Shown here: positions 1-64,000 of the stretch, in pieces
Numbering within the stretch: the first letter of the stretch is position 1
Layout of the letters: every line of letters starts with the position of its first letter
Assembly: GCA_026874595.1 (NCBI GenBank)
Contig: CM049310.1
Coordinates: 3,162,001-3,226,000, forward strand
Direction of reading: 5' to 3'
DNA length: 64,000 bases
Source: Sipunculus nudus
Taxonomy: Eukaryota > Annelida > Sipuncula > Golfingiida > Sipunculidae
The notes under the pieces: model-generated
Databases searched by the model: none
Told to the model about the DNA's origin: nothing
Seen by the model: only the letters and a program-made list of their open reading frames with translations
Made by a program: the position numbers and the translations under genes

Positions 1-511
1 TGAGAACAAAATTATTAAAGGTGCCACTTGATTGGCCCAATGCAAAATTCACATGAAGGACTTGTATTTACCTGCCAAACTTTGTTTGTCAGATGAATTT
101 ATTGAATAACAGTGTTTCTGTGCTGCCATTCCTATTTGTCATTTTATATTTGAAATTGTTTAGTACTGGTAATTATACTTCCTTCAACTTCATAACATTA
201 GTAGTTTGATGTTCAGATTGATAAGTAGTGCTCTCTGATAAAAGATGCACACCTATGATGCCCAATGTTGGGCAGTATAATATCCTCCAAGTTCTGTATG
301 TACAGAAAGAAAGAAAGAAAGAAAGAAAGAAAAAGAAAGGGAGATTATCTTTTATCAAAGTCATTCGTACACATTCATGGTCCTTTAAGGAATAACACAT
401 CATTTAAACAAATTTTACTGCTTTCCCTAAATCTGTAATGAATATACATCCCTTGGTCTGAGCCATGGTACCTGAAGTGTTTCACAACTTAGAGGTTTTG
501 GTTATTTACAA
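1..511. other. Non-coding, left edge
   Basis: AT-rich sequence with no convincing exon. It contains a (GAAA)n microsatellite at about 304-336, whose reverse strand gives a spurious poly-Phe frame. Confidence 0.6.
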
Positions 512-1140
512 TTTTTAGCTCAGCTGACTATAAGTCATCTGAGCTATAGTTGTGGTCCTTTGTCCGTCGTCCGGCCGTTAACAGGGCACGTTTTGTAACC
601 ATTGGACCTATAATTCCAAAATTTTGCATACCATTAGATGTCCCCAAAATCTCCTACCATACCAAAAACTGGGTCATTAGGACTTTGTTCCTTCGAGATA
701 TTAAGGAAAAACCTCTGTTTTCCATAAAAACGCCATTGTTACACTTCAAGGCTTTTTACACTTTATTTAATCACGATTCAATTGTTTACCCAAAATTAGA
801 TCTGAATTTTGCAAATTTTTCAAGTTATTAGCATAAATAAAAAATCAATACCTTAAATTTTGTCCAACTTTGGCAATGGCACGTTTTTTCCCTGTAAGCA
901 CTGTTGATTTAATTTTCGCAGCATATATTTAGAAGAATTTAATCTGTTAAAATCTGAAATTTCAAAGAAATTGATTGAAAAGAGTAGCTTTTATTCAAGT
1001 TTTTATACACCATGTCAAGTGTTGTTTACATCTAGCCCACCTAGTAGTACAGCCTTCACTTGCATCATGTAACCCACCCCAGGCAGCTTGCATTGGCTCA
1101 GCTTGGCCACTACTAGCAGGCTTCCTCTCTACCCTGCACT

Positions 1141-1168
1141 CACGCCTCCCCCCCCCCCCCCCCCCCCC
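1141..1168 (+). repeat. Poly-C tract within the element
   Basis: A run of C beginning about 1148. The same site in the related element at about 25507-25520 is also a poly-C run, so it is an ancestral feature of the family with variable length. Confidence 0.8.
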
Positions 1169-1198
1169 GTGGTGCATAAACTAGATGAATGGTATTAC

Positions 1199-2179
1199 CA
1201 AGGAGTTTACAGGACTGGAGTAACAACTGTCAGAAGCCCTGCCAGGTCGCGAGTGTCAGTCGTGCGCTAATTGCAATTAAGACATGATAAGCCCATTAAC
1301 TCTATTGTACGCCTATTGTGCCGCGGTGTCAGGCGCAGTGGCGGCACGGCCTTTGATAAAGCGAGCCTGCTAGATGTTACTTCTGCGGTCCGCTGTAGCT
1401 CGCTGAAGTGGAGAGCGATATATCCAGTAACTGAGCAGTAAATCACTGGAATAACATTGACCGGAATTATGAATGCGCAAATGGTTTGTTTTGTCAAGAA
1501 TTATGCGCAACAAATATATCTAGAGAGGTCTCGTGTTGAGGAATCACTTGACCAATTTTGGGATAGATGCGGACACTCTACATCAACTTATGCCGTGATT
1601 CATGACGGACGACTGGTAAGTGTAAACCTTACTTTCCCTGAATAACTTCGGAATTATAAAAAATTCCATCAGTTCCCACACTTCTGACTTATATTAATAA
1701 TTGGCCATGTATTATAGTATTCCGACTATAAAAAAAAAATTTTTAGCTTATGCTCGGATGACTTTCATTTTGATGGATAACAGTGAGCCATTGTCCGCTC
1801 TGTCACTGACGGCGTTGTTCTCGTATTATCGCCCATATGTACCGCAGCAAAGCTATAGCTCAGGCGTCATTAGCAACGAAACCTTCACACACGTTTCCCA
1901 CACATATGGAAATATGGTGTTCAAACTTATGATTGTTTAAATATTTATATTAAGTACTACCGGAGATAAATTTCGCGTTAGTTCACATTGGTGGTCTCCG
2001 GGAACTAACGAGCTGTTCCGAAGTCACGCCGAAGGGTGGTCTCTCGCGCTGAATCAATTAGCGCCCGCCTTATCAGCGGCATCTCTGTGTGCCATTGAGC
2101 AGCGAGTTTTATGACCCCCGTCAGCAACATCCGACACGGCCAGACTCTCACTTGATACTCCATCCCTGTAAATTCCTTG
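1199..2179. mobile_element. 981-bp hAT-like non-autonomous DNA transposon inserted in the element above
   Basis: Terminal inverted repeats CAAGGAGTTTACAGG... and ...CTGTAAATTCCTTG match at 24 of 28 positions. A 7-bp direct repeat, GTATTAC, flanks it (1192-1198 and 2180-2186). The related copy at about 25510-25620 has the same flanks joined with no insertion (an empty site). It is GC-richer than its surroundings and contains an inverted repeat, GTTAGTTC...GAACTAAC, at about 1978-2009. No transposase frame is visible. The CAAGG start is hAT-like, but a clean 8-bp duplication is not seen. Confidence 0.75.
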
Positions 2180-3154
2180 GTATTACTTTCTGTATTTGAA
2201 TCATTCTTATTCTAGGCTATGCTTCATTTTAGATTTTGTATTGTACCACCAGGGTTACAATGATTAAAGTGCACATTTAATTGTGTCCACCAAGTGGTGT
2301 ATTGCTATGAAAATGTGGATGTTCATCAGATAAGTAATTCCTTACTTCAGAAGAGTAAAAACTTCACCAGGTGTGAAATTCCAGTAATAAATTAAAGTTG
2401 AGATAGCAATTAGCACAATGATATTGTTTGTCCCTCATTCAACCAAGAGTGTGTATACTTTATTTGAAAGGATGTTTTATTTTATCAAATTTCCTGAATC
2501 TTTTATTTTATTTTGGTGAATAAAATTAAGCATGTACCATGTGCAAAACTTTTTAATAATGATTCCAGGAATAATCTTGTAGATGCCATGTTGTTCTTTT
2601 AAATTCAGTTTAAACATTTGTGATTTAAAAATAATATATATGTGTATGCATAATATGACCAAATATTAGCTACACTCTGGATATATAATGATTGCAACTT
2701 TTGCAACAATTCTAATATTTTAACTTATATATTCATTTTTTTTATTAAAAATTTATAAAATTAAAAAAAAAAATGATTCAGATAAAAACTTTTAATGGAA
2801 AAAGTGGATATGTTAAAAAAATAGGCTTATATATAAACTTAAATGCATTATTCCCTTGAAAGTGAAATAAAGGTATTAGTCCATTCTGTCCACTTGCCTG
2901 TCCATCTGTATATTTTCATATGCATCACAGTATCTCAAAACTTTTACTGTTTTTCTTCATGACAGTCTTGTCAGGGTATTAGTTTGCAATCATATATTTA
3001 GAACTTTACTATAACCAAGTAGAAGGGCCCCTTTCCTCTTAGCTTTTCATATTCTTATATAAATGAAAAACATTACAATAGAATATTTTGCATATTTTGC
3101 ATTTGCAAAAATTTCAAACTTCAGCTGAGCGCCATGACCCATGGGTCCCTTGTT

Positions 3155-3981
3155 TAGTGTGGTGAACTGCCTCAGTATTAATTTCTTTGTGCAGTGATGA
3201 AGTATGCAATATATTTTAATATGGACATGAAATCACTGCATAATGTTTACAAATTGAGAGGCAGTGTTTCAGTTTCTTCTGGTAGTGCAAGTAATATCTT
3301 CACTTACAGTCAGAGAACTAACTCCTGTTTATGTTAAGTATTGGTGTCTGTGTTGTCATTATTTTGTTACGGTTTGTTGTGGTATGTGTGTGTATGTGTG
3401 TGTTTGAGATGCTTTGAGAAATGCATGAAAGAGGTTGTGTATTGGTGAAGGACTGTCTTGGAGTTTAAATTTGTTTCTTTGATTCAGCTCAACAAGATAA
3501 CTGGTGTTAGTGGTGCATTGGTATCTGGGTATCATAAGGTACTATGTAATTATTGTGTGTCAACATTTAGATGATCTTTCAATTTTCAGGTTATACCATA
3601 TTACAAATTTTGTTTTATATTTATCCCTTACTGTCAACTGGAATAACCAGAAAATTAACAAGCTATATATTCAGTATATTACCTGAAAGAGGTAACTCTC
3701 TTGTCATGTTCTGTTAAAATTTAGTTGATCTATAGAGAAAGTAGAAATACATCGTCACCAAATAAGAAATAACTGTAACCATCAATTCTGTGTCTAAGAA
3801 AAAAATGTATTATTTTTACCTCAATAATTATTTTCTCTTAATTCTCAAAATTAAACATTTTTTGCATATCCTACAATTTTCTGCATCTTAGGTTATTTTT
3901 ATGGTTGTTAATGTTATGTAATGTGAGACTGATGCGTGACTTGGCCATGTGGTACAGTAACAGATGTGATTTGTTTGACAG
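3155..3981 (+). other. Non-coding sequence upstream of exon 1
   Basis: AT-rich, with a short TG-rich microsatellite near 3379-3405. No exon with homology to the NTE N-terminus was recognised. The polypyrimidine-poor TTTGACAG acceptor at 3981 ends it. Confidence 0.6.
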
Positions 3982-4069
3982 AACATGGTGATCAGTGTGA
4001 TGATCGGCCTCCTGACCATCCTTCTGATATTCTACTACACTTACTACACACGCAGGGGCAAGCTACCCA
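3982..4069 (+). CDS. PNPLA6: PNPLA6 exon 1 (N-terminal membrane anchor)
   Basis: Starts after a TTTGACAG acceptor and ends at a gtaagt donor in phase 1. It reads [18 protein letters not shown] then [10 protein letters not shown]: one hydrophobic helix followed by a basic stop-transfer cluster, as at the NTE N-terminus. The ATG at 3985 fits the conserved M-V-x-x-V-M-I-G start. Human NTE has a few residues before it, and the exon opens with an acceptor, so an upstream exon (5' UTR or a few codons) probably exists. I could not place one. Confidence 0.85.
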
Positions 4070-7000
4070 GTAAGTAGTACTGCTTTATGTGATTCATTAT
4101 ATGATTCAGTCTGTAGAGGGTCACCAGATATCAGGAGAAAATTGGTCAAAGTTTGCGATTCAAAAAAGAAAAATTACGGGGGAACTTGTCATTTGTCTGA
4201 ATCTGCCACTTTTGTGGTCATTTGAAACATGTGTCTGGTTAACTATTTATCTGTATTAAAAAAATGATGAATAGACTGACAGTTGTCAACCATTGATACT
4301 GAAACTCAAGGCCTGCCAGGTTTCATTGTGGGTCTGACACCATGCAGTTAGGAGGTACATATAGTGCCACTTTAATATCCCCTCACAACCCGTTGCGATA
4401 GGGATATAGTAACACCTCCATTCTTGCGTTTATCTGTCCGTCCGGCATTGGCTTGTTGATTTATTTCAAACCAAACTGTGTGAACAAAACCTTTCATCTT
4501 GCACATATGGCTCACTCACCCATAGATGAAGAACCCAAACAATTATAAAGTCACTGGGTCAAAGGTCATGGCCACAGGATCCACTTCTTGAAAAAGCTTG
4601 TAGACCCATTTTATGCCAAACCATTGGACTAAAACCTTTCATCTTGCAAATATGGCTAACCTACCCATGGGTTAAGACCCCTATCAATTTTGAGGTCACA
4701 GGGTCAAAGGTTATGGCTACAGGGCCCAGTTCTTGAAAAAGCTTGTGGACCCATTTAAAGCCAAACTGTTTGACCTAAACCTTTTATTTTGCAAATATGG
4801 CTCACTCATCCATGGATGAAGACCCCTAATGATTCTATGGTCACAGGGTCAAAGGTCAAGGCCATAAAGGCACACTTCTTGAAAAAGCTTGTGGACCCAT
4901 TTAGCCAAACAGTGTGACCAAAACCTTTCCTCTTGCACATATGGCTCACCCACCCATGGATGAAGATCCCTATTGATTTATGGTCACAGGGTCAAAGGTC
5001 ACAGCCACAGGGACCACTTCTTGAAAAAACTTGTGGACCCAAATTAGGCCAAACCGTTTGACCTAAACCTTTCATCTTGTAAATATGGCTCACTCACCCA
5101 TGGATGAAGAAACCTATTGATATCAAGGTCACAGGGTCAAAGGTCAAGGCCACAAGGGTCACTTCTTGAAACAGCTTGTGGACACATTTAAAGCCAAACC
5201 GTTTGACCAAAATTTTTCCTTTTGCAAATATAGTTCACCCCTTCTATGGATGAAAAACCCTATTGATTTTGAGGGCAAATGTCATGGCCACACAGCCCCC
5301 TTCTTGAAAGGCTTGTGGACCCATTTGAAGCCAAACTTTTCTACATGCAAAACCTTTTCATCATGCAAATATGGTTCACCCACCCATGGATGAAGAACCC
5401 TATTGATTTTGAGGTCACAGAGTCATAGGTCATGGCAGCACTCATTTTCACACTGTGCAATACACGCATTCTAATTATACCCCTTGCGAGGGGATGCTAC
5501 ACTTTGCGGTGCCCTTGTTTTGCTTTAATGTACTTTGAATGCCTAAAAGAAGATAAATGATCCAAGCAGTTCAAGCAGGGTGGACACGATGAGTTACTAT
5601 AACTGTCCTTTAATATTCATGATTTACATTTCAAAGAATATCACTTATATCAGAAAGACAGAAACTGACCTTAATTGGAACTATTGCTTTGTATGTCTGT
5701 ATTATATTATGCACAAAAGAGAGTCTCCCCACTGACAGAAAACAATGGCCTGATTCTTTCTCAGATGATAAATTTCTCACAGCAGATAATGGTCAGTTGA
5801 GAGTCAGTATTTTTATTTGCAAAAAAAATGAACCAACAAAACCTAACAGGTCTAAATTCTGGCTTATTTCAGGCACATTTTCATATTCTCTGTTTCGTTC
5901 CATTCTGAGAAAAATGTGGGGAACTGTGCTGTGATATTCATTAGAAACTGACTTGGTGTTTTCATTAAATAATGCTACTTGAAAAGTTTGTTTTATTTTT
6001 CAAATTTGCTTTCAGAAGTTTACATGAAAACTGTGCCTAATTTTTCACTTGATGGTTTGTATGGTTTGCATAACATGGTTTAGCACATTAATTTGAAGCT
6101 GCCAAACTATGAATGCTGGCACTGCAAGGGAGGTTCACCATGTATATTGCTTGTATAATTAGCACCATTCACATAAAAATCACATTTTCAGAGCAGAGAT
6201 TTAAATGCAAACAAATTCTGGTTATCAACACCATCACTGTTGCATTAACAACACTATGATTGCAATCTTAATTGCAAGCTTTAATTCCCTTTACTGAAAT
6301 GATAATGACTTTGGTCTGGTTAAATGTTTGCATCACATACTATATCATTGAATAGAAATCAAGCATTGATATAGCTATTTTGGGTCACTATGAAAAATAA
6401 AATTGAAAATGCAGGTCAGTTTGGCTGTATGTAATTCAGAACATTATGAGATATGTTAGAATCATATATGTGTTCTGTTCTATATACTCCTTTCACAATT
6501 TCATTCGTTTAAACTAATTCCATTTACCCACTACTTGCAAAGCCCACATTTTCCATATAAGGTGAGGAGCACTGGGCAGAATCCTTGATATCTCATTATC
6601 ATTATTGGGAATATTCATGGCAGTCATGTGCAGCAAAGCCTGCCTATGCAAGCACTGAGTAAGTGGAATAACTTCAGACAAATGAAACACAGTCACTGTG
6701 CAAGGAGTGTAACTTGTCCATGAGGTCCATGCATACTCTGTGTAAAATGTGAACATATCTTGTTATAACACAATTAAACAAGTGCTGTGAAAATCTTGCT
6801 ACACTTGCAGTGACCTACTAAAGGAAATGTGTAATGTTTTAACTGATTACTGTAATTTTGTACTCATTATTTAACTGATGTTTTCCATGTATTGTTTCCA
6901 GCCCTGCCCAGCCCCCTTTTGATGACGCCCAAACCTCGGTTTCGGAAGCGAGACAAAGTGATGTTCTATGGCAGGAGAATCCTGAGGAAGGTGAGGATGG

Positions 7001-10000
7001 TGTGATGGAAAACTCAGGTGTAATAGAAAATATGTATTCTCCCTGCCCTGTACGACTGAGGAAGGTGAGGATGGTGTGATGGAAAACTCAGGTGTAATAG
7101 AAAATATGTGTTCCCTGCCCTGTACGACTGAGGAAGGTGAGGATGGTGTGATGGAAAACTCAGGTGTAATAGAAAATATGTATTCCCTGCCCTGTACGAC
7201 TGAGGAAGGTGAGGATGGTGTGATGGAAAACTCAGATGTAATAGAAAATATGTATTCCCTGCCCTGTACGACTGAGAAAGGTGAGGATGGTGTGATGGAA
7301 AACTCAGGTGTAATAGAAAATATGTATTCCCTGCCCTGTACGACTGAGGAAGGTGAGGATGGTGTGATGGAAAACTCAGGTGTAATAGAAGATATGTGTT
7401 CCCTGCCCTGTACGACTGAGGAAGGTGAGGATGGTGTGATGGAAAACTCAGGTGTAATAGAAAATATGTATTCCCTGCCCTGTACGACTGAGGAAGGTGA
7501 GGATGGTGTGATGGAAAACTCAGGTGTAATAGAAAATATGTATTCTCCCTGCCCTGTACGACTGAGGAAGGTGAGGATGGTGTGATGGAAAACTCAGGTG
7601 TAATAGAAAATATGTATTCCCTGCCCTGTACGACTGAGGAAGGTGAGGATGGTGTGATGGAAAACTCAGGTGTAATAGAAAATATGTATTCCTGCCCTGT
7701 ACGACTGAGGGAGGTGAGGATGGTGTGATGGAAAACTCAGGTGTAATAGAAAATACGTATTCCCTGCCCTGTACGACTGAGGAAGGTGAGGATGGTGTGA
7801 TGGAAAACTCAGGTGTAATAGAAAATATGTATTCCCTGCCCTGTACGACTGAGGAAGGTGAGGATGGTGTGATGGAAAACTCAGGTGTAATAGAACATAC
7901 GTATTCCCTGCCCTGTACGACTGAGGAAGGTGAGGATGGTGTGATGGAAAACTCAGGTGTAATAGAAAATATGTATTCCCTGCCCTGTACGACTGAGGAA
8001 GGTGAGGATGGTGTGATGGAAAACTCAGGTGTAATAGAAAATATGTATTCCCTGCCCTGTACGACTGAGGAAGGTGAGGATGGTGTGATGGAAAACTCAG
8101 GTGTAATAGAAAATATGTATTCTCCCTGCCCTGTACGACTGAGGAAGGTGAGGATGGTGTGATGGAAAACTCAGGTGTAATAGAAAATATGTGTTCCCTG
8201 CCCTGTACGACTGAGGAAGGTGAGGATGGTGTGATGGAAAACTCAGGTGTAATAGAAAATATGTATTCCCTGCCCTGTACGACTGAGGAAGGTGAGGATG
8301 GTGTGATGGAAAACTCAGGTGTAATAGAAAATATGTATTCCCTGCCCTGTACGACTGAGGAAGGTGAGGATGGTGTGATGGAAAACTCAGGTGTAATAGA
8401 ACATACGTATTCCCTGCCCTGTACGACTGAGGAAGGTGAGGATGGTGTGATGGAAAACTCAGGTGTAATAGAAAATATGTATTCCCTGCCCTGTACGACT
8501 GAGGAAGGTGAGGATGGTGTGAAGGAAAACTCAGGTGTAATAGAAAATATGTATTCCCTGCCCTGTACGACTGAGGCAGGTGAGCATGGTGTGATGGAAA
8601 ACTCAGGTGTAATAGAAAATATGTATTCCCTGCCCTGTACGACTGAGGCAGGTGAGCATGGTGTGATGGAAAACTCAGGTGTAATAGAAAATATGTATTC
8701 CCTGCCCTGTACGACTGAGGAAGGTGAGGATGGTGTGATGGAAAACTCAGGTGTAATAGAAAATATGTGTTCCCTGCCCTGTACGACTGAGGGAGGTGAG
8801 GATGGTGTGATGGAAAACTCAGGTGTAATAGAAAATATGTGTTCCCTGCCCTGTACGACTGAGGAAGGTGAGGATGGTGTGATGGAAAACTCAGGTGTAA
8901 TAGAAAATATGTATTCCCTGCCCTGTACGACTGAGGAAGGTGAGGATGGTGTGATGGAAAACACAGGTGTAATAGAAAATATGTATTCCCTGCCCTGTAC
9001 GACTGAGGAAGGTGAGGATGGTGTGATGGAAAACTCAGGTGTAATAGAAAATATGTATTCCCTGCCCTGTACGACTGAGGAAGGTGAGGATGGTGTGATG
9101 GAAAACTCAGGTGTAATAGAACATACGTATTCCGTGCCCTGTACGACTGAGGAAGGTGAGGATGGTGTGATGGAAAACTCAGGTGTAATAGAAAATATGT
9201 GTTCCCTGCCCTGTACGACTGAGGAAGGTGAAGATGGTGTGATGGAAAACTCAGGTGTAATAGAAAATATGTGTTCCCTGCCCTGTATGACTGAGGAAGG
9301 TGAGGATGGTGTGATGTAAAACTCAGGTGTAATAGAAAATATGTATTCCCTGCCCTGTACGACTGAGGAAGGTGAGGATGGTGTGATGGAAAACTCAGGT
9401 GTAATAGAAAATATGTATTCCCTGCCCTGTACGACTGAGGAAGGTGAGGATGGTGTGATGGAAAACTCAGGTGTAATAGAAAATATGTGTTCCCTGCCCT
9501 GTACGACTGAGGAAGGTGAGGATGGTGTGATGGAAAACTTGTAATAGAAAATACATATTCCCTGCCCTGTACGACTGAGGAAGGTGAGGATGGTGTGATG
9601 GAAAACTCAGGTGTAATAGAACATACGTATTCCCTGCCCTGTACGACTGAGGAAGGTGAGGATGGTTTGATGGAAAACTCAGGTGTAATAGAAAATATGT
9701 ATTCCCTGCCCTGTACGACTGAGGAAGGTGAGGATGGTGTGATGGAAAACTCAGGTGTAATAGAAAATCTGTATTCCCTGCCCTGTACGACTGAGGAAGG
9801 TGAGGATGGTGTGATGGAAAACTCAGGTGTAATAGAACATACGTATTCCCTGCCCTGTACGACTGAGGAAGGTGAGGATAGTGTGATGGAAAACTCAGGT
9901 GTAATAGAAAATATGTATTCCCTGCCCTGTACGACTGAGGAAGGTGAGGATGGTGTGATGGAAAACTCAGGTGTAATAGAAAATATGTGTTCCCTGCCCT

Positions 10001-13000
10001 GTACGACTGAGGAAGGTGAGGATGGTGTGATGGAAAACTTGTAATAGAAAATACATATTCCCTGCCCTGTACGACTGAGGAAGGTGAGGATGGTGTGATG
10101 GAAAACTCAGGTGTAATAGAACATACGTATTCCCTGCCCTGTACGACTGAGGAAGGTGAGGATGGTTTGATGGAAAACTCAGGTGTAATAGAAAATACGT
10201 ATTCCCTGCCCTGTACGACTGAGGAAGGTGAGGATGGTGTGATGGAAAACTCAGGTGTAATAGAAAATATGTGTTCCCTGCCCTGTACGACTGAGGAAGG
10301 TGAGGATGGTGTGATGGAAAACTTGTAATAGAAAATACATATTCCCTGCCCTGTACGACTGAGGAAGGTGAGGATGGTGTGATGGAAAACTCAGGTGTAA
10401 TAGAACATACGTATTCCCTGCCCTGTACGACTGAGGAAGGTGAGGATGGTTTGATGGAAAACTCAGGTGTAATAGAAAATATGTATTCCCTGCCCTGTAC
10501 GACTGAGGAAGGTGAGGATGGTGTGATGGAAAACTCAGGTGTAATAGAAAATCTGTATTCCCTGCCCTGTACGACTGAGGAAGGTGAGGATGGTGTGATG
10601 GAAAACTCAGGTGTAATAGAACATATGTATTCCCTGCCCTGTACGACTGAGGAAGGTGAGGATAGTCTGATGGAAAACTCAGGTGTAATAGAAAATATGT
10701 ATTCCCTGCCCTGTACGACTGAGGAAGGTGAGGATGGTGTGATGGAAAACTCAGGTGTAATAGAAAATACGTATTCCCTGCCCTGTACGACTGAGGAAGG
10801 TGAGGATGGTGTGATGGAAAACTCAGGTGTAATAGAAAATACGTATTCCCTGCCCTGTTCGACTGAGGAAGGTGAGGATGGTGTGATGGAAAACTCAGGT
10901 GTAATAGAAAATATGTATTCTCCCTGCCCTGTACGACTGAGGAAGGTGAGGATGGTGTGATGGAAAACTCGGGTGTAATAGAACATATGTATTCCCTGCC
11001 CTGTACGACTGAGGAAGGTGAGGATGGTGTGATGGAAAACTCAGGTGTAATAGAAAATATGTATTCCCTGCCCTGTACGACTGAGGAAGGTGAAGATGGT
11101 GTGATGGAAAATTCAGGTGTAATAGAACATACGTATTCCCTGCCCTGTATGACTGAGGAAGGTGAGGATGGTGTGATGGAAAACTCAGGTGTAATAGAAC
11201 ATACGTATTCCCTGCCCTGTACGACTGAGGAAGGTGAGGATGGTGTGATGGAAAACTCAGGTGTAATAGAAAATATGTATTCCCTGCCCTGTACGACTGA
11301 GGAAGGTGAGGATGGTGTGAAGGAAAACTCAGGTGTAATAGAAAATATGTATTCCCTGCCCTGTACGACTGAGGCAGGTGAGGATGGTGTGATGGAAAAC
11401 TCAGGTGTAATAGAAAATATGTATTCCCTGCCCTGTACGACTGAGGCAGGTGAGGATGGTGTGATGGAAAACTCAGGTGTAATAGAAAATATGTATTCCC
11501 TGCCCTGTAGGACTGAGGAAGGTGAGGATGGTGTGATGGAAAACTCAGGTGTAATAGAAAATATGTATTCCCTGCCCTGTACGACTGAGGAAGGTGAGGA
11601 TGGTGTGATGGAAAACTCAGGTGTAATAGAAAATATGTATTCCCTGCCCTGTACGACTGAGGAAGGTGAGGATGGTGTGATGGAAAACTCAGGTGTAATA
11701 GAAAATATGTATTCCCTGCCCTGTACGACTGAGGAAGGTGAGGATGGTGTGATGGAAAACTCAGGTGTAATAGAAAATATGTATTCCCTGCCCTGTAGGA
11801 CTGTAGTGATACATTGTTTCATGATAATGATAATGATCCCTTCACTTATGATACAGTATACAACAGATACATTTTAGGTGTACTTTTAAGATAGTATGAT
11901 TTGAAAAGAATTGTTTTTGTATTTCATGAAAAGATACCCAAACTTCCTCACATGGACTATATGTCCCAACTAAAGTAAGGTCCATTTCCAAACTGTTAGC
12001 CAATCAGATGCCTTTAAAGAAGATAAATCTAGTTGGGTAAAGATTAACTTACATACAGAGCTGTCAAAAAAAGCTTGATCTAAGAAATAACCCCTTCCCC
12101 AAACCTCTTTAGGCCCCAGGTACTCAACTGGCCAAATAATGCATAGGTGTGATATGCCTGTGCATTGGACACATGTTATCTGTTGTTTACACACACAGCA
12201 GCACCTCAGGATCAGCTGCGTCAGGCTCATACAAACGCACTTGAAAATGAAGAAATAGCCTTTGAAAATAACAAAGTATTATACTGAAGCCACTTATCCT
12301 GTTGCCACACCAGTTATAAAATTAGCGTTCAGGTTGAATTGTCATGATCAACATTTCAGATACAAGGTACTAGGGATATGAACTAAATAAGATGAATAAA
12401 CATGCACGTGATTGGTACAGCTGATTTTTATACAACAAAAGAATGCTTCTTTAAACTCACATCTGACCAATGGTATTTCACATTGTATGCCGTATATCTC
12501 AGACTTAGCTATTCTTAAATGTCTGATGTCATACTTCATGGGATGATCAAGTAATGTCAGTGTATTGATTATGGGACATCAGGCAATAACAATACAATAT
12601 ATCACTTTGTATCACATATTGTTGCACTGGTATATTGTTAAAACCACTGCTCTGAGGTTTAACAGATATTATGTTATGTATCTATTGTATAATTAATAAT
12701 GGCAACTACCACTGACCATTTTATCCAAGAGCAACATTAGGGGTTGTTCTACCATAGGACAAGTTTGGGCGGTTTTCAAAGCTATTCAGTAACATCATAT
12801 CTTAAATGTTATCATTATTTACCTTGCCATAATTTAAGCAATTTTACAACCCTTTCAGGTAAAGATGATATTGCCACATATTATAAGGAAACAGAGATTT
12901 TGTTAACTGTGATTGTATATAATTAAGGTGTGTATGTAGAAGGTGATTGTGAGGATATGATTTGACCTTGAGTCAGTTTAGAGGTGACAAAGTGAATGTT

Positions 13001-16000
13001 CTATACTTTAAGTATGTAAGCTTTGACATTAAAGAGGAGAATATTGATTGGTTGGTTGATTTTGGAGTATTATGGTTGTGTTGGAATGACCACAGGGATT
13101 CAGTGCTTTGTTAATGAGCATGTGACAGTCCTGAGTTTATAGCAGTTGAAGGATTTACAGTTTAATTATGATTGATTTTATATTCATACTGCTGATCACA
13201 AGGACTGTTACTTATTTAAATAACTTCTAATGAAATATTTCATAGTTAATATCACATTTGTATTCTGCTATTTCAGTGTCGCACATGTGTATGTAATCAG
13301 CTCCAAGCATTCTAGAAAATTATTTTTGTTATTTCTTTATGTTCAGAAAGCTTTATTGACATGGTGATTATTATTTGGTGATTAAGGATATTGTTCTCTT
13401 TGTGATTATGTGTTCCTTTGCAGTTAAATTTACTTGATGTTTGATGACACGTGTACAATATCATTGGAGATATCTTAATTTCTTATAATGATCTCTTATA
13501 TCATATAAATCTTTACTGGATATTATAATTATATCTAAAACTCATGTTTATCAAAATTTATAATATGAGGCTTCATTTTGTAAATATTATTAAAATGTAC
13601 CTAAAAATCAACTTAATTGCGTTCTTGTGCAATCATTAATGAACACTGTTTGTGTGTATTATTTCTTAAGCACTGTGTCTCAAATTAGTTTAATGGTATT
13701 TCCCTTCTGTTAATCATAAGTAGGTTGATAAACTGTTATCCTTTTTGTATTATGATATATCAACACCACAGTATATTTCCTTTGAAGGATAATCATGATA
13801 ATTTATATATATGGTTGTATGGCATTATATCTATTCAAGCTAAAAAACTCCGGCCAAAGTTAATTAAACAATGTGAATGTATGTTTTAAAAAAAAAATTC
13901 CCAATTCTACTATGTTAAGGTTCAGTGTTTATGATTTTCCTTAAGAATATTGGCTGATCATTGACACAAACCACGAGGTATAAATTGTATACATATCACC
14001 TGTCTCTGTTCTCTAGGTCAGAACATTTACTAAAACCATGCGTCCAGACCCCTCAGGATCTGGCAGGGGCCGTTCCAAGAAAAAACAACTACTCAAACTT
14101 GCCAGAAAGTAAGTCTTTCTATATAATCAATGAGTTGGTTTGTGTCAGTGTTGTTTTAAATTGACTGTGTGGACAAGATGTTGTCAATGATACAAGATCC
14201 TTTCTGTCAAACAAATTGTCTATATATTGCATGGACTTCAGAATTTTGTTAAATCTTGCACATATCAAGACCAATTTTCTAAATTAAATTGATTTGATAA
14301 ATGTAAAGAAAATTATGTTCCTGATTTATAAAATAATGCATGCTTCAGTTAATTATGAATGTACATCTATGTATTTTCTTTGCCATTTTGCATTTCAAAA
14401 TGTTCCATTTATGATGTTGGTATTTTTTTCAGTGTAAGTATATTTAAAATGTAAATAAAGAGACTAACATTTTACTTTAATAGTGTTAATTGTTCAAGTA
14501 TGCATAGTCAGTCCTATTGATAAAGTATTCTGGTAGTGGGATAACAGAATTATGTTTATACTCTAGCAGCGTACGAGGGTGTTATGACATGTTGATCATG
14601 ATATCCAGTCTGTTTAGTCTGTTCGCATTGAATTTTATAAACATGACATACAGAGGTGAGAGACATTATGTATATACATACATTTATGAATTTTAAGGCA
14701 TGTGTTGATAACTTTGCAAAGGTGCAGTTTATGAGATTTATAGCCAGTAATAGTCAGTACAGAAGGTCTTTAAAATTAAACCTTGAAAAGATAGTTCCAC
14801 ACATATTAAGACTTTTTACTATAATAAACCTTATTTATGTTTTTGGCATGGAGCATGCAAGTTTGCTGAATTTCCTAAATTTTTTTGTTGTGTTTGATTA
14901 TAGCTCTTTTATGAGAAACAGTGGGATTGAGCGGTGAGAAAGACTAATGCTATTAATAGTCATGATTCCTCTTACTAATGTTATACATGCGTAGAACGTG
15001 AATGTGCCTGTTTCTTTATATTTTATATTTTAAAAAATAATGAAAAAAAACTTGGGCATAATATAATACCCAGAAAAATTTTCAAATGATCAGACACCAA
15101 GTTCATACCTACATGCCTTACACAGTGGTCATGTAACATCTCACTCACGCATGCTTGCAAAAGCTGATTTTGTCCTATGCTACTTCCAGTGGTGCAATAT
15201 ATGTTACTGGCATCATGGCAAAATTCATAGTCAGTGGGACTGCCCCAGCTTAGGAAAATAGGTAAACCCTTTGCCAAATTATTATGAAGGTTGATGTTTG
15301 CGTGATAATAGACAGAGTAATTCACAAGGCAGATTATTCAGTTCAGCTTTAACATATATCACACAATACCTGCTTTGGATAATCACCAACAATTTCTTTG
15401 CGTTTTCTTGATTGATGTATCCTCCAGGATTACTTGATTATCTTGTCAAAATTAGGCAACAGAAAGGCCATGGGTGCTGCTGTGCTGTTTGAACAAGTTT
15501 TATTATTAACAGCCAATTAGATTGACTCAAGAGAAACAAAGCAAACACCTACAACGTTCCATTCTCATTTATTGAAAATAAAGCTGGCAGCTGCAGATAG
15601 AAGTAGTGGCTTTTGCAAGCAGCGGGTAAGAAGAATGAGATTGAATGTAACCTGACCGTGGTACAAGGAGTTAGCTCATATGTTAATACCAAGAATCAAG
15701 CCCCTTTGTATTTTCTAACCATTCTGTCAATCATAACTAGGCTGGTTGGTATATCCTGCTCTCTAATAAAATCAGCCATCCACTGAATGATTTTTCTTTT
15801 CTTTAAAATCAAGCCAATAATGGAGAAATGGCAGTTATACCTCTAGATATTGTGATATTTTCTGCTTATATTGTGTTTCATAGAAATATTCTGTATATTT
15901 TTCTTTCTTATGCTTTTGATAAATTTGCTTTAAATTCTGTTGACAGATTGTCAAATGTGAGTGATGTGTACCTTTTTTTGATTTGAATCACTTACTCTTA

Positions 16001-19000
16001 GATATTTGCCATATAATCAAGTGAGAATTTAATGTCTACTCTAATAGTAAATGATAATTATCATTGTTCAGAGCATGTAGATATATACTGATTAGTACAA
16101 GCAACTCCAAGATCACTTTTAATCATGCATGTACCAGAGATCAAAGTTCTCCCAAAACGTGCTTCTGTGAACATTTTTCCAAGTCATGCATGTTCAAAGG
16201 CACAGTCCAGGACATCTTCCTGAACTAGCACGAGGAGACGTGACACTCCTCAAGATGTACACTGTCTTAACACTCCAGGACATACACCTTAAAACCCCTG
16301 TTTAAGAAACATATCTTCCAAACCCTGTCAGTAACATAAACATTTTCCAGGACACCTTCCTTCCAAAGACACCAAGGACACCTTTCTTCAAAACCCTCCT
16401 CAGGACACCTTCCTTCAAAAGCCTCCCAAACACATCTTTCTTCCAAAACCTCCTCAGGACACCTTTGAATCCTCTCCTCATGACACTGTCCTTCCAAACC
16501 TTCCCCAGAACACCTTCCTTCCAAACCTTCCCCAGGACATCTTCCCTCCAAAGCCTCCCCAGGATACGCATCTTCCAAACCCTCCTCATGACACCCTTCC
16601 AAACCCTCCCCAGGACAACCGCCTTCCAAGCCCTCCCCTGGACACCTTCCAAACCCTCCTCAGGAACCTTCCTTCCAAACCCTCTTAAGGACACTTTCCT
16701 TCCAAGCCCTCCCAAGGACACCATTCTTCCAAACCCTCTCCTGGACACCTTCCCTCTAAACCTTCCCAAGGACACCTTCCTTCCATACCCTCCCCTAGAC
16801 ACCTTCCTTCCAAACCCTCTCTAAGACACACATCTTCCAAACCTTCCCAAGGACACCTTCCTTCTAAACCCTCTCCAAGACACACACCTTACAAAGCCTC
16901 CCCAGGACACCTTCCTTCCAAAGCCTCTCCAGGACACCTTCCTTCAAGCCCTCCCCTGGATATGCACCTTCCAACCCTCCTCATGACACCTTCCTTAAAA
17001 AGCCTCCCCAGGACACCTTTCTTCCAAGCCCTCCTCAGGGAAACCTTCCTTCCAAACCCTCCCTAGGACACCTTTCTTCCAAGCCCTCCTCAGGGAAACC
17101 TTCCTTCCAAACCCTCCTTACGACATCTCCCTTCCAAACCCTCTCATGGACACCTTCCCTCTAAACCTTCCCCTGAACACCAGCCTTCCAAACCCTCTCA
17201 TTGACACCTTCCCTCTAAACCTTCCATTGAACACCTTCCTTCCCTACCCTCTCCTGGACACCTTCCCTCTAAACCTTCCCCTGAACACCTTCCTTCAGAA
17301 ATCTCCTCTGGACACCTTCCTTCCAAACCCTCCCTAGGCCATCTTCCTTCCAAGCCCTCCCCAGAACACCTTTCTTCCAAACCCTCTCCTGGACACCCCT
17401 CTAAACCTTCCCCTGAACACCTTCCTTCCAAACCCTCCCATGGACACCTTCCTTCCACCATCTCTGAGACGCACACCTTCCAAACCCTTTCCTGGACACC
17501 TTCTTTCCAAACCCTCTCCAAGACACACACCTTCCAATCACTCTAGGACACACCTTACAAATCCTTCTCAAGATTCACACCTTTAAAAGAACTATCCAAG
17601 ATGATTTTGTAAAATACTCTCAAGGACACCAATCTTTCAAATGCTTCACAGGACATGCACATCTTTCAAAACACAAGTATATTTCAATCTAACAAACCTC
17701 TTGATCCATCTTTCACACTTAGACCTTTCACCAAAGTGCTCTTTATCATATCAGCCTTCCTCTGATGCTCTGTGACATATGTCACTCTCCTGAATAAATC
17801 ATTTCCCACAACATGCTCCTGAATTAGCACCTTCCAAACCATTTTCCATGACATAAGCCTTTCCAAGCACTGTACTGGAGATATACTGTGGTTGCCTTTA
17901 TATCAGCGGGGCTGAATTTTTGCAAATTTTGTATTTTTAACAGTTTCACGGGGTTCCTTTTTCACGCTCTCATTAGTCTAGAAGTATATTTTATTATCAA
18001 ATATAAAACTATGAACTGTAATTACCAAATTATTTCATAAACTGCGAATTTTACTATTATCTAGGTCTACTATTTCACTGTTTGGATATAGCATGTTCGA
18101 TCAGTCACATGGTATCTGAGCCGAAATGTTCGGGAAGCATTGACCCTGCTGGTTGTCATAAGTTCATTGCCAAGGCTCATTCTAAACAACTCATTTTCCA
18201 CTGTTCAACGACAATTTGGCCCCATAATGAACTGTGACCTTTCAAATATATTCTTAATTCACGTCATCACCAGCCAGTGAAACATTGTTTGGTGCGTCAT
18301 GATTTCGGTAGTGACAGAATTAATCCTTTATACAGTTACAAGGTGGCGCTAGCCTAGCGGCTACTTTCACTACTTTAGTGGCAAATTTTATTCATTAACA
18401 GTAACTTGTTGAGCACATTGTGAAAGATTACCTTCTACTCAATATTCATTTTAAGTGGCACTGAATGTAATCTGGCTTGGCACACATACACTTAGTTTTT
18501 AAATATTACTGCCCGGCAGACATTGACACTTTCCAGACTCCAGACATATGCAACAGGGCAGGACAAACTGCCTGGTGGGCCAACCAGGACAGCACATCTC
18601 TGCAAATGGTTATGGTTTTTGCATCTAAGCCAACTGATATTATTTTAAGTGGACCCTTTTATTCTCCCTAAATCACTTTAAAGTATATGCACCAGGCTCG
18701 ATGGACATTATTACATAGCTGAAGTTAATTTCAACTGTCACCAACTATAGGCAGCTTCTGAAATTAACGATAATGGCCTGGTATTTATGCATTGAAAACT
18801 GCTAGGTTTCAATTTTGCAGTCAGAGAGCAACAGTGAATATTGCGAAATTGAAACCACCGCAAATAAGAAGACATCCACAGTATCTCCTAAAACACTTCC
18901 TGAGAAGTACTGAACATTCTTCTGAAGACCTACTGGAAACAGTCTAGAAGACCAGGGTTCATATTTAACGCTCGCCCGCTAGCCTGTGGCGGGTGTGAAA

Positions 19001-22000
19001 TTCGACGGACTAGTACGTTACTTTCAGCCCCACTGGCTAGTAGCCTGAGAAATTTTAACATTTGTTTTTCCATTCTTACCAAGCTTAACATGTGTGCCAC
19101 CATTTTAACCAGGTTGAAACTTCATTTCAAACAACATTTAATATTCAGTGTATAAATTATGCATAAATGTTTCATATCACCTGGTCATCTTTAAAAAATG
19201 GTGTTGGGGCTAATCTGGCCAATCGAGATTTTCGACAGATGGGCTATTGCAAAAAATTCTTAAGATCAAACCCTGGAAGACTCTGTTTTGGCACCACATG
19301 CGTGTGCCAGGAAACTTTTATCACAAACTTTGCACAGTTCATCAGAAACACACTAAATTACAAACTTCGCAAAAAATGTTAACTGAAAATACAGTTGAAA
19401 TCTGTATTATAATAATATATATTTAATTATTAATCAAGTAATAATGATATACTTTATGTCATATAGAAGTGCTTTGATATTGCTCTTAATAGGTATGATT
19501 TACTCAAAAGTATATGGAACTGAAAATCTATTTAAAACCAAACAGTTATGTTTGTTAAACAAAACAACAATGTTCAATAAAACATTGTTGGAATAGATTC
19601 TTCACATCTATTTGCTTATTTTCCGTTGTATCTTAATACTGTTCTTTCAAGATCACATGTCTACCTACTCGTATTGCTTGTAATTTTTTATTATCTTTCA
19701 AAAATATTTACCGCTCTTCAGTCAATTTTGTTTGATACAAGATATCTAATATACAAATGTGTTGTGGCTGAGTTCGTGCTTATTTACACACACTCTTAGA
19801 GGTTGCAGAGACACTCACACACTCATAATTAACTATGGTTACATGCAAATGTACACCTTTCTGACAGCAGTGTTTACGTTCATATATTTTTGTGCGAATT
19901 ACCAGCATTTCAGCTCTCAAGATGTATATCTGCACTTAAATGTTTTGAACCTACACACATAGTGATACTTTACTCAAGCCATTTGTAAATATTCAAATAA
20001 TATATTCACTGCAGACTGTGTAAATTTTATAAACTATTGTGAATACAAACCAGAATAGATTTTTAAGCTAATGCACTTGTCTCACGTTTTTAGCTTGCTT
20101 GAAAAATGTGCTCATTAGGATGAAAATATTGTAGAAACATTACTGCATTTTGCATAATTTGTTTGCACCTGCATGCTTGAAAATTAATATTGTATATACT
20201 TAATTAAAAGAAAATCATTCATGGACAACAAACAGTTTGTTACACATAATGGTAAAACACTTTGAAAGATTTATTTGCCACTGATAATATAATCAACTGA
20301 TATTCAACGAAAGCAGACAGCTGTAAGATAAACACCAGACCAGTAAGTGATCAGCTCGATCCAACAGTTTGATTTAAAAACTGATCTTACAATGTTGTAC
20401 TTTGTTCTAGAACAGCAGCTTCACTGTATGGATGTAATCTCCTTTACGCTGTACCACAGTTAATAACTAACTGTATATCGTTGCCTCATGGATGAGTTAT
20501 TTCTTAATCAGAATCTTAAGGTTGAAGAAGGACCTTCCCACCCCACTGAAAGCCAGGGAGCCACCTCAGTCCTTCCTCGAAGCTGACCTTCCGGAGATGG
20601 AATATGAACATTGGCTTCCACCAGAGGTCATGTATATGCTCAAGAGTGTCAGGTCAGTTTTTTACTCTGTGAATGTGTGTGTAGACATGGTGGAAGAAGT
20701 GTGTGTGTCTTAATATTTTTGTAAATAAGGTAACTTAATAAGGCTGCCATATTACAAGATATATTTTATATTGAATGTTGAAACTGCTCAGATGTTTCTA
20801 AAAAGTATTTCAATGAAAGACAGACAGTAAAGCGAAGTTGGAATTGCAGAAATATATAGATGAAAGTGTGAACTTTAAAAGAAACTTTAAACCATTCTAA
20901 CTTCATTATTGAACCAGTTCTTTAAATTCACTATTAAACCAATATTTCTATGTTCATTATTAAGTCAGTTCTCTAAGTTCATTATTAAAACAGTTCTCAT
21001 TTCCTGAGCCATTAGTCTCAAACTAGAAAAAAAATTCTATGAAATGCAATCATCATATTGTAATGCACAAAATGGCATCAGTATACTATACAGTCTTCTA
21101 TTACAGAGTGTTTGGTCATTTTGAGAAGCCTCTGTTCTTGGAGCTGTGTAAACACATGGAGACCCAGTTCATCCAGGCGGGGCGCCACCTGTTCAGGGTT
21201 GGAGACATAGACAAGAGCATATACGTCATACAGAGTGGCAAACTGAATGTTTATATCAAAGAAGTGGTAAGCTGTGGTCTATAATAATTTGTTTCCCTTA
21301 TTTAACAGTAAAACTTCAACCCTATCAAGAATATGGCACTTGTGTCTAATACAGTTCTTGTGACAGTGGTAACATTTTCAATTTCATACCTGATACTGAC
21401 TGTGCTTCAACCATTTTTATCCCCTCAAAGTTTTGAATGAGGGGATATAGTAACGTCTCCATTCATTTTTAGTTCACAGGGACAAAGGTCAGGATGACAG
21501 GACATCCCACTGATTTTCACGCTGACCAGGCTTACAGTTAAATACGTCATGTCTAATTATACCCCCATGGGAGCGGATGTTCGACTTTGCAGCACTCTTG
21601 TGTTTAAAAAGCATTTGAATCATGCATATAAATATGATCAAAACATATTTAATTGGAATATAATGTTGACTAGGTATGGTGATTGTCATAACTATATCAT
21701 GGTGATGTTGATATTATATGTAATGTTATTGCAGGACGGGTGTGAATATTGTGTGAAGGAGGTTGGTCAGGGAGACCACATTCACAGTCTGCTCAGTGTA
21801 ATTGATGTCTTAACAGTAAGTAAGAAACTTCGCCAGATTTTAAATATATCACTCCATAGAAGCCTACATGAAACTCCTGTATGAAACTCCACCAAACACA
21901 ATGTCACCACAACACCAGGTGTTACTGGCAGTCCATGGAGGCGTTAACTTTCTTGTTTAAATCATCAGTAATTTATAATTTTAAAATGCAATGGATTATT

Positions 22001-25000
22001 CTCTCCTTTATCTGCGAATCAAGTGACCATCAGGACCATTTCTAAAAGAAGGTCACCATGGGTCCTTTTTTGTAGTCACAGGAGACTGACTTAAGAAGGA
22101 GAATGAAAGATTTAAATTCCCTGTGATCACTTTTAATCATAAGCATTTAGCACTCCAGTCATTGTGAAATATTTTTCTATTAAATATTTTTTATTAAAAT
22201 AATAATACAGTATCTAGCTAAGCAATTAGCTTCCACCTGCTAGCTGCCAGGTTGTAATAAAGATGTGTTTTACATCTTGAAGGGTTTAAAACCCAGAGTT
22301 TAGGCACACTTGTAATTTCAGACATAGCATACTGGGAGACCACAACAGCATTAGAGCTATACTCTTACACACAGAATGAAGATTTTCAGCCCACTGTCAT
22401 AATCCATGGGTCATGTCTTGATCCAGGAAATAAGGACTATTTTCTCTCTACTTGTAGGGTCACCCAGCCAACTACAAAACTGTGTCAGCAATAGCTACAG
22501 AAGACGCTACTGTGCTCAGGTTAATTCATTATGATTATTTATGCTTATATGCCTGTGAAAGACAATTTGAAAGAAAGAGACAAACAGACAGAAGAAATTT
22601 TGAGTATTCTGATTTAGTGAATGAACAAATGAGGAATTAAAAATCAAATGAACCATTGTACATAAGCATTAAAATCTCTTAATTTGAAAACAATTGTTTT
22701 CTTTGTTACAGTGAAATATAAAAAGATTAAATCAACACATGTTGTATAGGATCTTTTTACGACCTGTATTTTTAATTTACCAATGAAAAGGAAATTAATG
22801 ACCAATATCTAAGGTCTATAAAAGGTTATCTCAAAATTTGTTCATTATTGTAATGTTTGACCAAGGAGCCCTTTAGGTGCCTACTTTGCCAAAAGATAAA
22901 ACTTTAAAAAATATTTTAACAATTGAGTGAATTTCAGGAAATTTTGTGCATGCATTTACCAATATATTACTACTTGTAGGTTACCTGTTGAGGCCTTTCA
23001 CAGTGTTTTAGAACGCTTCCCAGAAACACTTGTCAGAGTCATGCAGGTGAGTTCTTACAGTGTTATTAATTAGGGCCCCATTTGAAAAGCAGTGCCCTAT
23101 ACTGATCACCGTGTTAGTCCGTCAGTCCATCAATCTAAGTATCTGTCCATCAGTGATACTTTCTTTCTCACACTATATCTCAAAAAGAATATGCTTGATC
23201 TTTCTCATATTCACAAGGCTGGTTGGTGCCTATAAGGGCTCGAGACCTATCTAATTACAGACCTGTCCAATTTCCACTATAGCCACCAGAGAACAATTGG
23301 TGATTTTTCTTTTGCGCGCAATATCTGACAGAGAGTATCTTTCTCAAATTCGCAGGGATGATTGGTCCCCATGAGGCCCCAAGCCCTATCAAATTACAGA
23401 CCTGCCCAAAGTCCAATATGGGTGCCACAGAGCAATCGCTAATTTTCTTTCAGACACAGTCTGTCAGAGATACTATAATCTATATTTCTTAAATTATCGG
23501 GGGCAATAGGTGCCTATGAGGACACCAGCTGTATTTATTTACAGACCTGTCTGATATCCAGTATGGCTGCCAGAGCACAATCACCAAGTTTCTTTTATGA
23601 ATATTTTACAGAACGTCACCCATGAGGGAGATCAGTGCTTTCAGATTTCATATTCCTGTTAAAACCAATATGGCTGCCAGGCAAATATTTTAAAATCATT
23701 CCTCAATAACGTTTAAGATAATGCTGTGATTTTTTTAGCTCAGCTGACTATAAGTCATCTGAGCTATAGTCGTGGTCCATTGTCCATCGTCCGTCCGTCT
23801 GTCCGTCTGTCCGTCCGTAGATGTGGCACGTTTTGAAACCGTAAGACCTAGGAATCCAAAATTCTGCATAGTGTTAGATGTCCCCAAGATCTCCTACCAA
23901 GCTGAAAACTGGGTCTTTGCAACTTTGTTCCTTTGAGAAATTAAGGAAAAACCTCAATTTTTTAGCTCAGCTGACTATAAGTCATCTGAGCTATAGTCAT
24001 GGTCCATTGTCCGTCGTCGGTCCGTCTGTCGTGCTGTCCGTCCGTCTGTCCGTCTGGATGTCCGTCCGTAAGACTGGCACGTTTCGACACCGTTGGACCT
24101 ACGAATCTGAATTTCGGCATACAGTTAGATGTCCCCATAATCTCCTACCATGCCAAAAATTGGGTCAATATGACTTCGTTCCTTCGAGATATTAAGGAAA
24201 AACCTCAATTTTTTATTAGAAATCTATTTTCACACTTCAGGACTGCCTAATATCAAAACCACTCATCTTGTTTTCTTCATATTTATCATAAATATTCCTC
24301 TATATAGTTCCTATGTACATGCCAGATATTAAGTCAGTATTATATAATTTAAAAAAGTTATGGGCCCAAACATAATGGACTTTGTAAAAAATCAGGAAGA
24401 TATTTGGTCACTTAAGACCAAAAGTGTTAAAGGTAGGGACTTTTTTCCAGTAATACAACTTTAATTAATCAAAATTTAATTGTATACCAAAAATTAGATC
24501 AAAATTTGTTAAATTTTTTTCGATATTGGCAAAAATATATAAAATTGGTACCTTAAATTTTGCCCAACTTTGGCCATGGCACGTTTTTTTCCTGTAAGTA
24601 CTGTGGATTTAATTTTCACACCATGTATACATAAGGATTTAATCTGTTAAAATCTGAAATTTGAAAATAAAAGCTGCAAAAATAGGCTAGTTATTGAATT
24701 TTTTGGAGGCTCTTGTTGTATTCCCTTACATTGTCAAGCAGTCCACTTTGATGACTGTAGGTCATTCAGTGCACATCTCTATGCTCCCCAGGCTGTTGAC
24801 ATAATTTTAGATGTCCCCAAAATCTCCTACCATACCGAAAATTGGGTCATTAGGACTTTTTTCCTTCGAGATATTAAGGAAAAAAACCTCTGTTTTCCAT
24901 AAAAAAAAGCCATTGTTACACTTCAAGGCTGCCTAATATCAAAACCACTGATCTGTTTTTGATCGTATTTAGTATTCACATTCTTTTATACATTTTCTAT

Positions 25001-28000
25001 GAACATACCAAAAATTAGGTCAGTATTGGGTATAATTTTGAAGTTATGGGCCAATACATAATGCAATTTTTAAAAAAATCAGGAAATATATTTACTCACC
25101 TAACATGAGAATTGCTGAACCTAGAGACTTTTTTTCAGGAATATAACTTTATTTAATCAAGATTCAATTGTTTACCCAAAATTAGATCTGCATTTTGCAA
25201 ATTTTTCAAGTTATTAGCATAAATAAAAAATCAATACCTTAAATTTTGTCCAACTTTCGCACTGTTGATTTAATTTTCCCAGCATATATGCATAAGGATT
25301 TAATCTTTTAAAATCTGAACTTTCAAAAGAAATTTATTGGAATGAATAGCTTTTATTCATGTTTTCATGCACCATGTCAAGTGTTGTTTACATCTAGCCC
25401 ACCTAGTAGTACAGCCTTCACTTGCATTATGTAACCCACCCCAGGCAGCTTACCTTGGCCCAGCTTGGCCACTACTAGCAGGCTTCCCCTCTGCCCTGCA
25501 CTCATCCCCCCCCCCCCCCCAGCTGGTGCATAAACTAGATGAATGTTATAATTTTTCTGTATTTTATTTTATTCTTGGACATGCTACATTTTAGATTTTG
25601 TATTGAACCACCAGGGTTACAATGATTAAAGTGTACATTTAATTGTGTCCACAAAGTGGTGTATTGCTGTGAAAGTGTGGATGTTCATGAGATAAGTAAT
25701 TCCTTACTTCAGAAGAATAAAAACTTCACCAGGTGTGAAATTGACTATTAATTCCAGTAATTAATTAAAACTGGGATAGTAATTAGCACAATGATATTGT
25801 TTGTCCCTCATTCAACCAACAGTGTGTATACTTTATTTGAAAAGATGTTTTATTTTATCAAATTTACTTTTATTTTTTTTTGGTGAATAAAATTAAGCAT
25901 GTCCTGAAAACTCCAATGTGCAAAACTTTTTAATAGTGATTCAAGGAATATTCTTGTAGATGCCATGTTGTGGCATTATTTTCTTTTAAAATCAGTTTAA
26001 ACATTTATGATTTAAAAATAATAAAATATATGTGTATGCATAATATGACCCAATGTTTTTTACTCTGTATATATAATGATTGCAACTTTTGCAACAATTC
26101 TAATATTTTAACTTATATTTTCAGGTTTTTTAATTAAAAATTTATAAACCTGTAAATAAAAAAATGATTCAGATAAAAACTTCTTAATGGAAAAAGTGGA
26201 TCTGCTTAAAAAAATAGGATTATATATAAACTTAAATGCATTATTCTCTTGAAAGTGAAATAAAGGTATTAGTCCATTCTGTCCACTTGCCTGTCCATCT
26301 TTAAATTTTCGTATGCAACACAGTATCTCAAAACTTTTACTGTTTTTCTTCATGACAGTCTTGTCAGAGTATTAGTTTGCAATCATATATTTAGAACTTT
26401 ACTATAACCAAGTAGGAGGGCCCCTTTCCTCTTAGCTTTTCATATTCTTATATAAATGAAAAACATTACAATAGAATATTTCTACATCCACCTTCGTGCT
26501 GCCCTCACTTTTCCCTTCTCTGAACCCCATCCCAAAGTCAGCCTCAGTAAGCAAGAACAAGATGAATCAGATGTATTCATACTTTAATATTTTGTATAAC
26601 TATTCGTCCATAGGTACCTATGTACATGCCAGAAATTATGTCAATATTGTGTAATATGTAGACATAGTGGGCATCACAATAATGTACCTTGTCAAGACTA
26701 AAGAGATATTGTGTCATACAGTCACATATTCATAAATCACTTCATCAGCATAGTTAATCATAACATCATATCTGTCAAATTGAACGCTTGCAGACTACCA
26801 TACAGTTTAGATCCTTCAACAAATAGCCTTATCATCATTCTACTACTGCTTATTACTGCTGTCATTGCATTCATATTTGCTCAAATATATCACAATTTTC
26901 AACCCCTCCTAAATAAATAAAAAATAAACCACTTTATTTGACTCTATTAATCCATCAGTCAGGTAATTTCATTTATCATTTACTCACATATTACATTACA
27001 TTTCTTTATAATAGCCCAACATGTTCATGATATTCATAAGCTTTATCGACTCGATATAGTATCACAGTGGAGAAACATTTATAGTCCAATCACGATCAGC
27101 TGAGCGCCGTGACCCATGGGTCCCTTGTTATTAAAAACCTATTTTCACACTTCAGGGCTGCCTAATATCAAAACCACTCATCTGTTTTTCCTCATCTTTA
27201 CCATAGATATTCCTCTATATAGTTCCTATGTAAATGCCTGAAATTGTCTGTATTATATAATTTAAGAAAGTTATGGGCCAAAACATAAGGCATTTTGAAA
27301 AAAATCAGGAAAGATATTTGATCACTTAACACAAAACTTGTTAAAGCTATGGACTTTTTTTCAAGTAATATAACTTTAATTTATCAAAATTAAATTGTAT
27401 ACCCAAAATTAGATCAAAATCTTTTAAATTATTTAAAATATTAACAAAAATAAAAAATTGGTACCTAAAATTTTGCCTAACTTTGACCATGGCACGTTTT
27501 TTTCCTGTAAGTACTGTGGATTTAATTTTCTCAGCATGTTTTTGTTAGCATTTTGTCTGTTAACACCAAAAATATGAAACCAGTTGATCAAAAACTGTAG
27601 ATTTTATTCAAGTTTTCAAGCACCATGTAACATATTGTTTACATCAGGCTAGTGTTATGCAGTTTGCAAGAGCTCAGCTCCCTAGCTTAAGCTCTCAGTT
27701 CCTAAAATTTGGCATACAATTAGATGTCTCCAAAATCCCCTACCATGCCAAGAATTTGGTCACTAGGACTTAATACCTTTGAGATATTAATGAAAAACTT
27801 CATTTTTCAATTAAAAACCCATGGTTACACTTCAATACTGCCTAATATCAAAACCACTGATCTGACTTTAATCATATATAATATACATGTTTTTCTATAC
27901 ATTCTCTGTGCACATGCCAGAAATGATGTCAGTATTGTGTAATTGTTTTAAGTTATGGGCCCAAACATAATGCACTTTGTAAAAAATCAAGAAATATATT

Positions 28001-31000
28001 TACTCCCATAACAAGGGGCTTGCTGAAGCTAGAGATATTTTGTCAGGGATGTAACATTATTTAATCAAGATTCAATTGAATACCCAAAATTAGTTCTGAA
28101 TTTTTAAAATTTTATAAGTTATTAGTATAAATATAAAATCAGTACCTTAAATTTTGCCCAACTTTGACCATTTCACTTTTGTTTCATGTGAGCTCTGTTT
28201 ATATAATTTTCATATCATGCACACATAAGGATTTCAGCTTTTTAGTTTAGAAAGCAGAAAGAAATTGGCCAAAAATTGTAGCTTTTATTAATGTTTTTAT
28301 GAGACCATGTCAGACCTTGGCTCTCTCAAGCCACTCTTGAGTCACCTGTATGTTGACCTTTATGAACTTTCAGCAAATTATGCACGCTTGGGGCGAGGCA
28401 TATACTGGGGCAGCAAGGCAGGTTATGGCCAGCCACAGTTGATCCAGGTGTCCAACCCAACTCATCTAGTAGTTTTAACCAACAACATAACAATAAACAA
28501 TAAATTAATCAATTTTTATTGGTTTTTAATAACAAATTAAAGAAAAATAGAAAAGGAATTTGTTAGTTTATAATAATAGGGAATTAACTTGCAGTTACTG
28601 ATGATATAAGAATCTTGTATCGATGGATAGAATGTCACGTATTCCAAATAACACCATGCAGTCACATATGGCATTTTTCAGTTCAATTTTAATAATAAAA
28701 GAGAAAATCATATTATTCATTACTAATCATTAGGGATCATATGAAGGAAATTAATGATAGACAAAGATGCAGTTGATAATATTAATCTAGATTCCTACTG
28801 TGTCTAGTGTGTACATTGATGTGAAATTAGTCCAAAATAAATATATCACATTTATTTTTTTTTAATATAAATAAAAGCCATAAAACCAGGTACTTATGAT
28901 CATTATTTAAATGTGTGAATTTTGTACATTCTGGATTCTCAACACCATTGTTTGGTGAAAACTGAATAAATACCAGACATGGTGGGAATACTTTGCAATT
29001 GTATTTAGATACGAATATGAATATGTACTCCATTATAAAATTTCTTGCATAAAGAATGGGAATTCAGGTAAAAATGAAAGTATATGAATACCAGTGCAAA
29101 TACTTTCCAAATGTATTCATGAATGCATTCATAAATATATTCTTTATTATTATTTTAATAATCATTTCAGTTATATTTCATTTTAAAAATCATACGATTC
29201 TCTTATTATTTTTAATAAAAATTATATCTGGGACAATATTTGTAATTTTTAATAAATAGTTAAACTGTTATATTATATGTTCTGCTTATAAGTTATATGG
29301 CCAAGTCAAAATCTGTGTGACAATAGTACTCCATTTGTTAATAAAATAAATGAAATCAATTCTCTTCTCTGTCTCCAAAGGTACTATCAAAATCATACAT
29401 AAGCTTAACAACAACAACTCATAATACAGCTTATACTTATTACCACAAAAAACCAGCATGTGCCTCATTTCTAAATCATATTTTTTTATCATATATAACA
29501 GCTGAGCGCCGTGACCCATAGGTCCCTTGTTTCTAAAATTTGTCTCTATAAGATTGTGGTAATAAATTTCAGATCAATCTAACATCCAATATGGCCCCAG
29601 GGCTGCCATTTGAGGAACTGCATGGTAACCGCAGGGCCCTAATTGAGGACCTTTTTTGTCCCATACCTCTAGTTTACTCATGAGTAAAGAGTAAATTAAT
29701 GCAGTGTTGCATTGAAACAGCAGCATCTTGTATTAATTAACATCTGTTGTACTTAATATTTGCTGATCTTTCTGGTTTCTTCAATAGAGCTAAACATTAA
29801 GAAATTCAAGTTCTCTGCATGCATATTTCCCTTAGGTGAATAGCTTTCATTACACAACTTAATTTTCTCCTGAACAATATTGAACAGTTGGTTAATTTTC
29901 TCATTCATCTCTCTTCATCTGTGTTCATCATTTTATTGTTTTCTGAGCCTGTTTTCTTTTAAATAAGGATTTCTCTTATCCCACAAATATAAACCTGAAA
30001 ACCAGGAGGCTTGATAATTATAATCATTCTTATTTATTTATTTATCATTATAATCCTGATTCAATAAATAGTGTCACCTACAGGTCATGGGCATGAAAAA
30101 AAATTGTGATGGCTGTGAAGTATTTAACCTTGACTTGTTTGTTATTTTCAGATCATCATGGTGATGCCTGTGTAGTATTTAACTTTGACTTGTGTGTTAT
30201 TTTAAGATCATCATGGTGATGCCTGTGTAGTATTTAACTTTGACTTGTATGTTATTTTCAGATCATCATGGTGATGCCTGTGTAGTATTTAACTTTGACT
30301 TGTGTGTTATTTTAAGATCATCATGGTGATGCCTGTGTAGTATTTAACTTTGACTTGTATGTTATTTTAAGATCATCATGGTGATGCCTGTGTAGTATTT
30401 AACTTTGACTTGTGTGTTATTTTCAGATCATCATGGTGATGCCTGTGTAGTATTTAACTTTGACTTGTGTGTTATTTTAAGATCATCATGGTGATGCCTG
30501 TGTAGTATTTAACTTTGACTTGTATGTTATTTTCAGATCATCATGGTGATGCCTGTGTAGTATTTAACTTTGACTTGTGTGTTATTTTAAGATCATCATG
30601 GTGATGCCTGTGTAGTATTTAACTTTGACTTGTGTGTTATTTTCAGATCATCATGGTGATGCCTGTGTAGTATTTAACTTTGACTTGTATGTTATTTTCA
30701 GATCATCATGGTGATGCCTGTGTAGTATTTAACTTTGAATTGTGTGTTATTTTCAGATCATCATGGTGATGCCTGTGTAATATTTAACTTTGACTTGTGT
30801 GTTATTTTCAGATCATCATGGTGATGCCTGTGTAGTATTTAACTTTGACTTGTGTGTTATTTTAAGATCATCATGGTGATGCCTGTGTAGTATTTAACTT
30901 TGACTTGTGTGTTATTTTCAGATCATCATGGTGATGCCTGTGTAGTATTTAACTTTGACTTATGTGTTATTTTCAGATCATCATGGTGATGCCTGTGTAG

Positions 31001-34000
31001 TACTTAACTTTGACTTTTGTGTTATTTTCAGATCATCATGGTGATGCCTGTGTAGTATTTAACTTTGACTTGTGTGTTATTTTAAGATCATCATGGTGAT
31101 GCCTGTGTAGTATTTAACTTTGACTTGTGTGTTATTTTCAGATCATCATGGTGCGCCTGCAGCGTGTCACCTTCATGGCCATGCACAACTACCTGGGACT
31201 GAGCAATGAGCTCATCAACCCTGTAAGTATATCCCTTCATTAGCTCAGCTGTCATCTGAGCTATAGTCGTGGTCTATTGTCTGTCATAATGACGGCCAGC
31301 CGTCCATTAACAGAGCATGTTTTGAAACCGTTGGACCTTCGCATCCAAAAGTTTGCATACAGTGATATGTTCCCAAAATCTCCTACCATACCGAAAATTT
31401 GGTCACTGGGACCTCATTCTTTTGAGAAATTAAGAAAATCCTTCGTTTTCGATAAAAAAGCCATTTTTAGCTTAGCTGACTGTAAGTCATCTGAGCTTTA
31501 TCAATCACTCTTTGTCCGTGGTCCTCGGGTTGTCCGGCCGTCCGGCCATCTGGTTGTCTCTCCGTTAACAGGGCACAAATCGTAACCGCTGGATCTGGAA
31601 TCTTCTAACATTACATCCAAAGAGGTCTATGAAAAATCTCCTTAGAAACCTAGAATTAGTTCTCTGTTACCCATATTCTTTGTTCTATGGGGCTCTGAAG
31701 TACCCCCCAGAATAATGGAAAATTTGACACAAAAACTCAAGTATCTGAACAACTAAAGCATTGATCACCATGATTTTTGGCATGGATATTGATCATGGAG
31801 TGTTTCATCATTTCTGCAGACTAGTGGTGCCACCTGTATTTTTATGCCCCCGCCACAACGTGGCCGGGGCATATAGTTTTACCCATGTCCGTACTTCCGT
31901 CCTTCCGTCCTTCCGAAATCAAACAGTTGTACGGACTTTTTTCGCAGTGCCTGCAGATATTGGCCTGATTTTTGGTGTGTGGGCAGATATAGACCAGTTA
32001 CAGATCGAGTTCGCGTTTCGTCCCGGTTGACCTACTTTTGAACGTTTTACAGCTCCTAAACTTAAAAATTTCATGAAAAATAGAAATTTCATGACAAATA
32101 CACATGTACGGACTTTTTTTCGCAATGCCTGCAGATATTGGCCTGATTTTTGGTGTGTAGGCAGATAATGACCAGTTACAGATCAAGTTCGCGTTTTGTC
32201 CCAGTTGACCTACTTTTGACTGTTTTACGGCTCCTAAACTTAGAAAATTTAATGAAAAATAGAAATTTTCATGACAAATGTACACATGTACGGACTTTTT
32301 TTCGCAATGCCAGCAGATATTGGCCTGATTTTTTGTGTGTGGGCAGATATTGACCAGTTACAGATGGAGTTTGCGTTTCGTCCTGGTTGACCTACTTTTG
32401 AATGTTTTACGCCTCCTTAACTTAGAAAATTTCATGAAAAATAGAAATATTCATGACAGATACACATGTACGGACTTTTTTTCGCAATGCCTGCAGATAT
32501 TGGCCTGATTTTTGGTGTGTAGGCAGATATAGACCAGTTACAGATCAAGTTCGCGTTTCGTCCCGGTTGACCTACTTATGACCGTTTTACGGCTCCTGAA
32601 CATAGAAAATTTCATGAAAAATATGAAATTTCATGACAAATACACATGTACAGACTTTTTTTCAAAATGCCTGCAGATATTGGCCTGATTTTTGGTGTGT
32701 GGGCAGATATTGACCAATTACAGATCGAGTTCGCGTTTCATCCCAGTTGACCTACTTTTGATTGTTTTACGGCTCCTGAACATAGAAAATTTCATGTTAA
32801 ATATAAATTTTCATGCCAAATACACTTGTACAGACTTTTCTTCGCAATACCTGCAGCTATTGGCCTGATTTTTGGTGTGTGGGCAGATAATGACCAGTTA
32901 CAGATCGAGTTCATGTTTTGTCCCAGTTTACCTACTTTTGACCATTTGACGGTGCTCTAACATAGAAAATTTCATAAAAAAGTGCACATGTATGGACTTT
33001 ATTTGCAGTGCCTGCAGATACGGGCCTGATTTTTGGTGTGTAGGCAGATAATGACCAGTTACAGATTGAGTTCTTGTTTTGTCCCAGTTGACCTACTTTT
33101 GACCATTTGACTGCTCCTGAACATAGAAAGTTTCATGAAACATAGAAATTTTCATAACAAATGCATATGTACTGACTTTTTTTCCTCAATGCCTGCAGAT
33201 ACCACCCTGATTTTTTATGTGTGGGCAGATAATGACAGTTACAGATCTAGTTCGCGTTTCGTCCTGGTTGACCTACTTTTGATTGTTTTACGGCTCCTAA
33301 ACATAAAAAATTTCATGAAAGACAGAAATTTTTATGGAAAATGCACATGTATGGACTTTTTTTCACAATGCCTGCATATACTGGCATGATTTTTGGTGTG
33401 TTGCTTGATAATGACCCGTTACAGATCGAGTTTGCATTTTGCCCTTGTTGACCTACTTTTGACCATACGACACCTCCTGAACTTAAAAAATTTTTTAAAA
33501 TTTTACAAATGTTTCTAATTTGCCCCAGGTGGGGGCATTCGTGTCATTCCGACACATCTAGATTTTATTTTTTATGATTTTTTTTCTCTATTTTTGAGAC
33601 CTTAAAAGATGTGGGCATCTGTTAACAAGGCACAAATTGTAATGACTGGACCTAGAATCTTCTTTCTTAACATTCAGGGAGGCCCATGAAATGTCTTCTT
33701 GGAAACCTAAAATTAGGTCTCTGTTATCCAAATCCTTTCAGCTATGGGGTTTCAAAGTATCCCCCAGAATAATGGAAATTTTGATACAAAAGCTCAAGTA
33801 TCTGAACAACTAATGCATTGATCACCATGATTTTTTGCAGGCATATTCATCATGGATGGTTTCATCACTTTCTGCAGACTGGTGGCGCCATCTTGATTTT
33901 TATTTTTTACAATTTTTTTCTCTATATTTGAGACCTTAAAAGAGGCCTCCATCTGTTAACAGGGCACAAATTGTTACTACTGGACATACGCTCCCGAGGC

Positions 34001-37000
34001 AGCAGAAATCTTACGCTTCTAAAGAAGCAACTGATTTTCATGCTGCCAGCTTTGACCATTTATGATATATTTAGACACCAGATGGGGGTTCGTTGTCCCC
34101 TGAAAAACGGTCCGTGCGTACGATGCATTAAGCAGCCAACCAGATGCCAATAAACAAACACTCGTCAGGCATCCTGGCACCGCCCATACCATGTTCAGGC
34201 GCCGTTTGAAGACAGTTTATGGTCGAATTTTAATTACTCCCTCTGCATTCTTGCATCATCGATCGATTCGATTCTGACAGTCTGACTGTGTTAGCATTGC
34301 CATGTCTCTGCTGTCTGCAGAACTGAAACCAGCCAGCGAGGTGTGCACACAGCCTTTGTTGTTACGTTTCGTTTGAATTACAGCTCACCGGCCAGGCATC
34401 CTATGTGCCCAAGGCCCTAAGCAAACCACGTCTGCGGCAATTCTCTCCAAGCTTGTGGCCTGTTCAGACGGTTATCGAGACGATGAGCTGTCACTCAAAA
34501 TGAAATGAACATGATTGGCTCTGTGTATTCCTGGCTTTGCCGTGTCTTCCAGCACATGGTCTCATCTGATTGGACAAAAATACAGTGCTCCCCTCTGGTG
34601 TAGCAATTCAGGATACGAGGTCATAACAAACAGCGCTTACCATATAGGCAGTAGGCCTATAGTTAAAGCGCTGTGTAAAGAGCATATGCTGGACATAGAA
34701 TCTTCTTTCTTGACATGCAGGTAGGCCCTTGAAATGTCTCCTCGAAAACCTAAAATTAGGTCTCTGTTACCCAAAACCTCTGTGCTATAGGGCTTTGAAT
34801 AACCCCCCCCCCCTGAATAATGGAAAATTTGATACAAAAGCTCAAGTATCTGAACAACAAATGCATTTATCACCATGAATCTGTGCATGGATATTGGTTA
34901 TGGAGTATTTCATCAGTTTCTGCAGACTTGTGGTGCCACCTGTATTTTTTCAACTTTAGCGAACCTGTGAGCTTATGCGATGGTAGGGCGTCGTCCGTCG
35001 TGCGTCGTCTGTACGTTAACTATAGCTATCTCAAAAATGGCAGAAGCTAGCATCACCAAATTTTTTATGCAAATAATCAGTCATCTGAAAAACTCTGTCG
35101 GATTTAGTTTATTTTTTTTCTAACTGCATTTTCTTAGATTTTATAGGTAAAAAGCTAAAAAGGCTTTAAAAATCTTCTTCTCTGAAACTGTCCAGCCAAA
35201 TTGTCCAATGTTTCACAGATATGATCCCTGGAAAAATCTCTCTCAAGTTTGTTCGAATGGTTTAGTTCGGAGAATTTTGGCCAAGTTACAGGAGGTTGAA
35301 CTTAGTCATCTGTCCAAAAAAGCACACTTAAATTAAAATCTCAGAAACAGCTAGAGCTATAATCACCAAATTTTATACCAGTGTTTGTCACATATGTCAG
35401 ATCTGAAATTGAGGTATTGATGCAGAATTCCCAGATTATTGGAACTATATCTTTCAACTGTTTGAAAAAACTTGGTTTGCATTTTGAGCGAATCAGGTTT
35501 ATCATCAGGTCACATGTGAACTGCTGAGCCCTCATTTTTGGTTGACCTCTGACCTTTCCTCACTACCCAGTGTCCATTTGTGTGTCTGTTTCCACACATA
35601 AACCGGCATATCTCAGGAACTCTTTGACCGATCAGGCTAAAAATTTTGCACAAATGTAGCCCTTTGATAGCTTTATAACATACACTAAAAATGGTGGCAC
35701 CACCTGCAACCATTTTTGCACAGCATCCATCTGTTCATCTGCCTTGGGATAATATTACTCATATCTCAGCAGTGGTTTGACTTTTCCACCTGAAATTTTG
35801 CAGGTTTATACATCCTGGACAGCTTTCTCGATTTTATGACAGGTGGCGCCACCTATATTCAGGTTTACTCTGCAGAAATCCAAGCTCATATCTCTGGAAC
35901 CGTTTGACCGATTGGGCCAAAATTTTGCATGTGTCTAGATCTCACATGGCTCTTCATCATAGGCAAAACTGGTGGTGCCACCTGCAACCACTTATGCACA
36001 GCGTCCATCTATTCATCTGCCTTGGGATAAAATCACTCATATCCCAGAAGGGGTTTGACTTATACACCTGAAATTTTGCAGGTCAATACATCCTGGACAG
36101 CTTTCTCTATTTTATGACAGGTGGCACCACCTACATTCACGTTTACTCTGCAGACTTCCACTCTCGTATCTTGGGAACCGTTTGACTGATTGGGCCAAAA
36201 TTTTGCTTGTGTATAGATCTCACATAGCTCTTCATCATATGCAAAACTGGTGGCGCCACCTGCAACCACTTATGCACAGCGTCCATCTGTTCATCTGCCT
36301 TGGGATAAAATCACTCATATCTCAGCAGTGGTTCTACTTATCCACCTGAAATTTTGCAGGTTTATACATCCTGGACAATTTTCTTGATTTTATTACAGGT
36401 GGCACCACCTACATTTCATTTTACGCTGAAGACATCCATGCTTATATGCAACAGACCTCACTCCATTCCCCTTGCCACTTAATCACTTCACTGCCTCACT
36501 TCACCCGCCCCACTCTTGATTTCTGCGGATACACATAGTCACTTGTTGACTACCCATATTCTAGTTTTAAAATGTCTTAGTCTGAAACTTGCAGGTCCGA
36601 AACGTCTGTTTTGCTGAAATCATAATGACTAAGGTAGATATGCAGGACTTAAGAGGATCAATATTAAATTTTAAAAATAAACCTCCATTCATACTCCCAA
36701 ACTTTGCTAAGGTTTGCATTAGGCCTGTAGGCCTTGTTGTGTTGTGTGCACCCATGCCAGAATTTCAGCAGTGATGTTTGTGTAATTGTTTCTTTTCAAA
36801 ATGTTTAGTACTTGCATTGTTCATATACATGAGAAGTAATAGTCCAGCATCGAAGCATTATACCTGGTGTTTTTCCCAATGCACAGGTTCGCATTAGGCC
36901 TGTAGGCCTTGTTATTTTACTAAATCTTTTATTTTGGGTGAATAAAATTAAGCATGTACTGAACACTCCAATGTACAAAACTTTTTAATAGTGATTCAAA

Positions 37001-40000
37001 TAATCATCTTGAAGATGCCATGTTGTGGCATTATTTTCTTTTAAATTCATTTTAAACATTTGTGATTTAATTGTGATCTTCTGTGAAGAGCAGAGCCTGG
37101 GAGGAGTTTCTTATTTTTTCAGTGTGTGCATGTTTTAAGGAGACTCCAGAGTTTATGATTTCCTTCTAGGAAAACCAGAGCCAGAGAGGACTGTCTGTTC
37201 ACTCACTGCAAACTCAGGCCAGTCCTTCGCGCCTGAGCCGAGCCACTGTAGCCAGCCTGGAGTCAGAGAGAGTGCAGAACGTAATCAACTTTGATGATAA
37301 TAGTGAGTAGCTGGCTTCTTTACATGATAACTGGAAGTTCCACCATTCGACCATGGGTCAATGCTAACATGTTTCATTGATGAGGACCATGTAAATTGTG
37401 ATCAAGTGAAGGGCACTTTACATTTTAAGCACTGCATGGAGCTGCTTGTGTGTGTATTACTGCAAACCAAGTATCTTCTTTGAAAATGAAAAAAAATATG
37501 GAGGCTATACTTACGCCACTTTTCAGGTACTGAAGAACAGGAGCTTAAGAAGAACACAGCTTCAGCATCCAGTGAGACACCTGGTACAGTGAAATATTTC
37601 TTTCAAGAATGGAAAATGTAGAGACCATTTTCTAGTTTCTTAAAGATTAATTATTGTCATTTGACTTAAACCAGGTGTTCCCTATGATAGAATCATGCAT
37701 TCAGTGAGGCACTGGGTCACCATTACCAGCACGTAAACTGATCCCCAGTTCTTCTTGATTTTTTTCATTTAGCTAGCAGCAGTCCTCATTTTAAAAAAAT
37801 CAGTAGCATCACATTTTTTATTGTCTCTGTGATACAGCTGCTGGAAAATCTTGTCATCTCATTCTTTGTTCAGTTTCAAGAAAATTGACAGTTTACAGAA
37901 ATTTTATTGTATTTTTCTTCTGCATTTTCAACATTTTCTACATATATTGCAATATGAGAACTCTATTGATTTTGAGGTCACTAGGTCAAAATCTAGGTCA
38001 CCATGCCTTGGCCTTGAATAGGTCCATTTTGGGGGAAAATCACACAAATTCTTAAATATCTCAAGAAATCTGGCATGGATTGATCCAAAAATCAAGTAGG
38101 CCGAAGTTTTTGGATAGTTTTGTCAGAAGCTGGTACCCTAAACTGGTGGCACCACCTGTTATCCTTTTCTTGATTTTGTGCAGTTTAATACCCCCATCAT
38201 TGCCACTTTACAGTACTGTGAGCATTATAAGTCAAAAACTAATGAACAGATTTCTTTCATATTATGCATATACATAGACATGGGTTATGGGATGATGTAC
38301 ATTTAAATTGGGGTCATGAGCTTTTCTATGAGAGTAGCCTTGACCTTGAATAATGCCATATATGGTGAAAATCACACAAAATCATTAATATCTCAGTAAG
38401 GGATGCATGGATTGGTTCTAAAATCAAATTGACTGAAGAGCTTGGATTGCTTTGTCTTCGACAGAAGACAGGTGGCGCTACCTTCTGTACTTTTCTTGTT
38501 TTCACGCCTTTTAATTACCCCATCATTGCCACTTGAGAGTAATGTGAACATTAGAAGTCTAAAACAAATGGACAAATTGGGCTGAAATTGTCTATGTATA
38601 TTGATCTTGGATACCTCCATCTTGTATTCAAGACTGGTGGCACTATCTGCAATCGTAATTGTGTGGCGTCCATCTGTACATTGCTTTCAGTGAAAATTGC
38701 TCATATCTCCGGAGTGATTCAAGGTATCGGTCTGAAATTTTGCATGTCTATCCATCTATTCGAAAGTTTTTTTCATAAACTAGACAGGTGGCACCACATA
38801 CCTTCCTGTTTCTGTAGAATAAATTAATGCTCTTTTCTCAGGAGTGATTCACTGTATTGGCCTCCATATTTGGTGAAAAATATTGTTTCTCAAGTTGATA
38901 GATGGAAGAAACTATAGTCGCTTGCCAAGTGTCAGTATATGCTGCTGAAGATTTGGGTCCTCTTCTTAAAGGGGGGGGGGATTAATTGTCTGGGGATACT
39001 ATGGCACCTGCGGTGCCTAGAAATATCTAGTTGTAAAGCTGTTTCCACTCCAATTGTCAAGAATATTTCTTGAGTAACCCAAAAGATGCCATGCTGTGGT
39101 AATGTAGCATTTTTAAGGAATATTTCGATTTAAATCATTTATTAAAATATAATTAAACACATAAGTAGGCATAATTTGATCAAATATGAGCCAAATCATG
39201 GATAAATAAAGATGCAATTTAGAATTCTGAATTCTGAATCAAGTGCCATTTTCAGATATGTATTGTTTTGCAAATTTAAAAAAATAAATTTTATAAAAAA
39301 ATAATATACATCTGTGTGCATATATATGTGATGTCACCTGACCAAATTAGATATAGATTCTGATGCAATTTAGAATCATGAATACACTTAAATATTCAGA
39401 TATATATGTTATATTGTAAATGTATAGTAAAATTTAAAAACTTGATAAAATATTGAGGATCTAATGCAAGCATTGTTCATTATTCTTCTGCCTCGGTGGC
39501 ATTGGAATTTGCGTTTTGTCCCTATCTATCAGCCTGTTTCTATATAGATAATATTTATGAATACTTTTTTCCTGTAAGAACTGTTGAATAAAATTTCATA
39601 TTCTGTATTTATATGCAAAGTAGTTGTAACTTTATTAAGTTGAAAACCATAATATTACCAGCCATTACGATCCCCGGGAGCCACCACATGGGAAACCGAG
39701 GAAGCACAGCTGAAGATCTTGAAAACTCGGCCTCAGACTTTCAGGCTGCCTGCACTAGAGCCAGAGTGACAAGTCTACCGGACGGAGATCCCATCTCTGT
39801 CGGGTCACCACCCATCAAAGCTGTATGTATCATCCTGCTGTTTGTGTTCATAATAAGCAGGTCATGTTGTTGTACTAACATACACTACATATAATATCTC
39901 CAAACACCCCTGAGTTTGATCTTCTTTTCAAAAAAATATTTCAGAACAAAATTCTGTCATAAAACTTTTATACCCCTGAATGTAATTTTTGCAAGGTTAC

Positions 40001-43000
40001 AAAGGCAAGAAATTTGAGTGGGTTTTTTTCATGTGTAAACCTTTACTTTGAAAATAAAGATCAATACAAAAGTGTTGGCAGAATTATGTAAGTTCTGGTG
40101 GTGATGTTGCAGAATTGTCTTCTTTAATATTAATATCTATATAATAAATCAAGTTTAATATCTTAACCTCTTGTTCATTGGATGTTTTAAATACATCTCC
40201 CCACTTCAGCCTTTCACCTAACAAAATTTTGTCAGCTAAGGCAAAAATGGTTTTATGTGAATATGTTTTTCCCTAGTTATCTATTACAGCCGTGTTCCGT
40301 TCCCATACCTGATTCTGCTGCATGTAGACTAACGTTCTTATCTCCTGTTCTTGTTTTCCCTTTAGTTGCATCCTGTTCTAATTTGACCATGCTCTGACCT
40401 GTTAGTTAAGCAGGATGCATTCTAGGTTGCTGTTTGTAAATTTTCCAAACATGACTGTTCTTTCATTGTCCCACGCCACCAAAGGTGCCGTCGACGGGGT
40501 ACATAGGAATGGTGAGCCTCTGTCCACCTTTCTGTCCGTCTGTCACAGATATGAAGTTAACACAATAACTCAAAAAGAATTTGAGGCACAGTCACTAAAC
40601 TTGCTGCATTGATGTACCTTATGAAAGTTCGAACATGGATGACCTTGATGCATTTTTCAAGGTCACAGAGGTGATAATGCATAATGATGTTAACGCAACA
40701 ACTTAACAGAATTTGAGGAACATGCAGTAACCAAAATGCAGCATTGACACATGAAGGGCTAGGTCTGGTTTGAATATGGATGACGTTGATGCAGATTTTT
40801 AGGTCACAGAGTTAATCTTTATAGGTGACATTGACCCATCTCAAATTTCCTATAGGTATTCACAATTTTTAGCTCAGCTGACTATAAGTCATCTGAGCTA
40901 TAGTCGTGGTTCATTGTCCATCCGTCTGTCCGTCTGTCCGTCCGTCCGTAGATGTGGCACGTTTTGAAACCGTAAGACCTAGGAATCCAAAATTCGGCAT
41001 AATGTTAGAAGTCCCAAAGATCTCCTACCAAGCCGAAAACTGGGTCTTTGCGACTTTGTTCCTTTGAGAAATTAAGGAAAAACCTCAATTTTTTATTAAA
41101 AACCTATTTTCACACTTCAGGACTGCCTAAAATCACAACCACTCATCTGTTTTTTTCTCATATTTACCATAAATATTCCCCTATATAGTTAATATGTACA
41201 TGCCAGAAATTATGTCTATATTATATAATTTAAAAAAGTTATGGGCCCAAACATAATGCATTTTGTAAAAAATCAGGAAAGATATTTGATCACTTAACAC
41301 AAAATTTGTTAAAGCTATGGACTTTTTTTCAAGTAATATAACTTTAATTAATCAAAATTAAATTGTATACCCAAAATTAGATCAAAATCTTTTTAATTTT
41401 TTTAAATATTAACAAAAATAAAAAATTGGTACCTTAAATTTTGCCCAACTTTGACCATGGCACGTTTTTTTCCTGTAAGTACTGTGGATTTAATTTTCAC
41501 AGCATGTTTTTGTTAGCATTTTGTCTGTTAACACCAAAAATTTGAAACCAGTTGATCAAAAACTGTAGATTTTATTCAAGTTTTCAAGCACCATGTAACA
41601 TATTGTTTACATCAAGCTAGTGTTATGCAGTTTGCAAGAGCTCAGCTCCCCAGCTTCAGCTCTCAGTTCCTAAAAAATGGCATACAATTAGATGTCTCCA
41701 AAATTTCCTACCATGCCAAGAATCTGGTCACTAGGACTTAATACCTTCGAGATATTAATGAAAAACTTCATTTTTCCATAAAAAAAACCCATTGTTACAC
41801 TTCAAGAAAACCACTGATCTGACTTTAATCATGTATAATATACATATTTTTCTATACATTCTCTATGCACATGCCAGAAATGATGTCAGTATTGCGTAAT
41901 TGTTTTCAGTTATGGGCCCATACATAATGCACTTTGTAAAAAATCAAGAAATATATTTACTCCCTTAACAAGAGGATTGCTGAAGCTAGAGATTTTTTGT
42001 CAGGGATGTAACATTATTCAATCAAAATTCAGTTGAATACCCAAAACAAGTTCTGAATTTTTCAAATTTTATAAGTTATTAGTATAAATATAAAATTAGT
42101 ACCTTAAATTTTGCCAAACTTTGACCATGGCACGTTTGTTTCCTGTGAGTACTGTTGATATAATTTTCATATCATGCACACATAAGAATTTCAGCGTTTT
42201 AGTTTAGAAAGCTGAAAGAAATTGGCCAAAAAATGTAGCTTTTATTAATGTTTATATGAGACAATGTCAGACCTTAGCTCTCCCCAGCCCCTCTTGAGTC
42301 GCATGTATGTTGACCTTGTTGACCTTTCATCAAATTATGCACGCTTGAGGCGAGGCATATACTGGGGCAGCCAGGCAGGTTATGGCCAGCCACAGTTGAT
42401 CCAGGTGTCCAACCCAACTCCTCTAGTAGTTTTAACTAACAACATAACAATAAACAATAAATTAATAATTTTTTTTTGGTTTTTAATAACAAATTAAAGA
42501 AAAATAGAAAAGGAATTTGTTAGTTTATAATAACAGGAAATTAACTTGCAGTTACTGATGATATAAGAATCTTGTATCGATTGATAGAATGTCACATATT
42601 CCAAATAACACCATGCAGTCACCTATGGTATTTTTCAGTTCAATTTTAATGATAAAAAAATAAATCATATTATTCATTACTAATCATTAGGGATCATATG
42701 AAGGAAATTAATGATGGACAAAGATGCAGTTGATAATATTAATCTAGATTCCTGCTGTGTCTAGTGTGTACATTGGTGTGAAATTAGTCCAAAATGAATT
42801 TATTACATTTATTTTTTTTAATATGAATAAAGGCCACAAAACCAGGTACTTATGATCATTATTTTAATGTGTGAGTTTTGTATATTCTGGATTCTCAACA
42901 TCATTTTTTGGTGAAAACTGAATAAATACCAGACATGGTGCAAATACTTTGCAAATATATTTGAATACAAATATGAATATGTACTCCATTATAAAATTTC

Positions 43001-46000
43001 TTGCATAAAGAATGGGAATTCAGGTAAAAATGAAAGTATATGAATACCAGTGCAAATACTTTCCAAATGTATTCATGAATGCATTCATGAATATATTCTT
43101 TAATATTATTTTAATAATCATTTCAGTTATATTTCATTTTAAAAATCATACGATTCTCTTATTATTTTTAATAAAAATTATATCTGGGACAATATTTGTA
43201 ATTTTTAATAAATAGTTAAACTCTTATATTATATGTTCTGCTTATAAGTTATATGGCCAAGTCAAAATCTGTGTGACAATAGGACTCCATTTGTTAATAA
43301 AATAAATGAAATCAATCCTCTTCCCTGTCTCCAAATATACTATCAAAAATCATACATAAGCTAAACACCAACAACTCATAATACAGCTTATATTTATTTC
43401 CACACAAAAGAAGCATGTTCCTCATTTCTAAATCATATTTTTTTTTTATCCTATATAACAGCTGAGCGCCATGATCCATGGGTCCCTTGTTTTCCAGCTA
43501 CTTGACAACAGGCAGGAACATACCAGATCATTTCCACAGATCAACTTTTCCCTTGTTCTTTAAAGTATACATTACATATGCTCATCAGTGGACCCTCATT
43601 CATTCATCCAACCTATACTAATACTAGTATACTGCTAATACTTTACTCCAAACTGTGGAGCACAATGCATGCATATTAAGAATTTTTTTAGCAATCAGCT
43701 TTATTTTGTTTTCTAATGTGTGATATATCTTAATAATAATAATTGTTCAGTAAAATGCTTTTGTTAAGCCTGCTTCAGCTCATGCTTGATTTCTGTTTTA
43801 CGCTCCTTTTCCAGTGGTCAACGAGGTCCAGGGTAGGTTTTGAAAATAATAGGAAAATATTATTTTGTGGGGGAAAATTCACCGAGATCACTTGATAAAG
43901 TAAGATTCATATGGATTGAGGGTTCCTGTAGCTTTGTCAGAATTATATACCTGCCAACCTGTCTGAACTTGTGGTACCATTATTTTTCTCTAAGGTACCA
44001 CAGAATACTGTGACTTTATATCTGTATTCTCAAATTTGCAATATTTCAAAAGGTATTTTTAGTTCACTCTGTGAACTTATGCCATGGCGCAGCGTCCGCC
44101 GTCCACTGTCAACTGTCCACCGTCCACCGTCTGTTACAAATATCTCAACAGCCACATCAGCTACCTTCATAAAACTTTGCAGAATTACTGATCATGGAAT
44201 GGACATGCAAAAATAAGCTTTTGGTGGCGCCACCTATGTTGACCTACTTTCTGTGGGATTAAATGGTCTTTTCAACTTCTTTCAAGATAAGTCATAAAGT
44301 ATTAATATTTTGGCCTTCATATCATAGTCAACAGTTCCTTAGAGGAAGGGGAATAATTTGAGTATAAATTCAGTCAAGTCATATTCAAGATGGCTTCTCT
44401 ACGGAACTTCAAATTCTGTCGATCGTAAAATATGACAGCTTGATGTGTTTCTATGTATACATGATGTATTGTCTGTTACCAAATATCTTAGGAACTGCTG
44501 CAGCCTTCAGTTTCAAATTTCACAGGAATATTAATCATGTGACTGCTAAATGATTTTGACCTCCAGGTGGCGCCACCTGTGTTGACCTACTTTCTGCGTG
44601 AAAAAATGGTCTTTTCCACTTCTTCCAAGATAAGTCACAAAGTATTGATATTTTGGCCTTCATATCATAGCCAACAGTTCCTTAGAGGAAGGGGAATAAT
44701 TTGAGTATAAATTCATTCAAGTCATTTTCAAGATGGCGTCTCTACGTAACTTAAGATTCTGTTGATCGCAAAGTATGACAGCTTGATGTGTTTCTATACA
44801 TGATGTATTGTCTGTTACCAAATATCTTAGGAACTGCTGCAGCCTTCAGTTTCAAATTTCACAGGAATATTGATCATGTGACTGCTAAATGATTTTAACC
44901 TCCAGGTGGCACCACCTGTGTTGACCTACTTTCTGCGGGAAGAAATAATCTTTTCCACTTCTTTCAAGATAAGTCACAAAATATTAATAATTTGGCCTTC
45001 ATATCATAGTCAGCAGTTCCTAAGAGGAAGGGGAATAATTTGTGTGTAAATTCAGTCAAATCATTTTCAAGATGGCATCTCTACAGTACTTCAAATTGTG
45101 TGGGTTGCAAAATTTAGCAACTTGATATGTTTCCATACAGGATGTATTGTCTGTTACCTAATATTTTAGGAACTGCTGCAGCCTTCAGTTTCAAATTTCA
45201 CAGGAATATTGATCATGTGACTGCCAGATGATTTTGACCTCCAGGTGGCGCCAGCTATGTTGACCTACTTTCTGTGGGACAAAATGTTACTTTCCACTTC
45301 TTTCAAGATGAGTCATAAAGTAATAAGAGGAAGAGGAATAATTTGAGTATAAATTCAGTCAAGTGATTTTCAAGATGGCAAATCTACGGATGTTGATGTG
45401 TTTCTATACATGATGTATTGTCTGTTACCAAATATCTTAGGAACTGCTGCAGCCTTCAGTTTCAAATTACACAGGAATATTGATCATATGACTGCTTAAT
45501 GATTTTGACCTCCAGGTGGTGCCACCTGTTTAGGTACTTTCAGCAGGCTGTAATGGTGTTTTCTGCTTTTATCCAAAATATGTCATTAAGTATTTATTTG
45601 TTATAATCCACAAAAACAGAGTCTCCTCTAGGACCCTTGGACTGATCTTTCCAAAACCTGGCATACTTGTTCCCTCACCTATGAAGTTGTAGGTAACAAT
45701 GATGGAGAACCTTTCTGTGCAGTACAAACCTGGGTTTCTTTTATATAACAACCCTCAATCTCAGGAGTGGTTCAATGTATTGATCTGAAATTTGTCATGT
45801 CTATCCATCTAGGAAAGTTTTCTCGTTAACCAGACAGGTGGCGCCACCTACAATACTTTTTGCGGAGTGTCCAACTTTGCATTTGCCATCTGATTGTCTT
45901 AGTGTTTGTTCAGTGTATTGGGTTGAAATTGTGCATGTCCATAGATCTTCGTCACCCCCATCTTGCAAACAAGACTGGTGGCGCCATCTGCAATAATTTT

Positions 46001-49000
46001 CCTGTGGTGTCCATTCATACATTTGCTTTCGGTGAAAATTGCTCATATCTAAGGAGTATTGGTCTGAAATTTGGCATGTGCAGTCATCTTGGAAAGTTTT
46101 CTCATAAACCAGATAGGTGGCGCCACCTACCTTGTGCAATAGGACAGTGTCCACTTTGAAAGGAATGAATGGTATTTTCACATTCATTTTATTTTAATCA
46201 CTTGCCAAATTGCACAGTAATTCACAGAGTGAACATTAGACCCCTGGGTCTCTTGTTTTTTAAATTATACCTGCTTGAATAAGGTGCTCTACCAGTCCAT
46301 GTAAACTGTCATTTATCCATATTGAGAACTCGTCTACATAATCCATGCATGTACTGTCAATATTCAGAAAGCAAAAGATTGATATATTAATAAAAACAAG
46401 TCTTTTGTGTTACCCATGTATCATAGACTGGTATTTTGATTAAAATCACATCTCTTTTATATCATCTGTCAGGAAATAACAAGAATTTCTAAACTCAGAG
46501 CACAGCTTCTTTATTGAAAAGCTGGCTCTAGATGGCACACCAAATCCAGTGAGGGTTGGAACACATCCTCAAGCAAAGAAAACAGGAGGGAAAAAAAATG
46601 TAAAATTGTATCTTAAACAGATACTTGTAGTGGGACTTGAAAACTTACTGGTGCCATGGTGGGTGTATGCTCTGTCCACGGACCAGCCATTGGTCTGAAG
46701 AAACTAGGTATTAATGGTGTTGAGAGGTGACAAGTGGACTGAACTGTCTCACTAGTGAAGCTTGCTTTTCTAGGGAAAAGGTTGGTATGCCAGACTTTTG
46801 CGACACCGACATGGGTTCGAATCCTGGATCGGCCCAATGTTTTCCCCTGAGCAATTTGTCTTTGTAACAAATGGGGGCTAGTCCAATGTGACAGTAAGCT
46901 TTGGGCCCAGGGAATAAGCTCAGGAGTGTGACTCCTGGGATAATTAGTCTAGTTCTAATAGCAGAATGCTCTTAAGAGGGGGTGTGTTACGTGGTGACAT
47001 AAAAGCAGACCAAACTGTCTCGCTAGTGAAGCATGCTTCTCTAGCAAAGCGGTTGGTACCCCGGACTTGTGCGCCACCGACATGGGTTCGAGTCCCCCAT
47101 CGGCCCGGTATTTTCCCCTGAGCAATTTGCCTTCGTAACAATGGCTTTGATTACAAATAAAAAAAGGAGACTGCAAATATCACACCCAATAAATATCAGT
47201 TATCACTTTTGAAGAGCTCTTCCTTCTTCATTCCCGATATATTATTATGAAAATCCAGTGATTTTCCAAACAATCCACAGATTTTAGGGTTTTAGTAATT
47301 ATACACATGTAAAAAAATGTTTAGTGGAGTACTATGATTATTAAATACTTCATGAAAATAGATATGAGATCTATTATATTGGTGAATATTGGTAATCTTA
47401 TAAAAGTTCCAGCTCAGGGTTGGCAGTTGTATAAGTAGTATGCATATCTTAATTTATATTTTAAGGCTTGGTGGTTTCTGGTTCCCATTCCCAACCTTAT
47501 CCTGATTCCCTTATCTTCCTTAAATTCATCTATGAATTTATTTCATCCCATATTATACATATATTGGTGCAAACAGTAGGGAGAACAGTAAGTTTCATTT
47601 CATAATTTTTTTAATCATCCTTATTTTTCCAAGTATAGAGGTACCCTTGCCAGAGACAGTATTTCAATCACAGAGTATGTTTTGAGACTTATTAACATTT
47701 GACTGATGCCAGGTTGTATTAAGATAATGCATTAAAAGTAAATATAATTTGAGCAAAGGACCGGTCTATATTAGGTGTCAGTGGTATTACATGATTACAT
47801 GTATTTAAAGGTAAACAGATATCCAGTGATTATGTGATGTACATAACTAAACGTGATTTTACCAATTTGTGTACATACTTGATCAGCAGAATGTTTAAAT
47901 TGGTTAATTTGGGCAAAGGCCATGATATGTAAATTTATTAAATTCTAATTCCTAAGTTCTATTATGAAAAAAAAAATTTAATCTGTGATGTATAAACAAT
48001 CCAATAAACATAGACTTTGATATAACATCCTTCATTAGTTTAACATTATAATGCATTTGATCTTTTATTGTTCTACCTGTTGGGAATTGGGGCGGCGGGT
48101 ATACAATACAGGATGAGTTTTAATATATGTAACTCTGTGTTAGTTCACTCTCTCCTGTAATCTTACAGGATTTGATTTAACTTGACCATCTGTTTGAGAC
48201 CTTATACAATTTTATTGCAGTTACTGTAACTATGTTATATTACAGTCACTTACATGTAAATCATATTAACACCTTTTATTATTTTATCAATTATAATATT
48301 TATTTAATGTAACAGAGCACTGAAGCATAACATATTACAGTAATTGTTATTTGTAGCATATATTTGATAATAACTCTTATATCTTGCATTTTTCATGACA
48401 TAATAATGTATTTGACACTGTTTCTCAAGATCTTTGCTATGTGTAAGATATCAGTGCCTGTTATAGTGAATCCACGATCTGTATATAACATCATAATGTT
48501 TTGTTATATTTTGTCATGATAGAGTATGGAAGATTCCGCCTCATCCTCCTCACAAAGCACCCCAAGCCGAAAAACCCATAAAGTGAACATGACCGACCCA
48601 GTGCACAGTTCCGTCTCCACACTGCCTACTGCAGACATCTGGCAACTTGATGAAGAATATGTGCTTCAACTGGCTGCCAAGGACATCACAGTGCTCTTCG
48701 GTCTGGAGGTAGAATCTTCTCACTTATGTGATTACAGATTTTGGCAGTATCTTTTTATGCTCTGCTTTACACTAAAGTTTTACTTTATAAACTTATTTTG
48801 CAGGGAAGAATGTAACTGAGCTTACAGTTTCTCTGTTTCTGATTGTAGGATGAAGGACTTTTGAAGGACCGGTTAACCCTGAGACAGATCAGGCAAGGGA
48901 CAACCCTCATCCAGCAAGGAGATCAGGTAGACAGATACCGTCCTATCGTAACCATCAGGCATGATCTGTCCTCGAGTTTTTGGTATCCTCTGCTTTCATA

Positions 49001-52000
49001 TTTACCAGCCTGCTCCATCCACAACAATACAGGCTTCTCATCCATCCTCTAAATAAAGGGAAAGCTGAAAAGTGGTTTTCCTTTTTGCTATTCAGTAAAA
49101 TGACGGGGAATTTTAAAAAAAATCCTTAGATCAGTAAAAGGTGAGGAAATTGAATGGCCCAAACACCTGTGGTGCTGACCAACAGCTATTCAAAGAATGT
49201 TTGGTTCTTTCAAGACATGCATATGCTATTGTATACACCCCATATGGGGTTGACAGTTTGATTAAAATGCTACTTTTTAAGCCCCCGTCACAAAGTGGCC
49301 GGGGCATATAGTTTTACCCATTTCCGTCATTCCGTCCTTTCGTTATTCCGTCATTCTGAAATCAAACAGTTGTACAGTTTTTTAGCTCAGCTGACTGTTA
49401 GTCATCTGAGCTATAGCGATTACTCTTTGTCTGTCGTCCGTCCAGCCGTCCGGCCGTCTGTCCGTTAACAAGGCACAAATTGTAAACACTGGACCTGGAA
49501 TCTTCTAACTTCACATCCAGCCAGGTCCATGGAAAATCTCCTTGGAAACTTGGAATTAGGTCTCTGTTACCCATATTCTTCAAGCTAAGGGGCTCCGAAG
49601 TACCCCCCAGAAAAATGGAAAATTTAATACAAAAGCTCAAGTATCTGAACAACTAATGCATTGATCACCATGATTTTTTAGCATGGATATTGATCATGGA
49701 GTGTTTCATCAGTTTCTGCAGACTGGTGGCGCCACCTGTATTTTTTTCATTTTTTACGATTTTTTTTCTCTATTTTGGTGACCTCAATAGATGCCGTCAT
49801 CTGTTAACAGGGCACAAATTGTAACCGCTGGACCTGGAATCTTCTAATTTTTACATCTAGTTAGGTCCATGAAAAATCTCCTTCAAAAACCTAGAATTAG
49901 GTCTCTGTTACCCAAATTCTTTAAGCTATCGGGCTCCGAAGTACCCCCCAGAATAATGAAAAATTTGATACAAAAGCTCAAGTATCTGAACAATTAATGC
50001 TTTGATCACCATAATTCTTTGCATTGATATTAATCATGGAGTGTTTTATCAGTTTCTGCAGACTGGTGGCGCCACCTGTACTTTTTTTTATTTTTTTAAC
50101 GATTTTTTTTCTCTATTTTGAGACCTTAAAAGATTCGGTCATCTGTTAACAGGGCAAAAATCGTACACACTGGACCTGGATTCTTCTAACTTTACATCCA
50201 GTTAGGTCCATGTAAAGTCTCCTTGAAAAACCTGGAATTAGGTCTCTGGTACCCATATTCTTCAAGCTATGGGGCTCCGAAGTACCTCTCCAGAATAATA
50301 AAAAATTTGATACGAAAGCTCAAGTATCTGAACAACTAATGCATTGATCACCATGATTCTTTGCATGGATATTCATCATTGAGTTTTTTATCAGTTTCTG
50401 CAGACTGGTGGTGCCATCTGTACTTTTTCAATTTATATGACAGATCCTGAACATAGAAACTTTCATGAAAATTAGAAATTTTTATGAAAAATGCACATGT
50501 ATCGACTTTTTTTCACAATGCCTGCAGATACTGGCCTGATTTTTGGTGTGTTGCTTGATAATGACCCTTTACAGATGAAGTTCACATTTTGTCATGGTTG
50601 ATCTACTTTTGACCATATGACAGCTCCTGAACTTTAAAAATTTAACAAAATTTAACAAATATTTCTAATTTGCTCCAGGAGGGGGCATTTGTATCGTTCC
50701 GACGCATCTAGTTTTACCAATGAACTTAAGTCTCACTACATATATTTATGACACAGTGGGCATAAAACTGATTTACAAGTTCACAAATATTCTAAAAAAA
50801 TGAACATTTTCTGAAACAGTGGTTGGCAAGGTTAAATTTTTAGTTTTTTCGGTTTCATGAGGGTTCAGTTTTGAGATTACACTCAACAGAAAACTATGTA
50901 AGGTATATAAATTAGTATTTCTTTGTTCCATCATTGGAAAGAAAAGCAGGGAGAAATTTTCAGTAATTTTCATATAAACACCAAAACCTAACAGTTTGAC
51001 AAGAATATATGGTAACATCAAATGTTTGGAAATTTGTTTTCCTTCTTTACAAATAAAATAAAAGATTTGACAGTATTTTCATCATATTTTTCCACTTCTG
51101 ATTTGGATAACACACAATCATCATGAGCATAAAGCCAACCATAGCACTTTGAAAATGCTTAGACCTTAACTTCTACATATAGTACATAGTATATAAGAGC
51201 TGCTGTTGATGATGACAGGAGCTCTAATGCTGTGTTAACATTGCAGGACGCCAGCTTGATGTTTGTGGTGACAGGTAACCTACAGGTGCTCCAGCAGGTG
51301 GTAGGCAAGGAGTCTGAAGAGGTAAGTACTTATTATTTATTTCAGATTAAAATGTAGGTAAACACTGTGACGTCATTGTCTGAACCATATGCTCGTGCAC
51401 ACACACACACACACACACACACTCAAAGCTCCCAGAAATGATGGAGAGTAGCATTTTAGGTAAACATATCTTTAATGTATTTACCCCAACTAACACAAAA
51501 ATTTCCTACTCTAAACAGTAAAATCGCATGATCTGGTAGGATGTCTGGAGCACCCACACGATCGGCTGCACCTTGGTGTCAGCATGGTCTTCTGTGCCGG
51601 ACTTTTGCGCTTTCAGTCCTTGGTTAGTCACTGCCAGGACCAGCCAAATCTCATTCCTTCTAGTCTCTGACCAATCACTCTCTCCCCGGGCCATACTTGA
51701 GTGCCCTCTTTTGGCCACATTGACAAACCCTGCATTGACCTTGGTTTTTTTTGTGCTGGTCTGGGTCTCACCAGACACCTTCCACCATCCCTAGATGTCT
51801 GCTACTCCGTCAGCTTTTCACGTAGTACACCCACTCTGCTTCCTGCGCTATTGGGCCTTGGCAATGTGGTCTTATCTGAGGTAAGAAGCTATCTGAAAAA
51901 AATTACACAAAAATACTCATAAATTACTTCACATATGCCATGAGGGCCTAGAAAGGTTCCTATTCCGAGAACATTACGTGATAGCCCTGGGCTTGTGCTT

Positions 52001-55000
52001 GTTAAGTCTGTCACATCTCTGTCCACCGCTGTTAGCCTTCATCAGTAATAGTAATTACATGCATCTTCATATCAGCTTTTCATATAATGACACCTTGTTT
52101 AACATAGTTTTATTTTGAAATTAATCAAACTCGTGAAATAAAAAATGGTCAAAAGTGGTAAGACGCAGCCTGGTGGTGGTGTTAGACTTCAAAGTGAAAG
52201 ATGTGAGGTTCAGGCCCTGTGGATGTCTGGAAACAAAATTGTGAAATTAGTATAATTTTTCCATGCTTTGTTTTCAGCGCTCCTTATTTTTGTGTCATCC
52301 TGGAGAACTGGTGGGGACTCTGGCTGTGCTGACAGGAGAACAGTCCTTCTTTACCATCCGAGCTCGCTCTGACTCCTGTGTTGTCGTGATCACCAAATCT
52401 GATTTCTACAGGTGAGTGGAGGAGCATGTTATTTGTATTGTCAGATTATGATCTGGTTGGCGCATTGATACAAACCTGTTGTACCTCCTACCTGGGTACA
52501 GGTGTTCTGGAGACAGAGGGGAGCATATGTTGCATTGTAAAAAATACAAACTGTAATATTCTTGTGTTTGTTTGTAGCATTATGGCCAAGCAGCCGACTG
52601 TGGTGCTGAACGTAGGACACGAGATAGTGAAGCGGATGTCACCGTTCGTCAGACAGATTGACTTTGCTTTAGACTGGATGCATCTGGAGGCAGGAAAGGC
52701 TCTCTTCAGGTGATTATCTGCATCTGTTAACTCTGATAACTCTGCTGAACTGTAATACTCAACATAATGAGTGCCTTGGCGCTTTCAAAATTGAATTTGA
52801 TAAAATATTTTTTGTACCTCAAAAAGTCCCCCCCCCCCCCCCTGTGCTGTTCCATGACCCCTACTGGATAACTTTTAGTCACTATTTTAGGGAAAATTAT
52901 TTTCCTAAGCCAATATTTATGGACCTGGGACACCCTGACATAATCTTTGGCCATCAGAATCATCAAGGGAGGTGGGAAAAGAACTGCCAAAGGTTTTCAG
53001 GTGAGAATGGCTCATCCCTTTCGTTTTCTCAAAAATATCTCTAAAAAATCAATGGGGGTGCTCATTACGGTCTTGGTACTCGTTACATCGAATACAGGAA
53101 TAGGGCTGTCATGATACACTGGTGTACTGACACATTTTGATACTGAGTCAGATATCATATCTGTATCATCAGATGACCCTGCGTTGATATGTTTTTAGAT
53201 ATTTGATCATCAGGATATAAAGGCATCTAACATTAAATTTTACTTCCTGAGCCCCATGCTAGCCATTTAATTTAAAGCGTCATTTGTCAAAAACAAGTTT
53301 AATGGCACTTGAATTGCCAATCGCTTAGATATAAAATGTATTGATTGCGTATAAATAAATTCTGCCTGAGAAAGTTTGGGTGTCTTACTATGATCAAGGA
53401 AGAAAATTTGCCAGGAACTTGACTCCTTAATATACCTTATATGTATCTTATATGTATTATATCATATGTCAATGAACTATCATGACAAGTATAATATTGT
53501 GGCATTTACCATCATATCAACAGAATTTGTCATACAGTCAACCCGGGGAACTCAATATCTCAACTTGAAATTAATTATACAGAGGCTTAAATATTTGCTG
53601 GGAAAGTTTTTTTAGGAATTTTTTTTTTCATTTATACTTTATTGTTAGATCAAACCAGTTTATGATGTAAATGTGATTTTATAAGAAAGATATGTACTAA
53701 TTATAAGCATATATGTGCAGAAGATTTTCCCCCCAGGAAATCTATAATGACCGAATCTTACAATGACCAAGTCAATAAAACCAGTATTTTAACTACCACT
53801 CCAGACAAGGGGAGCAATCAGAGTGTATCTACATTGTGTTGAACGGTCGTCTGAGGTCTGTCGTAACGCTGATTGATGGTAAGAAGGAGCTGGTAGGAGA
53901 GTACGGGCGAGGAGAGCTCGTTGGTCTGGTGGAGGTTCTGACGCAGACAGAGAGAGCCACCACCATCATGGCGGTCAGGTATGTTAAATTTATAACGCAA
54001 ACGCCCATTAACATACTCACTTAGTAACAACATATAGGCATATTATATGGAATATAATATATCATTGATTTAAATTTACCTTTAAAAATGACCTGCAGTT
54101 TTTTTGTGGCAAGTTTTCTCCTCATATTTCAAGGAAGGAAGGTGTTCCAGTGCTAAGGAACAAATGATTTAATTATTGTGAACCTGTGAATTTTGATGCA
54201 AACTTGCCAGGAATGGATCCAAGATTTTACGAGAAGGGTGCAGGGTGTTGTTTACCATTTATACCATCAAACTAATAGCCCAAAAAGGCCCTGAATTCAA
54301 GTAATGAGGGGATGAACCTTAAAATATTGGGGGTAAACACAAAAAGAAAAGGTTATTTCTACCAGTAAAATGGGAAGGTTTAGACATCCTAACCCCCTCC
54401 CCTACAGGTCTGCCCCTGAACATTGTTTTTTAAGATTCATTGAAGACATAAAGACCTGTATAAAAACTGGCTTCGATGGCTCAGGGGTAAAGCAGGAGAC
54501 TCAAAGCCAGGAAGTCATGAGTTTCTAATATTAGCCGAGGAGCGGTGAGAATTTTCACGGTCGGCCCCCACCGAGGGTGAGCGCTCTGCAGGCTTAAAGG
54601 GAAGGCTGTGCCCCACAGCCGTGTATCACTCACAAACAAGTGTGTCTTTTGGGGGGTCCTCGGTGTTATGACCCAGCAATGGGGATGATTATGCAACCCA
54701 GGACCCACAGGGGTAAGTAGACACTGGGCCTGGGTGACACTGGGATACAAAATAATATGATAGGAAGCAAATGCTACTGCCCTGTCAAGTAGTCCCAAAC
54801 TGTAATGGAAACTCTGCAGATGTACATACAATAGGGAAGAATTAGATAAGTCAGCATTAAAAAATTGATGTGGTAAGCTTCACAAAAAAAAAAAAAAAAA
54901 AAAAAAAATGTTTGTCTGAGTGGGCATGCTCTTTCTAACTGCTGATTTCTATATTTCTGAACCTTTGTTTTCATACCACTTACAGAGACACAGAACTGGC

Positions 55001-58000
55001 TGTGATCCCTGAGGGGCTGCTAAACATGATCAAGAGGAAGTACCCGCAGATCGTAACACGCCTTGTTCACCTCCTGGGGCAAAGGATTCTGGGAACACTC
55101 AAGAATCGCAATGTTGCAGTCCTTTCAGGTATAAATCATTGAGCTAAGCAAGTAGTCTTTGCTGTTATGGCTCCACTACTCAAATCCATTATTGTGTCAG
55201 TCTGAATATTAGTGCAGAAATATCATTAACTGTCCATCGCACATAAAAAGACCAATCATTGGGTTTCCATGCCTTCCTGGAAATCAGGGAAAATTTAGAC
55301 AATCTTATTGTGTTTTTCTAGGGTGTAAAGTTAGGGAATTATGAAATGGTCCATGAAATATTCATTCCAGTGAGAGGATGTTCTCTGTCAAATTTAAGAC
55401 CCATCAAAATCCAGTGTGGCCATCTTTACAACAAAGGCATGGTGGGACCATTTAGAATCCTGGAGGTTAACTGTCCAAGTCATTGCTATTATATTTATAT
55501 GTGATATTTTTCTTTTCAGAACATCCAAATGTTGACCCTCGCCCATCAGTTGCTAACCTGGCAACAGTTGCCATCCTGCCAGTCTCAGAGGATGTACCCC
55601 TGTACAATTTTACCTTGGAATTACAGTTCTCTCTTAATAATATAGGTAAGAAATTGTTTTCTGTGTTTATATAATCCAAAAGGGATTTGCCCTAACTTTG
55701 AGATCCATTGAAAATTCAAATCACAGATATTTATACTACCATGCTTCAGGTGTTCTTAAAGGTCTTCAAAAGTATATTGTAACTTGAAAGTTTTAGGTTA
55801 ATCCTAATTATGTCTCTTGTGACTGGTAAATAACACATCAAGGTTAGCCAAGGATTATCAGACATTCTGTTAATGTAAAACTCCAGTGTTTTTGTATGGA
55901 TAATGATGTATGCAAAATGTTGATTATATCATTAATGTTATTCATGTTATAAAGCTCAGGTGGAAATGTAAATGAAATGCAGAAACACATTAACTTTTGT
56001 AAAAAGGGTTTGAACACATAATAGTTCAAACTACTTGTAATTAAAGTGATATAGGCTTTTTCCATTGCAGCATAGAGTTCATAAAGCAGAGCACCTCTCA
56101 TGAAAGTATACAGGACAAAGACTTTAAATGCAGATATTGTATAAGATGATTTAACACTAAATGGTACTAAAAAGCATATACAACTATGTATGTAATAATG
56201 ACCATAATTTTAAGACACCCCATGCTTGTTCCAGGGCCTACTTTAAGACTGAATAGTGATATTATAGAGAAAAGGCTGGGAGCTGCTGCCTTGGATAAGT
56301 AAGTCACATTTCATGTATATATATTTATAATAAAACCTTTTAGTGTTAACTGGCTTAAGTCAACTGCCCTGCTTGTATCAAAGTTACATCCTGGAAGTTC
56401 TAGTAAACTGTTTAAATTAAAACCAAATTACCAACTTATGTCAAACCTCCAATCTGCAAGTTTTCTGTCTGTATAATTGACTTAACACCACAAGGTTTTA
56501 TTGCATGTACATTTATGTAAAGACGAGCTGTTGACTCCTGTATGATAGAACTAAGTACTTGTGTATCAAACTGACTAGGTGAGGTGCAAGTGCCCAGGAG
56601 ACTTTGGTGTAGAGACTTCTGTGGAAGGTTTATGGAAGAAGTGCAAAGGGAAGCATTACATGGCTTTTAGCACAAACACTCAGTATGCAGTGGCCAAATT
56701 AAATTCATTTTAACTCATTCAACTTTACCCTGCTTTAAACTTCAGCCTTTGCTGTGTATGGTTACCGGGGTGCTGGCACAGGTCCAAAAATAATCCAACC
56801 AATGAGAGTGCTGTATTGCAGATTTGAATATTACGAAACTTGGTAGAAAAAACACAATAAATGTCTCACTTGAACATTCATGTCTGTATGCCAGCACCCT
56901 GGAAATATTATACAGCAAAGGCTGGCTTTGCAATCAGTGGATGAGTTGAATGAGTTAGATTTAGTGTAACTTGACACTGCAAAGGAGAAACAAAGTAGTA
57001 TCAGAAGTCAAGTACTTGGCATTATGAAACATACTATACTGTAACCTTGGTTGTTTTTTTCCAGCATGAACGAGTACAGACTGCTGAGCTGGCTGGGTCA
57101 GCAAGAGGACATCCATCGCATGGTGCTGTACCAGTGTGACTACAGGATAACAGCCTGGACACAGCGCTGTATCAGACAGGCTGACTGTATACTCATTGTA
57201 GCCCTTGCTGATAAGGAACCCACTGTAGGCCAGGTAAGTCCACCAGGCACTGCACTGCTTTTCTGTACAACAGGATAGTTCATAACATTATTTAATATGC
57301 CAATAAATCTGCATGCAAGTTCATCTAAGAACTTCAAAACATTCAGATATCTTTTAATGATGTACCAATATTTTGGGTTTCATTCTATCCATATTTCTTA
57401 AGTTATCTCGCAGACTGTGTGATAAAACTCTGTATCACTTCATGCACGGCTTAATTTTTATTTACTTTAAAATGAAGTTTTAAAAAATATATACATATAT
57501 AAACAGAGTCGTGAGTTTGAACCTGGCAGTTGATATTGATTTTTAACATCAGCATCCTATGAGGTCAATTGTGTGCATATTCAGTGCTCACAAACACTCA
57601 CAAGTTCTTTTCACAGATTGCTGTAAAACCTTTTTTACTGTATGTTGAGACATCAATATCTGCTTAAGTGAGACATTGCTTTAATGTCCAGATTGAGAAG
57701 CAGCTGGAGCACATTGCAGTCCGTGCTCAGAAAGAGCTGATCCTGCTTCACACGGAGGATGCACCACGACCGACCAACACGGTGGAATGGCTGAATGCTC
57801 GAGGGTGGTGCACCAGTCACCACCACATCCGTGGACCAAAGAGAGTGTTCAGCAAGCGGGCCAAGCAAAAAGTGGTGAGTAACGCTTCACAGAAAGTCAG
57901 TCAACAAAGGGAGTGTTCAGCAAGCGGGCCAAGCAAAAAGTAGTGAGTAACGCTTCACAGAAAATCAGTCAACAAAGAGAGTGTTCAGCAAGCGGGCCAA

Positions 58001-61000
58001 GCAAAAAGTGGTGAGTAACACTTCACAGAAAATCAGTCAACAAAGAGAGTGTTCAGCAAGCGGGCCAAGCAAAAAGTGGTGAGTAACGCTTCACAGAAAA
58101 TCAGTCAACAAAGAGAGTGTTCAGCAAGCGGGCCAAGCAAAAAGTGGTGAGTAACGCTTCACAGAAAATCAGTCAACAAAGAGAGTGTTCAGCAAGCGGG
58201 CCAAGCAAAAAGTGGTGAGTAACGCTTCACAGAAAATCAGTCAACAAAGAGAGTGTTCAGCAAGCGGGCCAAGCAAAAAGTGGTGAGTAACGCTTCACAG
58301 AATGTCAGTCAACAAAGAGAGTGTTCAGCAAGCGGGCCAAGCAAAAAGTGGTGAGTAAGGCTTCACAGAATGTCAGTCAACAAAGAGAGTGTTCAGCAAG
58401 CGGGCCAAGCAAAAAGTGGTGAGTAAGGCTTCACAGAATGTCAGTCAACAAAGAGAGTGTTCAGCAAGCGGGCCAAGCAAAAAGTGGTGAGTAACGCTTC
58501 ACAGAAAATCAGTCAACAAAGAGAGTGTTCAGCAAGGGGACCAAGCAAAAAGTGGTGAGTAAGGCTTCACAGAATGTCAGTCAACAAAGAGAGAGTTCAG
58601 CAAGCGGGCCAAGCAAAAAGTGGTGAGTAAGGCTTCACAGAAAATCAGTCAACAAAGAGAGTGTTCAGCAAGCGGGCCAAGCAAAAAGTGGTGAGTAACG
58701 CTTCACAGAAAATCAGTCAACAAAGGGAGTGTTCAGCAAGCAGACCAAGCAAAAAGTGGTGAGTAACGCTTCACAGAAAATCAGTCAACAAAGAGAGTGT
58801 TCAGCAAGCGGGCCAAGCAAAAAGTGGTGAGTAACACTTCACAGAAAATCAGTCAACAAAGAGAGTGTTCAGCAAGCGGGCCAAGCAAAAAGTGGTGAGT
58901 AACGCTTCACAGAATGTCAGTCAACAAAGAGAGTGTTCAGCAAGCGGGCCAAGCAAAAAGTAGTGAGTAACGCTTCACAGAAAATCAGTCAACAAAGAGA
59001 GTGTTCAGCAAGCGGACCAAGCAAAAAGTGGTGAGTAACGCTTCACAGAATGTCAGTCCACAAAGAGAGTGTTCAGCAAGCGGGCCAAGCAAAAAGTGGT
59101 GAGTAACGCTTCACAGAAAATCAGTCAACAAAGAGAGTGTTCAGCAAGCGGACCAAGCAAAAAGTGGTGAGTAACGCTTCACAGAATGTCAGTCAACAAA
59201 GAGAGTGTTCAGCAAGCGGACCAAGCAAAAAGTGGTGAGTAACGCTTCACAGAATGTCAGTCAACAAAGAGAGTGTTCAGCAAGCGGACCAAGCAAAAAG
59301 TGGTGAGTAACGCTTCACAGAACGTCAGTCAACAAAGAGAGTGTTCAGCAAGCGGACCAAGCAAAAAGTGGTGAGTAACGCTTCACAGAAAATCAGTCAA
59401 CAAAGAGAGTGTTCAGCAAGCGGGCCAAGCAAAAAGTGGTGAGTAACGCTTCACAGAATGTCAGTCAACAAAGAGAGAGTTCAGCAAGCGGGCCAAGCAA
59501 AAAGTTGTGAGTAACGCTTCACAGAGAGTCAGTCAACATGCAAGTCAGGCATGTAGTAACAAGGTAACAGTTCACAGAAGTGTAATGGCCTCTTTTATGT
59601 TGGCTATATTTAAGCTGTCATAAATAGAGTATTCTTGGATAAAACCTACCTTGCTTGCTTGTAGCTTGCTCATAAGAACAATAAGTTTGTGATAATTCTG
59701 AACTAGGAATAAATATGAGATTTTATAACCATCTGTTTCATCCATATACAGTGCATACAGATATTAAGAATATTTATATTAATTTTTGAAAATTAACATT
59801 TAAATATAAAACCTCAATATTGAATGCAACATAGTACTATTAACAGCTCTTGGGTCTGTGTAAGTGTAAATATTTGATTATATTTGTTTCATTTATTTAC
59901 AGACAGAGTATTACAGACAGTTATTTGAGACCTCAGAGCCTGACAAACTGTCAGATTTCAGCAGACTGGCCCGAGTCCTGACTGGAACTGCTATTGGATT
60001 AGTTCTTGGTGGTGGTGGGGCAAGGTTAGTGACCTGAAACACTTTTGTTTTTAAAAACAATGAAAGGAGATACACAGTATATATGGTAAATGATGCCCGT
60101 AACTATCTGATTCTCATTGCCTACTTTCCTTTCATAATCATAATAAACAATTTAATTATCAAGTTGTAAATGGCCACTGCCAATTACAAAGTCTAACAAT
60201 TTAAACCATCAGTATTTCTTTTCAGTGTTAATCATGCATTTCATGATATTAATATTATAAGCATTTAGGATTTCAGATTGAGCTTAATTGCATGTATTTT
60301 TCTTTGTAGTTGGTTTTGAAACCAGATATATACAAGGCACATGTTGATAATGTTGATGATGTTTTCATTGTAATCAGAGGTTCTGCTCATGTGGGCATGA
60401 TCCGTGCCATGCGTGAGGCTGGAATTCCAATAGACATGGTCGGTGGGGTCAGCATAGGGGCCTTTATGGGAGCTCTCTACTGTGAGGAGGCAAATATAAC
60501 CAGATTCATCCAAAGAGCACGAGAGTGGTCAATGGTGAGTGTAAGCTTACATGGTTATGGTGCAGAATAATGGTATACCAATTTGACTGGCATGAATCAC
60601 TTGAAAGTCACATAAATACCGAGAAAGTCACACTAATGAACCAGAGATGGACCATACTACTAAAACCATCCATATCGGTTGTATGTCTGTCTGTTTTTAC
60701 CCTCTGATGAGTAACAAAGGTACATTTTAGTGCAAGCTGCTTTTGACAATGTGTATCCAATGATCCAAATTATGGAATGCACAGCAATTTTTGGATATAT
60801 CTTTGAAGGCATTTAATTTCTGCAGGGGTAACAGGTGGGAAAAAGCTCGATGCAAGGTTAATCTAAACATCAGCTTTACCTTCCTTTAGTTTTCCTTGTC
60901 TCCACCAGGTGTGTTCCTTACACACTGAGCATATAGACAAGTGATATCTTGTGAATACTGGGACTGTCATTGTACACTTTTTCTCTTAAACAGTGACCCA

Positions 61001-63536
61001 ACAGGTCACCTAGTGTTTGTAGTTATTCATACATGTGACAAGATTATAGGTAGGATTATCACTGTCAAATAAAATGACACTAGTACAGATATTGTTCACT
61101 TCTAAACCTGCAACAACATTATCTTAATTAAACCTCAAAGCTGCTGCCATCTATAGGCAGATCTTATAACAACCTCCTGTAATGGATGCAGAATTTGTGC
61201 TTCCTGGATATTTTTGTGTATATAACAGGAATGCCAAAGGAATTTTCACATTGTCATGAAATGCATGTGTTGTTTATACTTACAGGACATGGCACGCCTT
61301 GGCCCTAAATTGCTGGACCTGACCTACCCAATGTCTGCCATGTTTTCTGGCAAGTATTTTACATATAGCATGCTAAATTATTACAAATATATAGTTATTG
61401 CTTTTTAGCCCTACCATATTCTTTTACTTGAACAATCTAATGTTGTGTTAAAGTATGTAATATTTTGTATTATATTATGTTATATTACACAATTAAATAT
61501 TATGTAACGGTACAAATCATATGCATTTTTACGATGTATTTTTATATAGTATTATATCACAAGAAAAATACTGTTTATGGTATGATATATTATATGATAT
61601 AACATGCTATGAAATGATTTTATATGAAATGCAGATGAATATAAGATAAATTTCCCCTTCATTAACAGTCAGCATGAATAATACATTAATAATTTTCATT
61701 GACATGTTTTGAGGACTATACACCTTTCCTTCACAATCTTGTTCATATACATATGTAGAGCTGCTGATTGATGGTTTGTACACACAGGTCGTCAGTTTAA
61801 CAGTTCCATAGAGAAGGTGTTTGGTAACCACCAGGTGGAGGACCTGTGGATCCCGTACTTCTGTCTCACGACTGACATCACGGCATCCAAGATGAGGGTA
61901 CACACCAGTGGTAGGTGGTCACAGAGCAGGAACGTTCTTGTGGGCTGACAGTCATGTCAGAAACAGTAACTGTCCTATGGATGTATAAAAAGATTAGTAA
62001 TTAATTAGAAACCTCATTTCAAGTGTGTATGGAGAACTAACTGACAGAGGTTACAAGTCCGTAGCCTTATCACTTAGTTTAAAGTGCACATTACTCTGAA
62101 AATTGAGCTTTTATCCTCGTGTTGGGAGACAAGACCCATACTATCAGGTTTGGTAATGAGATATTGTGCACATGCATATTCCACATAAATTACATATTAG
62201 AGTAGTCACATGATAACAATTGTCACATGATATACCCAGCTCGAGATGATATAATGCCATAGGTCAATATTTTAGTTTAAATTAAAAAATCCAGGCCCTT
62301 CAGACGCCCCATATGACCACCAGGCAGCCATCTTGAAAACCTGAGCATAGTGGGGCCCTATAGGACATTAATGGTCCCAATCACTTCTAGTTTCTATAGT
62401 CTCAGACAGACACAGTTCATGGTAAATGTTTTGTTTATGATGCCTGCAGGTTCCCTGTGGAGGTACATGCGGGCCAGCATGTCTTTGTCAGGGTACATCC
62501 CTCCACTGTGTGATCCTGTAGACGGTCATCTGCAAAGTCTCAGACAAACACAGTTCATGGTAAATGTTTTGTTTATGATGCCTGCAGGTCCCCTGTGGAG
62601 GTACGTGCGGGCCATGCAGCATGTCTTTGTCAGGGTACATCCCTCCCCTTTGTGATCCTGTAGACATTCATCTGCAAAGTCTCAGACAAACACAGTTCAT
62701 GGTAAATGTTTTGTTTATGATGCCTGCAGGTTCCCTGTGGAGGTATGTGCGGGCCAGCATGTCTTTGTCCGGGTACATCCCTCCACTGTGTGATCCTGTA
62801 GACAGTCATCTGCAAAGTCTCAGACAAACACAGTTCATGGTAAATGTTTTGTTTATGATGCCTGCAGGTTCCCTGTGGAGGTACATGCGGGCCAGCATGT
62901 CTTTGTCAGGGTACATCCCTCCACTGTGTGATCCTGTAGACAGTCATCTGCAAAGTCTCAGACATATACAGTTCATGGTAAATGTTTTCTTTATGATGCC
63001 TGCAGGTTCCCTGTGGAGGTACGTGCGGGCCAGCATGTCTTTGTCCAAGTACATCCCTCCACTGTGTGATCCTGTAGACGGTCATCTGCAAAGTCTCAGA
63101 CAAACACAGTTCATGGTAAATGTTTTCTTTATGATGCCTGCAGGTTCCCTGTGGAGGGACATGCGGGCCAGCATGTCTTTGTCAGGGTACATCCTTCCAC
63201 TTTGTGATCCTGTAGACAGTCATCTGCAAAGTCCCAGACAAACACAGTTCATGATAAATGTTTTCTTTATGATGCCTGCAGATTCCCTGTGGAGGTACGT
63301 GCGGGCCAGTATGTCTTTGTCAGGGTACATCCCTCCACTGTGTGATCCTGTAGAGGGTCATCTGCAAAGTCTCAGACAAACACAGTTCATGGTAAATGTT
63401 TTGTTTATGATGCCTGCAGGTTCCCTGTGGAGGTACGTGCGGGCCAGCATGTCTTTGTCAGGGTACATCCCTCCACTGTGTGATCCTGTAGACGGTCATC
63501 TTCTGCTGGATGGAGGATACGTTAACAACCTACCTG
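3985..63536 (+). CDS. PNPLA6: PNPLA6/7 (neuropathy target esterase / Swiss cheese) gene, 28 exons seen, 3' end outside window
   Basis: Spliced gene for a patatin-like phospholipase/lysophospholipase of the NTE family, which deacylates phosphatidylcholine and lysophosphatidylcholine at the ER membrane. Conceptual splicing of the listed exons gives about 1,085 residues. A membrane anchor is at about 1-22 and a basic linker with the [12 protein letters not shown] motif at about 40-52. Three cNMP-binding-like domains follow at about 130-280, 465-600 and 600-710, then a patatin domain from about 905. The catalytic set is visible: GGGGARG loop, D951, S957 (GVSIG) and D1077 (DGG). By alignment from memory these correspond to D960, S966 and D1086 of human NTE, with the same 120-residue Ser-Asp spacing. 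All junction phases agree. Invertebrates usually carry one gene for the vertebrate PNPLA6/PNPLA7 pair, so the symbol denotes that ancestral orthologue. The true start may lie in an upstream exon, and the last roughly 250-300 residues are missing here. Confidence 0.96.
4070..6901 (+). other. Intron 1
   Basis: 2.8 kb intron between the anchor exon and the FRKRDK exon. The transposon at 4372-5519 fills the middle; the remainder is AT-rich unique sequence with no recognised feature. Confidence 0.85.
4372..5519 (+). mobile_element. HINE-like element, family ATCCCCTC, with ~144-bp internal tandem repeats
   Basis: The 5' end TATCCCCTCACAACCCGTTG pairs with the 3' end ATTATACCCCTTGCGAGGGG. It then has a small hairpin (CACTTTGCGGTG) and CCCTTGTTT. 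The interior holds about seven diverged units of ~144 bp, each with CATATGGCTCACTCACCCAT-like, GGTCACAGGGTCAAAGGTCA and CTTCTTGAAAAAGCTTGTGG blocks. No transposase. Confidence 0.75.
6902..6990 (+). CDS. PNPLA6: PNPLA6 exon 2 (basic [12 protein letters not shown] linker)
   Basis: Acceptor TTTCCAG, then [20 protein letters not shown] followed by [10 protein letters not shown]. The FRKRDK-FYGR-I-RK stretch is a hallmark just after the NTE membrane segment. The exon ends in phase 0 at AAG|gtgagg. This donor is the first of about 67 near-identical copies, because the 72-bp array begins across this junction and includes the last 9 exon bases. Confidence 0.95.
6982..11804 (+). repeat. 72-bp tandem array (~67 copies) carrying the exon 2 splice donor
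   Basis: The unit runs from gtgaggatgg to cgactgaggaag (72 bp; a few units are 74 or 68 bp). It begins exactly at the exon 2 donor and recreates CTGAGGAAG|gtgagg in nearly every copy. 72 bp is 24 codons, so long open frames appear on both strands; these are by-products of the period. From the real reading frame, extending the exon past 6990 gives AAG GTG AGG ATG GTG TGA, a stop after four codons. Variant units recur at fixed spacings, which shows higher-order duplication within the array. Confidence 0.97.
11805..14016 (+). other. Rest of intron 2
   Basis: AT-rich unique intronic sequence between the 72-bp array and exon 3. I see no exon, RNA gene or clear transposon end in it. Confidence 0.7.
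14017..14108 (+). CDS. PNPLA6: PNPLA6 exon 3 (basic linker)
   Basis: Acceptor TTCTCTAG and donor AA|gtaagt. It encodes [20 protein letters not shown] followed by [11 protein letters not shown]. Phase 0 in, phase 2 out. It matches the region of NTE that links the anchor to the first regulatory domain and leads into the conserved K-I-L-R of the next exon. Confidence 0.93.
14109..20511 (+). other. Intron 3
   Basis: 6.4 kb intron. Apart from the 27-bp minisatellite (16205-17560) it is AT-rich. A short GC-rich piece at about 18950-19040 (CGCCCGCTAGCCTGTGGCGG) looks like a fragment of some repeat but has no identifiable ends. Confidence 0.75.
16205..17560. repeat. 27-bp minisatellite (~50 diverged copies)
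   Basis: The consensus is close to GGACACCTTCCTTCCAAACC plus CTCCCCA, about 27 bp with 1-3 bp length drift. The 9-codon period leaves frames open on both strands (DTFLPNPLL-like on +, GRCPGEGLE-like on -). These are not genes. Unlike the four splice-site arrays, it does not touch an exon. Confidence 0.93.
20512..20652 (+). CDS. PNPLA6: PNPLA6 exon 4 (linker into cNMP-like domain 1)
   Basis: Acceptor TTAATCAG, donor AG|gtcagt. It encodes [20 protein letters not shown], a short acidic stretch with FLEADLPE, and [13 protein letters not shown]. Both F-L-E-A-D-L and P-P-E-V-M-Y-M-L-K-x-V-R are diagnostic NTE signatures just before cNMP domain 1. Phase 2 in and out. Confidence 0.97.
21107..21266 (+). 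CDS. PNPLA6: PNPLA6 exon 5 (cNMP-binding-like domain 1, first half)
   Basis: Acceptor TATTACAG, donor GTG|gtaagc. It encodes [18 protein letters not shown] and then the beta-roll strands with G-D[16 protein letters not shown]. This is the start of the cyclic-nucleotide-binding-like fold. Ends in phase 0. Confidence 0.97.
21415..21605 (+). mobile_element. Internally deleted copy of the ATCCCCTC element
   Basis: Begins TTTTTATCCCCTCAAAG...GAGGGGATATAGTAACGTCTCC and ends ATTATACCCCCATGGGAGCG, then CGACTTTGCAGCACTCTTG. These are the same ends as the 4372-5519 element, with almost all the internal tandem repeats missing. It lies inside intron 5. Confidence 0.7.
21735..21815 (+). CDS. PNPLA6: PNPLA6 exon 6 (cNMP-like domain 1, cassette region)
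   Basis: An 81-nt, phase 0/0 exon between TTATTGCAG and gtaagt. It encodes [20 protein letters not shown] followed by SVIDVLT, at the position of the phosphate-binding cassette. The canonical GE is replaced by GD, as in vertebrate NTE, so nucleotide binding is doubtful. Confidence 0.96.
22458..22519 (+). CDS. PNPLA6: PNPLA6 exon 7 (cNMP-like domain 1)
   Basis: A 62-nt exon encoding [20 protein letters not shown] plus a split Arg. Acceptor CTTGTAG, donor AG|gttaat (a non-consensus +4 to +6). It matches the V-S-A-x-A-x-x-D-x-T-V-L-R strand of the NTE family. Confidence 0.95.
22980..23046 (+). CDS. PNPLA6: PNPLA6 exon 8 (cNMP-like domain 1, C-helix)
   Basis: A 67-nt exon encoding [20 protein letters not shown] then VMQ, the helical end of cNMP domain 1. 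Acceptor ACTTGTAG, donor CAG|gtgagt, phase 0 out. The downstream intron is 8 kb, and a transposon nest begins 25 bases after the donor. Confidence 0.96.
23732..29531 (+). mobile_element. Middle element of the nest (AGCTCAGCTGA family, copy 2)
   Basis: Left part 23732-23957 and right part 27130-29531 align continuously with the uninterrupted copy at 40866-43491. The join at ...CCTCAATTTTTTATTAAAAACC is intact there. It ends AACAGCTGAGCGCCGTGACC then CATAGGTCCCTTGTT. High similarity to copy 4, including the matching A/T-rich blocks 28300-29519 and 42257-43479, indicates fairly recent movement. Confidence 0.8.
23958..27129 (+). mobile_element. Innermost element of the nest (AGCTCAGCTGA family, copy 3)
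   Basis: Begins TTTTAGCTCAGCTGACTATA and ends TCAGCTGAGCGCCGTGACCC then ATGGGTCCCTTGTT, inserted at a T-rich site of the middle element. Its interior from about 24810 onward matches the element at 512-3154, including the poly-C tract, and provides the empty site for the hAT-like insertion there. Confidence 0.8.
29641..30097 (+). other. Unique intronic sequence before the 55-bp array
   Basis: AT-rich intron sequence between the transposon nest and the acceptor array; no feature recognised. Confidence 0.7.
30098..31153 (+). repeat. 55-bp tandem array (18 decoy copies) carrying the exon 9 splice acceptor
   Basis: Unit: 12 exon-like bases (ATCATCATGGTG), then atgcctgtgtag, then intron ending in ttattttcag or ttattttaag. 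Unit starts fall every 55 bp from 30152 to 31087, and the true exon starts at 31142. Eleven decoys end in CAG and seven in AAG. A degenerate unit precedes the first at about 30098. Joining exon 8 to any decoy gives ATC ATC ATG GTG ATG CCT GTG TAG, an in-frame stop after seven codons. Confidence 0.97.
31142..31222 (+). CDS. PNPLA6: PNPLA6 exon 9 (end of cNMP-like domain 1)
   Basis: Phase 0/0, 81 nt, encoding [20 protein letters not shown] then SNELINP. R-L-Q-R-V-T-F-x-A-x-H-N-Y-L-G-L is strongly conserved in NTE. The acceptor ATTTTCAG is the last of 19 near-identical acceptors, because the 55-bp array upstream repeats the acceptor and the first 12 exon bases. Donor CCT|gtaagt. Confidence 0.97.
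31233..31842 (+). mobile_element. Two truncated AGCTCAGCTGA-family 5' ends
   Basis: A first 5' end (TTAGCTCAGCTGTCATCTGA) at about 31240 and a second (TTTTTAGCTTAGCTGACTGT) at about 31464, the latter inserted in the former. The second leads into ~260-bp units (CCGTTAACAGGGCACAAAT ... GACTAGTGGTGCCACCTG) that continue after the next insertion at 33562. No 3' terminus was found for either. Confidence 0.6.
31843..33561 (+). mobile_element. Element with ATGCCCCCGCC start, ATCTAG end and ~180-bp tandem units
   Basis: The 5' end is ATGCCCCCGCCACAACGTGG then CCGGGGCATATAG; the 3' end is GCCCCAGGTGGGGGCATTCG, hairpin GTGTCATTCCGACAC and ATCTAG. The hairpin followed by a CTAG end is Helitron-like. 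The interior holds about nine ~180-bp units (GGACTTTTTTTCGCAATGCC, CAGTTACAGATCGAGTTCGC, GTTGACCTACTTTTGA). The sibling copy at 49275-50711 shares both ends. Confidence 0.75.
33562..34950 (+). mobile_element. Continuation of the ~260-bp-unit element
   Basis: After the 31843-33561 insertion the GGGCACAAATTGTAA...GTGGCGCCA units resume. They are interrupted once more by a 700-bp insertion (33989-34688) and then run to the start of the next element at 34951. Confidence 0.6.
33989..34688. mobile_element. 700-bp insertion with 9-bp direct repeats
   Basis: CTGGACATA occurs at 33980-33988 and again at 34689-34697, either side of a GC-richer 700-bp block that interrupts the repeat unit. Other units read ...ACTGGACCTAGAATCTTC without interruption. 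Weak inverted ends are visible (CATACGCTC / CATATGCTC if part of the repeat belongs to the element). No coding frame of note. A hAT-like or other DNA transposon is plausible. Confidence 0.65.
34951..36913 (+). mobile_element. HINE-like element, family GCGAACCTGTG
   Basis: The 5' end TTTAGCGAACCTGTGAGC is inverted at the 3' end as GCACAGGTTCGCATT, followed by the palindromic AGGCCTGTAGGCCT and TGTT. CGTCGTCCGTCG follows the start. The interior has ~215-bp units with TCATCTGCCTTGGGATAA, AAATTTTGCAGG and GGTGGCGCCACCTGCAACCA. A second copy of the 3' end lies at 36711-36737. Confidence 0.75.
36914..37072 (+). mobile_element. Fragment of an AGCTCAGCTGA-family element interior
   Basis: Matches the interior of the elements at 512-3154 and 23958-27129 (GGTGAATAAAATTAAGCATG, GATGCCATGTTGTGG). 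Neither end is present. Confidence 0.65.
37170..37302 (+). CDS. PNPLA6: PNPLA6 exon 10 (Ser-rich inter-domain linker)
   Basis: Acceptor TCCTTCTAG, donor A|gtgagt. It encodes [20 protein letters not shown] and on to NVINFDDN, a polar, serine-rich, low-complexity stretch. It lies where NTE has its variable, probably disordered linker between cNMP domains 1 and 2. Homology is weak; support comes from splice sites, phase (0 to 1) and composition. Confidence 0.85.
37527..37583 (+). CDS. PNPLA6: PNPLA6 exon 11 (linker)
   Basis: A short exon after CTTTTCAG encoding [20 protein letters not shown] (the first and last codons are split). Phase 1 in and out. The donor G|gtacag is weak, so this exon could be alternatively spliced; at 57 nt (19 codons) skipping it would keep the frame. 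Confidence 0.75.
37584..39661 (+). other. Intron 11, mostly a repeat-derived segment
   Basis: From about 37925 to 39030 there are diverged ~220-bp units (TCATATCTCCGGAGTGATTC, GGTGGCACCACC) ending in GGCACCTGCGGTGCC then TAGAAATATCTAG. This is a hairpin plus CTAG end like the element at 31843, but I could not fix the 5' end. A G10 tract lies at about 38971. The rest is AT-rich. Confidence 0.55.
39662..39822 (+). CDS. PNPLA6: PNPLA6 exon 12 (linker with PGS...[12 protein letters not shown])
   Basis: Encodes [20 protein letters not shown], then a stretch containing [19 protein letters not shown] and SPPIKA. It resembles the human NTE linker motif (M-P-G-D...S-D-F-D-M-A-Y-E-R-G-R-I). Acceptor ATTACCAG, donor GCT|gtatgt, phase 1 to 0. 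Confidence 0.88.
39823..40865 (+). other. Left part of intron 12
   Basis: AT-rich unique sequence, then from about 40470 (CCACGCCACCAAAGGTGCCG) a partial element with CTGTCCGTCTGTC and ~150-bp units, without a recognisable 3' end. Confidence 0.5.
40866..43491 (+). mobile_element. HINE-like element, family AGCTCAGCTGA, copy 4 (uninterrupted)
   Basis: Starts TTTTTAGCTCAGCTGACTAT and ends AACAGCTGAGCGCCATGATC then CATGGGTCCCTTGTT; 2.63 kb. It is the uninterrupted counterpart of the split element at 23732-29531 and shows exactly where copy 3 inserted there. No protein-coding capacity; the short A/T-rich frames shared by both copies are not genes. Confidence 0.8.
43492..44054 (+). other. Unique part of intron 12
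   Basis: Non-repetitive AT-rich sequence containing the possible 18-nt microexon at 43815. Confidence 0.6.
43815..43832 (+). CDS. PNPLA6: Possible 18-nt PNPLA6 microexon
   Basis: A good polypyrimidine tract and acceptor (GCTCCTTTTCCAG) is followed 18 nt later by a gtaggt donor. The 18 nt keep phase 0/0 between exons 12 and 13 and would add WSTRSR. It lies in one of the few non-transposon pieces of this 8.7 kb intron. No homology supports it, so it could be chance. Confidence 0.35.
44055..46257 (+). mobile_element. HINE-like element, family AGTTCACTCTGTGAA
   Basis: The 5' end TTTTTAGTTCACTCTGTGAA is inverted at the 3' end as TTCACAGAGTGAAC, followed by the palindrome AGACCCCTGGGTCT and CTTGTT. 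GTCCGCCGTCCACTG follows the start. About five ~340-bp units (AGGTGGCGCCACCTGTGTTG, AACTGCTGCAGCCTTCAGTT) lie inside, then shorter ones. No coding capacity. Confidence 0.78.
46735..46905 (+). mobile_element. tRNA-derived SINE-like copy 1
   Basis: Contains a Pol III B-box-like GGTTCGAATCC at about 46814, with an A-box-like AGGGAAAAGGTTGGT about 45 bases upstream. The tail CCCCTGAGCAATTTGTCTTT is shared with the copy at 47005. Not a functional tRNA: the cloverleaf does not close. Confidence 0.55.
47005..47175 (+). mobile_element. tRNA-derived SINE-like copy 2
   Basis: A-box-like TAGCAAAGCGGTTGGT, B-box GGTTCGAGTCC, shared tail CCCCTGAGCAATTTGCCTTC and an A-rich end (AAATAAAAAAAGG). Same orientation as copy 1, 270 bp away. 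Confidence 0.6.
48523..48708 (+). CDS. PNPLA6: PNPLA6 exon 13 (linker into cNMP-like domain 2)
   Basis: Starts after CATGATAG (AGT ATG GAA...) and ends GAG|gtagaa, phase 0/0, 62 codons. A Ser/Thr-rich segment ([18 protein letters not shown]) leads into the helix [20 protein letters not shown], which aligns with the helix before cNMP domain 2 in NTE. Confidence 0.92.
48849..48926 (+). CDS. PNPLA6: PNPLA6 exon 14 (cNMP-like domain 2)
   Basis: 78 nt, phase 0/0, between GATTGTAG and gtagac. It encodes [20 protein letters not shown] then IQQGDQ. The pattern G-T-x-I-x-x-Q-G-D-Q is conserved in NTE domain 2. Confidence 0.96.
49275..50711 (+). mobile_element. Second copy of the GCCCCCG...ATCTAG element, interrupted
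   Basis: 5' end AAGCCCCCGTCACAAAGTGG then CCGGGGCATATAG; 3' end GCTCCAGGAGGGGGCATTTG, the degraded hairpin GTATCGTTCCGACGC and ATCTAG. Same family as 31843-33561, but most of the ~180-bp units are missing or displaced by the insertion at 49379. Confidence 0.7.
49379..50430 (+). mobile_element. AGCTCAGCTGA-type 5' end with ~260-bp units, nested
   Basis: Begins TTTTAGCTCAGCTGACTGTT, followed by GTCCGTCCAGCCGTCCGGCC and about three-and-a-half ~300-bp units (CTGTTAACAGGGCACAAATT ... GACTGGTGGCGCCACCTGTA). The right limit near 50430, where the host element resumes, is approximate. No 3' terminus of its own is seen. Confidence 0.6.
51247..51321 (+). CDS. PNPLA6: PNPLA6 exon 15 (cNMP-like domain 2)
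   Basis: 75 nt, phase 0/0, between ATTGCAG and gtaagt. It encodes [20 protein letters not shown] then KESEE, the D-x-S-L-x-F-V-x-x-G-x-L-x-V beta strands of domain 2. Confidence 0.96.
51322..52277 (+). other. Intron 15
   Basis: Contains a (CA)n microsatellite at about 51400-51422 and a GC-richer block at about 51540-51890 unlike the neighbouring introns. A tRNA-like B-box (GAGGTTCAGGCCC) near 52208 suggests a degraded SINE at about 52150-52240. Confidence 0.55.
52278..52411 (+). CDS. PNPLA6: PNPLA6 exon 16 (cNMP-like domain 2, cassette)
   Basis: Encodes [20 protein letters not shown], then [20 protein letters not shown] and SDFYR. P-G-E-L-V-G-x-L-A-V-L-T-G-E...T-I-R-A is the phosphate-binding-cassette-like segment of NTE domain 2. 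Acceptor TTTTCAG, donor AG|gtgagt, phase 0 to 2. Confidence 0.97.
52578..52709 (+). CDS. PNPLA6: PNPLA6 exon 17 (domain 2 C-helix into domain 3)
   Basis: Encodes [20 protein letters not shown], then [14 protein letters not shown] and [15 protein letters not shown]-x-D-F-A-x-D-W is an NTE signature. Acceptor TTTGTAG, donor AG|gtgatt, phase 2 in and out. Confidence 0.97.
52710..53804 (+). other. Intron 17
   Basis: AT-rich intron with a poly-C run at about 52828-52841; nothing else recognised. Confidence 0.7.
53805..53978 (+). CDS. PNPLA6: PNPLA6 exon 18 (cNMP-like domain 3)
   Basis: Encodes [20 protein letters not shown], then [20 protein letters not shown] and [10 protein letters not shown]. 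It retains G-E-L-V-G...R-A-T-T, the best-preserved cyclic-nucleotide cassette of the three domains. Acceptor ACTCCAG, donor AG|gtatgt, phase 2 in and out. Confidence 0.98.
53979..54985 (+). other. Intron 18
   Basis: AT-rich intron with the SINE-like element at 54465-54770 and a ~26-base poly-A run at about 54882-54907. Confidence 0.7.
54465..54770 (+). mobile_element. tRNA-derived SINE, ~300 bp
   Basis: Starts AACTGGCTTCGATGGCTCAG with an A-box (TGGCTCAGGGGTAAAG) and a decayed B-box (GAGTTTCTAAT). A GC-rich body (CGGTCGGCCCCCACCGAGGG, GGGGGGTCCTCGGTGTTATG) follows, then an AT-rich tail. The head matches a tRNA gene 5' half, but the anticodon arm and B-box are degenerate. Confidence 0.65.
54986..55128 (+). 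CDS. PNPLA6: PNPLA6 exon 19 (domain 3 C-terminal helices)
   Basis: Encodes [20 protein letters not shown], then [20 protein letters not shown] and a short tail. R-D-T-E-L-A-x-x-P-E-G and Y-P-Q-x-V-T-R-L-x-H-L-L are conserved in NTE. Acceptor ACTTACAG, donor G|gtataa, phase 2 to 1. Confidence 0.97.
55129..56234 (+). other. Introns 19 and 20
   Basis: Introns 55129-55519 and 55646-56234, on either side of exon 20 (55520-55645), are AT-rich and show no recognisable element. Confidence 0.7.
55520..55645 (+). CDS. PNPLA6: PNPLA6 exon 20 (linker to patatin region)
   Basis: Encodes [20 protein letters not shown], then [20 protein letters not shown] and [14 protein letters not shown] is conserved in NTE. 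Acceptor CTTTTCAG, donor G|gtaaga, phase 1 in and out. Confidence 0.97.
   Translation, partial: NIQMLTLAHQLLTWQQLPSCQSQRMYPCTILPWNYSSLLII
56235..56298 (+). CDS. PNPLA6: PNPLA6 exon 21
   Basis: 64 nt encoding [20 protein letters not shown] plus D and a split Asn. G-P-T-L-x-L-N-S-D-I-I-x-x-R-L-G is almost identical to vertebrate NTE. Acceptor GTTCCAG, donor AA|gtaagt, phase 1 to 2. Confidence 0.96.
56299..57064 (+). other. Intron 21
   Basis: AT-rich intron with a small inverted-repeat element at 56711-56957. Confidence 0.75.
56711..56957. mobile_element. 247-bp MITE-like inverted-repeat element
   Basis: TAACTCATTCAACT at 56711 is inverted as AGTTGAATGAGTTA ending at 56957. Further in, CAGCCTTTGCTGT and GGGTGCTGGCA are inverted as TGCCAGCACCC and ACAGCAAAGGCTG. 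The arms total roughly 80 bp each, around a ~90-bp centre. No clear target duplication; superfamily not assigned. Confidence 0.7.
57065..57233 (+). CDS. PNPLA6: PNPLA6 exon 22
   Basis: Encodes [20 protein letters not shown], then [20 protein letters not shown] and [21 protein letters not shown]-x-Q-Q-E-D-x-H-R and R-Q-A-D-C-I-L-I-V are conserved in NTE. Acceptor TTTTCCAG, donor CAG|gtaagt, phase 2 to 0. Confidence 0.97.
57234..57691 (+). other. Intron 22
   Basis: AT-rich intron. GTGAGTTTGAACCTGGCA near 57511 resembles a tRNA B-box, but no A-box or full SINE can be delimited. Confidence 0.6.
57692..57874 (+). CDS. PNPLA6: PNPLA6 exon 23
   Basis: Encodes [20 protein letters not shown], then [20 protein letters not shown] and [18 protein letters not shown]-x-R-x-W-C is an NTE signature. 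Acceptor ATGTCCAG, donor GTG|gtgagt, phase 0/0. The last ~37 bases and this donor are the first unit of the 68-bp array that follows. Confidence 0.97.
57838..59540 (+). repeat. 68-bp tandem array (25 copies) carrying the exon 23 splice donor
   Basis: Unit: about 34-37 bases of the exon 23 end (GAGTGTTCAGCAAGCGGG ... AAAAAGTG), then 31-34 bases of intron beginning gtgagtaacg. Copy starts fall every 68 bp from 57841 to 59473 (24 intervals). Donors read GTG|gtgagt in most copies, GTA|gtgagt in a few, and GTT|gtgagt in the last. 68 is not a multiple of 3. If exon 23 is extended to the second donor, the frame runs into AAA AAG TAG at about 57941, so decoy use truncates the protein. Confidence 0.97.
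59541..59902 (+). other. End of intron 23
   Basis: Unique AT-rich sequence between the 68-bp array and exon 24, with a TTTATTTACAG acceptor. Confidence 0.8.
59903..60024 (+). CDS. PNPLA6: PNPLA6 exon 24 (start of patatin domain, oxyanion loop)
   Basis: Encodes [20 protein letters not shown], then [20 protein letters not shown] plus a split Arg. [11 protein letters not shown] and the glycine-rich [10 protein letters not shown] define the start of the esterase domain and its oxyanion hole. Acceptor TTTACAG, donor AG|gttagt, phase 0 to 2. Confidence 0.98.
60025..60377 (+). other. Intron 24
   Basis: AT-rich intron between the oxyanion-loop exon and the catalytic-serine exon; no further feature seen. 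Confidence 0.8.
60378..60534 (+). CDS. PNPLA6: PNPLA6 exon 25 (catalytic serine, GVSIG)
   Basis: Encodes [20 protein letters not shown], then [20 protein letters not shown] and [13 protein letters not shown]. The nucleophile Ser957 is in G-V-S-I-G (codon at 60451-60453). Asp951, six residues earlier, is also kept. The usual NTE motif is G-T-S-I-G; here Thr is replaced by Val. Acceptor TAATCAG, donor ATG|gtgagt, phase 2 to 0. Confidence 0.98.
60535..61285 (+). other. Intron 25
   Basis: Unique sequence with no recognised element. Confidence 0.75.
61286..61349 (+). CDS. PNPLA6: PNPLA6 exon 26 (ends at a GC donor)
   Basis: Encodes [20 protein letters not shown] then S and one base of Gly. L-D-L-T-Y-P-x-x-x-M-F-x-G matches NTE. 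The only donor that joins the conserved MFSG to exon 27 in phase is G|gcaagt, so this is a GC-AG intron (61350-61787). Acceptor CTTACAG. Confidence 0.95.
61350..61787 (+). other. GC-AG intron 26
   Basis: Begins gcaagt and ends cacacag. It contains a strongly AT-rich stretch with repeated TATTATAT motifs at about 61450-61620. Phase 1, splitting the Gly of MFSG. Confidence 0.9.
61788..61910 (+). CDS. PNPLA6: PNPLA6 exon 27 (patatin domain)
   Basis: Encodes [20 protein letters not shown], then [20 protein letters not shown] and S. F-N-x-S-I-x-x-V-F...I-E-D-L-W-x-P-Y-F-x-x-T-T-D-I-T-A-S is highly conserved in NTE. Acceptor CACACAG, donor G|gtaggt, phase 1 in and out. The next acceptor is present in eight tandem copies. 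Confidence 0.97.
61911..62387 (+). other. Left part of intron 27
   Basis: Unique sequence leading to the 138-bp array. The stretch ...CTATAGTCTCAGACAGACAC at its end is the single-copy ancestor of the intronic half of the array unit. Confidence 0.75.
62388..63500 (+). repeat. 138-bp tandem array: exon 28 5' part plus its acceptor, 8 copies
   Basis: Acceptor|exon starts lie at 62450, 62588, 62730, 62868, 63006, 63144, 63282 and 63420. The spacing is 138 bp except for one interval of 142. Each unit has ~53 bp of intron ending gatgcctgcag plus ~85 bp of exon. 138 is 46 codons, and the frame is open from copy 3 through copy 8 into DGG ([20 protein letters not shown] ... [13 protein letters not shown] ... 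FMMPAG). Copy 2 has a 4-bp insertion (GGCCATGCAGCATG) that shifts the frame to TGA at about 62651, so acceptors 1 and 2 are dead ends. Copies 5, 6 and 7 carry amino-acid changes (SLSKY, WRDMRA, and D for the first G). Confidence 0.97.
63420..63536 (+). CDS. PNPLA6: PNPLA6 exon 28 (catalytic Asp, DGG); last exon in window
   Basis: Encodes [20 protein letters not shown], then [19 protein letters not shown]. The catalytic Asp1077 is the D of DGG (codon 63509-63511). Acceptor GCCTGCAG is the eighth of eight. Choosing it gives a Ser-Asp spacing of 120, equal to human NTE as recalled (S966/D1086). Donor G|gtaaag. Only this copy continues into the DGG motif; the seven upstream copies stop at GGTCATCT or AGTCATCT and switch to intron-derived sequence. 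Confidence 0.95.
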
Positions 63537-64000
63537 GTAAAGTAACTCTTCTATTATTTGTTGGGTCTGTATGTTACAGCAGTATTCTACAGTGACTACC
63601 GTAGATCCGCGTTTTGCAGCCGCACGCCGTCTAATGGCCGCACCCCATGTTAGTAAAATATCTGGAAGGCTCCTTCACTGGAGTAAAAAATTCCCAAAAC
63701 CTTACCTAATGGCCGCACCACATTCCATTGCCGGATGGGGTATGGGAACACAACTAAAAAAGGTTCTTTTCTTAAACGCTAGGCTGCAGCTAGGAACCCT
63801 GCGGTATGCTGATATGCGGTCAGGCATAACAGTTTTGGGAAACAGTTGCAACTGTGTATGTTGTTTGGCTTTGCTAATTAATTAATTTAATTAATTGGTT
63901 AAACCGCCTGATCTACCCGATTAGAATAAATGACAATTTATTCGGTTTATGACGACTCATCCAAAACAAATCCTAGTAGGGCCACAAAATTAATTTGACA
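63537..64000 (+). other. Start of intron 28, with a GC-richer block
   Basis: After the gtaaag donor comes a GC-richer block at about 63595-63830 with GATCCGCGTTTTGCAGCCGC and twice TAATGGCCGCACC. It looks like the end of a transposon running toward the window edge. No exon is recognised; the next PNPLA6 exon is outside. Confidence 0.5.

Follow-up and report, generated by a model that had tools for sequence, protein, structure and literature searches.

Four tandem arrays lie within a single gene of the sipunculan Sipunculus nudus, and each of them straddles an exon-intron junction. These arrays belong to a kind already known from amphioxus, where minisatellites at exon-intron boundaries have been named 'mirages'; such arrays occur in many genes of the S. 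nudus genome and are not peculiar to the gene in which they were noticed. Counted once each by their units, they are found at splice junctions about four times as often as expected. The four arrays were analysed in a 64,000-nucleotide stretch of contig CM049310.1 (hereafter the window, whose numbering is used for positions), and the arrays of other genes in DNA sampled elsewhere in the same assembly.

Four arrays at the junctions of one gene

TRF recovered the four arrays at the places and with the units reported in a preliminary description of the window; they comprise 72 bp x 67 copies, 55 x 19, 68 x 25 and 138 x 8, with a 94–96% match (Table 1). The sequence, read against the located exons, shows that the repeat unit spans an exon edge of the same gene in 4/4 window arrays, and in all four the unit joins exonic to intronic sequence across the authentic junction, as is characteristic of mirages. 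Two of the arrays lie at donors and two at acceptors, and mirages are likewise known from either edge. The protein joined from 21 located exon pieces (853 aa; some exons of an NTE-type gene are not among these pieces) matched NTE_Ploop (E 1.1e-53) and Patatin (E 8.4e-27), as well as cNMP_binding in three stretches (E 4.3e-45). On the basis of these domain matches, the predicted product therefore places the gene in the PNPLA6/NTE family, so that exon edges and domains agree with the earlier view that each array straddles an exon-intron boundary of a PNPLA6-type gene. The acceptors of array 2 (n = 19) end in CAG in 12 copies and in AAG in seven, and the two types are interspersed along the array, a pattern expected from spread by exchange within it.

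Table 1. Exons and junction-straddling arrays of the PNPLA6/NTE-type gene (window positions; a slash marks the splice junction)
Feature	Position	Strand	Description
Exon	6902..6990	+	NTE-type protein; authentic donor AAG/GTGAGG, copied by array 1
Array 1	6982..11803	+	72 bp x 67.0; unit, terminal 9 exonic nt + 63 intronic nt
Array 2	30106..31153	+	55 bp x 19.1; unit, intron tail with pyrimidine tract + acceptor + ~12 exonic nt
Exon	31142..31222	+	Acceptor provided by the final copy of array 2
Exon	57692..57874	+	Authentic donor AAAGTG/GTGAGT, copied by array 3
Array 3	57837..59538	+	68 bp x 25.0; unit, terminal 38 exonic nt + 30 intronic nt
Array 4	62398..63501	+	138 bp x 8.0; unit, 52 nt intron tail + acceptor + ~82 nt of exon + 4 nt filler
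Acceptors of array 4	62450, 62588, 62730, 62868, 63006, 63144, 63282, 63420		Starts of the copies
Exon	63420..63536	+	Patatin domain; joined through the final acceptor copy of array 4, which covers the acceptor and most of the exon

The preliminary description had allowed for only one further minisatellite, so that four of five would fall on splice sites, and this count has to be corrected. After nested TRF rows were merged, seven other arrays with a score of at least 100 were found in the gene (starting at 16347, 20896, 23198, 31928, 35687, 44223 and 49464) and one more just upstream of it (starting at 4463). A junction is therefore straddled by 4/11 arrays in the gene, against 1.12 expected (P = 0.015). 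The product of the chance probabilities of the four arrays alone is 7e-6, a post hoc value for a window that was singled out for this very feature. Only the four straddling arrays combine a score of at least 100 with a match of at least 94%, the others having matches of 72–89% (90% in one nested sub-row).

Some of the intronic arrays of the window (49464-50428, 35687-36447, 31928-33464 and 23198-23450) have relatives at other sampled places, as do intronic arrays of the myosin loci L011, L013 and L014. These related arrays have units of about 139–341 bp and form dispersed families resembling satellites, which sets them apart from the straddling arrays.

Junction arrays in other genes

Three control samples were chosen blind to the presence of arrays: 11 myosin genes (154 kb), 126 kinesin motor matches and 27 ABC-transporter matches. 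The myosin genes were selected by a rule set after the matches had been obtained but before the sequences were read (at least three matches within 21 kb), which yielded the 11 genes and 58 of the 75 matches; two genes were left out because of their span (C13 and C8:64.03-64.05 Mb) and others because they had fewer matches. The kinesin sample consisted of all 126 matches, with a flank of 400 bp on each side, and the ABC sample of 27 of 79 matches, for which those on chromosomes and with an open frame of at most 200 aa were taken by rank. TRF rows that were nested or had a score below 100 were left uncounted, and none of the separate ones among them straddled a junction.

Straddling, which was judged by eye from the TRF rows and not blind, was found for four arrays in the myosin genes (units of 82, 61, 83 and 31 bp) and for eight in the kinesin sample (L043, L053, L060, L068, L092, L102, L104 and L106), all with the same combination of exon edge and intron edge. 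The unit of L102, for example, consists of TTTATTTTAG plus the initial 32 exonic nt and is present in 6.6 copies in the stretch examined, and L104 has 8.5 repeats of an exon end carrying GTAAGT. These 12 arrays lie at five donors and seven acceptors. For myoE the exact donor is uncertain, yet all candidate donors are inside the array; L021 was doubtful and was scored as non-straddling. The 27 ABC-transporter matches contained two arrays and no straddling one. About 12 of 422 sampled junctions thus carry an array (2.8%, interval 1.6–4.9%), an approximate figure, since each HMM match was taken as one exon with two junctions.

Other features were noted in the course of this sampling. The introns of the myosin gene at L019-L020 (G000:C9:48047001-48063500) consist largely of tandem repeats, with units of 57, 48, 43, 27 (x315) and 31 bp within 16.5 kb. 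A muscle-type myosin gene at L002 (G000:C2:44849337-44852248) contains four consecutive matches that all cover one region of the head (about positions 109–153) and which, judged by their order, look like alternative, mutually exclusive exons. Many contigs (C61-C90 of G000, L121) contain near-identical sets of matches to bacterial-type cNMP-binding and ABC-transporter proteins, as if one or two bacteria, possibly symbionts, had been assembled as several copies or strains. A bacterial ORF from contig C61 had only distant relatives among the genome contigs, at two loci.

Under a null model in which units are placed at random over intron and junctions, 12 of the 36 arrays in the three pooled samples straddle a junction versus 3.12 expected (P = 1.6e-5), with 4/15 in myosin (P = 0.009) and 8/19 in kinesin (P = 0.0002; 123 kinesin matches). 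The pooled excess became weaker when the chance probabilities were doubled (P = 0.011) and when the two weakest straddling arrays were removed (P = 5e-4); among arrays of at least three copies, 10/27 straddle (P = 3e-5). The preliminary description had found the coincidence with junctions hard to put down to chance and had proposed comparing minisatellites over splice sites with a chance expectation; the comparison bears this out for the sampled genes taken together, the ABC sample contributing nothing to the excess. An automatic test with junction-centred 40-mers, which misses straddling arrays with a short exonic part, found the probe repeated nearby in 5/347 cases, compared with 18/346 for probes 160 nt into the intron; exonic probes placed 40 or 60 nt from the junction gave 0/347. 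Intronic sequence is therefore covered by arrays more often than junctions are, and the excess concerns the origins of arrays and not coverage: it appears only when each array is counted once by its unit.

It could be argued that this genome is rich in minisatellites, which may form at any place and by chance land on some junctions; indeed, 24/36 control arrays do not straddle a junction, none of the ABC arrays does and TRF reveals many intronic arrays. However, the probabilities obtained for myosin, for kinesin and for the three samples together make this explanation unlikely. Our first guess at the fourfold excess is instead that tandem duplications are biased in their place of origin. A stronger version, in which splice junctions would be the preferred birthplaces of minisatellites here, through a process at exon edges that makes tandem duplications several times more often than in the nearby intron, is put forward tentatively, with rather less than even confidence. 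If it holds, arrays of spare splice sites would be present at a few in every hundred junctions, and the amphioxus mirage would be a wider animal phenomenon, a standing stock of sequence from which new exons, introns and isoforms could be made.

Decoy copies and the origin of the arrays

The splice dinucleotide is kept in 115/115 decoy copies in the window (the donor in 66/66 decoys of array 1, AG in 18/18 of array 2 and GT in 24/24 of array 3), as in mirages, the copies of which keep AG/GT. Across 14 of the 16 straddling arrays (myoE and myoJ were left out of this test), 178/187 decoys keep AG or GT versus 171.1 expected from the divergence of each array. Unit divergence in the same 14 arrays is alike in the exonic (189/4178 cells differ) and intronic parts (296/8011). 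These arrays gave no clear signal of decay or protection of the decoys, showing only a slight, non-independent tilt toward intact sites.

Splicing at a decoy would lead to a stop in 60/60 decoys tested in array 1 (the pattern used caught 61 of about 67 donors), 18/18 in array 2 and 23/24 in array 3. In array 4, copies 1–2 would also lead to a stop, and copies 3–7 would add 230, 184, 138, 92 and 46 residues in frame. This insertion would fall just before the DGG motif. Judging from the reading frame, copies 3–7 could be exonised, and array 4 may represent coding exon repeats, but a stop-free unit of 138 bp is not improbable. Given that there is no sign of decoys being purged and that the use of most of them would bring stops, the simplest account would therefore be that the outermost, authentic copy is used and the decoys are tolerated.

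These data bear on the idea, raised in the preliminary description, that the arrays are a splicing-control device, in which selection would maintain the extra donors or acceptors to tune splicing or to produce isoforms. The intact dinucleotides of the window decoys and the in-frame insertions of 46–230 aa offered by array 4 would fit such a device. However, over the 14 arrays the decoys show no constraint beyond the array average, the number of intact sites being close to that expected from general divergence; stops would result from 101/102 decoys tested in arrays 1–3; and units and junctions vary between genes. We therefore regard a splicing device as very unlikely. Even less credible is the view that the arrays were inserted or inflated by the assembler. 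The copy numbers do rest on one assembly, but in the window the copies diverge from their unit by a mean of 2–3% per position, and in arrays elsewhere the divergence reaches a quarter; both flanks are unique, and the same design, with other units, is seen on several chromosomes.

Spread of a single repeat was rejected, because the four units match only the PNPLA6-type locus: when they were used together as a query, 119/119 matches were inside this locus (the search may skip common words). Across the 0.36 Mb sampled, 0/16 straddling arrays and 7/32 other arrays had relatives at another place. The units being unrelated, the separate origins proposed earlier for the arrays stand. Exon-specific duplication was also discarded, since neither the exonic nor the intronic part of the units has a constant length, and no pattern emerged. 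The ends of the originally duplicated stretch share 2–3 nt in arrays 1–3 (CTG, GTG and CA), and array 4 has a 4-nt filler; this is what end joining or slippage would leave, although it is suggestive only.

The explanation we favour, and consider probably correct as a whole, is that of a mirage born locally at each junction. A short stretch that by chance included the exon-intron junction would have been duplicated in tandem at its own place, and then amplified and homogenised, perhaps by unequal exchange or slippage. The copy spliced would presumably be the one that remains continuous with the full exon, the first copy for a donor and the last one for an acceptor, and its use should give the normal protein. 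The decoys would lie in the intron, where they may be nearly neutral; we propose that the arrays are tolerated because the outermost authentic copy is the one that is spliced.

Comparison with known systems

Several systems share some of these features. Dispersed satellite-like repeats of oysters, carried by mobile elements, also form short tandem arrays across the genome, according to the sections available of PMC7492417; unlike these, the straddling arrays have no relatives in the sampled DNA, whereas some of the non-straddling ones do. Intron gain by tandem genomic duplication (the Rogers model), as outlined in the excerpts of PMC4974935 and PMC3443670, likewise copies splice-site sequence, but it creates a new intron inside an exon, whereas here existing junctions have been multiplied and no new intron is evident. 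Variable internal tandem repeats in human duplicated genes are also minisatellites within genes, some of them at exon-intron boundaries. They differ in that they concern recent paralogues, that their boundary repeats are said to contribute to new introns or to alternative transcripts, and that the sections available of PMC2812944 describe no general bias to junctions.

The closest parallel is provided by amphioxus, and it answers the earlier statement that no system of this kind had been described. Boundary minisatellites called mirages are described for Adh3 and for the globins BflGb6 and BflGb9 (PMC3087553), and troponin C and PGBD5 are further cases (PMC3902484). As far as the available parts of these two papers extend, mirages resemble minisatellites and consist of an exon-intron boundary duplicated in tandem, at its 5' or 3' edge, with units of tens to about 160 bp and many copies bearing AG/GT signals, all of which applies to the arrays described here; cDNA shows normal splicing, and length polymorphism and somatic instability are reported. 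No report of mirages outside amphioxus was found in the open-licence literature searched.

Within the limits of those excerpts, the S. nudus arrays differ from the amphioxus mirages in that there are four in one gene, with up to 67 copies, in a non-cephalochordate genome. Searches of this genome for GFP-family and haemocyanin proteins gave no match, which is no proof of absence. Among the PDB proteins, one globin exon came closest to a nerve hemoglobin and to hemoglobins II/III, which are clam chains; a second globin and a muscle myosin exon did not discriminate between hosts, and the globin and myosin exons as a set pointed only weakly to bivalves. Mirages have so far been described gene by gene, in amphioxus only as far as we found, and here they become countable: what is new is their number in a single gene, their presence in many genes of one genome, and a first estimate of their frequency and excess. 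If a whole-genome count confirms these values, it will raise the question of why duplications favour exon edges, provide a test of how the spliceosome chooses one among up to 67 identical donors, and offer a supply of half-made introns and exons for the study of intron gain.
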